Source of the DNA: Comamonadaceae bacterium
Lineage (GTDB): Bacteria > Pseudomonadota > Gammaproteobacteria > Burkholderiales > Rhodocyclaceae
Assembly: GCA_029255645.1 (NCBI GenBank)
Contig: JANLJE010000041.1
Location: 1-42,913 of the forward strand
DNA: 42,913 bases
Reading direction: 5' to 3'
Shown: positions 1 through 42,913 of the stretch, in pieces
How positions within the stretch are numbered: position 1 is the stretch's first letter
How the letters are laid out: the number at the start of each line of letters is the position of its first letter
The notes under the pieces: generated by a model
The model's input: the letters and a program-made list of their open reading frames with translations, nothing else
Databases searched by the model: none
What the model was told of the DNA's origin: nothing
Program-made: the position numbers and the translations under genes

Positions 1-60
1 GCACCCGCACCCGCACCCGCACCCGCACCCGCACCCGCACCCGCACCCGCACCCGCTCCC
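1..60 (+). repeat. GCACCC hexamer array encoding an Ala-Pro linker
   Basis: Nine perfect GCACCC units followed by one GCTCCC, in frame with the TPR protein, so each unit adds one Ala-Pro pair. The array runs off the left edge and its full copy number is unknown. A pure hexamer array can change length by slippage without shifting the frame. Confidence 0.97.
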
Positions 61-735
61 GCTTCGCGCGGGGCCGAGGTGGGGCGACTGAACCCTCCGG
101 TGGGGGCACGTCCCGCGCCGGCGGCCATCCCTGCTGCGGCTGGACGCATCGACAAGTCTCCGCGCCAAGCCACGGCGGCGGAACAGGCCGAGCAGCGTTA
201 CCGCATGGCGATCGATCTGGCCGGGCGCGGTCAGGTGCAGGAGGCTGAACATGAATTACGCCTGGCCTTGCAGAGCGACCCCACCCACGGCCCGGCCCGG
301 CAGTTCTGGGTCAAGCTCTTGCTCGATCAGCGGGCCGTGGCGCCCGCCATGGAGGTGCTGCGCGAGGGCTTGAACGGCAATCCCCGCCAGACCCAGTGGG
401 CCATGCTGCTGGCTCGGCTGGAGCTGGAGTCCGGCGACGTTGACCAGGCCTGGGCGACGCTGCAGCGGGCCTTGCCGGCGGCCAGCCGCGATGGCGAGTA
501 CCTGGCCTTCGCCGGGGCGCTGCTGCGCCAGCGCAAGCAAGCGCTGGAGGCGGCGGGATATTACCGTCAGGCCCTGACCCTAGATCCCCGGCAGGGGCGT
601 TGGTGGGTCGGCCTGGCCTTGGCGCTCGAAGAGGCCGGCCATGCTCCCGAAGCGCGCGAGGCCTTCCGTCAGGCCGCCCGGACTGGCAATCTCAGCGGGG
701 ATTTGCAGGCTTTCGTGGAGCGCAAGCTGCGCTGA
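1..735 (+). CDS. mshN: MshN-like TPR protein of MSHA pilus biogenesis, 3' part
   Basis: The reading frame is open from the first base, so the gene starts outside the window; 244 residues are visible. It opens with about ten Ala-Pro dipeptides encoded by a GCACCC hexamer array, a rigid periplasm-spanning type of linker, followed by a basic spacer and then tetratricopeptide repeats over roughly residues 50-240. The repeat arrangement and the segment QGRWWVGLALALE near the C-terminus resemble MshN, an inner-membrane-anchored protein of mannose-sensitive haemagglutinin type IV pili. The expected N-terminal membrane anchor and the other msh genes would lie to the left. A GTG at 79 is an internal in-frame codon, not a convincing start. 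The stop is one base from the convergent comF stop. The TPR assignment is firm; the MshN identity is family recognition by eye. Confidence 0.68.
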   Translation, partial: APAPAPAPAPAPAPAPAPAPASRGAEVGRLNPPVGARPAPAAIPAAAGRIDKSPRQATAAEQAEQRYRMAIDLAGRGQVQEAEHELRLALQSDPTHGPARQFWVKLLLDQRAVAPAMEVLREGLNGNPRQTQWAMLLARLELESGDVDQAWATLQRALPAASRDGEYLAFAGALLRQRKQALEAAGYYRQALTLDPRQGRWWVGLALALEEAGHAPEAREAFRQAARTGNLSGDLQAFVERKLR

Positions 736-736
736 T

Positions 737-1462
737 TCAACGCCGCAGGGTGCGCGCCACGACGCAGGCGCTGACCTGGGCGGCCCCATGCAGCTTCAGG
801 GTGCGGGCGGCTTCATCGAGGGTGGTGCCGGTGGTCAGCACGTCATCCACGAGTAGCACATGTTCGCCTTCCAGATCCTCCCGGCATTCAAACACGCCTT
901 TCAGATTGGCCTTGCGCGCGCGCAGCGGCAGTTCGGCCTGGGGACGGGTCGGGCGGGTCTTGATCAGGCTGTGTCTGTCCAGAGGGAGCTGGAGGGAGCG
1001 GGCCAGCCAGCGGGCAATTTCCAGGGACTGGTTGTAGCCCCGTTCGGCCAGTCGTCGGGGATGCAGGGGAAGGGGCATGACACGGCTGGCGGCAACGCGG
1101 GTCGTGCCGGCCAGCTGCTCGCCCCAGTAGCGCGCCAGCGCCAGATGGGCGGCGTATTTCAGCTGATGCACGAGGTGATCCACGGGAAAGGCGTAGGCAT
1201 GCAGGGCATGAATCCGGTCAAAGTGCGGCGGCTGCATCTGGCAGGCGCCGCAGCGTTCGCCGTGCGTGGTCCGGTCGAGGCAGAGCGGGCAATGGCAATC
1301 GGGCAGGGCCGGCAGTTCCCGCTCGCAGTCCGGGCAGACCGGCGCGGCTGCGCTGCGGGCGCCGCACAGCAGGCAGCTGGAGGGCAGCAGGCTACTTAGC
1401 AGTTGCTGGCAAAAATGCCGGAACCCGGGTGCTGCAACCTGAGTCGAAATTGACTTTCCCAT
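737..1462 (-). CDS. comF: ComF family phosphoribosyltransferase-like protein
   Basis: 241 aa, normal length for ComF, a cytoplasmic protein needed for uptake or processing of transforming DNA in competent bacteria. The N-terminal third has a zinc-finger-like cysteine set (C30, C33, C43, C46, C56, C58, C61, C71, C74). The C-terminal type I PRTase fold carries the PRPP-binding motif [13 protein letters not shown] at about residues 202-214. It stops one base from the TPR gene on the other strand, and its ATG at 1462 lies inside the bioB promoter spacer, so comF and bioB are divergent with overlapping control regions. In many betaproteobacteria comF sits next to biotin genes. Its exact enzymatic activity is not established for the family. 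Confidence 0.93.
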
Positions 1463-1478
1463 GGCCTTGGTCGATTAT
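1450..1478 (+). promoter_or_regulatory. Candidate sigma70 promoter of bioBC
   Basis: TTGACT (1450-1455) and GATTAT (1473-1478) are separated by exactly 17 bp, giving 5/6 and 4/6 matches to consensus. Transcription would begin near 1485, leaving a leader of about 70 nt before the bioB ATG. The element overlaps the start codon of divergent comF. No BirA-type operator was recognised. Confidence 0.55.
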
Positions 1479-1554
1479 CCATAATTACGCATGGCTTCCG
1501 GCTTCCTGGCCGGGGCCGGAAAATGCACCGTTCATCCTCCGTAGGACTCCCGAT

Positions 1555-2550
1555 ATGCACGCTGTTTCCCAGGCTGTTGTGGCGCAGGCGCCGGAACAAT
1601 TTCCTGTTCACTCCAACCCCCCCATCTGGACCGTGGCCGAAGTGCTGGCCCTCTATGATCTGCCCTTCATGGACCTGATCTACCGGGCCCAGCAGGTGCA
1701 TCGCCAGCATTTCGATGCCAACGCCATTCAACGCTCTACCTTGCTGTCCGTCAAGACCGGTGGCTGTTCCGAGGATTGCAGTTACTGCTCCCAGTCGGCC
1801 CGTTACGAGACGGATGTGGAGCGGGAGCGGTTGATGCCCATCGATGAGGTGGTGGCCGCAGCCCAGGTCGCCAAGGCGAAGGGCGCGTCGCGGTTCTGCA
1901 TGGGCGCTGCCTGGCGCGGCCCCAAGGACAGCGATCTGGACAAGGTGCTGGAGATGGTGCGCGAGGTGAAAGCCCTGGGTATGCAGACCTGTGTCACCCT
2001 GGGCATGCTCAAGCAAGGCCAGGCGGAAAAGCTCAAGGAGGCCGGCCTCGATTACTACAACCACAACCTGGATACGGACAAGGCGTTCTACGGCCAGGTC
2101 ATCAAGAGCCACACCCATGACGACCGGCTCGACACCCTGAGCCAGGTGCGGGATGCCGGCATCAATGTCTGTTCCGGCGGCATTGTCGGCATGGGCGAGA
2201 CGCGCCGCAACCGGGCGGCGATGCTGGTCCAGCTGGCCAACCTGCCCAGGCCGCCCGAGTCCGTGCCCATCAACCATCTGGTGCCGGTGCCCGGCACGCC
2301 CTTGGGCGATCTGCCCCCGCTCGACCCTTTCGAGTTCGTGCGCACCATCGCGGCGGCCCGGATCATCATGCCCACTTCCCATGTGCGGCTTTCTGCCGGG
2401 CGCCAGGAAATGAGCGAGGAGTTGCAGGCCCTGTGCTTTCTGGCCGGGGCCAATTCCATGTTCTACGGCGATCAGTTGCTGACCACCGGCAACCCGGACG
2501 TGTCCCGTGACGACGCCCTGTTCGGGAAGCTGGGGCTACGCGCTGTTTAA
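1555..2550 (+). CDS. bioB: Biotin synthase
   Basis: 331 aa. A radical SAM enzyme that inserts sulfur into dethiobiotin, the last step of biotin synthesis, in the cytoplasm. The radical SAM cluster motif CSEDCSYC (C71, C75, C78) binds [4Fe-4S]. Cysteines in [16 protein letters not shown] and [12 protein letters not shown] plus the late Arg in LSAGRQE match the [2Fe-2S] sulfur-donor ligands. The ATG at 1555 is chosen because the family begins about 25 residues before [12 protein letters not shown] and a GTAGGA ribosome-binding site lies 8 nt upstream; the frame is open further upstream to 1429, but that extension is not conserved-looking. It is followed 8 nt later by bioC on the same strand. 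Confidence 0.98.
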
Positions 2551-2558
2551 GCGGGCTG

Positions 2559-3422
2559 GTGACGGATTTTCTCGACCTGGAGCAGGTGCGGCGCAATTTC
2601 CGTCGCGCCGCGCCCGGCTATGCCGGGGCCGATTTTCTGGCCCGCGAAATCGATGCGCGCATGCAGGAGCGCCTGGATTATGTGCGCCTGACGCCCGGGT
2701 GGATCGTGGATCTGGGCTGTGGCCCCGGGCTTTCCTTGTCCGGATTGCAGCAGCGCTATCCGGCCGCCCGCTGCCTGGGGCTGGATCAGGAGCGCGCCAT
2801 GCTGCCCGGCGTGGCACAAGCCCAGGGCTGGCGCCGCTGGCTGGGAGCGGGCAGGGAACGTCAGCCGGCCTATCTGGTGGGGGATGCCAACCGGCTGCCC
2901 CTGGGCGCCAGGACGGTCGGTCTGCTCTGGTCCAACCTGCTGCTGCCCTGGCTGGAAGAGCCCCGGCCTTTCTTCCGGGAGGCTTTGCGGACGCTCGAGG
3001 TGGGCGGCCTGCTGATGTTTTCCACCCTGGGGCCGGATACCCTGAAAGAGTTGCGGGCCGGTTTCCGGGACGGTCATGCCCATCTCCAGCGCTTTGCCGA
3101 TATGCACGATCTGGGCGATATGCTGCTCGAAAGCGGCTTTGCCGATCCGGTGGTGGACATGGAAGTGATCACCCTGACGTATCAGGATTTGCCGGCCCTG
3201 GTGGCCGATCTGCGCGCTGCCGGCGCCCGCTGCGCCATGCGCGACCGGCGCCGGGGTCTGGCGGGCCGGAGCCTGTGGCAAGGCTTGCAGGCTCATTACG
3301 AGGCGCTGCGCCAGGATGGCCGCCTGCCTGCCACCTTCGAGGTCATCTACGGCCACGCCTGGAAGCCGGAGCCCCGGCAGATCGAGGACGGGCGCAGCAT
3401 CATCCGCTTCGCCGGGCGTTGA
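2559..3422 (+). CDS. bioC: BioC, malonyl-ACP O-methyltransferase
   Basis: 287 aa, GTG start 8 nt after the bioB stop, so the two are co-transcribed and probably translationally coupled. BioC methylates the free carboxyl of malonyl-ACP to disguise it as a fatty-acid primer for the pimeloyl moiety of biotin. The class I SAM-methyltransferase glycine motif VDLGCGPG is at about residues 50-57, followed by an acidic residue in GLDQERAML and the family segment GPDTLKELR after the core sheet. The C-terminal part is typical of the betaproteobacterial branch. No other bio genes occur in the window. Confidence 0.93.
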   Translation: MTDFLDLEQVRRNFRRAAPGYAGADFLAREIDARMQERLDYVRLTPGWIVDLGCGPGLSLSGLQQRYPAARCLGLDQERAMLPGVAQAQGWRRWLGAGRERQPAYLVGDANRLPLGARTVGLLWSNLLLPWLEEPRPFFREALRTLEVGGLLMFSTLGPDTLKELRAGFRDGHAHLQRFADMHDLGDMLLESGFADPVVDMEVITLTYQDLPALVADLRAAGARCAMRDRRRGLAGRSLWQGLQAHYEALRQDGRLPATFEVIYGHAWKPEPRQIEDGRSIIRFAGR

Positions 3423-3547
3423 TCGCCGCGCTCATTTTTCCGGTTTTTTCTTGAAGAACTTGATGGTTTGAGGCCCGCCCCGGAAACCCCGGGCCGGGCC
3501 GCCAAGGGCGTCAAGGGCGCCTAGCGGGGCGCAAGCATTCCATACCG
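3423..3547. other. Non-coding spacer with a strong GC hairpin after bioC
   Basis: Between the bioC stop and the small minus-strand ORF there is no credible gene. At about 3472-3500 an imperfect inverted repeat (GGCCCGCCCCGG, a short AAA loop, CCCCGGGCCGGGCC) can form a very stable stem, but no T-tract follows on either strand. It may mark the 3' end of bioBC without being a classical intrinsic terminator. Confidence 0.4.
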
Positions 3548-3868
3548 TCAGCCACCTCTGGCGCTTGAGATGACAAGCCAAGTGCCTAGAATGGAAGCGC
3601 AGTTACGGATGACGGAGCCGGAATAACCCGTGCAGGGCGAGAGCGGTAAGCCATCCAGAAAAGCGCGAGCACCTCCGCGCTTTTCGCCTTTATGGGCGCC
3701 GGTAAGCCTTGATGGGCGCCGGTAAATCTGTTCGCCCTTCCGCTTGCTCGCACCGAATCCGGCCATGAAGGCATCGAGGTAAAACCGCTCATCTTTCCCT
3801 TCCGGCAAAAGCGGCAATTTCGCCGGGCTTGGCTCCGGCATTTCGTTGTCGTTCTCCATTGCGCCCAT
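3548..3868 (-). CDS. Small hypothetical protein (doubtful)
   Basis: 106 aa, not recognised. Two starts are possible: ATG at 3868 or ATG at 3859, preceded by AGAGGAAC. The first ~50 residues (acidic, proline-containing, then FYLDAFMAGFGASKRKGEQIYRR) have natural-looking composition; the last half is low-complexity and arises over a 20-bp-period direct repeat (ATGGGCGCCGGTAA at 3692-3705 and 3712-3725). The ORF may therefore be real only in its N-terminal part, or be a decayed gene. It lies downstream of HDOD1 on the same strand, 58 nt after that stop. Confidence 0.33.
   Translation of the reverse strand: MGAMENDNEMPEPSPAKLPLLPEGKDERFYLDAFMAGFGASKRKGEQIYRRPSRLTGAHKGEKRGGARAFLDGLPLSPCTGYSGSVIRNCASILGTWLVISSARGG
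3692..3725. repeat. 14-bp direct repeat, 20-bp period
   Basis: ATGGGCGCCGGTAA occurs at 3692-3705 and again at 3712-3725, separated by 6 nt. It falls in the C-terminal half of the doubtful small ORF and may be a local duplication in an otherwise unannotated spacer. Confidence 0.8.
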
Positions 3869-3914
3869 GTTCCTCTGCCAGGAAAAAATGGCTGCCCGGG
3901 TCTGCCGCCGGGGC

Positions 3915-3938
3915 TCAAGTCAGGGCTCAAGTCAGGGC
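3915..3938. repeat. 12-bp tandem repeat spanning the HDOD1 stop codon (2 copies)
   Basis: On the gene's strand the unit is GCCCTGACTTGA, present twice in tandem (3927-3938 and 3915-3926). The first copy encodes the last residues Ala-Leu-Thr and the stop of HDOD1; the second repeats the same codons and stop in frame immediately downstream. It is one of several stop-anchored tandem repeats in the window. Confidence 0.9.
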
Positions 3939-4769
3939 CGCCTGGATTTCCCGGATGTCGTCCCAGGCCTCGTCCAGCAGGTCGGCATAACGGGCCCGGT
4001 CGGCGGCGGCCCGTTCGCTGTCGGCCAGCCCGCTATCGCAACCTAGCCACTCATGGTTACCTCCGGCCAGGAGGTTGGCGAAATAGAGCACGTCGGCCAG
4101 GCTGCTGGGGGTATCTACATGCTTGAGTTGATCATGTTCGCGGATGGCCTCGATGATGGGTTCGGGCATGCCCAGGGTGTAGAGCAGGCTCTCGCCGATG
4201 CTTTCGTGCCAGCCGATCACCAGGCTGAGCAGGTCTGCGCGGTTGTTCTTGTACTCCGGGTATTCCGCCGCGCGATAAAGCAGGTAAAACACGCCGATGT
4301 CGTGCACCATGCCGGCCAGCATGGCGTCTTCAGGATTGACCCGGCCGAGGCGGCGGGCCAGCACCCGGGCGATGGCGGCGACTTGCAGGGAGTGTTCCCA
4401 GGTGAGACGGCCAATATCCTCGAAGGCTGTCAGGTTCCCGGATTGCAGCATCTGCTCGATGGCGACGCTCAGGGCCGTGGTGCGCACGGTTTCAAAGCCG
4501 ACCCGGTGGATGGCGGTGCGGATGTCGGTGATGCTTTTTCCGGCCGGGTTGTAGGTGACCGAGTTGGCCAGGCGCAGTAGCCGGGCGGCGATCAGCGGTT
4601 CGATGCTGATGACCTGGGCCACCTTCTCGACGGAGACCCGGGGGTCGCGCAATACATTGCGCACGGTCATGCTGGCATCCAGGTAGGTCGGGAAATTGAT
4701 CTCGCCGGAGAGATCCTTGGCGATGTCTTCGAGGACGCGGAAATGGAGGGAATCAACCGTGTTGGTCAT
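3927..4769 (-). CDS. HDOD domain signalling protein (HDOD1)
   Basis: 280 aa made almost entirely of one HDOD domain, a relative of HD phosphohydrolases found in bacterial signalling proteins. Typical segments are ISIEPLIAARLLRLANSVTYN near the N-terminus, AIHRVGFETVRTTALSVAIEQM in the middle and the HD-like stretches GMVHDIGVFYLL and WHESIGESLL. Most HDOD proteins are not proven enzymes and act in regulation of motility, biofilm or stress. It has no attached receiver or output domain, so its partner cannot be inferred. The ATG at 4769 is supported by the family N-terminus. The last codons and stop are tandemly duplicated (see repeat). A second HDOD gene lies at 9039-9902. Confidence 0.9.
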   Translation of the reverse strand: MTNTVDSLHFRVLEDIAKDLSGEINFPTYLDASMTVRNVLRDPRVSVEKVAQVISIEPLIAARLLRLANSVTYNPAGKSITDIRTAIHRVGFETVRTTALSVAIEQMLQSGNLTAFEDIGRLTWEHSLQVAAIARVLARRLGRVNPEDAMLAGMVHDIGVFYLLYRAAEYPEYKNNRADLLSLVIGWHESIGESLLYTLGMPEPIIEAIREHDQLKHVDTPSSLADVLYFANLLAGGNHEWLGCDSGLADSERAAADRARYADLLDEAWDDIREIQAALT

Positions 4770-4911
4770 GGGAATATGATTACGTTGGCGGCAAGGGGTG
4801 AACTTAACGCTTTTTTGGGTGCGTGTGACCTATCCGTTGAATTTGTTCGCGGCGGCGCCGACCTGCTTCAGGGCATGCAAGCCCCTCGCCCCTGCCGGCC
4901 CACTGAATGAC

Positions 4912-4935
4912 GAAGCCCGCCGGGCGGCGGGCTTC
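4912..4935 (-). terminator. Candidate terminator hairpin after the CBS gene
   Basis: A perfect 10-bp inverted repeat GAAGCCCGCC / GGCGGGCTTC with a 4-nt loop, 33 nt beyond the CBS gene stop in the direction of transcription. The T-tract is weak, so termination may be partial. Confidence 0.6.
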
Positions 4936-4967
4936 TCCGGGACCGGACTGGCCCGCTTGCCATCGCA

Positions 4968-5399
4968 TCAGCCGGAGATGTAACGTTCCAGCTGGCTGAT
5001 GATGAATTCCTGGTGGCTGATGGTGGCCTTGACCAGATCCCCCATGGAAATCACACCCAGGACCTGCAGGTCCTCATCCAGGACAGGCAGATGGCGGAAC
5101 CGGTGCTGGGTCATCAGGGACATGCATTCTTCAATGCTATTGCGTTGGGTGACATAGGCCACCTTGTGGGTCATGACCGCCTCGATCATGGTTTCCCGGG
5201 AGTTGCGGCCGCTCAGGATGACTTTCCGGGCGTAATCCCGCTCGGAGAAGATGCCCACCAGTTTTTCTCCATCCATGACCAGCACGGCACCCACGTCGTT
5301 GTCGGCCATGACGCTCAGGGCGTGATAGACGTTGTCCCTGGGGGAAACCACGATCGGCAGACCGCCCTTGTCTTCGAGAAGCTGTGTCAATGTCTGCAT
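4968..5399 (-). CDS. Two-CBS-domain protein
   Basis: 143 aa, the usual size of stand-alone paired CBS (Bateman) proteins that bind adenine nucleotides and regulate other proteins. The first CBS domain covers about residues 10-65 (VYHALSVMADNDVGAVLVMDGEKLVGIFSERD shortened here) and the second about 72-130 (EECMSLMTQHRFRHLPVLDE then VLGVISMGDLV). No catalytic or DNA-binding domain is attached. The start at 5399 has a strong AAGAGGTAGG ribosome-binding site. The cytochrome c4 gene lies upstream on the same strand but 296 nt away, so separate transcription is likely. Function in this organism is unknown. Confidence 0.92.
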   Translation of the reverse strand: MQTLTQLLEDKGGLPIVVSPRDNVYHALSVMADNDVGAVLVMDGEKLVGIFSERDYARKVILSGRNSRETMIEAVMTHKVAYVTQRNSIEECMSLMTQHRFRHLPVLDEDLQVLGVISMGDLVKATISHQEFIISQLERYISG

Positions 5400-5596
5400 T
5401 GCCTACCTCTTGTTGTTCTGCGCCTGGAGTCCAATCGTCTGACCGCTGAATGCGCAACAGGCTGGTGGGCCAGATAGATGGGGAGTGCCATTTTCAGCGC
5501 TCCTTCCGGGTGCGCCACAAGCGCAGCCTGTGGAGGATCGAAGCCTGAAATCTTGTCGCTTGTCCCGCCGTGCCCGCCGGGCAGCCGCCGAGCCTT

Positions 5597-5650
5597 GTGC
5601 GGCTCAAACCCGTCGTGCGGCTCAAACCCGTCGTGCGACTCAAACCCGAA
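5597..5650. repeat. 18-bp tandem repeat (3 copies) downstream of cytochrome c4
   Basis: Unit GTGCGGCTCAAACCCGTC at 5597-5614 and 5615-5632, with a slightly diverged copy at 5633-5650. It lies 45 nt past the cytochrome c4 stop on that gene's downstream side. On the gene's strand each unit contains TTTGA, like the stop-anchored repeats elsewhere. The rest of the 5400-5695 spacer shows no gene; it should hold the CBS promoter, but I could not pick one with confidence. Confidence 0.95.
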
Positions 5651-5695
5651 GCGCCGGTCTCCGCTGTGCGGGCGGGCTGTCCGGCAAGGCAGGGG

Positions 5696-6331
5696 TCAGC
5701 GCAGGCCGGCAGCGTATTCAGCAACCGACTTGATGTCATTGTCAGACAGTCTGTCAGCGATGCTGCGCATCATGGATTCAGGATCGTTGGCACGTTCACC
5801 GGAGCGGAAGCTCTTGAGCTGGAGTTCGATGTATTCGGGGAACTGACCTGCCAGCGCGGGATACTGGGCCGGCAGACCTTTGCCAGCCGGACCGTGGCAC
5901 CCGGCACAGGCGGGGACGCCCTTGGCGGCATCACCGGCACGCCACAGTTTCTGGCCACGGGGAATCAGGGCTTCCTGGGTGGCCATGGCGGGCTTGAGCT
6001 GTTGCTGGGCGAACCAGGCGGCGACGTTCTTCATGTCCTCGTCGCTCAGGGCGGCGGTCATGCCGGCCATGATGGGGTTGTTACGGGCGGCAGGCTTGCC
6101 ATCCACGGACTTGAAGGCAAGCAGCTGCTTGTAGATATAGTCCTGCCCCTGGCCTGCCAGGTGGGGATAGGCGGAGACCATGCTATTGCCATCGACGCCA
6201 TGACAGGCGACACAGATGGTTTCGGCAACAACCTTGCCCTTGGCCGGATCAGCCTTGGGTTTGGCTTCTTCTGCTGCATTTACGGTGAAACCGGCTACGA
6301 GAAGTGCCGCCAGCGCCATGGTGCGAATCAT
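5696..6331 (-). CDS. Dihaem cytochrome c4
   Basis: 211 aa precursor, exported to the periplasm. The signal peptide is MIRTMALAALLVAGFTVNAA. Two haem-binding sites, CVACH (40-44) and CAGCH (142-146), head two homologous halves; each half has a later methionine suited as the sixth haem ligand (IMAGM and ESMMRSI). Cytochrome c4 passes electrons from the bc1 complex to terminal oxidases. A TTG start six bases upstream is possible, but ATG at 6331 has AAGGAG at the proper distance and a clean signal peptide. Divergence from engB is a conserved betaproteobacterial arrangement. Confidence 0.95.
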   Translation of the reverse strand: MIRTMALAALLVAGFTVNAAEEAKPKADPAKGKVVAETICVACHGVDGNSMVSAYPHLAGQGQDYIYKQLLAFKSVDGKPAARNNPIMAGMTAALSDEDMKNVAAWFAQQQLKPAMATQEALIPRGQKLWRAGDAAKGVPACAGCHGPAGKGLPAQYPALAGQFPEYIELQLKSFRSGERANDPESMMRSIADRLSDNDIKSVAEYAAGLR

Positions 6332-6380
6332 GTCCAAACTCCTTTTACGCGAGAGAGGCGGGAGAGCCTGCCAAGTATCG

Positions 6381-6409
6381 ATATTTACAAACCTGCTATT
6401 CTATATCAA
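6381..6409 (-). promoter_or_regulatory. Possible cytochrome c4 promoter
   Basis: On the minus strand TTGATA (6404-6409) and AAATAT (6381-6386) are 17 bp apart in an AT-rich divergent spacer (6332-6450), about 50 nt upstream of the cytochrome start. The -35 is good and the -10 poor. The same spacer must also serve engB. Confidence 0.33.
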
Positions 6410-6450
6410 CTCGATTGATTATGTAGCGCCCTTCAGAATCCGGAGTCTTC

Positions 6451-8258
<1,808 letters not shown>

Positions 8259-8282
8259 TGGCCGGCGTCGGCCTGGGCGGTA

Positions 8283-8942
8283 TCACAGCTGGCGCAGGTA
8301 ACGCGGCAGTTCCAGGACGGAACGCAGGCGGGCGTCCACATAGGGCGGGCAGCGGCTCGCCCGGCTGATCCAGACGGTCCGGGTGCCCAGGCGCTTGGCC
8401 GTGCGCAGGTTGGGCAGACTGTCTTCGACCAGGATGCATTGGTGCGCCTGGAGGTTTTCTGCCCGCAGCAGGTGGCGCAACCCCCGAGGGTCGGGTTTGG
8501 GCTGGAAGCGGGTGGCTTCGACCGGATAGACCGCATCGAAGTGGCGCGCCATGCCGGTCAGGTCGAGGACGGCCTCGGTGTAATGGGCCGGGGCGTTCGA
8601 GTAAAGAATCTTGCGTCCAGGCAGTTTGCCCAGCATGGCATTGACCGCCCGCTCGAATACCAGCATCCGTGGCAATTCGGGAAACTGGTGGGTCTCCCAA
8701 AGGAAGTGATGGGGGTCGGTGTCGTGGTGCCGCATCAGCCCGAGGAGGGTGGCGCCATAGCGCTGCCAGTAGGTTTTCCGGATGCGCCCGGCTTCCTCCG
8801 CATCGACCTGGAGATGGGTCTCGATGTAGGTCTGCATGGCGCGGTTGATGTGCGGAAAGATATGCGGGCTGGCGTCGTGCAGGGTATTGTCGAGGTCAAA
8901 CAGCCAGACGGGTCTGGGGGGTCTGGGGAGTCGTGCGGTCAT
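8283..8942 (-). CDS. HAD hydrolase, pyrimidine 5'-nucleotidase type
   Basis: 219 aa. Motif I is FDLDNTLHDA near residues 15-24, containing the nucleophilic and general-acid aspartates. Motif II lies in ILYSNAP, motif III at KPDPRGL and motif IV at LVEDSLPNLRTAK. The cap between motifs I and II is helical, as in the pyrimidine 5'-nucleotidase group that dephosphorylates UMP/CMP-like nucleotides; substrate is inferred from that resemblance only. It converges on hemB (24 nt between stops) and its 5' end faces the HDOD2 promoter region. Confidence 0.85.
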   Translation of the reverse strand: MTARLPRPPRPVWLFDLDNTLHDASPHIFPHINRAMQTYIETHLQVDAEEAGRIRKTYWQRYGATLLGLMRHHDTDPHHFLWETHQFPELPRMLVFERAVNAMLGKLPGRKILYSNAPAHYTEAVLDLTGMARHFDAVYPVEATRFQPKPDPRGLRHLLRAENLQAHQCILVEDSLPNLRTAKRLGTRTVWISRASRCPPYVDARLRSVLELPRYLRQL

Positions 8943-8990
8943 GGGGGGCTGGATTTTGGCGGGCTATGACTAAAGTTGGATTGTCTGGGC

Positions 8991-9007
8991 GGTACGGACG
9001 TCGTACC
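8991..9007. promoter_or_regulatory. Short dyad upstream of HDOD2
   Basis: GGTACG-GACGT-CGTACC is a perfect 6-bp inverted repeat with a 5-nt centre, 31 nt before the HDOD2 ATG. It could be an operator or an RNA hairpin in the leader; no protein can be assigned. Confidence 0.35.
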
Positions 9008-9038
9008 TTCTCGTGATTCGACTAGCCGGAGAGCTTAC

Positions 9039-9902
9039 ATGGATGTGCAGCAGGAAGACACCCTGAGTCCCGAGGAGATGGAAAAGGTCCTGGGTTCCTT
9101 CGATATTCCGGCCTGTCCGGCCCGGATCATGCAGGTCATGACCGAGGCGCAGCGGGATGAGCCGGACATGCGCAAGCTGACGGGGGTCATTTCCAGTGAT
9201 GTGGGCATGGCGGCGATGACCCTCAAGCTGGCCAATTCAGCCTTGTTCCGGGGTAATCGTGCCATCGGCACGGTTTCTCAGGCGATCGGCCGTCTCGGGA
9301 TGCGCAATATCGTCTGCGTGGCGGCGGCAGCGGCCTTGAAGTCCAGCCTGTCCGACCTGCCGGGGGTTCTGATGGAACGGTTCTGGACCCGGGCTTCCAC
9401 CCTGGCGATGGGGGCCGGTTTGGTGGCCGGGCATCTGTACGGGATTTCCCGGGAGATGGCCTTTACCTTTGCGCTGTTTCACGATGCCGCGATTCCCGTG
9501 ATGATGCGCCGGTTCAAGAGCTATCCGGCCATGTTCGAGGCGGTACTGGCCCAGGGCTGGCCCCTGGCCCAGATGGAAATGCAGCGCTTCCAGTGCGATC
9601 ACGCCATCGTCGGGGCCTTGCTGGCCAGGACCTGGGGGCTGCCGGATCTGCTGGCCAGGGCGATCCGGCATCATCATGACTATCAACTTTACAAGCTGCC
9701 GGAGCCGGTCATTCCTCATGAGGCGGTTTCCCTGATTGCCGTGACTCAGGTGGCAGAGCATCTGGCATCAGCAAGGCTCGGGGCAGGGAATGTGGAAGTA
9801 AACCCGCTGTTCAGCAAGGCCCTCCGACATCTGGGGCTCGATGAGCAGGATCTCCAGGACATTCAGGAGGAATGGGAGGATCTCCTGCCGGCCGCGGGGT
9901 AA
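9039..9902 (+). CDS. HDOD domain signalling protein (HDOD2)
   Basis: 287 aa, a single HDOD domain from about residue 15 to 260. Family segments are FDIPACPARIMQVM, GMAAMTLKLANSALF, AIGRLGMRNIVCVAAA and the metal-site-like ALFHDAAIPVMM and IRHHHDYQLY. The frame is open from 8976, but ATG at 9039 follows CCGGAGAG and starts a plausible protein. It is a paralogue of the product at 3927-4769 but clearly diverged. The stop (9900-9902) lies six bases from the outermost copy of the argB 3' repeat on the opposite strand. Confidence 0.88.
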   Translation: MDVQQEDTLSPEEMEKVLGSFDIPACPARIMQVMTEAQRDEPDMRKLTGVISSDVGMAAMTLKLANSALFRGNRAIGTVSQAIGRLGMRNIVCVAAAAALKSSLSDLPGVLMERFWTRASTLAMGAGLVAGHLYGISREMAFTFALFHDAAIPVMMRRFKSYPAMFEAVLAQGWPLAQMEMQRFQCDHAIVGALLARTWGLPDLLARAIRHHHDYQLYKLPEPVIPHEAVSLIAVTQVAEHLASARLGAGNVEVNPLFSKALRHLGLDEQDLQDIQEEWEDLLPAAG

Positions 9903-9908
9903 GTCCGC

Positions 9909-10886
<978 letters not shown>

Positions 10887-10892
10887 TTAAAG

Positions 10893-10922
10893 AAAAAGAC
10901 CGGAAAGGATTCCGGTCTTTTT
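10893..10922 (-). terminator. Bidirectional intrinsic terminator after hsp20
   Basis: A perfect 13-bp stem AAAAAGACCGGAA / TTCCGGTCTTTTT with an AGGA loop, flanked by T-rich sequence on both strands. It lies 33 nt beyond the hsp20 stop and before the argB start, so it separates the two same-strand genes. Confidence 0.9.
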
Positions 10923-10955
10923 CTTCACGCCGGGCTTGCTGCCCGAGGCGGGGGC

Positions 10956-11378
10956 TTACTGTACGGCGAGGCGCTTGCTGCTGGTGGCGGCCCGTTTGGG
11001 CAGGGTCAGTTCCAGCACCCCGTCGTTGAATTTGGCCACTGCCTGGCTGTCGTCGATGTCCTGGGCGAGCTGGAAGGAGCGGAATACCTTGCCGAAATAG
11101 CGCTCGGACCGGAGGATGCGCTCACCTTCCTTTTCCTCGTTCTCCTGGCGGACTTCGGCGCTGATGGAGACCTGATTGCCATCCACCGTGACGTGGATGT
11201 CTTCCTTCTTGACACCGGGCAGTTCGGCGTGGACCACGTAGGCATTTTCCTGTTCCTTCACGTCCATCCGGATGGAGGGCGCGGTGGCGGGTGCATTGCC
11301 GGCGTTGAGATCCATGGGACGGACGAAGAAGCCCCGGAACAGTTCATCCAGGGGATCGTGACGGATAATGTTGCTCAT
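10956..11378 (-). CDS. Small heat-shock protein, Hsp20/alpha-crystallin family
   Basis: 140 aa. An ATP-independent holdase that binds unfolding proteins. The alpha-crystallin domain covers about residues 35-130: IRMDVKEQENAYVVHAELPG, VKKEDIHVTVDGNQVSISA and the late FNDGVLELTLPK, which holds the GVLxLxxPK signature. A short C-terminal tail follows. AAGGAG lies 7 nt before the ATG. It is bounded by an intrinsic terminator, so it is monocistronic. A heat-shock (RpoH) promoter was sought upstream but not convincingly identified. Confidence 0.95.
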   Translation of the reverse strand: MSNIIRHDPLDELFRGFFVRPMDLNAGNAPATAPSIRMDVKEQENAYVVHAELPGVKKEDIHVTVDGNQVSISAEVRQENEEKEGERILRSERYFGKVFRSFQLAQDIDDSQAVAKFNDGVLELTLPKRAATSSKRLAVQ

Positions 11379-11398
11379 TTTTTTCTCCTTGAAATGTC

Positions 11399-11653
11399 AT
11401 GGAACGATTAGCTTCAAACAAACTGCTACATCACCAATGTGGGTCTGGGCCAGGTGATTTCAAGGGGGGCCGTGCCGGGGAGAATGAGGAGAAAAAAGTC
11501 TGTCCTGCCTGTGGCCGGGGCTTTTCCTGTGGTGTCCGGGCCGGGCGTTGCTGGTGCATGGAGCTGCCAGCTCTGGAGCATCCGCCTCCCTATCGGGACT
11601 GCCTCTGCCCGGACTGCCTGAGGGCCTGGTCAGCGGCCGAGGCGGGCGGGTAG
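11399..11653 (+). CDS. Cysteine-rich CWC family small protein
   Basis: 84 aa. The second half has the pattern CPACGRGFSCG...GRCWCMELP...CLCPDCL, matching the cysteine-rich CWC family, small proteins with a predicted metal-binding site and no known function. The only in-frame ATG is at 11399, just outside the hsp20 start on the other strand; the first ~30 residues are not conserved-looking, so a non-ATG start downstream is possible. It overlaps the 3' end of nudB on the opposite strand by 24 nt. It is easily missed because it is short and antisense to annotated genes. Confidence 0.75.
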   Translation: MERLASNKLLHHQCGSGPGDFKGGRAGENEEKKVCPACGRGFSCGVRAGRCWCMELPALEHPPPYRDCLCPDCLRAWSAAEAGG

Positions 11654-12073
11654 GGCCAAAATGGCGTCGCGGTTGCTCCAGGAAAAGCAGCGCCGGGCGG
11701 CTTCGGCCAGATCCAGCCAGCGGTACTCCCGGTGTTCCCGGGGGGCCAGCCGTACCGGTTGGGCAGAGGGAATCTCCAGGGAAAAGACATGTTCGGTGTT
11801 GCGGGTGACGCCGGGGGCGTAGCGGTGGCGCCATTCGGGGAAGATTTCGTACTCCTGGCGGAGTTGCCAGTCCTTGAGCTGTGCCGGCTGCACCGGGATG
11901 CCGGTTTCTTCCCGGACCTCCCGGCAGGCGGTTTGCAGCAGGGTTTCGCCGGCCTCCTGGCTGCCGGTGACCGATTGCCAGTAGCCGGGGTGGGCGGCCC
12001 GCTCCAGCAGCAGGATTTGCAGCTTCGGGGTGTGGATCACCACCAGCACCGAAACCGGATTTTTATAGGGCAT
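11630..12073 (-). CDS. nudB: Nudix hydrolase NudB, dihydroneopterin triphosphate diphosphatase
   Basis: 147 aa. The Nudix box runs G-SQEAG-E-TLLQTAC-REVREETGI, with the catalytic glutamates in REVREE. In NudB this removes pyrophosphate from dihydroneopterin triphosphate in folate synthesis. The assignment rests on length, the YKNPVSVLVVIHT N-terminus and its position downstream of aspS, which is conserved in proteobacteria. The ATG is 3 nt after the barstar stop, so it belongs to the aspS operon. folK, a later step of the same pathway, is at 31382-31870. Confidence 0.88.
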   Translation of the reverse strand: MPYKNPVSVLVVIHTPKLQILLLERAAHPGYWQSVTGSQEAGETLLQTACREVREETGIPVQPAQLKDWQLRQEYEIFPEWRHRYAPGVTRNTEHVFSLEIPSAQPVRLAPREHREYRWLDLAEAARRCFSWSNRDAILALPARLGR

Positions 12074-12076
12074 GCT

Positions 12077-12502
12077 TCAGGCCCGGGGAAGCGGGTCCAG
12101 ATCCAGGCGGGGGGCGTCGAGCAGGGCCCACAGGGCCCGGTCCTGGTCCCGCCATTCATCGCTGGCGGCCTGGAGAACGGCGATGAGGATATCCACTTCG
12201 TCCCCGAGGGGGGACAGGTTGCCGAGGATCAGAACCTGTCCTTGGGAGTTGAGCACGCCCGGGTCTGTCAGGCAGTCGTAGAGGGCATCGAAATTGGCGC
12301 CGAAATGCTCGGGAAAGCCCAGGGCCTGGCCCAGGCCGGCCAGCCAGGTGCGGGCATCGGTGGCGGATTCAGGGCGATAGCTGATCAGGGACCAGCCCAG
12401 GGCGTGGGCGGCTGCCGTGATGTCTGACTCGCTTCCCGGGGGGAGACGGTAAGGGCCGGAAAGCGTCTTGTCTTCCAGTGCTGGCTGGCGGGCGGTGCTC
12501 AT
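12077..12502 (-). CDS. Barstar family ribonuclease inhibitor
   Basis: 141 aa, no signal peptide, so cytoplasmic. The signature FGANFDALYDCLTD (about residues 67-80) corresponds to the barnase-binding helix of barstar, with D72 and D76 at the positions of barstar Asp35 and Asp39. A ~50-residue N-terminal extension precedes the barstar fold. It starts 3 nt after the RNase stop and uses an AAGGA site inside the RNase 3' end, which couples inhibitor synthesis to RNase synthesis. The inferred role is protection from the RNase before export. Confidence 0.9.
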   Translation of the reverse strand: MSTARQPALEDKTLSGPYRLPPGSESDITAAAHALGWSLISYRPESATDARTWLAGLGQALGFPEHFGANFDALYDCLTDPGVLNSQGQVLILGNLSPLGDEVDILIAVLQAASDEWRDQDRALWALLDAPRLDLDPLPRA

Positions 12503-12505
12503 GAC

Positions 12506-12871
12506 TCATTCCTTGATCGGGCGAAAACTGCGGTAGTGGTCGTCCGTGTAATAGAACTCCACAGGCGGCTTGCCCCCGGTGATAATGCGGCGGGCGCCCC
12601 GGTTTCTGGCGCCGGGGGTGGGAACCGTGTACTCCAGGTAATAGCCCCGGGCTCGCTGGGGCAGGTGCTTTTCAAAGTTGTTGAAGATGCTGCCGTCCTT
12701 GTTGGGATAGGCAAAGGGACCGCCCTGCTTGATCTGCTGCAGCACCTCCCGGCCTTCCGGGGGAAGCTGGTCGACACGGATGGCGCCGGAGTCGAAGCCG
12801 GGGACGGCGTGGCTGCCATTTCCGAGGAGCAGTGCTGCCGATAGCAGGAGGAAGCGGAACCAGGGTTTCAT
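12506..12871 (-). CDS. Secreted barnase-like guanyl-specific ribonuclease
   Basis: 121 aa with signal peptide MKPWFRFLLLSAALLLGNGSHA, so the mature enzyme is periplasmic or secreted. The C-terminal half matches the N1/T1-barnase fold: SIFNNFEKHLP, then YYLEYTVPTPGARNRGARRI and YYTDDHYRSF. E80 (base), R89, R94/R95 and H112 sit where barnase has its catalytic Glu73, Arg83, Arg87 and His102, so it looks active. The ATG at 12871 gives a clean signal peptide though no strong ribosome-binding site; the frame is open to 12928. It lies 78 nt after aspS in the same operon, upstream of barstar. Confidence 0.9.
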   Translation of the reverse strand: MKPWFRFLLLSAALLLGNGSHAVPGFDSGAIRVDQLPPEGREVLQQIKQGGPFAYPNKDGSIFNNFEKHLPQRARGYYLEYTVPTPGARNRGARRIITGGKPPVEFYYTDDHYRSFRPIKE

Positions 12872-12906
12872 GGCGTTTGCCCGGATCGTGAAGGGGCCTT
12901 CAAGCA

Positions 12907-12930
12907 CGATGCCCGCACCGGCGGGCATCG
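12907..12930 (-). other. Stable intercistronic hairpin between aspS and the RNase gene
   Basis: CGATGCCCGC / GCGGGCATCG form a perfect 10-bp stem with a tetraloop, 20 nt after the aspS stop. There is no T-tract, so it is more likely a processing or stability element, or a Rho-pausing site, than a full terminator; it would lower RNase/barstar expression relative to aspS. Confidence 0.6.
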
Positions 12931-12949
12931 GTAGGGTGGGGCGTGATGC

Positions 12950-14758
12950 TTACTGACCGACTTCGACCTGGGTGTCGACCTTCTGACGCAGGCGGATGTG
13001 CAGTTCACGCAGTTGTTTTTCATCGACGCTGGAGGGCGCATTGGTGAGCAGGCACTGGGCGCGCTGGGTCTTCGGGAAGGCGATCACGTCGCGGATCGAC
13101 TCGGCGCCGGCCATCATGGTGACGATGCGGTCCAGGCCGAAGGCCAGGCCGCCGTGTGGCGGGGCGCCATATTTCAGTGCATCGAGCAGGAAGCCGAACT
13201 TGGCCTGCTGCTCTTCCGGGCCGATGTTGAGGGCCGCAAACACTTTTTCCTGCACGTCGGCGCGGTGGATACGCACCGAGCCGCCGCCCAGTTCCCAGCC
13301 GTTGAGCGCCAGGTCATAGGCCTTGGCCAGGCACTGGCCCGGATCCGTCACCAGCAGATCGAGATGCTCGTCCTTGGGGCTGGTGAAGGGATGGTGGCAG
13401 GCGGTCCAGCGCCTGGATTCGTCGTCATATTCGAACATCGGGAAGTCGATGACCCAGAGCGGGGCCCACTTGGCGCCGGTGACGAAGCCTTTTTCATGGC
13501 CGATCTTGACGCGCAGCGCGCCGAGGGCGTCGTTGACGATCCTGGCCTTGTCGGCGCCAAAGAAGATCAGGTCGCCGGACTGGGCCCCGGTACGCTCGAT
13601 GACGGTCTTCAGGGAGGCTTCGGACAGGTTCTTGACGATCGGCGACTGCAGGCCGGTTTCGTTGATCTGGGTGACGTCATTGACCTTGATGTAGGCCAGG
13701 CCCTTGGCGCCGTAGATGCCGACGAACTGGGTGTAGGCGTCGATCTCGCCGCGCGTCAGAGCGGTGGCAGAAGCCGCGCCGCCCGGAATGCGCAGGGCGG
13801 CGATACGGCCGCCGGCGCTGTTGGCGACGCTGGAGAAGACCTTGAAGGCGACATCCTTGAAGGCGTCGGTGACTTCGGTGAGTTCGAGGGTGACGCGCAG
13901 GTCCGGCTTGTCCGAGCCGAAGCGGTGCATGGCTTCGGCGTAGGTCAGGCGCGGGAAGTCCGGCAGGTCCACGTCGATGGCTTCCTTGAACACGGAGCGG
14001 ATCAGTTTTTCCGTCAGCGCCATGATTTCGGCCTCGCTCATGAACGAGGTTTCGATATCGACCTGGGTGAATTCCGGCTGGCGGTCGGCGCGCAGGTCTT
14101 CGTCGCGGAAGCACTTGACGATCTGGTAGTAGCGGTCGAAGCCGGCCACCATCAGCAGTTGCTTGAAAAGTTGCGGCGACTGCGGCAGGGCGAAGAACTG
14201 GCCGGGATGCACGCGCGACGGCACGAGGTAGTCGCGCGCGCCTTCCGGCGTGGACTTGGTGAGCATCGGCGTTTCGATGTCGATGAAGCCGTGCTCGTCA
14301 AGGAAGCGGCGGAAGGCGCGCGCCGTCTTGTAGCGCAGCATCAGGTTGTTCTGCATCTGCGGGCGGCGCAGGTCGATGACGCGATGGGTGAGGCGCACGG
14401 TCTCGGTCAGGTTCTCGTCGTCGAGCTGGAACGGCGGGGTGATGGAGGGATTGAGCACCTCGATTTCATGACAGAGGATCTCGATCTCGCCGGAGGCGAG
14501 GTGGGGATTGCGGGTTCCTTCCGGGCGCATGCGCACCTTGCCGGTGACCTTCAGGCAGAACTCGTTGCGGACGTCTTCGGCGATCTTGAACATGTCGGGA
14601 CGGTCGGGATCGCACACCACCTGGGCCAGGCCTTCGCGGTCGCGCAGGTCGATGAAGATGACGCCGCCATGGTCGCGGCGACGGTGCGCCCAGCCGGCGA
14701 GGGTGACGATCTGGTCGCAGAGGGTGGCGTTGAGTTGGCCGCAGTAATGAGTACGCAT
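12950..14758 (-). CDS. aspS: Aspartyl-tRNA synthetase
   Basis: 602 aa, full bacterial length. Class II synthetase charging tRNA-Asp. The N-terminal OB-fold anticodon domain has [24 protein letters not shown]; the catalytic core has motif 1 and 2 ([18 protein letters not shown]) with the bacterial GAD insertion in between, and motif 3 [13 protein letters not shown]. The true start is ATG at 14758, [10 protein letters not shown]; the open frame to 15172 overlaps the DUF502 gene. The DUF502 stop and this start share a base (TGATG). Whether it also charges tRNA-Asn cannot be decided from this window. Confidence 0.98.
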
Positions 14759-15411
14759 CAGGGTGTTCCGGAAGAAATGGTTTGAAGAGGATCTGTTTTG
14801 CCGTGCCGGCGGCTGCTCTTGGGGGAGGGGGGGACCACCCCCATCGAGACGATATATTTGAGGGCTTCGTCCACGCTCATCTTGAGTTCCACGACTTCCT
14901 CGACCGGCATCATCAGGAAGAATCCGGAAGTCGGGTTGGGAGTGGTGGGAACATAAACGCTGACATAGTTGCCATCGAGGTGGTTGGCCACGTCCCCACC
15001 CGGCTTGCCGGTCAGAAAGGCGATGGTCCAGCTGCCCTGACGGGGGTACTGGACCAGCAGGGTCTTGCGGAAGGCGTTGCCATTGGGCGACAAGATGGTG
15101 TCCGAGACCTGCTTGACCGCGTTGTAAAGCGAGTTCACGACCGGGATGCGGGCCAGGATCTGTTCCCACCAACTCACCAGTTTCTGGCCGATGAAGTTCG
15201 CCGCCAGCAAGCCGGTGACGAAAATGATCATCAGGGTCAGGACCGTGCCTGCACCCGGAAGATCGAAACCGAGCAGATGAATGGGGTGGATGGCCTCAGG
15301 CAGCAGCAGCAGGGATTGATCCATGACGCCGACGATCATGGACAGTACCCAGGCGGTGATGGCCAGGGGAATCCAGATCAGGAGCCCGGTAATGAAGTAG
15401 CGCTTGAACAC
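14758..15411 (-). CDS. DUF502 inner-membrane protein
   Basis: 217 aa. Two hydrophobic segments, about residues 6-30 and 53-75, followed by a soluble domain with the family sequence [25 protein letters not shown] and the GKPGGD...[14 protein letters not shown] stretch. The family is widespread but uncharacterised. It starts 2 nt after fmdB and ends overlapping the aspS start by one base, so it is embedded in the fmdB-aspS operon, an order conserved in betaproteobacteria. The C-terminal ~25 residues are polar and proline/serine-rich. Confidence 0.92.
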
Positions 15412-15413
15412 GG

Positions 15414-15665
15414 TCAGCTGGTCGAGCAGGCGCCGGAGGGGCAGGCGCCTTCCCCACCCTGGCAGGGGGGCGGGCTAGCGGGTTTGCTCTTGAAGTCGGT
15501 GGCGTACCAGCCGCTCCCCTTGAGCTGGAAACCGGCGGCAGACAGGAGCTTGTTATAGCTTGCCTGGCCGCATTCAGGACAGATGCTCAGCGGGGCGTCA
15601 CTGAGCTTTTGCAGGTGTTCTTTCTGAAAACCGCAGGAGGTGCAGCGATATTCGTAGATGGGCAT
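15414..15665 (-). CDS. FmdB-type zinc ribbon protein
   Basis: 83 aa. The N-terminus MPIYEYRCTSCG and CPECG give a CxxC-CxxC zinc ribbon, and GSGWYATDF is a standard family segment. FmdB proteins are putative regulatory proteins without proven function. The tail is rich in Pro, Cys and Gly. ATG at 15665 follows GGAGATTGACC; the frame open to 15710 has no conserved extension. It is the first gene of the operon that continues into DUF502 and aspS. Confidence 0.93.
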   Translation of the reverse strand: MPIYEYRCTSCGFQKEHLQKLSDAPLSICPECGQASYNKLLSAAGFQLKGSGWYATDFKSKPASPPPCQGGEGACPSGACSTS

Positions 15666-15689
15666 GGTCAATCTCCAGAAGGGTTGCGC

Positions 15690-15695
15690 ATTATA
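15690..15695 (-). promoter_or_regulatory. Candidate -10 of the fmdB-DUF502-aspS operon
   Basis: A perfect TATAAT on the minus strand, 25 nt before the fmdB ATG, leaving a short leader containing the ribosome-binding site. The -35 at the expected distance is poor, so an activator or an extended contact may be needed. Confidence 0.5.
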
Positions 15696-15761
15696 ACCGA
15701 GTGCTGGCACCTACTTGAAAGGTGTCTCGCGGCGCAATAGATGGAGGCTGATCGGCGGGAA

Positions 15762-16616
15762 TCAAGCTCCCGAACCCAGGTACAGGCGGTTCAGCGACTC
15801 ACCCCAGAACAGGGCGATGATGCCGGCGGCGGCCAGATAGGGGCCGAAGGGGATGGGAATGTTGCGCCCGTGCCGGGCGACGATCATCAGGGTGATGCCG
15901 ACGATGGCGCCCACTACCGAAGACAGCAGGATGATGCAGGGCAGCATGGTCCAGCCCATCCAGGCTCCCAGGGCGGCCAAGAGTTTGAAATCGCCGTAGC
16001 CCATGCCCTCCTTGCCGGTGACGAGTTTGAATAGCCAGTACACCGACCAGAGCGAGAGGTAGCCCGCCATGGCGCCGATGACGGCGCTGGAGAGGGGAAC
16101 GAACTGGCCGTTCAGGTTGAAGAGCAGACCGAGCCAGAGCAGGGGCAGGGTGAGACTGTCTGGCAGCAACTGGGTGTCCAGGTCGATCATGGCCAGGACC
16201 AGCAGGGTCCACAGCAGCAGGGTTGCTCCGATGGCCTGCCAGCCGGGGCCGAAGTGCCAGGCGGCAAACCCGGCCAGGAGGGCGGCCGCGGCTTCGGTCA
16301 GGGGGTAGCGCAGGGAAATGGGCGCCTTGCAAGCCTTGCATTTTCCGCCCAGCAGCAGATAGCTGAGGATGGGGATGTTTTCCAGCGCGCGGATGGGATG
16401 TCCGCACTGGGGGCAGCGCGAGCCGGGGCGGGCCAGGCTCAGAGGGGGGGGCGACGGCGGCGCTTCTCCTTGCAATTGAGCGCACTGGGCCTGCCATTCC
16501 TGTTCCATCATGCGGGGCAGACGGTGAATCACCACATTGAGGAAACTGCCGACCAGCAAACCCAGGAGAGTCAGGATGGCGGTGAATGGTATCGGCTCTG
16601 ATAGCAAGGAGAGCAT
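15762..16616 (-). CDS. pilD: Prepilin leader peptidase / N-methyltransferase
   Basis: 284 aa, polytopic inner-membrane enzyme that cleaves and N-methylates type IV prepilins and pseudopilins. The cytoplasmic loop has two CxxC pairs, CPQCG and CKACK, as in bifunctional enzymes. The two catalytic aspartates are in AMIDLDTQLLPD and GYGDFKLLAALGAW. ATG at 16616 overlaps the pilC stop by one base; a TTG three bases earlier is possible. It is last in pilB-pilC-pilD. The coaE gene that often follows pilD is absent here; fmdB comes next, 97 nt away. Confidence 0.97.
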   Translation of the reverse strand: MLSLLSEPIPFTAILTLLGLLVGSFLNVVIHRLPRMMEQEWQAQCAQLQGEAPPSPPPLSLARPGSRCPQCGHPIRALENIPILSYLLLGGKCKACKAPISLRYPLTEAAAALLAGFAAWHFGPGWQAIGATLLLWTLLVLAMIDLDTQLLPDSLTLPLLWLGLLFNLNGQFVPLSSAVIGAMAGYLSLWSVYWLFKLVTGKEGMGYGDFKLLAALGAWMGWTMLPCIILLSSVVGAIVGITLMIVARHGRNIPIPFGPYLAAAGIIALFWGESLNRLYLGSGA

Positions 16617-17845
16617 CAAACGACCGCTCCTAGTTTGAAGATGGGGAGGTACATGGCGACCACCATGCCGCCAATCAGGGTGCCAAGAATCACCATGATC
16701 ATCGGTTCCATCAGGCTGGAGAGGGCTTCGACTGCATCATCGACCTCGGCCTCGAAAAAGTCGGCGACCTTGGAGAGCATGGAATCGAGCGCCCCCGATT
16801 CTTCACCAATGGCCACCATCTGGGTGACCATATTGGGGAACAGGTTGGTGTTCTGCATGGCGCTGGTCAGATTGGCACCGGTGCTGACCTCCGTCTGAAT
16901 TTCCCGGGTGGCCAGTTTGTAGACATGGTTGCCCGCTGCGCCGCCCACCGACTCCAGGGATTCCACCAGCGGGACGCCGGCGGCGAACATGGTGGAGAGG
17001 GTGCGGGTCCAGCGGGCAATGACGGCCTTGCGGATCAGCTCACCGAAGATCGGCATCCGCAATAACAGACGATCCATGACGATCTGCATTTTTTCGGAGC
17101 GTTTCCAGGTATAGAAGAAACCGTACAGGCCTCCGCCGATGATGCCGAAGATCGCATACCAATAGGCCACGAAGAAATCCGAGATGGCAATGATGATCAG
17201 CGTAGGGGCGGGCAGGTCGGCGCCAAAACTTTTGAAGACGTCTTTGAAGGCGGGAATCACGAAAATCATGATCACGGCGGTGATGATGAAAGCCACGACG
17301 ATCACGGCGATGGGATAGAAGAGGGCGGACTTGATCTTGCTCTTGATGGCAAGGATCTTTTCCTTGTAGGTGGCCAACCGGTCCAGCAGGGAATCGAGAA
17401 TACCGGCCTGTTCACCGGCGCTCACCAGATTGCAAAAGAGCGGGTCAAAGTAGAGCGGATATTTGCGAAAGGCGGCGGAAAGGGAACTGCCGGTTTCCAC
17501 GTCGGCTTTGATGTCCAGCAGCAGTTTGCCGACTGCTGGATTGGCGTGACCGCGCCCGACGATATCAAAAGACTGTAACAGCGGCACCCCGGACTTCATC
17601 ATGGTGGCCAGTTGCCGGGTAAACAGGGTGATGTCCTTGTCGGAGACCTTGCCGCCCCGCTTGAAGCGTTGTCGGGTGATCTTGGCGTTCATGATCCCCT
17701 GGCGGCGCAAGGTGGTCTGCACCACCGTTTCCGTGGCCGCGCGCATCTCACCCCGGACGATCTTGCCGTCCTTGTTTTTGCCTTCCCAGAGGAAAGTGAA
17801 TTCCTTGACGCCAGAAGTTGAATTGGATTTCCCTGTGCTCGCCAT
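16616..17845 (-). CDS. pilC: Type IV pilus inner-membrane platform protein PilC
   Basis: 409 aa, family length. Two homologous GspF/PilC domains of about 120 residues: the first begins FTRQLATMMKSGVPLLQSFDI, the second WTRTLSTMFAAGVPLVESLESV. Hydrophobic segments around residues 180-205, 222-245 and 380-400 place it in the inner membrane, where it links the PilB motor to the growing pilin helix. It lies 11 nt downstream of pilB and overlaps pilD by one base. Confidence 0.97.
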   Translation of the reverse strand: MASTGKSNSTSGVKEFTFLWEGKNKDGKIVRGEMRAATETVVQTTLRRQGIMNAKITRQRFKRGGKVSDKDITLFTRQLATMMKSGVPLLQSFDIVGRGHANPAVGKLLLDIKADVETGSSLSAAFRKYPLYFDPLFCNLVSAGEQAGILDSLLDRLATYKEKILAIKSKIKSALFYPIAVIVVAFIITAVIMIFVIPAFKDVFKSFGADLPAPTLIIIAISDFFVAYWYAIFGIIGGGLYGFFYTWKRSEKMQIVMDRLLLRMPIFGELIRKAVIARWTRTLSTMFAAGVPLVESLESVGGAAGNHVYKLATREIQTEVSTGANLTSAMQNTNLFPNMVTQMVAIGEESGALDSMLSKVADFFEAEVDDAVEALSSLMEPMIMVILGTLIGGMVVAMYLPIFKLGAVV

Positions 17846-17856
17846 GGTGTCTGCCT

Positions 17857-19575
17857 TTAGAGATTGGTGGTGCTCAGCACTTCATCGAGGGAGGTCAGCC
17901 CTTGTTTGACTTTGATCAAACCAGATTCCCGCAAGGTTTTGACGCCCTCGCGCGCGGCCTGGGCGGCAATATCGAGGGCGGTGCCATTGGCCATGATGAT
18001 GCGCTGGATTTCTTCCGTGACGGGCATGACCTGATAGATGCCCAGCCGCCCCTTGTAGCCGCTGCCCTTGCAACGGTCGCAGCTGCCGGGGCCGTACAGC
18101 GTCCAGGAACCATCGAGTTCCGCTTCCTTGTAGCCAGCATTGAGCAGGGCCTGCTGCGGGACTTCCAGGGGCTGCTTGCAATGGCACAGCCGCCGCGCCA
18201 GGCGCTGGGCGGTGATGAGCAGGATGCTGGAGGCGATGTTGAAGGTGGGGACCCCCATGTTCATCAGGCGGGTCAGGGTTTGTGGCGCATCATTGGTGTG
18301 CAGCGTCGATAGCACGAGGTGGCCGGTCTGTGCCGCCTTGATCGCGATTTCTGCCGTTTCCAGGTCACGGATTTCGCCCACCATGATGATGTCCGGGTCC
18401 TGGCGCAGGAAAGCTCTGAGGGCAGCGGCAAAGGTCAGCCCCGACTTGTCGTCCACATTGACCTGGTTGATGCCGGCCAGATTGATTTCCGCCGGGTCTT
18501 CTGCCGTGGAAATGTTGATGTCGGGTTCGTTGAGGATGTTCAGGCAGGTGTAGAGGGAAACGGTCTTGCCCGAACCGGTGGGGCCGGTCACCAGCACCAT
18601 GCCATAAGGGCGGCGGATGGCATCGAGCAGAACCGCTTGTTGTTCCGGCTCGTAACCCAGGGCTTCGATCCCCAGGGTGGCGGAGGTGGGATCGAGAATC
18701 CGCATCACGATCTTTTCCCCGTGGAGGGTGGGGAGGGTGCTGACCCGGAAGTCGATGGCATGGGTCTTGGAGAGCACCAATTTCATCCGGCCATCCTGGG
18801 GAACCCGTTTTTCGGCGATGTTCAGGCGGGAGATGACCTTGATGCGGGAGGCGAGTTTATCCTTGATGGCGAGCGGCGGTGTGATGACCTCGCGCAAATT
18901 GCCGTCCACCCGGAAACGGATGCGGTAGTACTTTTCGTAGGGTTCAAAGTGGACGTCGGAGGCGCCCTCGCTGATTGCATCCAGCAGGATCTTTTGCAGG
19001 AATCTGACGATCGGAGCGTCGTCGACGTCGCTGCCCTCGCCCTCTTCGGCGGCATCGTCTTCAGCGGCTTCATCGAGGAAGTCAAGGTTGAAATCATCCC
19101 CGGCCATGCTTTTGAGTGATTCCGCGGTCGACTCGGTGAGCTTGGTGACCAGCGGCAACAGCTTGCTGATTTCGACGACGATGGGATCAATGGCCAGGCC
19201 GCTCTGGAAGCGGATTTCTTCCAGGCCATGCAGATTGGCCGGATCGGCCGTGCCGACGGACAGGCGATTGCCCCGTTTGAACAGGGGAACGATCCGGTGG
19301 GTGCGGATGAGCTTGGGGTCCACCGCCTCTTTGGGAATATGGGCTTCTTCGAGCGCGGAGAGGTCGAACAAGGGGGTGGCGAAAGTATCGGAGGCAAAAC
19401 GGGCCAGTTCCAGCGCCGTCATTTTTTTGCCATTGACGATTTCCTCTGCGAGGGTGGCCTTGTTTGCCTGGGCCTGGCCCAGCAATTGCTCTGCTTCGTT
19501 CTCTTTCAGGCGACCGGCCTGGACCAGGGCGCGAGCCAAACCGCTCAAATTGGAAGAGGGAAGAGTTGCGGTCAT
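17857..19575 (-). CDS. pilB: Type IV pilus assembly ATPase PilB
   Basis: 572 aa. Cytoplasmic hexameric motor for pilus extension. The N-terminal MshEN-like domain (about 1-150) includes RTHRIVPLFKRGNRLSVGTADP and may bind c-di-GMP, as in MshE. An acidic linker (160-185, EDDAAEEGEGSDVDD) follows. The core has the Asp box, Walker A GPTGSGKT (331-338), Walker B IIMVGEIRD and the His box STLHTNDA; the zinc tetracysteine is CHCKQP...CDRCKGSG. First gene of pilBCD. The ribosome-binding site is weak, and a poor TTTACA-N17-CATCAT promoter candidate lies at 19611-19639. Confidence 0.97.
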   Translation of the reverse strand: MTATLPSSNLSGLARALVQAGRLKENEAEQLLGQAQANKATLAEEIVNGKKMTALELARFASDTFATPLFDLSALEEAHIPKEAVDPKLIRTHRIVPLFKRGNRLSVGTADPANLHGLEEIRFQSGLAIDPIVVEISKLLPLVTKLTESTAESLKSMAGDDFNLDFLDEAAEDDAAEEGEGSDVDDAPIVRFLQKILLDAISEGASDVHFEPYEKYYRIRFRVDGNLREVITPPLAIKDKLASRIKVISRLNIAEKRVPQDGRMKLVLSKTHAIDFRVSTLPTLHGEKIVMRILDPTSATLGIEALGYEPEQQAVLLDAIRRPYGMVLVTGPTGSGKTVSLYTCLNILNEPDINISTAEDPAEINLAGINQVNVDDKSGLTFAAALRAFLRQDPDIIMVGEIRDLETAEIAIKAAQTGHLVLSTLHTNDAPQTLTRLMNMGVPTFNIASSILLITAQRLARRLCHCKQPLEVPQQALLNAGYKEAELDGSWTLYGPGSCDRCKGSGYKGRLGIYQVMPVTEEIQRIIMANGTALDIAAQAAREGVKTLRESGLIKVKQGLTSLDEVLSTTNL

Positions 19576-19812
19576 GACAAAAGAGTTAAATGCAAAATAA
19601 ATGACTGCCGATGATGCAACGAGGATCCTGGTTTGTAAAGCATGGATCGGGGCATCGATCGTGGTCGTGTGAGGTTGCTGCGCTCAATGGAGGGGAGCTG
19701 TCCGGTCATGGCCGCCCAATTTCATCCCGGGGTTGCGCGACGGCCTGGCCGGATGGAATTTCCGTGGGGCTTGAAATGCGCCGTTTTCATGCGCCAGGGC
19801 TGGCTTGTCCGC
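19576..19812. other. Spacer upstream of pilB without a credible gene
   Basis: No ORF here has family features. It must hold the pilB promoter. A minus-strand TTTACA (19634-19639) and CATCAT (19611-19616) with 17-bp spacing is the best sigma70 candidate. No clear sigma54-type GG-N10-GC element was found in the part nearest pilB. Confidence 0.4.
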
Positions 19813-20655
19813 TCATGCACGGTTCAGCAGCACTTCGACCACAAAACGGCTGCCCACATAGGCCAGCAGCAAAACGGCAAAGCCCGCCAGGGTCCAGCGT
19901 AGCGCGATCCGGCCTCGCCAGCCATAAATATGGCGGCCTGTCAGCAAAATGGCAAAAATCACCCAGGAAGAAATCGCAAAAAAAGTCTTGTGGTCAAGGC
20001 GGAAGGGCTGGCCGAACAGGATTTCCGAATACAGCAGGCCGCTGCCCAGGGTCAGGGTCAGCAGGGCAAAGGCCAGGGTGAGCATGCGGAACAGCAGGGT
20101 TTCCATGGCCAGCAGGGGCGGCATGCTGGCCATGCGCCGGGAAAGCTGGCGCTGGTGCAGTTTTTTCTCGGCAAAGCCCATGAATACCGCGTGCGCGGCA
20201 GACAGGGTGAACAGGCTGTAGGCCAGCATGGCGGCAAGGAAATGCAGGCGGAAACCCAGGCTGCCGGCATTGCTGATCAGGTGGGTTTTGCTGAACAGCA
20301 GTGGCAGCAAACAGGCGGCGACTCCTCCTAGCAACACCAAGGGTTGCAGGCCATCCATGCGAACCCGGAAGCTCTCCAGCCAGTAAATCAGGACCGCCAG
20401 CCAGATCATCAGGCTGAAGGCGAGGCTAAAGGAGAACTGCATCCGGGAGGCCTCGAACAGGGAGGATTCCAGGCCCGCTCCATGGAGTGCGAGGGTGATG
20501 CCGATGGCCAGTTTCTCCCAGGCAGGCGCGTTGACGCCGACCGGAGCCAGGGGGGCTGCTTCGGTCCAGCGGGTTCGCCAGAAATGAATGCCCAGGACCA
20601 GATACATGAAGCCTGCCAGGCCAAGGGGGATGAGCTGATTTACAATAGTCGCCAT
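19813..20655 (-). CDS. CcsA/YpjD-type cytochrome c assembly family membrane protein
   Basis: 280 aa with about eight hydrophobic segments, belonging to the CcsA/CcmC/YpjD superfamily, some members of which handle haem. Conserved-looking features are HFLAAMLAYSLFTLSAAHAVFMG (split over TM4-5) and LDHKTFFAISSWVIFAILLTGRHIYGWRG near the C-terminus, which retains histidines suited to haem binding. The gene is divergent from ffh with only 29 nt between the two ATGs, the same arrangement as ypjD-ffh in gammaproteobacteria. Its function in that setting is not established. Confidence 0.88.
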   Translation of the reverse strand: MATIVNQLIPLGLAGFMYLVLGIHFWRTRWTEAAPLAPVGVNAPAWEKLAIGITLALHGAGLESSLFEASRMQFSFSLAFSLMIWLAVLIYWLESFRVRMDGLQPLVLLGGVAACLLPLLFSKTHLISNAGSLGFRLHFLAAMLAYSLFTLSAAHAVFMGFAEKKLHQRQLSRRMASMPPLLAMETLLFRMLTLAFALLTLTLGSGLLYSEILFGQPFRLDHKTFFAISSWVIFAILLTGRHIYGWRGRIALRWTLAGFAVLLLAYVGSRFVVEVLLNRA

Positions 20656-20684
20656 TCCAAAATTTTACTCGAAGCCCATTTGCC

Positions 20685-22043
20685 ATGCTCGACAACCTGA
20701 CGCAACGCCTTGCCAAAGTAATGAAGACCCTGCGGGGAGAGGCTCGCCTGACCGAAGAGAACATCTCGGCGGCCCTCCGTGAAGTGCGCATGGCCCTGCT
20801 GGAGGCCGATGTGGCCCTGCCGGTGGTGAAAGATTTCATTGCAGCCGTGAAGGAAAAGGCCGTAGGCGAGGAGGTCATTGCTTCCCTGACGCCGGGCCAG
20901 GCCCTGGTCGGGGTTGTCCATAAGGAAATGACCCGGCTCATGGGCGGGGCTCATGAGGGCCTCAATCTTGCCACCCAGCCGCCCGCCGTGGTGCTGATGG
21001 CGGGCCTCCAGGGGGCGGGCAAGACCACGACGGTGGGCAAACTGGGCAAGTACCTGAAGGAAACGCTGAAGAAGAAGGTGCTGGTGGTGTCCTGCGATGT
21101 GTACCGTCCGGCCGCCATCCAGCAGTTGCAGACCGTGGCCGGGCAGGCGGGCGTCGAGTGCTTCCCTTCCACGACGGCGGAAAAGCCCGAGGCCATTGCC
21201 CTGGGTGCCGTGGATTGGGCCAGGCGCCATTACTTTGATGTGGTGCTGGTGGATACGGCCGGCCGTCTGGCGGTGGATGAGGCCATGATGGCCGAGATCA
21301 AGTCCCTGCATGAGGCCTTGAAACCGATCGAAACCCTGTTCGTGGTGGATGCCATGCTCGGTCAGGATGCGGTCAACACGGCCCGGGCCTTCAACGAAAC
21401 CCTGCCGCTTACCGGCATCGTGCTCACCAAGCTCGATGGCGATGCCCGGGGCGGCGCGGCCCTGTCGGTGCGCCATGTGACCGGCAAGCCCATCAAGTTT
21501 TCCGGTATCGGCGAAAAACTCACCGGGCTGGAACCCTTTCATCCGGAACGCATGGCCTCCCGCATTCTGGGCATGGGCGATGTGCTGTCGCTGATCGAAG
21601 AGGCCAGGAAGGGGCTGGACGAAGAAAAGGCCATGGCCTTTGCCAGGAAGCTGAAATCCGGCAAGGGCTTTGATCTGAACGATTTCAAGGAGCAGATCGG
21701 CCAGATGCGCAAGATGGGCGGTATCTCCGCCCTGATGGACAAGATGCCGACCCAGATCGCCCAGGCGGCCGGTCAGTTGCCGGTGGGGACCGAGGACAAG
21801 ATGATTCGCCGGGTGGAGGGCATCATCAATTCCATGACGCCGACCGAACGGGCCAAGCCGGAACTCATCAAGGCAAGCCGCAAGCGCCGCATTGCCATGG
21901 GAGCCGGGGTGCAGGTGCAGGAGGTGAATCGCCTGCTCAACCAGTTTGAACAGACTCAGAAGATGATGAAGCAATTCACCAAGGGGGGGCTGGGCAAGCT
22001 GATGCGCGGCATGAAGGGGATGCTGCCCGGCATGGGGCGCTGA
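20685..22043 (+). CDS. ffh: Signal recognition particle GTPase Ffh
   Basis: 452 aa. Binds 4.5S RNA and signal sequences and delivers ribosomes to FtsY at the membrane. N-domain 1-90, G-domain with P-loop GLQGAGKTTT (107-116), DTAGR, TKLDGDARGG, and a methionine-rich M-domain from about 300 (MDKM, GLGKLMRGMKGMLPGMGR at the end). The promoter must lie within or next to the divergent ypjD-like gene; a TACAAT at 20641-20646 is a possible -10. It converges on the lytic transglycosylase, whose 8-bp stop repeat occupies the 26-nt gap. Confidence 0.98.
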   Translation: MLDNLTQRLAKVMKTLRGEARLTEENISAALREVRMALLEADVALPVVKDFIAAVKEKAVGEEVIASLTPGQALVGVVHKEMTRLMGGAHEGLNLATQPPAVVLMAGLQGAGKTTTVGKLGKYLKETLKKKVLVVSCDVYRPAAIQQLQTVAGQAGVECFPSTTAEKPEAIALGAVDWARRHYFDVVLVDTAGRLAVDEAMMAEIKSLHEALKPIETLFVVDAMLGQDAVNTARAFNETLPLTGIVLTKLDGDARGGAALSVRHVTGKPIKFSGIGEKLTGLEPFHPERMASRILGMGDVLSLIEEARKGLDEEKAMAFARKLKSGKGFDLNDFKEQIGQMRKMGGISALMDKMPTQIAQAAGQLPVGTEDKMIRRVEGIINSMTPTERAKPELIKASRKRRIAMGAGVQVQEVNRLLNQFEQTQKMMKQFTKGGLGKLMRGMKGMLPGMGR

Positions 22044-22045
22044 GC

Positions 22046-22077
22046 CAGGGGATTCAGGGATTCAGGGATTCAGGGTT
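22046..22077. repeat. 8-bp tandem repeat spanning the lytic transglycosylase stop (3 copies)
   Basis: On the gene's strand the unit is AWCCCTGA: AACCCTGA (22070-22077, with the real stop), ATCCCTGA (22062-22069), ATCCCTGA (22054-22061), then a degenerate 9-nt copy ending by the ffh stop. The unit is not a multiple of three, so TGA triplets occur in different frames. Confidence 0.93.
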
Positions 22078-22690
22078 TGGGCGACGCCGGTTCGCCCATG
22101 GCCAGCTGGCGCTCGTAGCGCCACTGGTTCCAGGCGCCCCTGACCAGATTCGGGTATCCGGATTGACCCAGGCTGCCGTTGTAGCGGCCCAGGGCGCGGA
22201 ACAGGTCGCCCTTTTCGATATCCAGGTAGTGGCGCAGGATGGTGCAGCCATAGCGTAGGTTGGTGCGCATGTGGAACAGGTTGTCATCGGGCTGGCCGAT
22301 CAACTTGAGCCAGAAGGGCATGACCTGCATGTAGCCCCGGGCTCCCGCCGAGGACACGGCATATTTACGGAAACCGGATTCCACCTGGATCAGGCCCAGC
22401 ACCAGCTGCGGGTCCAGTCCGGCCCGGGTGGCTTCGTAATGGATGGCGCGCAGCAGTTCCAGGCGGTACTCCTGATCGGGAATGCGCCTGGCCAGCCGGG
22501 GAGACATGGCGGAGAGCCAGTCCACGGCTTCCGAATAATCCTTGAAGGAACTGGCAGGGGGTTTCCTGTCGGCAATGGCGCCCGACAGGGCCGCCTGGAC
22601 GCTGGCCGACATGGGTTCGTACTGTTGGGTTCCCGCCCATACCAGGGCGGGAACCAGGCATGGCAGCAACAGGGCGATCAGGCGGCGCAC
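22070..22690 (-). CDS. Periplasmic lytic transglycosylase, SLT domain
   Basis: 206 aa. Signal peptide [20 protein letters not shown], with no lipobox at the likely cleavage site. The SLT domain covers about residues 75-190: [19 protein letters not shown] contains the catalytic Glu, followed by [12 protein letters not shown] and the [11 protein letters not shown]...[10 protein letters not shown]-type helices. It cleaves peptidoglycan glycan strands. Its ATG lies inside the last 13 nt of proS, with which it is probably co-transcribed. The exact paralogue class is not assigned. Confidence 0.92.
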
Positions 22691-24408
22691 AGCTTTTCCT
22701 GCAGGAAGGCCAGGGCGGTATCGGCGGGGATCATGGTGGCTTCCTCATCCTGGCGGCCCTTGTATTCCAGCTGGCCGTTGGCCAGGCCCCGCTCGCCCAC
22801 CACGATGCGGTGGGGCACGCCCATCAGTTCCATGTCGGCGAACATGGAGCCGGGCCGCTCGTCCCGGTCGTCCAGCAACACGTCCAGGCCGGCGGCCTCG
22901 AGTGCTTCGTAAAGCTGGTCGGCGGCGGCCTTCACGATTTCGCTCTTGTAGTAGCCCATGGGCACGATGGTGACCTGGAAGGGGGCGATGGCGGCGGGGA
23001 AGATGATGCCCCTGTCGTCATGGCCCTGTTCGATGGCGGCGCCGACGATGCGCGACACGCCGATGCCGTAGCAGCCCATTTCCATGATCTGGCTCTTGCC
23101 CTGTTCATCCAGGAAGCTGCAGTTCAGGGCCTTGGCGTAGGTGCTGCGCAGCTGGAAGATGTGGCCCACTTCGATGCCCCGGCAGATGGCGAGATTGCCC
23201 TTGCCATCCGGGGAGGGGTCGCCGGCCACCACCTTGCGCAGGTCGGCCAGCTCGGGTTCCGGGCAGTCGCGGCCGAAATTCACGCCACTCAGGTGAAAAC
23301 CCGCGGCGTTGGCGCCGCAGACGAAATCGGCCATGACGGCGACGCTCCGGTCGGCAATGACCCGCACCTTTTCTGGATCCACCCCGACCGGCCCGATATA
23401 ACCGGGCTTGCAGCCCAGGAATCGTTCCACCTCTTCTTCCGTGGCAAAGCGGAAGGGGTTGAGGCCGGCGATCTTGCCCGCCTTGATTTCATTGAGTTCG
23501 TGGTCGCCGCGCAGGAGCAGCAGGGCGAAGGTCCGGGGCCCCTCTTCGGGTTCGCTGACCACGGCGATGGCCTTGACCAGGCCGGAGAGCGGAATGTTCA
23601 GGAAGCCGGCCACGTCGGTACAGGCGGTCTGGCCCGGGGTGCTCACCTTGGCCAGTTCTGCGGTAGCGGCCGGGCGGGGCGTGGCAGGCGCCAGGGCCTC
23701 GGCCAGTTCCACGTTGGCGGCGTAGCCGGATTCCGGGCAGTAGGCGATGTCGTCCTCGCCGGTCTCGGCAATGACGTGGAACTCATGGGAGCCGGTGCCG
23801 CCGATCGAGCCGGTATCCGCCGCCACGGCCCGGAACTGCAGGCCCAGGCGGGTGAAGATGCGGCTGTAGGTGTCATACATCGACTGGTATTCCCGCTTCA
23901 GGTCCTCGAAGCTGCTGTGAAAGGAATAGCCGTCCTTCATCAGGAATTCCCGGCCGCGCATGACGCCGAAGCGGGGCCGGATCTCGTCCCGGAACTTGGT
24001 CTGGATCTGATAGAGGTGCAAGGGCAGCTGACGATAGCTCTTTACGTCGCGGCGCACCACGTCGGTGATGACTTCCTCGTGGGTGGGGCCGATGACGAAG
24101 TCGCGCTGGTGGCGATCCTTGAAACGCAGCAGCTCGGGGCCATATTTATCCCAGCGGCCCGATTCCTGCCAGAGTTCGGCAGGCTGCACGGCGGGCATCA
24201 GCAGTTCCAGGGCGCCCGCCTTGTTCATCTCTTCCCTGACAATGTTCTCTACCTTGCGCAGGACCCTGAGGCCCAGGGGCATCCAGGTGTAGATGCCCGC
24301 GGCGGCGCGCTTGATGAGGCCGGCGCGCAGCATGAGCTTCTGGCTGATGACCTCGGCGTCGGCCGGGGCTTCCTTGAGGGTGGCGAAGAAAAATCGAGAG
24401 GAACGCAT
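22678..24408 (-). CDS. proS: Prolyl-tRNA synthetase, bacterial type
   Basis: 576 aa, full length for the bacterial form with the inserted editing (INS/YbaK-like) domain, here about residues 230-390, which hydrolyses Ala-tRNA-Pro. Class II motifs: motif 1 around [20 protein letters not shown], motif 2 [21 protein letters not shown] split over the core, motif 3 [13 protein letters not shown]-terminal anticodon domain ends KLCAA. ATG at 24408 starts [19 protein letters not shown], the family N-terminus; TTG six bases earlier is an alternative. It overlaps the transglycosylase start by 13 nt and is divergent from rppH. Confidence 0.98.
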
Positions 24409-24523
24409 GAGCAACGAGTCCGATATCCGGTAAAACTTCGATTTTACACCGGGCGGTAATTTTGCATGGGCGTCACAGTTGTGAAAGAATTCGCTTCAAC
24501 CAAATATTTAGCAGGATTTAGCT

Positions 24524-25069
24524 ATGCTCGACAAAGAGGGCTTTCGCCCGAACGTCGGCATCATTCTTTGTAACGCAAAAAACGAGGTTTTCTGGGGTAA
24601 ACGGATTCGGGAGCATTCCTGGCAGTTTCCGCAAGGCGGCATCAAGCGGGGCGAAACGCCGGAACAGGCCATGTATCGGGAACTGCACGAAGAAGTCGGT
24701 TTGCTTCCCGAGCATGTGGCCATCCTGGGACGTACCAAGGGCTGGTTGCGTTATGAAGTGCCGACACATTGGGTCAAGCGTGAATGGCGGGGATCTTACC
24801 GGGGGCAGAAGCAGATCTGGTTCTTGCTGCGCCTGGTGGGACGGGACAGTGATGTCTCGCTGCGGGCCAGTTCCCATCCCGAATTCGACGCCTGGCGCTG
24901 GCACGACTACTGGATTCCCCTGGACACCGTGATCGAATTCAAGCGTGGGGTTTATTCCCAGGCCTTGAATGAGCTGGCGCGTTTTCTCGAAGCCGACAAG
25001 CGCAGGCGCCTGCGCCAGGAAAATCCATCATCCACACCGCCAGCGGCGGAGGGAAGGGAAGATGAATAG
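24524..25069 (+). CDS. rppH: RNA pyrophosphohydrolase RppH
   Basis: 181 aa. Removes pyrophosphate from the 5' end of mRNAs and so starts RNase E-dependent decay. N-terminus [17 protein letters not shown] and the Nudix box [23 protein letters not shown] (residues 38-60, shown in part by its key E's in RELHEEVG) identify it. WQFPQGG and [10 protein letters not shown] are further RppH markers. The charged tail after residue ~155 is variable. Divergent from proS, as in many betaproteobacteria; the 3' end overlaps the CNP1-like gene by 8 nt. Confidence 0.95.
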
Positions 25070-25580
25070 TTTCGTCCGTACCTTGTGTGCCCTGTTCCTG
25101 GCGGGGCTTGCCGTGCAGGCTCAGGCCGCCTTTGATGAGGAGTTTGAGGAAAAACCCTGGGAGGAGATTGCCGTTCAGCTGCCTCCCTTTCCCAAGGACG
25201 AAAACTTCCTCAGCTTTTATGTGAGCCCCACGGCCACCAACCGTTTCTTTCTCGACACCGAAAGTCTTTCTGTCGGCAGTGACGGCGTGGTGCGTTACGT
25301 CTTGCTGGCGCTCAGTGATTCGGGAGTGCGCAACATCACTTTTGAAGGCATGCGCTGCCAGACCCGGGAATGGCGGATTTATGCGGTAGGGCGGCCGGAT
25401 GGAGGCTGGTCCAAGGCTCGGAGCAACCAGTGGAAGCCTGTTCGCGAGCAGGTCACCAACCGCCAGCATGCGGCCTTGTTTACCGATCTGCTCTGTCCCG
25501 ATGGGGTGATTGCCTTCCGGGTCAGCGACATTCTGCGAGCCTTGAAGAAGGAGGGGCGGCCTTTATCCAAGGCTCCTTGA
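25062..25580 (+). CDS. CNP1-like family exported protein
   Basis: 172 aa. Signal peptide [22 protein letters not shown]. The body, with [38 protein letters not shown] and [16 protein letters not shown], resembles the CNP1-like family of betaproteobacterial exported proteins of unknown function. ATG at 25062 overlaps the rppH stop by 8 nt and has GGAGGGAAGGG upstream; the frame is open to 24969 but that part overlaps rppH. The last codons are the first unit of a tandem repeat. Confidence 0.85.
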
Positions 25581-25645
25581 TCCAGCCTCCTTGATCCAGG
25601 CTCCTTGATCCAGGCTCCTTGATCCGGCCTCCTTGATCCAGCTTG
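25566..25645. repeat. 14-bp tandem repeat spanning the CNP1-like stop (5 copies plus a fragment)
   Basis: Unit TCCAGGCTCCTTGA. The first copy, TCCAAGGCTCCTTGA (25566-25580, 15 nt), ends with the real stop; further copies are 25581-25594, 25595-25608, 25609-25622 and 25623-25636, then the fragment TCCAGCTTG. Every copy ends in TGA; the 14-nt period places later ones in other frames. Confidence 0.97.
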
Positions 25646-26014
25646 TCTGGCGTTGCCGACCCAGTTGCCAGCCCATTTTGCGCTGAATTTTGCGCTGAAT
25701 ATCGGGCGCGGGAGTCCTGTTCCCTCTCCCGCGGGCCTTCTCCCTGAGTTGAATGCGCATGAGGATTTTGCCGTGATAGGCGCTATTGCCCTGGACGGCG
25801 ATCCTGCTTGCACCGCTCACCTTGTCGGGGGCTTGGCATTTTATCTGCAGGGTGCATGCCTGCCAGCCCTCCTGGGCCAGCGGGAATCAGGACGGCCTGG
25901 GCCAGGATGCGGGTCAGGAAAACAGTAGCGCTTGGTTCACGTGGCTGCGGGTGGCTGCGTTTGGATGAAGCGGAGATCCCGAACCCGAAGCGCATGGCTT
26001 TGAAAGGAGAGGAA
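25637..26014. other. Spacer between the CNP1-like gene and coq7, no credible gene
   Basis: Short ORFs on both strands lack ribosome-binding sites and family features. A 12-bp direct duplication TTTTGCGCTGAA occurs at 25676-25687 and 25688-25699. The coq7 promoter should lie here but none is clear. The stretch may be decayed coding DNA. Confidence 0.5.
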
Positions 26015-26641
26015 ATGAACTGGAGTGACAGCTTGATCGTGGCGATCGACAAGGGCTTGCGGACCGTTTTTGCCGAGGCTCGCAGTGTCCGGCCGGTGCC
26101 CGGGGCGCAATTGCCCGAAGCCGGGCTCAATGATGCCGAGCGCCGCCATGTGGCGGCCCTGATGCGTATCAACCACGTCGGGGAGGTGTGTGCCCAGGCC
26201 CTGTACCAGGGGCAGGCCATGACCTCGCCCAACGAGCGGATCCGGGCTTCCCTGGAAGAGGCGGCCCACGAGGAAACCGAACATCTGGCCTGGACGGAGC
26301 AGCGTATCCGCGCGATGGGGGGGCGCAAGAGTCTGCTCAATCCCCTGTGGTATGCAGGTGCCCTGGCCATCGGCATGACGGCGGGACGTCTGGGAGACAG
26401 GTGGAATCTGGGTTTTCTGGCCGAAACGGAGCGCCAGGTCGAAGCGCATCTGGATCGCCATCTGGACAAGTTGCCGGCTCAGGATCAGAAGTCCTGGGCC
26501 ATCCTCGAACAGATGAAGGTGGACGAGGTGAAGCACGCCGAGACGGCCGTGCGGCTCGGGGCTGCGCCCCTGCCGGGTCCGGTGAAGCTGCTGATGAAGC
26601 TCTCGGCCCGGCTCATGACCCGGGTGGCTTATCGGGTCTGA
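26015..26641 (+). CDS. coq7: Demethoxyubiquinone hydroxylase Coq7
   Basis: 208 aa. Di-iron membrane-associated monooxygenase that hydroxylates demethoxyubiquinone, the penultimate step of ubiquinone synthesis; betaproteobacteria use Coq7 where E. coli uses UbiF. Iron ligands: E57 in [13 protein letters not shown], the EETEH motif (E87, H90) and VDEVKHAE near residue 170. ATG at 26015 follows AAAGGAGAGG; the frame stays open upstream to 25808 without family similarity. The stop lies inside the first unit of a 14-bp repeat, and the gene converges on osmC. Confidence 0.96.
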
Positions 26642-26674
26642 AGTAGCGGGTCTGAAGTAGCGGGTCTGAAGGCA
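26633..26674. repeat. 14-bp tandem repeat spanning the coq7 stop (3 copies)
   Basis: Unit CGGGTCTGAAGTAG at 26633-26646 (containing the real TGA, 26639-26641), 26647-26660 and a diverged third copy from 26661. It adjoins an unrelated repeat belonging to the convergent osmC gene. Confidence 0.94.
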
Positions 26675-26713
26675 GCAGCCGGGGGCAGCAGCTGGGGGCT
26701 GCAGTTGGGGGCT
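26675..26713. repeat. 13-bp tandem repeat abutting the osmC stop (3 copies)
   Basis: On the osmC strand the units are AGCCCCCAACTGC (26701-26713), AGCCCCCAGCTGC (26688-26700) and TGCCCCCGGCTGC (26675-26687). The first begins directly after the osmC TGA (26714-26716). These units carry no TGA of their own. Confidence 0.9.
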
Positions 26714-27142
26714 TCAGGCGACTTCGATGATGTCGAAGTCGTGGGTGATTGCGGCGGTTTTGCCCAGCATGATGGAGGCGGAGCAGTATTTGTCCTTGGA
26801 CAGGTCGATGGCGCGTGCCACGGCCTCGGGCTTGAGATTCTTGCCGCTGACCCGGAAGTGAAAGTGAATGCGGGTGAAAACCTTGGGGTCGCTGTCTGCC
26901 CGCTCGGCCTCCAGGCGGACGTCGCAGCCGCTGACCTGGTGGCGACCTTTTTTCAGGATCATCACGATATCGAAGGCCGTGCATCCGCCGGTGCCGGCCA
27001 GCAGCATTTCCATGGGGCGGGGGGCCAGGTTGCGGCCGCCGGCTTCAGGCGCGCCATCCATGGTCACCATATGGCCGCTGCCGGTTTCCGCGACGAAGGA
27101 CATGCCGCTGTCGGCGCCCATCCACTTTACGGTGCATTGCAT
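26714..27142 (-). CDS. OsmC family peroxiredoxin-like protein
   Basis: 142 aa. OsmC/Ohr fold proteins are thiol peroxidases or related redox proteins. PRPMEMLLAGTGGCTAFDIVMIL has the first conserved cysteine, and KYCSASIMLGKTA the second, the usual pair. It resembles the YhfA-like OsmC branch rather than Ohr. Two ATGs compete: 27148 is only one base from GGAG, while 27142 is 7 nt away, so 27142 is chosen. A TAAAAT at 27169-27174 is a possible -10. The 3' end abuts a 13-bp tandem repeat and converges on coq7. Confidence 0.92.
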   Translation of the reverse strand: MQCTVKWMGADSGMSFVAETGSGHMVTMDGAPEAGGRNLAPRPMEMLLAGTGGCTAFDIVMILKKGRHQVSGCDVRLEAERADSDPKVFTRIHFHFRVSGKNLKPEAVARAIDLSKDKYCSASIMLGKTAAITHDFDIIEVA

Positions 27143-27148
27143 CTTCAT

Positions 27149-27350
27149 TCTCCAGGTAAGCAGCCGCTATTTTAGCTGAATAGCTGAACCACTGTTTTGC
27201 TGCCATGCACCAAAAATTCTGGCAGATTGGCGTGCTGGACCCGGAGGCAGGATTTAAAGAGTGCTTCAGTCGTTTCTTTAATGACTACAATTCGCAATAA
27301 AATCAACAAGATATTAACGATAAGTTTATTTTATCCAGTCATTTTCAAGG
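27149..27350. other. AT-rich spacer upstream of osmC
   Basis: No credible gene. The stretch 27240-27350 is much more AT-rich than the rest of the window and could supply UP-element-like contacts to the small RNA promoter on the right. An 8-bp duplication TAGCTGAA is at 27173-27188, near the osmC start. Confidence 0.5.
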
Positions 27351-27369
27351 AATTGTGCGCCGCACAATT
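27351..27369. promoter_or_regulatory. Perfect 19-bp dyad upstream of the small RNA promoter
   Basis: AATTGTGCG-C-CGCACAATT, two 9-bp arms around one base. It ends 3 bp before the -35 of the candidate small RNA promoter, a position suited to an activator or repressor of that promoter. The regulator is not identified. Confidence 0.6.
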
Positions 27370-27372
27370 TTC

Positions 27373-27401
27373 TTGCCTCGATCCTGTTTGTGGGGGATAA
27401 T
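27373..27401 (+). promoter_or_regulatory. Promoter of the candidate small RNA
   Basis: TTGCCT (27373-27378) and GATAAT (27396-27401) with 17-bp spacing. No protein gene follows on this strand before a strong terminator 84 bp later, so the predicted product is a non-coding RNA. Confidence 0.6.
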
Positions 27402-27407
27402 TCACCC

Positions 27408-27514
27408 ATCGAAACAAGTTGTGGTGTCTCCTTCAAGTTGTTTTGACCTTTGTCTCCTCCACCCTCCTCCTTTGGTGTGGATTTAACGCGACTCCCCGGA
27501 GTCGCGTTTTTTTT
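27408..27514 (+). ncRNA. Candidate trans-acting small RNA with anti-Shine-Dalgarno motifs
   Basis: About 107 nt from the predicted start to the end of the T-tract. Between promoter and terminator there is no ORF. Three C/U-rich stretches are complementary to ribosome-binding sites: TCTCCTT (27428-27433 region), TCTCCTCC (27453-27460) and CCTCCTCCTTT (27463-27473). A stable 3' stem with a T8 tail gives the 3' end expected for an Hfq-dependent RNA. This architecture is shared by C-rich betaproteobacterial small RNAs that block translation; membership in a named family is not claimed. Expression is inferred only from sequence. Confidence 0.6.
27485..27514 (+). terminator. Strong intrinsic terminator of the small RNA
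   Basis: AACGCGACTCC / GGAGTCGCGTT with a 2-nt centre, an 11-bp perfect inverted repeat, followed by a run of eight T's (27507-27514). Confidence 0.92.
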
Positions 27515-27580
27515 CCTACGGAACGAGGGCGTGTTTCGCGCGTTCTGGTGGGTTCTGTCAGGTTCTGGCAGCAAGCCAGG

Positions 27581-27618
27581 AAAAAGCCCGGTCCGCAGGG
27601 TGCGGAGCCGGGCTTTTT
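27581..27618 (-). terminator. Terminator downstream of panD, bidirectional
   Basis: AAAAAGCCCGG pairs with CCGGGCTTTTT, and an inner CCGCA/TGCGG stem extends it. T5 tracts exist on both strands. It lies 78 nt past the panD stop, beyond the 11-bp repeat, and probably ends the pan operon. Confidence 0.85.
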
Positions 27619-27629
27619 GATGGGGCGTC

Positions 27630-27695
27630 CCAGGCAGGGATCAGGCAGGGTTCAGTCAGGGTTCAGTCAGGGTTCAGTCAGGGATCAGTCAGGGT
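27630..27695. repeat. 11-bp tandem repeat abutting the panD stop (5 copies plus one degenerate)
   Basis: On the panD strand the unit is ACCCTGACTGA (variants TCCCTGACTGA, ACCCTGCCTGA). Copies are at 27685-27695, 27674-27684, 27663-27673, 27652-27662 and 27641-27651, with a degenerate one at 27630-27640. The array begins right after the panD TGA (27696-27698), and each unit carries one or two TGA triplets. Confidence 0.97.
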
Positions 27696-28079
27696 TCAGG
27701 CGGCGGCCTGAATCTGGATCTGCTGACTGGTGTGTGAAATGCGGTTGTTGGCGTCCGCATAAACCAGCTTGGGTTCGTGTCTGGCGATTTCCTGCTCGTT
27801 CATGCCGACAAAGGTGGCGATGATCAGCAGGTCGCCAGGGGCGGCCTTGCGCGCCGCGGAACCGTTGACGGAGATGATGCCGGAACCGCGTTCGGCACGA
27901 ATCGCGTAGGTGGTAAAGCGCTCGCCGTTGTTGATGTTCCAGATGTCGATCTGCTCGTATTCCTTGATGTCGGCAGCTTCCAGCAGGTCCTCGTCAATGG
28001 CACAGGAGCCTTCATAGTGCAGTTCGGCATGGGTAGTGGTTACCCGATGCAACTTGGACTTGAGCATCATTCTTTGCAT
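27696..28079 (-). CDS. panD: Aspartate 1-decarboxylase
   Basis: 127 aa proenzyme. Makes beta-alanine for pantothenate. Self-cleavage at Gly24-Ser25 in [17 protein letters not shown] creates the pyruvoyl cofactor, and the motif is intact. ATG at 28079 ([13 protein letters not shown]) puts Ser at position 25 as in other PanD; the longer frame to 28115 would not. The C-terminal tail [12 protein letters not shown] is variable. It is the third pan gene, 98 nt after panC. A small RNA gene and a terminator lie downstream. Confidence 0.97.
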
Positions 28080-28177
28080 GGCGTCATCCGTCACAAGGTG
28101 TTGAGGGATTGGCATTGTAGCGACTAAATCCCCGCTGTCAAACAGAGAATTCCCGGTATTTTCCGGTCGAATTCGGG

Positions 28178-29822
<1,645 letters not shown>

Positions 29823-29865
29823 GGGTCTATCCGGAAGTTGGGGGCATTATCCTAACAGCGAAAGC

Positions 29866-30993
29866 TCATCCGTGCTCCATGCAGAGGATGTCGGGGTTGT
29901 TCGCGCCGGCCCGGGCCATTCGTTCCAGGCAGTCGAGCACCTCCATGCTCGCGGCTTCCATGCGGGCCACGCACTCGGTGCCGCCGGAAAAATCACCGGC
30001 ATGAAGTTTCTCGATGGCTTCGCGGCCATGCTGGTGTACGGCGATGTGGGGTTTTTCCATGGCGGCGTAGCCATCCAGGCGGGAGAAACACTGCTTGCCT
30101 TCGCCCTCGTAATACCACTTGCCGAGCCGGCACATGCAGTGGTCGGAAAAATCGCCAGGCTTCTTCCCGGAAACCCCGATGAACACCTTGTAGATCTCGA
30201 ACTTGAAGACCAGGTGGTCCATCTTGGCCAGTTCCGTGAAGCTGCGCAGGGCGGCCACGGCGATGGCGAATTCCATCTTGTGGGAGGTTTCCAGGATGCC
30301 TTCGATGCGTTCGGCGGCCTCGGCGCCGGCATTGCCGAAATCGGCGGACATCCGGGCCAGATTTTCCATGCTGGAATGGGCGTTGGCGGTATCGCGCTGG
30401 ATGTTGTTCACCAGGTTGAAGGTGTCGCTGGTGGCCTTGCTGGTGCGCTCTGCCAGCTTGCGCACCCCGTCGGCCACCACGGCAAATCCGCGTCCGGCTT
30501 CTCCGGCCCGGGCGGCCTCGATGGCGGCGTTGAGGGCCAGTAGATTGGTCTGGTCGGCGATTTCCTTGATCAGGGAAAGGATGTTGCCGATCTGCACGGT
30601 GCTGCTGTTGAGGCCATCGACGATGCTCATGGTCTGGCGGGATTCCTGGGCCAGGGTGGCCAGATCGTGGCTGATCTTCTGCATCAGGTCGCGGCTGGCG
30701 GCGGAGATGTTGGCTGCCCGCAGGGCTTCGCTCTTCTCCTCCTTGAGCTCCTCGGCCAGCAGGGCCAGGGTCTGCTGGGAGACGCCCAGGCTGCCGCCGA
30801 AATTATCCAGGTTCTTGAGCAGGTGTTCCCAGCCCTGGGTCACGTCAAGGGCGGCGTTACAGCGTTTTTCCGCATCTTCGACCTGATGCTCCAGGTCGTG
30901 CAGGTGTTGGGTCAGGGTGGCATTTTCCTGTTCCAGGGTGGCAATGCGGGCCAGGGCAGCTGGATCCTGGCGGGGGCCGAACAAACCAAACAT
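29866..30993 (-). CDS. Cytoplasmic methyl-accepting chemotaxis protein with CZB zinc domain
   Basis: 375 aa without a transmembrane segment, so soluble. An N-terminal coiled coil (10-50) leads to a compact signalling domain with hairpin tip [21 protein letters not shown] (about 144-164). The C-terminal CZB domain has zinc ligands H260, C288 in CRLGKWY, H316 and H320 (HIAVH), matching the chemoreceptor zinc-binding consensus. CZB proteins sense zinc or oxidants such as HOCl. The usual Glu after ADGVRKL's Asp is Gly176. ATG at 30993 follows GAAGGAG. It is inserted between the DMT gene and panB in an otherwise biosynthetic run. Confidence 0.93.
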
Positions 30994-31037
30994 CCATGTC
31001 TCCTTCGTTGTTGTCCAGGGGTTTTTCAGGGTGGCCC

Positions 31038-31388
31038 TCAGGCCCGGAAAATGAAGTAGACCGCGCCCAGCAGGCAGAGGGCGGCCCACAGATAATCGAG
31101 TTGCAAAGGTTGCTGCATGTAGCTTAGCGCGAAAGGGATGAATACCGACAGGGAGATCACTTCTTGCAGGATTTTCAGTTGCGCCAGACTCAGGGCCGTG
31201 TGGCCGATCCGGTTGGCGGGAACCTGCAGCAGGTATTCAAACAGGGCGATGCCCCAGGACAGCAAGGCGGCGATCCACCAGGGCCGGTCGGCCAGGTGTT
31301 TCAGGTGCCCGTACCAGGCAAAGGTCATGAACAGGTTGGAGAGCACCAGCAGCCCGGCCGCCTGCCAGAATACCGGCTGGTTCAGCAT
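31038..31388 (-). CDS. DMT superfamily small membrane protein (DUF486)
   Basis: 116 aa with four hydrophobic segments (about 7-25, 38-56, 70-88, 96-115), the size of DUF486 members of the drug/metabolite transporter superfamily. [11 protein letters not shown], the [19 protein letters not shown] loop and the C-terminal GAVYFIFRA are family-typical. Substrate unknown. Its start overlaps the end of folK by 7 nt, so it belongs to the hda-pcnB-folK transcription unit. Confidence 0.92.
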
Positions 31389-31870
31389 GGCAGGCGCCGG
31401 ATCGTCTGGTTGCGCAAGGCGGGCCGCCAGGCGGCGACGCTGCCCCGGCCGGGTAATGTCAGATCCGGGGCGATTTCGGCCAGGGGTTCCAGGACGAAGG
31501 CGCGCAGGTGCAGGCGGGGGTGGGGCAGGGTGAGGGCCGGGGTGTCCAGGACCAGATCGCCGTAGAGCAGGAGATCCAGATCCAGGGTGCGCGGGGCGTT
31601 GGCGATGCTGCGCACCCGGCCCTGTCGCTGTTCTGCATCCAGCAGGGCCTGCAGCAGCGCTACCGCCGGCAGGGTGGTTTCCACTGCGGCCACGGCGTTG
31701 ATGAAGTCGGGCTGGTCCAGCAGCCCGAGCGGAGCGCTCTGGTAGAGGGAAGAACTCTTGAGCAGCCGGGTTTCCGGCAAGTGGTCCAGGCCGGTCATGG
31801 CCTGGCGCACCGTCTCCCTGGGGGAGCCCAGGTTGGCGCCCAGGGCGATGTAGGCAACAACGGGGTTCAT
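31382..31870 (-). CDS. folK: HPPK, 6-hydroxymethyl-7,8-dihydropterin pyrophosphokinase
   Basis: 162 aa. Activates hydroxymethyldihydropterin for dihydropteroate synthesis. YIALGANLGSP is the N-terminal motif, and APRTLDLDLLLYGD holds the two metal-binding aspartates. A Trp common before PRTxDLD in other bacteria is replaced by Ala (NAPRT). ATG at 31870 overlaps the pcnB stop by four bases (ATGA). The pathway partner nudB is at 11630-12073. Overlaps the DMT gene downstream. Confidence 0.96.
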   Translation of the reverse strand: MNPVVAYIALGANLGSPRETVRQAMTGLDHLPETRLLKSSSLYQSAPLGLLDQPDFINAVAAVETTLPAVALLQALLDAEQRQGRVRSIANAPRTLDLDLLLYGDLVLDTPALTLPHPRLHLRAFVLEPLAEIAPDLTLPGRGSVAAWRPALRNQTIRRLPC

Positions 31871-33240
31871 CCTTGTTCTGCTGGAGCGGTGGGGGCGCTG
31901 GCTGCCCTGGGCTTGCGCCGCCGGCGTTTCTTTCTGGCGCCCTGGTCGGGCAGCAGCATCTGGCTCCGGGCTTCGCCGTCCGCATCCTGAAAGCGGGTCC
32001 ACCAGTCGGCCAGTTCCGCATCCAGTTCGCCGGCCTGGGCGCGCAGGCAGAGGAAGTCATAGGCGGCCCGGAAGCGCGGGTGTTCCAGTACCGCATAGGG
32101 GCGCCGGCCGGCCCGTTGCTCGAAACGGGGCTGGAGGGCCCAGATTTCCTTGATGTCGCCTGCAATGCGGCGGGTGATGGCCAGTTTTTCGCCCTGGATA
32201 TTCAAGACTTCTTCCATGGCCTGATACAGGGCGGGAATGGAGGATTCGCCGCCCGCCTTGATTCGTTCCCAAACGCTCAGCACTTCATGCCAGAGCAGGG
32301 TGGCAAACAGGAAGCTGGGAGAGGAACTCTTGCCCTGACGGATGCGCTCATCGGTATTGGCCAGGGAGAGCAGCACGAATTTTTCGCCCAGAGGCTGTTC
32401 CAGAATCACGTCCAGCAGGGGCAGTACGCCGTGGTGCAGGCCTTCGGCGCGCAATTGCTGCAGGCACTTCACGGCATGGCCGGAGGTGAGCAGCTTCAGC
32501 ATTTCGTCAAACAGGCGGGAGGCGGGCACGTTTTCCAGCAGTTCGGCCATTTCCCGGATCGGGTGCCGGGCTTCCGGGTCGATGGAGAGTCCCAGTTTGG
32601 CGGCCAGGCGCACGGCCCGCAGCATCCGCACCGGGTCTTCCCGGTAGCGCAGCCTGGGATTGCCGATCATGCGCAGGGTTTTCTGCTTCAGGTCGGCCAC
32701 GCCGTGGTGGTAATCGACGATCTGCTCGGTGGCGGGGTCGAAATACAGGGCATTGACGGTGAAGTCCCGGCGTGCGGCGTCTTCCGCCTGGGTGCCGAAC
32801 ACGTTGTCCTGCAGCACCCGGCCGTGGGCATCGGTCTTGGCATCATCGACCAGGCCACCCCGGAAGGTGGTGATTTCGATGATTTCCTGGCCCATGTAGG
32901 CATGGACGATCTGGAAGCGGCGACCGATCACCCGGGAGCGGCGGAAGCAGCGCCTGGCCTGCTCCGGTGTGGCATTGGTGGCCACGTCGAAATCCTTGGG
33001 GGTGGCGCCGATCAGCAGGTCGCGCACGGCGCCGCCGACCACGTAGGCCTTGTAACCGTGGCTTTGCAGGGTCTCGCAGACCCGGCGACTGCCGCTGCTG
33101 ATCTGGTCCCGGCTGATGCCGTGGGTGGAACGGGGGATTACCGCAGCCTTGCTGTCTTTGGCGGAGGCGGAACCCGTTTTCTGGAGGGGGGCGCCGTTGC
33201 TTTTGCCCCCGAATACGCGGCTGATGAATTTGCGAATCAT
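31867..33240 (-). CDS. pcnB: Poly(A) polymerase I
   Basis: 457 aa. Adds poly(A) tails that promote RNA decay. The class II nucleotidyltransferase signature is AYVVGGAVRDLLIGATPKDFD (about 66-86, with the two metal-binding Asp in DFDVATN). ARRDFTVNALYFD and RYREDPVRMLRAVR are the tRNA-nucleotidyltransferase/PcnB motifs. The very basic tail GARKKRRRRKPR is characteristic of PcnB rather than CCA-adding enzyme. Linked to folK downstream and 27 nt from the HAD gene upstream. Confidence 0.96.
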   Translation of the reverse strand: MIRKFISRVFGGKSNGAPLQKTGSASAKDSKAAVIPRSTHGISRDQISSGSRRVCETLQSHGYKAYVVGGAVRDLLIGATPKDFDVATNATPEQARRCFRRSRVIGRRFQIVHAYMGQEIIEITTFRGGLVDDAKTDAHGRVLQDNVFGTQAEDAARRDFTVNALYFDPATEQIVDYHHGVADLKQKTLRMIGNPRLRYREDPVRMLRAVRLAAKLGLSIDPEARHPIREMAELLENVPASRLFDEMLKLLTSGHAVKCLQQLRAEGLHHGVLPLLDVILEQPLGEKFVLLSLANTDERIRQGKSSSPSFLFATLLWHEVLSVWERIKAGGESSIPALYQAMEEVLNIQGEKLAITRRIAGDIKEIWALQPRFEQRAGRRPYAVLEHPRFRAAYDFLCLRAQAGELDAELADWWTRFQDADGEARSQMLLPDQGARKKRRRRKPRAASAPTAPAEQG

Positions 33241-33267
33241 CCGATGGTCATTCTGGAAAGGGCGTCA

Positions 33268-33951
33268 TCATACTGCATTCGCACGCAGGCTGATGATTTG
33301 CCACGCTTTTGCCTGGGCGGTCTGACGCAGTTTGTCGTCCGGGTCCACCGCGATCGGGTGGCTGACCCGCTCCAGCAGGGGCAGGTCGTTATGGGAGTCG
33401 CTGTAGAACCAGGTCTTGTCGAAGCTGCCCCACCACAGGCCCAGGGATTCCAGCCAGGCCTCGACCCGGCTGACCTTGCCTTCCTTGAAGGCCGGGGTGC
33501 CGCGGGGCTGGCCGGTAAAGGCACCCTGGGCATCCTGCTTGCAGGCGGGGATGGTGGCGATCAGGTTGCCGATGCCGAATTCCCGGGCGATGGGGCCGGT
33601 GACAAAGCTGTTGGTGGCGGTGACCAGGGCGCACAGGTGGCCGGCCTCGAGATGCTGTTGCACCTTTTGCCGGGCTGCGTCCCCCATGATCGGGCGTACA
33701 TGCCGGGCCATGAATTCCTGATGCCAGGCATCCAGCCTGGCACGGGGATAGCGGGTCAGGGGCGCCAGCTGGAAGGCCAGGAATTCATGGATGTCCAGGG
33801 TGCCGGCCTTGTATTGCTCGTAGAACTGGAGGTTCCTGGCTTCCTGGACCTCACGATCCAGCACCCCTTTGCTGATCAGGAACTGGGCCCACTCGAAATC
33901 CGAGTCTCCCGAAAGCAGGGTGTTGTCCAGGTCGAAAAGTGCAAGTTCCAT
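33268..33951 (-). CDS. HAD-IB family phosphatase (SerB-like)
   Basis: 227 aa. Motif I LFDLDNTLLSGDSD at residues 5-18, motif II ALVTATNSF, motif III lysine in PAFKEGKVSRVEAWL and motif IV YSDSHNDLPLLERV give a complete HAD-IB active site. Such proteins are annotated as phosphoserine phosphatase-like; the real substrate in this operon context (between hda and pcnB, as in other betaproteobacteria) is not known. It starts one base after the hda stop. Confidence 0.92.
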   Translation of the reverse strand: MELALFDLDNTLLSGDSDFEWAQFLISKGVLDREVQEARNLQFYEQYKAGTLDIHEFLAFQLAPLTRYPRARLDAWHQEFMARHVRPIMGDAARQKVQQHLEAGHLCALVTATNSFVTGPIAREFGIGNLIATIPACKQDAQGAFTGQPRGTPAFKEGKVSRVEAWLESLGLWWGSFDKTWFYSDSHNDLPLLERVSHPIAVDPDDKLRQTAQAKAWQIISLRANAV

Positions 33952-33952
33952 G

Positions 33953-34618
33953 TCAGTGTTCCAGGGGTGAGGCCAGCACCTCCCTGAGCAGGGGCAGGGT
34001 GATGGGGCGTTTGTGTTCGAGGGAGTAGCGGTCCAGGGCTTCTACCAGGGCAGAGAGGCTGCGCATGTCCCGGGGGGCGTGGCGCAGCAGGTGGTCCATG
34101 GCTTCCGGGGGGAATTTCATGGCCCGCTCACGGGCCTGATTGCTCAGGGCGGCGATCTTTTCCGGATCGGAAAGGGGCTGCAGGCGGTAAATCAGGCCGT
34201 AGCCCAGACGGGTACGCAGGTCTTCTCGCAAAGTCAGATGCGCGGCGGCCTGGCTGGCCGCGGTGAGCAGCCGGCCACCGCTGGCGCGGATGCGGTTGAA
34301 GGCGTTGAACAGGGCGATCTGGCCGGCTTCCGAAAGGGCTTCGACATGATCCACGGCCAGGGTTTCCGGAGTTTCGAGCAGCTCGGGCAGGTCGGCCAGG
34401 TCCGGGGTCTGGCGGGCATCCCGGTAAACGAAACCGCTGGCGAGCAGCAGGTGGCTCTTGCCGGAACCGGGTTCGCCCCAGAGCAGAAAGCTCGATTCCG
34501 GGTTGGCTCCCGCCCGCCAGAGGCTCAAGGCGGCCAGGGTCTCGCCGTTGCCACCCGGGACGAAATTGTCCAGGGAAGGCGGCGCGGCAGGTATCAGGTC
34601 GAGCAGGAGTTGGCGCAT
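33953..34618 (-). CDS. hda: DnaA regulatory inactivator Hda
   Basis: 221 aa. AAA+ protein that, bound to the DNA-loaded sliding clamp, triggers hydrolysis of DnaA-ATP and prevents re-initiation. N-terminal QLLLDL (residues 3-8) is the clamp-binding motif. LLWGEPGSGKSHLL is Walker A; the Walker B region is LAVDHVEAL, a shortened form typical of Hda; the C-terminal part LRHAPRDMRSLSALVEALDRYS is the lid. First gene of a minus-strand run through folK. Divergent from purM with 99 nt between the starts. Confidence 0.94.
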   Translation of the reverse strand: MRQLLLDLIPAAPPSLDNFVPGGNGETLAALSLWRAGANPESSFLLWGEPGSGKSHLLLASGFVYRDARQTPDLADLPELLETPETLAVDHVEALSEAGQIALFNAFNRIRASGGRLLTAASQAAAHLTLREDLRTRLGYGLIYRLQPLSDPEKIAALSNQARERAMKFPPEAMDHLLRHAPRDMRSLSALVEALDRYSLEHKRPITLPLLREVLASPLEH

Positions 34619-34717
34619 GGGGCAAGAGCCTGTTTAGGGTAGAATCCGGTTTTTTTCGGGCGCCAGATTTTATCACCCCGTCCAGGCTTTATCGGGAAAC
34701 TCCCAAGGATCAAGTAA

Positions 34718-35770
34718 ATGAGTGCACAGACCTCCCTCTCCTACCGTGACGCCGGTGTCGATATCGACGCCGGTGATGCGCTGGTGGATCGCATCAAGCC
34801 CCTGGCCAGGAAAACCCTGCGCGACGGCGTGCTGGGCGGCATCGGTGGCTTCGGCGCCCTGTTTGAAGTGCCCAGGCATTATCAGGAGCCGGTACTGGTG
34901 TCCGGTACCGATGGAGTCGGCACCAAGCTGAAGCTGGCCTTCCTGCTCGATCGCCACGACACCGTGGGCCAGGATCTGGTGGCCATGAGCGTCAATGACA
35001 TTCTGGTGCAAGGCGCCGAATCCCTGTTCTTCCTTGACTACTTTGCCTGCGGCAAGCTGGATGTGGAGATCGCCGCCAGCGTCGTGGGCGGCATCGCCAA
35101 GGGCTGCGAACTGGCCGGCTGCGCCCTGATTGGCGGCGAAACCGCCGAAATGCCCGGCATGTATCCGGACGGTGAATACGATCTGGCCGGTTTTGCCGTG
35201 GGCGTGGTGGAAAAGTCCAGGCTCATCGACGGCACCACCATCCTGCCCGGCGACGTGGTCCTGGGCCTGGCCTCTTCCGGCGCCCACTCCAACGGTTATT
35301 CCCTGCTGCGCAAGATCATCGACCGTTCCCGCCCCGACCTGAAGGCACCCTTCGACGTGGTGGACGGAAATGCGCGCAGCCTCGAAGAGGTGGTGATGGC
35401 TCCGACCCGCATCTACGTCAAATCTGTCCTGGCCCTGATGAAAAAGGTGACGGTCAAGGGGATGGCCCACATCACCGGCGGCGGCCTGCTGGAAAACGTG
35501 CCCCGCGTGCTGCCCGGCAACGTGGTGGCCGTGCTGGAAAAGGCCGCCTGGCCCCGTCCCCGGCTGTTTGACTGGATGCAGGCCGAAGGCAATGTGGCCG
35601 AGGACGAGATGCACCGGGTCTTCAACTGCGGCATCGGCATGGTGATCGTGGTGGCCGCCGACCAGGCTGAAGCCGCCCTGGCCCAGCTCCAGAGCACCGG
35701 CGAGCAGGCCTGGCGGATCGGCAAGATCGAAGCCCGCCAGGGCGGCGAAGCCCAGACGCGCGTGGTGTGA
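34718..35770 (+). CDS. purM: Phosphoribosylformylglycinamidine cyclo-ligase (AIR synthetase)
   Basis: 350 aa. Fifth step of purine synthesis. Family motifs: [20 protein letters not shown] at the start, [39 protein letters not shown] and [15 protein letters not shown]. The ATG at 34718 follows AAGGAT. A candidate leader includes a T7 run at 34651-34657, but without a complete hairpin. The last two Val codons and the TGA are part of a 15-bp repeat that runs to the rlpA start. Confidence 0.98.
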
Positions 35771-35836
35771 GGCCGGGTGGTGTGAGGCCGGGTGGTGTGA
35801 AGCCGGGTGGTGTGAGGCCGCATGGTGTTGAAGCCT
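35762..35836. repeat. 15-bp in-frame tandem repeat spanning the purM stop (4 copies plus one degenerate)
   Basis: Unit GTGGTGTGAGGCCGG at 35762-35776 (encoding Val-Val-stop of purM), 35777-35791, 35792-35806, 35807-35821, and a decayed copy 35822-35836 that has lost its TGA. It fills the space to the rlpA start at 35839. In the next frame it reads as a spurious N-terminal extension of RlpA. Confidence 0.97.
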
Positions 35837-35838
35837 TG

Positions 35839-36375
35839 ATGCGCTCGATTCGACGGATTGCAGGCGGGCTGATGCTGCTCGCCCTGGGGGTCCTCCCCCT
35901 GGCGGCCGAAGAGGGATTGCACGGCCCGGGGGCGGAACTGCGTCCAGACCCCGGGCTGGAATGGCTAGCCGTGGAGCGGGAGCCAGTGCTCAAGGTGGAG
36001 CCTGAAGTCCTGGGCCCCATCCTGCGGGGCAAGGCCAGTTATTACGGCAAGACCCCAAGATTCCAGGGGCGCCGCACGGCCAGCGGGGAGCGCTTCGACC
36101 GCCGGGCCTTCACGGCGGCCAGCAACCGTTTTCCCCTGGGGAGCTGGATCGCGGTGCGTCGCCCGGGGACCGATCACTGCGTGGTGGCATGGGTCAATGA
36201 CCGCATGCATGATCGCCAGCAGCTGCGTATTGTCGACCTTTCCCTGGCGGCGGCCGAGTCGATTCAGCTGGCGTCGGCCGGGGTGGTGCAGGTCGAGGCT
36301 CGGGCTTTGCGCGGTGCTCCCGGGGTGGAGCCGGCCATCTGTCTTCAAGCCTTTGAGGCCGAAGCCAGCCTTTGA
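35839..36375 (+). CDS. RlpA-like double-psi beta-barrel protein, atypical
   Basis: 178 aa. Signal peptide MRSIRRIAGGLMLLALGVLPLAA, without the lipobox cysteine of canonical RlpA lipoproteins. The double-psi barrel spans about residues 68-160: GKASYYGKTPRFQGRRTASGERFD, then TAASNRFPLGSWIAVR and VAWVNDRMHDRQQLRIVDLS. The catalytic-type Glu (SGERFD) and Asp (VNDR) are present, but the usual TAAH histidine is Ser and no SPOR domain follows. Peptidoglycan cleavage is therefore uncertain. The upstream open frame is repeat-derived, so ATG at 35839 is chosen. The last codons begin a 19-bp repeat. Confidence 0.88.
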   Translation: MRSIRRIAGGLMLLALGVLPLAAEEGLHGPGAELRPDPGLEWLAVEREPVLKVEPEVLGPILRGKASYYGKTPRFQGRRTASGERFDRRAFTAASNRFPLGSWIAVRRPGTDHCVVAWVNDRMHDRQQLRIVDLSLAAAESIQLASAGVVQVEARALRGAPGVEPAICLQAFEAEASL

Positions 36376-36424
36376 GGTCGAAGCCAGCCTTTGAGGCCGA
36401 AGCCAGCCTTTGAGGTCGAAGCCG
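36357..36424. repeat. 19-bp tandem repeat spanning the rlpA stop (3 copies plus a fragment)
   Basis: Unit GGCCGAAGCCAGCCTTTGA at 36357-36375 (with the real stop), 36376-36394 and 36395-36413, then a partial GGTCGAAGCCGG. Every full copy ends in TGA; the 19-nt period shifts the frame each time. Confidence 0.97.
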
Positions 36425-36590
36425 GTTGTCATCCCATGAAACCGGCCATTCCGGGCCGGCTGCTTCAGAGGCGAGGCGGCCTTGTTTCCGGGCATGGCCG
36501 AAGTGCCTCTGCGAGGCCGCCAATGACCGGATGCGGCAAGCTCCGCCGTTCAGGGCGAGGAAGGGCAGCCACGAACGGCGGGGGGTGCCG
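36425..36590. other. Hairpin-rich spacer between rlpA and iclR
   Basis: No gene. Nested inverted repeats include CCGGCC/GGCCGG (36442-36459) and CCGCCGTTC/GAACGGCGG at about 36542-36581, near the IclR stop. None has a clear T-tract, so efficient intrinsic termination of either convergent transcript is uncertain. Confidence 0.45.
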
Positions 36591-37400
36591 CTAAGCCGTT
36601 TCTTCGGTTTGTTGGGGGGCGCCCAGGCGCTGCGAAAGCGCTTTACTTGCCGCTTTGACCGCGAGGGCAATGGTGCTGTCCCAGCCATTGTCGAAATTTC
36701 CGACGGAACCCAGGGAGGTGATGGTGGCCACCATGGTGCCGCTGTAGTCATAAACCGGGGCGCTGAAGCCGTTGATGCCCGGGATCAGGCTGCCGCTGGC
36801 GCGGGCAATGCCGCGCTTGCGGATTTCCGTCAGGATCTTTTCTATCTGGGTGCGCAGCGTACCCACGGCGACGCCGCTGTTTTTGGCGTTCTGCTGCAGT
36901 TCTGCCTGCAGCATGGTTTTCACTGCGGGCCCCTTGTGGAAGGCGGCAAAGGCCCGTCCGGTGGCCGAGTTGGTCAGCGGCATCACGGCGCCGGGGCGCA
37001 GGTTGACCGTGATGGTATCCCCCGCATCGACCCAGCGCACGATAGTGGCACCCCGGTTGCCCCATACGGCGAGCGCCACGCTTTCGTGGATTTCTTCGCA
37101 CAGGTCTTCCAGAATGGGCTCCGCCAGCCGTACCGGATCCAGGCGCGCCAGGCCGGCCAGGCCGAGTTCCAGGCACCAGCCGCCGAGGTCGTAACGGCCC
37201 GAGCGCCGGTCCTGTTCCACCAGGCCGGTGCGCAGGAAGCTCACCAGGTAGCGGTGCGCCTTGGCTGGCGCCATGCCGGTCTCTGCCGCCAGGTCCTTCA
37301 GCATCATGGGGCGGCCATGCTGGGCCAGCGCCTTGAGCAGGAGGAAACCCAGTTCAATGGACTGAATGCCGTGTCGTTCATCGCGGGTGTTGCTTTCCAT
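36591..37400 (-). CDS. IclR family transcriptional regulator
   Basis: 269 aa. N-terminal winged helix (about 10-65: SIELGFLLLKALAQHGRPM, LKDLAAETGMAPAKAHRYLVSF) and C-terminal ligand-binding domain with ATIVRWVDAGDTI, LTNSATGRAFAAF and GINGFSAPVYDYSGTMVATI. IclR proteins regulate aromatic or carboxylate catabolism, but no catabolic gene adjoins, so the ligand cannot be inferred. AGGAG lies 8 nt before the ATG. A perfect dyad 16-43 nt upstream suggests autoregulation. Confidence 0.94.
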   Translation of the reverse strand: MESNTRDERHGIQSIELGFLLLKALAQHGRPMMLKDLAAETGMAPAKAHRYLVSFLRTGLVEQDRRSGRYDLGGWCLELGLAGLARLDPVRLAEPILEDLCEEIHESVALAVWGNRGATIVRWVDAGDTITVNLRPGAVMPLTNSATGRAFAAFHKGPAVKTMLQAELQQNAKNSGVAVGTLRTQIEKILTEIRKRGIARASGSLIPGINGFSAPVYDYSGTMVATITSLGSVGNFDNGWDSTIALAVKAASKALSQRLGAPQQTEETA

Positions 37401-37415
37401 AAAAAACTCCTGGAC

Positions 37416-37443
37416 ATGTGCATTCTGAGGTTGGAATGCACAT
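37416..37443. promoter_or_regulatory. Probable IclR operator
   Basis: ATGTGCATTC and GAATGCACAT are perfect 10-bp arms separated by 8 bp, located 16-43 bp before the IclR ATG. A further half-site-like overlap lies at the right arm (CACATATTTCC). Binding by the adjacent regulator is inferred from position. Confidence 0.7.
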
Positions 37444-37483
37444 ATTTCCCAGCCACGAACCGACCCGTCGCTGGTTGTTGAAA

Positions 37484-37690
37484 CTAATCTTCCGGTCGGG
37501 TCGCGTCAGTCCGGGGGGGCACTGGATGCGATCGTGCAATTTCCAGCGCCGTTTCCAGCCGGATGACCCGCTCCGTCAGATTCTCGATTTTTTCCTGCTG
37601 ACCTTTCATGGTCCCGGCCATGCGCTCTATGTTGTCGTTCATCTTGATGACCGTGGTGAGCGCATCCCACATCTTGTCAGTGATCCCCAT
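37484..37690 (-). CDS. Small coiled-coil protein downstream of the RHH gene
   Basis: 68 aa. MGITDKMWDALTTVIKMNDNIERMAGTM is followed by a heptad-like helix (about 27-55, QQEKIENLTERVIRLETALEIA in part), then a short basic-acidic tail. No named family recognised. Its ATG overlaps the stop of the RHH gene by one base (TGATG), so the two are translationally coupled. Its presence next to an orphan ParA suggests an adaptor role, by inference only. Confidence 0.82.
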   Translation of the reverse strand: MGITDKMWDALTTVIKMNDNIERMAGTMKGQQEKIENLTERVIRLETALEIARSHPVPPRTDATRPED

Positions 37691-37968
37691 CAGTGGGCCC
37701 GCCTGGCTTCCATGGCCGAAATGCGCTGATTCGAGACTTCGACACAGGCCAAGGCGTCGTCTATCGCGGCACTGGCCTGGGCCGTTGTTTTCAGCATCTG
37801 GTCGATCATCCCCTCGAGCATTTTCTCGTCCTCATCCGGGTGGAACGACGCAGCCGCGCGGCGCAAAAATTCGCCCATCGACAAATGGGCGTCCTGGGCC
37901 CTCCTGGAGATCATTGCTTTCTCCTCTGAAGTGACGAGGACCGGGATACGTTCAGTCGAGGTTGCCAT
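37690..37968 (-). CDS. Ribbon-helix-helix-like small protein, candidate ParA partner
   Basis: 92 aa. Residues 7-39 (RIPVLVTSEEKAMISRRAQD then LSMGEFLRRAA) read as a beta strand plus two helices in the ribbon-helix-helix pattern of CopG/ParG-like DNA-binding proteins. The C-terminal half is helical (50-92). GAGGAG lies 10 nt before the ATG. The gene is divergent from parA. DNA binding is inferred; short direct repeats lie in the shared 260-bp promoter region. Confidence 0.8.
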   Translation of the reverse strand: MATSTERIPVLVTSEEKAMISRRAQDAHLSMGEFLRRAAASFHPDEDEKMLEGMIDQMLKTTAQASAAIDDALACVEVSNQRISAMEARRAH

Positions 37969-38007
37969 TGCCTATTCACTCCTCATGAACATGGTCAGCA
38001 CATGCGC

Positions 38008-38058
38008 AGTATAGGGGGATGCCGCGGAAATTCAAGTCCGCCTTCAAGCCTTCAAGCC
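38008..38058 (-). promoter_or_regulatory. Promoter of the RHH operon with TTCAAG repeats
   Basis: On the minus strand TTGAAT (38030-38035) and TATACT (38008-38013) are 16 bp apart, 40 bp before the RHH start. TTCAAG occurs three times (38031-38036, 38043-38048, 38051-38056), the first on the -35; two are TTCAAGCC in tandem. These could be operator iterons for the RHH protein. Confidence 0.5.
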
Positions 38059-38154
38059 GGTTTTGCACAAACCGCAACCTCCGCACCTGGGAGAGCCGCC
38101 TTGCTTTCATTCCTGGGGTGCGCAGAGTCAAACTCCTCAACAGGGTGGAATGCC

Positions 38155-38176
38155 GTCCGCCTAGTCCGCCTATAAT
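38155..38176 (+). promoter_or_regulatory. parA promoter -10 overlapping a 9-bp direct repeat
   Basis: TATAAT at 38171-38176 is a perfect -10, 53 bp before the parA ATG; the -35 is poor. GTCCGCCTA is tandemly repeated (38155-38163, 38164-38172), the second copy overlapping the -10. GTCGGCGG follows in inverted sense. The layout fits repression by a protein binding short direct repeats. Confidence 0.5.
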
Positions 38177-38228
38177 GTCGGCGGCTTCGCAAGCCCATAT
38201 TGAATGTGAATGAAGGGGAGACAGATCG

Positions 38229-38846
38229 ATGCGTGCAGTCATGGTGGCAAATCCCAAAGGCGGGGCGGGTAAGACGACCCTGGCAACCAACCTGGCCGGC
38301 TATTTTGCCAACCGGGACTTCAGCGTCAGCCTTTGCGACCTGGACCGTCAGCAATCCGCCCTGCGCTGGATGGCCTTCCGTGACCCGGCCCTGCCTTCCA
38401 TCACCGGGTATTTCGGCGGTAACCAGATGCTCATCAATCTGCCCCAGGATCCGGATTGGGTGGTGCTCGATGCCCCGGCGGGTTTTCAGGGCTACAAACT
38501 CAACGACTACCTGCGTTCGGTGGATCGGGTGGTGATTCCCGTGGTGCCCTCCATCTTCGACATGGCGGCGACGGAAGACTTTCTCAATATCCTGCGCCAG
38601 GAAATGCGCGGCCGGGCCGCCAGGATCGGCATCGTCGCCATGCGCGTAGACCCGCGTACCCGGGCGGCCGCCATGCTGGAAGAATTCCTGAGCCACTTCG
38701 ACATTCCCATCCTGGCCTATCTACGCAACACGCAGAACTACGTGAATGTGGCGGCCAGCGGCCAGACCATCTTTGATGCCCCCCGTTCCAGATTCAAGCG
38801 GGATGCCGATCAATGGGCCAGGCTGCTGGAGTGGCTGGAAGATTGA
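38229..38846 (+). CDS. Orphan ParA/MinD family ATPase
   Basis: 205 aa. Deviant Walker A KGGAGKTT (residues 10-17) with the signature lysine, then CDLDRQQSALRW (switch I region), and Walker B in DWVVLDAPAG. The C-terminal part SIFDMAATEDFLNIL and NVAASGQTIFD is typical of small ParA-like ATPases that position plasmids or protein cargo. It lacks the N-terminal helix-turn-helix of plasmid ParA and has no parB next to it. GGGGAG lies 8 nt before the ATG. Divergent from the RHH and coiled-coil genes, which are candidate partners. The tRNA promoter begins 25 nt after its stop. Confidence 0.9.
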   Translation: MRAVMVANPKGGAGKTTLATNLAGYFANRDFSVSLCDLDRQQSALRWMAFRDPALPSITGYFGGNQMLINLPQDPDWVVLDAPAGFQGYKLNDYLRSVDRVVIPVVPSIFDMAATEDFLNILRQEMRGRAARIGIVAMRVDPRTRAAAMLEEFLSHFDIPILAYLRNTQNYVNVAASGQTIFDAPRSRFKRDADQWARLLEWLED

Positions 38847-38868
38847 ATCTTCGAAAAATCCTCGAAAG
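38847..38868. repeat. Weak 11-bp duplication right after the parA stop
   Basis: ATCTTCGAAAA (38847-38857) and ATCCTCGAAAG (38858-38868), 9 of 11 identical, begin at the base after the parA TGA. It may be a decayed example of the stop-anchored repeats, or chance. Confidence 0.4.
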
Positions 38869-38870
38869 GC

Positions 38871-38899
38871 TTGACAGAAAGCTTCCGGTTCCCCATAAT
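38871..38899 (+). promoter_or_regulatory. Strong sigma70 promoter of the tRNA-fMet gene
   Basis: Perfect TTGACA (38871-38876), 17-bp spacer and CATAAT (38894-38899), with transcription expected near 38906, 11 nt before the tRNA. It is the best promoter in the window. Confidence 0.9.
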
Positions 38900-38916
38900 G
38901 TTGCTTCTTTGACGGA

Positions 38917-38993
<77 letters not shown>

Positions 38994-39050
38994 GCCGCAG
39001 TTGGCAAAATAGTTGCAGAACAGTTGGCAAAGCGTCAGAGACACAATCAG

Positions 39051-39074
39051 CCCGGTCGATCAACCGGGTTTTTT
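39051..39074 (+). terminator. Intrinsic terminator after tRNA-fMet
   Basis: CCCGGT / ACCGGG, 6-bp stem with a 6-nt loop and a T6 tail, 57 nt past the tRNA. It separates tRNA-fMet from the tRNA-Asn gene, which must then have another promoter or rely on read-through. Confidence 0.8.
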
Positions 39075-39088
39075 GTTGATGAGATGGG

Positions 39089-39135
39089 TGAGTTGTATGT
39101 CGTGAGTTGTATGTGAGTTGTATGTGAGTTGTATG
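39089..39135. repeat. 11-bp tandem repeat between tRNA genes (4 copies)
   Basis: TGAGTTGTATG at 39089-39099, then after three bases 39103-39113, 39114-39124 and 39125-39135. The array ends 5 nt before tRNA-Asn. No protein stop codon is present here, so it is not stop-anchored, although the unit begins with TGA. Confidence 0.97.
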
Positions 39136-39140
39136 TCTGT

Positions 39141-39216
39141 TCCTCGATAGCTCAGTCGGTAGAGCGCCGGACTGTTAATCCGTAGGTCCCTGGTTCGAGC
39201 CCAGGTCGGGGAGCCA
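39141..39216 (+). tRNA. tRNA-Asn (GUU anticodon)
   Basis: 76 nt with encoded CCA. The acceptor TCCTCGA pairs with TCGGGGA (one T-G wobble), the D-arm has AGCTCAGTCGGTAGAGC, the anticodon loop is CTGTTAA with GTT, and the discriminator base is G, as expected for tRNA-Asn. No clear promoter of its own was found upstream. Confidence 0.98.
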
Positions 39217-39255
39217 GGTCGTGTTGCAAGCCAGCCTTGCTGGCCCATCAGGTTT

Positions 39256-39330
39256 GCTCATGTGGCTCAGTGGTAGAGCACCCCCTTGGTAAGGGGGAGG
39301 TCGGCAGTTCAATCCTGCCCATGAGCACCA
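39256..39330 (+). tRNA. tRNA-Thr (GGU anticodon)
   Basis: 75 nt with encoded CCA. The acceptor GCTCATG pairs perfectly with CATGAGC; the anticodon stem CCCCC/GGGGG encloses loop TTGGTAA with anticodon GGT (reads ACC/ACU). Probably co-transcribed with tRNA-Asn 39 nt upstream. Confidence 0.97.
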
Positions 39331-39385
39331 TTCCCTTGTTTCCTGTTCCTCATTCCCCCTCATTCCCTTGATCCTGTCAGGCCCC

Positions 39386-39430
39386 GGGTTTCCGTGCGCT
39401 GGTTTTCCGTGCGCTGGTTTTCCGTGCGTC
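39386..39430. repeat. 15-bp tandem repeat downstream of tRNA-Thr (3 copies)
   Basis: GGTTTTCCGTGCGCT with one base change in copy 1 (39386-39400) and two at the end of copy 3 (39416-39430). It lies between the tRNA-Thr 3' end and the ahpF terminator. A CTCATTCCC duplication is also present at about 39350-39367. Confidence 0.95.
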
Positions 39431-39468
39431 CTGTGTCGCAGGGCCGGTAATTCCCCGTCCGGAACATG

Positions 39469-39504
39469 AAACGGGGTGCCGGCCGCATCGCCTGCACCCC
39501 GTTT
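39469..39504 (-). terminator. Terminator hairpin after ahpF
   Basis: AAACGGGGTGC / GCACCCCGTTT, an 11-bp perfect stem with a 14-nt loop, 17 nt past the ahpF stop. T-tracts are short on both strands (3-4 T). Confidence 0.75.
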
Positions 39505-39520
39505 TCCGTTGCGCCAGCCG

Positions 39521-41092
39521 TCAAGCCGGGGCCGAAGTGCGGATCAGGTGATCAAAGGCCGAGAGGCTGGCCTTGGCGCCTTCGCCCATGGCGATGATGA
39601 TCTGCTTGTAGGGCACGGTGGTGCAATCGCCGGCGGCGAACACGCCGGGCACCGAGGTCTGGCCCCTGGCATCCACGACGATTTCCCCTTGTCTGGAGAG
39701 TTCCACGCAGCCCTTGAGCCAGTCGGTGTTGGGCACCAGGCCGATCTGCACGAAGATGCCTTCCAGTTCGATCTGGTGCCGTTCATTGCTGGACCGATCC
39801 AGGTAGGTGAGGCCGGTGACCTTCTGGCCGTCGCCGTTCACCTCGGTGGTCTGGGCTTCCTTGATTACCGTGACGTTGGGCAGGCTGTAGAGCTTCTTTT
39901 GCAAGATCGCGTCGGCCCGGAGTTCGCTGCCGAATTCCAGCAGGGTCACCTGGGCGACGACGCCGGCCAGGTCGATGGCGGCCTCCACGCCGGAGTTGCC
40001 GCCGCCGATCACGGCGACCCGCTTGCCCTTGAACAAGGGGCCGTCACAGTGGGGGCAGTAGGCCACGCCCTTGGTGCGGTATTCGGCTTCGCCGGGCACG
40101 TTCATTTCGCGCCAGCGGGCGCCGGTGGCGAGGATCACGGTCTTGCTCTTGAGCACGGCGCCGCTGGCCAGATGCACTTGGGTGAGGCCGCCGTTTTCAC
40201 CCGGCTCACCCGGCACCAGGCGGGTGGCCTGCTGCAGGTTGATGATGTCCACCGGGTATTCGCGCACATGCTGTTCCATGGCCTGGGCCAGTTTGGGGCC
40301 TTCGGTTTCCTTCACGGAAATGAAGTTCTCGATGCCCAGGGTGTCGAGCACCTGGCCGCCGAAACGCTCGGCCACCACGCCGGTGCGGATGCCCTTGCGC
40401 GCCGCGTAGATGGCGGCCGCGGCGCCGGCGGGGCCGCCGCCGATCACCAGCACGTCGAAGGCTTCTTTCTGGCCGAGCTTGGCGGCTTCCCGGGCGCTGG
40501 CGCCGATGTCCAGCTTGGCGAGGATTTCCTCGGCACTCATGCGGCCCTGGCCGAACAGTTCGCCGTTCAGATACACGGCGGGGACGCCCATGATCTGGCG
40601 CGCTTCCACTTCCTGCTGGAACAGGGCGCCGTCGATCATCACCGCTTCAAAGCCCGGGTTGAGCACGGCCATGGTGTTCAGGGCCTGCACCACGTCCGGA
40701 CAGTTGTGGCAGGAGAGGGAAATGAAGGTCTCGAAGCTGAACTTGCCCTCCAGGCTCTTGATCTGCTCGATCACGTCCGCTTCCAGCTTGGGCGGGTGAC
40801 CGCCGGTCTGGAGCAGGGCCAGGATCAGGGAGGTGAATTCGTGGCCCATGGGCAGGCCGGCAAAGTGGATGCGCGGCGCCTGGCCTTGGCGGGCGATGCC
40901 AAAGGAGGGGCGGCGCGGGTAGTTGCCATCCTCGCGCAGGCTGACCTGCCCGGAGAGGCTGGCGATGTCGGTCAACAGCTCGCGCATTTCGCCGGACTTG
41001 GGGCTGTCATCCAGGGAGGCCACCAGTTCGATGGGGTGCACGAGCTTTTCCAGGTAGGCCTTGAGCTGGGCTTTGATGTTTGCATCTAGCAT
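39521..41092 (-). CDS. ahpF: Alkyl hydroperoxide reductase subunit F
   Basis: 523 aa. Flavoprotein that passes electrons from NADH to AhpC. The N-terminal double-thioredoxin domain has CHNC (C128, C131). The thioredoxin-reductase-like core has the FAD motif [17 protein letters not shown], the redox CPHC in [16 protein letters not shown], the NADH motif [17 protein letters not shown] and [16 protein letters not shown] near the end. Downstream of ahpC by 126 nt, with a hairpin between that probably lowers ahpF expression. Confidence 0.98.
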
Positions 41093-41130
41093 GATGAATT
41101 CCCTTGCTGTTTCAAATTGAAGTGCAATAG

Positions 41131-41163
41131 AAAGGCGCCAGGGCGGGCAGCGCTGGCGCCTTT
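41131..41163 (-). terminator. Intercistronic hairpin between ahpC and ahpF, probable attenuator
   Basis: AAAGGCGCCAG / CTGGCGCCTTT form a perfect 11-bp stem with an 11-nt loop, 55 nt after ahpC. The following TTTCTATT is a poor T-tract, which suits partial termination and an excess of AhpC over AhpF. Confidence 0.7.
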
Positions 41164-41218
41164 GTGCTGCAATCCGGGACCGCCCCGGAAAGGCGGTCAG
41201 CGGATGGCCGCTGCTGCT

Positions 41219-41782
41219 TTAGATCTTGCCGACCAGGTCGATGGAGGGTGCCAGGGTCTTGGCGCCTTCCTTCCACTTGGCGGGGCACACCTCGCCGGGG
41301 TGGGCGGCGGTGTACTGGGCTGCCTTCAGCTTGCGCAGGGTCTCGGTGATGTCACGGGCGATCTCGTTGGAGTGGATTTCCAGGGTCTTGATGACGCCAT
41401 CCGGGTTGATGATGAAGGTGCCGCGCAGGGCCAGGCCTTCTTCGGGGATATGCACACCGAAAGCGTTGGTCAGCTGATGGGTGGGGTCGCCGATCAGGGG
41501 GAACTTTGCCTTGCCCACGGCAGGAGAGGTTTCGTGCCAGACCTTGTGGGAGAACTGGGTGTCGGTGGTGATGGCATAGACCTCGGCGCCGGCCTTCTGG
41601 AACTCGGCGTAGTGCTCGGCGGCGTCCTCGATCTCGGTGGGGCAGTTGAAGGTGAACGCGGCCGGCATGAAGATCAGCACGGACCACTTGCCCTTCAGGC
41701 TGGCTTCGGTGACTTCGATGAACTTGCCGTTGTGGAAAGCATTGACTTTGAACGGTTGAATCTGGGTGTTGATCAGTGACAT
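41219..41782 (-). CDS. ahpC: Alkyl hydroperoxide reductase subunit C (2-Cys peroxiredoxin)
   Basis: 187 aa. Reduces organic hydroperoxides and H2O2. Peroxidatic C47 is in AFTFNCPTE and resolving C166 in GEVCPAKWKEG. KVWHETSPAVGKAKFPLIGDP and GLALRGTFIINPDG are further AhpC1-type markers. AAGGAGATAAACG precedes the ATG. A 37-bp OxyR-type site lies upstream and the two genes ahpC-ahpF form one unit with a hairpin between. Confidence 0.98.
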   Translation of the reverse strand: MSLINTQIQPFKVNAFHNGKFIEVTEASLKGKWSVLIFMPAAFTFNCPTEIEDAAEHYAEFQKAGAEVYAITTDTQFSHKVWHETSPAVGKAKFPLIGDPTHQLTNAFGVHIPEEGLALRGTFIINPDGVIKTLEIHSNEIARDITETLRKLKAAQYTAAHPGEVCPAKWKEGAKTLAPSIDLVGKI

Positions 41783-41818
41783 CGTTTATCTCCTTGGGTT
41801 GTGTTGAAGGCAGGACGG

Positions 41819-41848
41819 ATATTAAAGAGATTTTCCAATGCCTTCCAA
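41819..41848 (-). promoter_or_regulatory. Candidate ahpC promoter
   Basis: On the minus strand TTGGAA (41843-41848) and TAATAT (41819-41824) are 18 bp apart; the -10 is about 37 bp before the ahpC ATG. Both hexamers are imperfect, as expected for an activator-dependent promoter, and the -35 touches the OxyR-type site. Confidence 0.5.
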
Positions 41849-41884
41849 TTGATTCTAGGTATGTTGGGGATAGGTTCTTCCTAT
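41848..41884. promoter_or_regulatory. OxyR-type binding site of ahpC
   Basis: Four tetranucleotides in the OxyR ATAG/CTAT pattern with exact 7-bp spacing: ATTG (41848-41851), GTAT (41859-41862), ATAG (41870-41873) and CTAT (41881-41884); the two right-hand ones are perfect. The site abuts the candidate -35 of ahpC. Confidence 0.72.
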
Positions 41885-41923
41885 CGGGCCGGCGAGGGGG
41901 ATTGTCTGACTTGCGCCGGGCTT

Positions 41924-41959
41924 GCATCCGACGTGGCATCCGACGTGGCATCCGACTTG
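41924..41959. repeat. 12-bp tandem repeat feeding the hydrolase promoter (3 copies)
   Basis: GCATCCGACGTG at 41924-41935 and 41936-41947; the third copy GCATCCGACTTG (41948-41959) has G-to-T at one base, which creates the TTG of the candidate -35. A spurious ORF start lies in the array. Confidence 0.96.
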
Positions 41960-41985
41960 GGCGCAAGCGGCCTTCCTTCTACAAT
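41957..41985 (+). promoter_or_regulatory. Candidate promoter of the alpha/beta hydrolase gene
   Basis: TTGGGC (41957-41962) and TACAAT (41980-41985), 17-bp spacing; transcription near 41992 leaves a leader of about 23 nt. The -10 is good and the -35 has only its TTG. Confidence 0.5.
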
Positions 41986-42014
41986 CCCTGCTCTTTTCCC
42001 TGCCCCTGATTGCC

Positions 42015-42890
42015 ATGGCCCTGATTGAATCCCGCAGCGAGACCATTTCCCTTCGCGGCCTGCGTTACCACATCCGGCATTGGGGCGAGGCGGGGGCGCC
42101 GCGGCTGTTTTTCCTGCACGGCTGGATGGATTCCTCACCCAGCTTTCAGTTCGTGGTCGATGCCCTGCAACAGTCCTGGCACGTCATCGCCCCGGACTGG
42201 CGTGGGTACGGGGCTTCCGAATGGCAGGGGCGACCCTACTGGTTTCCCGACTATTACGCCGACCTGGACAGCCTGCTGGCCCATTATTCCCCGGATCAGC
42301 CGGCCCGGCTGGTGGGGCACAGCATGGGCGGCAATATCGCCAGCATCTATGCGGGCCTGAAGCCGGAGCGGGTGCGGCAGCTGGTCATGCTCGACTTTCT
42401 TGGCCTGAAGCCTTCCGGGGAGGTGGATGCGCCCACTCAGCTGAGTCTCTGGCTGGCGGCCGTCCAGTCTCAGCCCCGGCTGCGGACCTACCCGGACCAT
42501 GCCGCCCTGGCCCGGCGCCTGATGCTTGTCAATCCCCGTCTGCGGGAGGACCGGGCCCACTATCTGGCCCGGCATGTAGGCCGGGTGCGTAGCGATGGCA
42601 AGGTGGAAATGGCCTGCGATCCCTGGCACAAGATTCCCTCGCCCAGCCCCTACCGGATCGACGATACCCTGGCCTGCTGGCGGCGCATTACCGCCCCGGT
42701 GCTGATGCTGGTGGCGGACCAGGGCTTTGTGCAGCAGCGCTTCGGCCATACGCCGGAAGAATTCCAGCGCCGCCTCGGCAGCTTTGCCGATGTGCGCCTA
42801 GAGACCATCCGCGCGGCGGGCCACAATCTGCAGCACGACCAGCCGGAGCAGGTGGCAGCGGCCCTGGAAAGCTTTCTGGGGCGGGATTGA
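42015..42890 (+). CDS. Alpha/beta-fold hydrolase
   Basis: 291 aa. FFLHGWMDSSPSFQF is the oxyanion-hole HG motif, LVGHSMGGN the nucleophile elbow with the catalytic Ser, and AAGHNLQHDQP the catalytic His near the C-terminus; APVLMLVADQGFV probably holds the acid region. A helical cap lies between about residues 130 and 215. Esterase or epoxide-type substrates cannot be told apart. The frame extends to 41922, but that part is the 12-bp repeat; ATG at 42015 fits the family start although its ribosome-binding site is weak. Divergent from ahpC. Confidence 0.9.
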   Translation: MALIESRSETISLRGLRYHIRHWGEAGAPRLFFLHGWMDSSPSFQFVVDALQQSWHVIAPDWRGYGASEWQGRPYWFPDYYADLDSLLAHYSPDQPARLVGHSMGGNIASIYAGLKPERVRQLVMLDFLGLKPSGEVDAPTQLSLWLAAVQSQPRLRTYPDHAALARRLMLVNPRLREDRAHYLARHVGRVRSDGKVEMACDPWHKIPSPSPYRIDDTLACWRRITAPVLMLVADQGFVQQRFGHTPEEFQRRLGSFADVRLETIRAAGHNLQHDQPEQVAAALESFLGRD

Positions 42891-42913
42891 CCGGAGCTTC
42901 GCCGCCCCCGCCT

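Follow-up and report, generated by a model that had tools for sequence, protein, structure and literature searches.

The tandem arrays that lie over stop codons in the window (the whole stretch of 42,913 nucleotides analysed here) are probably recent and private duplications of gene ends, which arose in a burst with a raised duplication rate and were kept mainly where they do no harm, with a residual preference for stop codons. The arrays belong to a genome-wide burst of small tandem duplications, the contrast being measured against the sister genome G008, and the window is a hotspot for those over stops.

Arrays at gene ends in the window

In the sequence-only reading, nine genes were listed with a private tandem repeat including or directly touching the stop codon. 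All nine arrays are present, as TRF detects each of them and each was confirmed by direct reading (Table 1). The Pfam domains (HDOD, AA_kinase, SLT, CNP1, COQ7, OsmC, Asp_decarbox, AIRS and DPBB_1) match the gene names. The arrays are 27-83 bp long and consist of head-to-tail copies with units inside the range of about 7-60 bp that defines minisatellites. The stop codon lies inside eight of the nine; for osmC the best TRF row ends 1 nt short of it, and a second row of lower score includes it. In argB the unit comprises the last three codons, then TGA, then 3 nt. For purM, TRF called 35762-35828 as 15 bp x4.5 and 35759-35835 as period 30. That the arrays always extend outwards from the gene end is not quite correct, as 18 nt (CNP1-like) and 25 nt (rlpA) of coding sequence before the stop are inside the array, and the rlpA stop is located in the second copy. 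The list left out six further noncoding arrays: at TRF>=50 the window holds 15, comprising eight over a stop, the osmC array and these six at other places.

Table 1. Noncoding tandem arrays of the window with the associated genes (positions are those of the window).
Array	Position	Strand	Unit and copies	Stop, gene or neighbourhood	Basis
HDOD gene	3911..3938	-	12 bp x2.3	stop 3927-3929; gene 3927-4769(-)	TRF, direct reading, Pfam
argB	9908..9967	-	15 bp x4.0	stop 9954-9956; gene 9954-10841(-)	TRF, direct reading, Pfam
SLT lytic transglycosylase	22049..22075	-	8 bp x3.4	over stop; gene 22070-22690(-)	TRF, direct reading, Pfam
CNP1-like	25560..25642	+	14 bp x5.9	stop 25578-25580; gene 25062-25580(+)	TRF, direct reading, Pfam
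coq7	26633..26671	+	14 bp x2.8	stop 26639-26641; gene 25994-26641(+), convergent with osmC	TRF, direct reading, Pfam
osmC	26671..26712	-	13 bp x3.2	1 nt from stop 26714-26716; gene 26714-27121(-)	TRF, direct reading, Pfam
panD	27631..27699	-	11 bp x6.3	stop 27696-27698; gene 27696-28067(-)	TRF, direct reading, Pfam
purM	35759..35835	+	15 bp, 4.5-5 copies	stop 35768-35770; gene 34718-35770(+)	TRF, direct reading, Pfam
rlpA	36348..36423	+	19 bp x4.0	stop 36373-36375; gene 35872-36375(+)	TRF, direct reading, Pfam
Noncoding	3686..3725		20 bp x2.0	nearest stop 201 nt away; not stop-spanning	TRF
Noncoding	5597..5648		18 bp x2.9	47 nt past stop of 5696-6331(-); not stop-spanning	TRF
Noncoding	25675..25700		12 bp x2.2	not stop-spanning	TRF
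Noncoding	39088..39136		11 bp x4.2	tRNA-Met and tRNA-Asn on either side	TRF
Noncoding	39389..39428		15 bp x2.7	downstream of tRNA-Thr	TRF
Noncoding	41924..41960		12 bp x3.1	gene start 54 nt further on	TRF

A genome-wide burst and its excess over stop codons

Outside the window 126 noncoding arrays (TRF>=50) were found in 944 kb of this genome, whereas 911 kb of the sister genome contained only 4 and 1.375 Mb of betaproteobacterial loci (best 80 of 117) contained 24. The magnitude of the burst varies with the threshold, the density being about 30 times that of the sister at TRF>=50 and about 6-fold higher at TRF>=40 (89 arrays in 544 kb versus 25 in 911 kb). From 11 other genus members, small samples totalling about 250 kb yielded 9 noncoding arrays; G003 and G013, for instance, each contributed 2 from 20 kb, and G007 contributed 2 from 11 kb. 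The burst may therefore extend beyond this lineage. Loss of recJ, xseA, mutS1 or sbcD was rejected as its cause, since all four genes are present. Of 24 genomes searched, 3 yielded an exonuclease I domain and none of these belongs to the 15 genus members, which include G008, and thus the domain cannot separate this genome from its sister.

The position of the arrays was analyzed in a main sample of 987 kb with 942 genes, about 34% of the genome, leaving out six all-N contigs and the duplicate contig C41. For the per-position analysis the loci L080, L091 and L096, which repeat contigs already sampled, were dropped as well. In the main sample 39 of the 141 noncoding arrays (27.7%) span a stop codon and 102 do not, whereas simulated random insertion yields 8.9% (341 of 3814 detected). 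The claim that the arrays are not placed by chance was therefore confirmed, and the genome-wide comparison of array and stop positions, run on this third of the genome, did not refute it. When the window is excluded, the count is still 31 of 126 noncoding arrays, and in a smaller sample outside the window 14 were observed versus 7.8 expected (P=0.033). Anchoring on stops is thus real and persists beyond the window, although the interpretation as a whole was only partly supported. The estimate of one gene in five applies inside the window (8 of 46 genes) but not elsewhere (31 of 896). The presence of TGA in eight of nine units is ordinary, since TGA accounts for 33 of the 39 array stops and 687 of the 916 stops of the sample (P=0.19).

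How large the excess appears depends on the null, and all expectations depend on the zones assumed to be allowed. Per position, stop-spanning segments carry 2.6-3.4 times as many arrays as the remainder of the same gaps. In convergent gaps, which contain no gene starts, the excess is 2.9-fold and still 2.5-fold without the window. Under the strictest null, in which each array is placed within its own gap, it shrinks to 1.3-1.8-fold (35-38 observed versus 21-26 expected; 18 versus 12.6 in convergent gaps). Collapsed gaps contain 3.50 arrays per kb when convergent, 1.33 when codirectional and 0.81 when divergent. Only 4 arrays span a gene start versus 11.5 expected at the interior rate, where genes were called with a simple hexamer model and starts are approximate.

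The units over stops measure 8-24 bp in 38 of 39 arrays and 35 bp in one. Most arrays are imperfect, with a mean identity of adjacent copies of 0.91 and a G+C content of 0.61. Copy-to-copy identity is the same for stop-spanning (0.910) and interior arrays (0.915, P=0.78), which fits one process. In coding arrays the base period is divisible by three in 91 of 102 cases, whereas noncoding arrays lack such a bias.

Single-copy sites in the sister genome

At all nine window genes the printed stretches of the sister genome contain a single-copy site, and in seven of them the stop is at the same codon. Among these are argB, the SLT lytic transglycosylase gene, the CNP1-like gene, coq7, osmC and panD. 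The HDOD gene carries a single copy, and its stop is one codon further on, whereas the rlpA stop lies elsewhere and the C-terminus has diverged. Between coq7 and osmC the sister has a gap of 6 nt, whereas here two distinct arrays fill a gap of 72 nt. At the purM stop L044 and L045, the two closest relatives, are single-copy, and no array was found there in the 23 relatives printed, 15 of them of the genus. In the sample, 22 genes with stop arrays had a match in the sister, and the unit was not repeated in any of the 22 sister sequences printed. As in minisatellites, a private unit copied locally here is found in single copy in a close relative. The compared stop arrays are private tandem expansions of DNA that is single-copy in the sister. 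Together with the few arrays of that genome, the single-copy sites therefore indicate that the arrays are private and arose recently by duplication of gene ends. This supports the local duplication process proposed in the sequence-only reading; a trigger at stops, the other part of that proposal, could be reflected in the residual preference.

Sequence past the stops is poorly conserved. Ungapped identity with the sister is 0.28-0.47 for 28 convergent pairs and 0.36-0.60 for all 154 pairs, versus 0.82 before the stop. Constraint on the gap interior is therefore no ready account of the stop excess.

Origin of the arrays and relation to known repeats

Each unit over a stop joins the last few bases of a gene, its stop codon and the first bases beyond. 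The arrays were probably made by replication slippage or a similar short tandem duplication, at a rate that is probably much raised in this lineage, and would persist mainly at places where they are harmless. Duplication across a stop would not alter the protein, since the gene still terminates in the first copy. Inside a gene it would cause a frameshift except where its length is divisible by three, and at a gene start it would disturb initiation. Such a survival filter would concentrate arrays at 3' ends and in convergent gaps. However, the filter alone is insufficient, as it leaves part of the stop-spanning excess, measured against other noncoding DNA in these gaps, unaccounted for. Neutral survival at gene ends suffices for most of the pattern, and the residual could reflect a stop-triggered process.

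A possible but rather unlikely alternative is that stops are mutational hot spots, where ribosomes leave, transcription is uncoupled, replication or repair slips more and gene ends are consequently duplicated more often. The per-position excess in this genome and the high array density of convergent gaps would fit, as would a 2.2-2.3-fold per-position excess in the pooled other genomes (8 spanning arrays versus 3.5 expected at TRF>=50, 14 versus 6.4 at TRF>=40). However, the excess here is sharp, and segments beginning 0-19 nt past the stop show no raised rate, although uncoupling would extend there. Among the best 80 of 117 loci from other betaproteobacteria this sharpness is lacking, the 0-9 nt bin lying near the spanning bin at TRF>=50 (0.47 and 0.65 per 1000) and the spanning bin being no richer at TRF>=30 (1.67 versus 1.71 per 1000). 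The first null was not beaten in these loci either (5 versus 3.1, P=0.26), and the own-gap null leaves only a 1.3-1.8-fold excess in this genome. The residual stop preference is modest and appears weakly in relatives too. We consider it somewhat less likely still that stops are general bacterial hot spots for short tandem duplication, at two to three times the rate of other noncoding DNA in those gaps, both here and in ordinary genomes, with the ending of translation being mutagenic. If this were true, the raised duplication rate of this lineage would make a general stop bias visible.

It is very improbable that the extra copies were kept for a function, as back-up stops, transcription terminators, Rho sites or insulators of convergent genes. 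Array genes have a shorter distance to the next in-frame stop (median 10 versus 34 codons), because the stop itself is copied, and the 75-nt regions at array stops show slightly more structure (mean z -0.90, n=39, versus -0.33, n=120), with z scores based on simple letter shuffles, which break repeats. However, the base periods of the 39 stop arrays fall 12/12/15 into the three classes modulo 3, which shows no preference for copies that stay in frame, and the sister has no arrays at the nine window genes. The proposal of back-up stops fails on these unit lengths, which ignore the reading frame, and on the lack of TGA enrichment. A C-rich, Rho-like composition was not supported either, as C makes up 0.267 of the units versus 0.326 of ordinary 3' sequence. 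Between 20001 and 40000 of the window, the part scanned for intrinsic terminators (GC stem-loop plus T run), none overlapped the seven named arrays or lay within 30 nt of them, those of HDOD and argB being outside the scan. Terminator-like matches numbered 22 versus 17.4 in shuffles, the nearest one 35 nt beyond the rlpA array.

Slightly less credible again is that the array makes the stop, in that a frame-shifting repeat near the gene end traverses all frames and captures a new stop within itself. The position of the rlpA stop together with the diverged C-terminus fits this, and four arrays outside the window extend more than one unit into the coding sequence. However, the stop is at the sister's codon in 17 of 22 stop-array genes, as often as in genes without arrays (184 of 244), and without the four deep arrays the excess is still 2.6-3.1-fold. 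As the main cause stop capture is therefore largely refuted by the sister orthologs; it still applies to rlpA and perhaps to a few other genes. Inflation of copy numbers by the assembler is the least probable explanation: this genome is a draft in 72 contigs with the window present in two (C39 and C41) and the sister is a draft as well, but the arrays are short, mostly imperfect and private in sequence, periods inside genes are mostly multiples of three, and four compared stretches covering eight of the nine arrays are identical in C41, which may be the same data.

The MIRU elements of mycobacteria are also intergenic tandem units that overlap stop codons, and form a single dispersed family of 46-101 bp. 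In contrast, every array here has its own unit from its own gene end; no shared unit dispersed over the genome was found, as the listed units differ in length and sequence. Bacterial minisatellites or VNTR loci are, as described in PMC6749651, likewise short-unit, scattered and mostly unrelated arrays, many coding ones being multiples of three. The abstract of that paper gives only 18 bacterial species above 4 satellites per Mb, compared with 43 arrays (at least 4 copies, unit at least 10 bp) in 987 kb here, or 43.6 per Mb including coding arrays, a figure which rests on detection rules other than those of PMC6749651. The tandem repeats of the archaeal Borgs, as described in passages of PMC9879509, are similarly recent, independent, genome-specific and intergenic or coding, with coding units divisible by three. 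However, they are perfect, A-rich and located on linear extrachromosomal elements, whereas the arrays here are imperfect, with a G+C content of 0.61, and in a bacterial genome. The term stop codon is absent from the main text of PMC6749651, the passages of PMC2884548 do not mention stop codons and those of PMC9879509 contain no stop-codon statistics. Among the literature matches listed (titles and abstract openings, with subscription papers mostly outside) none described stop-spanning repeats, by which we do not claim that they are absent from print.

The findings suggest a route by which 3' ends and convergent gaps grow, as between coq7 and osmC. With their contrast in array density, this genome and its sister offer a natural test of the factors that determine how often small tandem duplications arise in bacteria. 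The preference for stop codons is a measurable bias that needs an explanation, and it is the interesting part.

Gene ends of the window and of its sister genome

The window represents 42.9 kb of a draft genome that comprises 72 contigs and 2.93 Mb. The best named matches of its poly(A) polymerase protein are labelled, e.g., Azovibrio, Azonexus, Dechloromonas and Rhodocyclaceae, and include the MAGs Azovibrio restrictus SZUA-447 (83% identity) and UBA2592 (86%). The latter was taken as the sister genome G008; the compared stops carry the same sequences in both.

All nine arrays named in the sequence-only reading, at the HDOD, argB, SLT lytic transglycosylase, CNP1-like, coq7, osmC, panD, purM and rlpA genes, were found in the window with TRF. 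That they include or touch the stop codon holds for the eight that contain it, while the best osmC row stops one base short. At a score of at least 50 the window has 15 noncoding arrays, and six further ones absent from the first list (scores 52-97) lie away from stops. The tRNA-side arrays listed in the table indicate that RNA genes too have adjoining arrays.

Local duplication, part of one explanation proposed at the outset, is borne out by comparison with G008, as the gene ends repeated in the window are single-copy in its printed sequence at all nine genes. At argB G008 has ...AAAAGCCACTGACCGGACT, a single copy; in the window the last three codons, the TGA and three further bases are present four times. 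For purM the repeated gene end is found as one copy in the two closest relatives. The stop codon position is the same as in G008 in seven of the nine genes; that of HDOD is one codon off, and the rlpA end has diverged, with its stop in the second repeat copy. Among the sampled stop-array genes with a G008 match (n = 22), the unit was repeated in none of the printed sister ends, and 17 of 22 share the stop position, versus 184 of 244 array-free genes. In most cases, then, the stop is older than its copies.

Positions of individual array features in the genome of the window (G000)
Position	Feature	Remarks
window 1-62	hexamer GCACCC x10.3	at the window's first bases
window 26642-26713	coq7-osmC convergent gap, 72 nt	two different arrays back to back; gap of 6 nt in G008
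window 39088-39428	11 bp x4.2; 15 bp x2.7	between tRNA-Met and tRNA-Asn; after tRNA-Thr
G000:C14:60001-80000 (stretch L204)	five stop-spanning arrays	zero other noncoding arrays in 20 kb

Array density and excess at stop codons

The own-genome sample comprised 54 stretches (987 kb, 942 called genes), the window included. Six short contigs of this genome (L007, L010, L012, L023, L026 and L027; 1.0-1.5 kb) consist wholly of N. Contigs C39 (46,762 b) and C41 (43,077 b, beginning at window base 1) both contain the window; they are identical where compared (window 1-3000 and four array regions), and this double occurrence is probably an assembly duplicate.

Outside the window, 126 noncoding arrays (TRF score at least 50) were detected in 944 kb, versus 4 in 911 kb of G008 and 24 in 1.375 Mb from 80 betaproteobacterial loci. 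At a score of at least 40 the contrast narrows (89 in 544 kb versus 25 in 911 kb of G008). Samples of 10-40 kb from eleven other genus members gave 0-2 arrays apiece (9 in ~250 kb), and part of the rise may be common to some of them. If only those with four or more copies of a unit of 10 bp or longer are counted, there were 43 arrays in 987 kb versus 1 in 911 kb of G008. Coding arrays are about twice as dense as in G008 (102 in 944 kb, window excluded, versus 51 in 911 kb), thus the rise extends beyond noncoding DNA. When gene loss was looked for as the cause of a burst, recJ, xseA, mutS1 and sbcD were all present in the genome of the window.

In the 987 kb, 39 of 141 noncoding arrays span a stop and 4 span a start; with the window excluded the stop-spanning share is 31 of 126, among 896 genes. 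As a null, same-length copies were inserted randomly in noncoding or stop-spanning places and redetected by the same program, which placed 341 of 3814 detected insertions across a stop. The proposed tie to stops therefore exceeds chance (27.7% versus 8.9%). Stop-spanning segments carried 4.76 arrays per 1000 available positions versus 1.39 for interior segments of these gaps, a ratio of 3.4 that becomes 2.95 without the window and 2.56 when four arrays that extend into the gene by over one unit are also removed. Convergent gaps alone gave 2.9 (2.5 without the window). Under the most conservative null, in which each array is re-placed inside its own gap, 35-38 stop-spanning arrays were observed versus 21-26 expected (convergent gaps: 18 versus 12.6).

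The window is a hotspot inside its genome, with stop arrays in 8 of 46 genes versus 31 of 896 outside (P = 3e-4), a post hoc comparison because the window was picked for this feature. Stop arrays are clustered outside it too (label shuffling, P = 0.004). L204 is a second hotspot, and its pattern differs from other array-rich stretches.

A probable survival filter and the remaining excess

The array distribution reveals a filter. The base period is divisible by three in 91 of 102 coding arrays, start-spanning arrays are rarer than the 11.5 expected, and arrays per kb of gap fall from convergent (3.50) over codirectional (1.33) to divergent gaps (0.81). Arrays would be generated by slippage. A tandem duplication across a stop would leave the protein unaltered because the first copy still terminates the gene, and gene ends would therefore accept duplications of gene-derived sequence at any length, in line with stop-array periods that show no frame preference. 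The coq7-osmC gap is so short in G008 that any free duplication there would have needed to touch a stop.

The excess that remains may come from duplication being raised generally at stops or from an unmodelled survival advantage. Noncoding DNA past stops looks free as well: with indels scored as change, ungapped identity with G008 is 0.82 upstream of the stop and drops downstream of it, to 0.28-0.47 for 28 convergent pairs and 0.36-0.60 for all 154 pairs. Segments beginning 0-19 nt past the stop nevertheless carry arrays at no more than about a third of the stop-spanning rate. The pooled other genomes lean the same way at low counts (8 stop-spanning arrays versus 3.5 expected at a score of at least 50; 14 versus 6.4 at 40). 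However, in the 80 loci stop-spanning arrays do not beat the first null, and at a score of at least 30 arrays are roughly as dense in the 0-9 nt bin as in the spanning bin, and we consider a general rise unlikely.

Selection for back-up stops was not supported, as the stop-array periods ignore the frame (12, 12 and 15 modulo 3), and neither was a choice of TGA in the arrays. C-rich units were tested, and intrinsic terminators were scanned for in and up to 30 nt around the seven named arrays of window 20001-40000, both without support.

Among the literature matches listed, from a collection with few subscription journals, none dealt with stop-spanning arrays. They are classed here as a variant of bacterial minisatellites.
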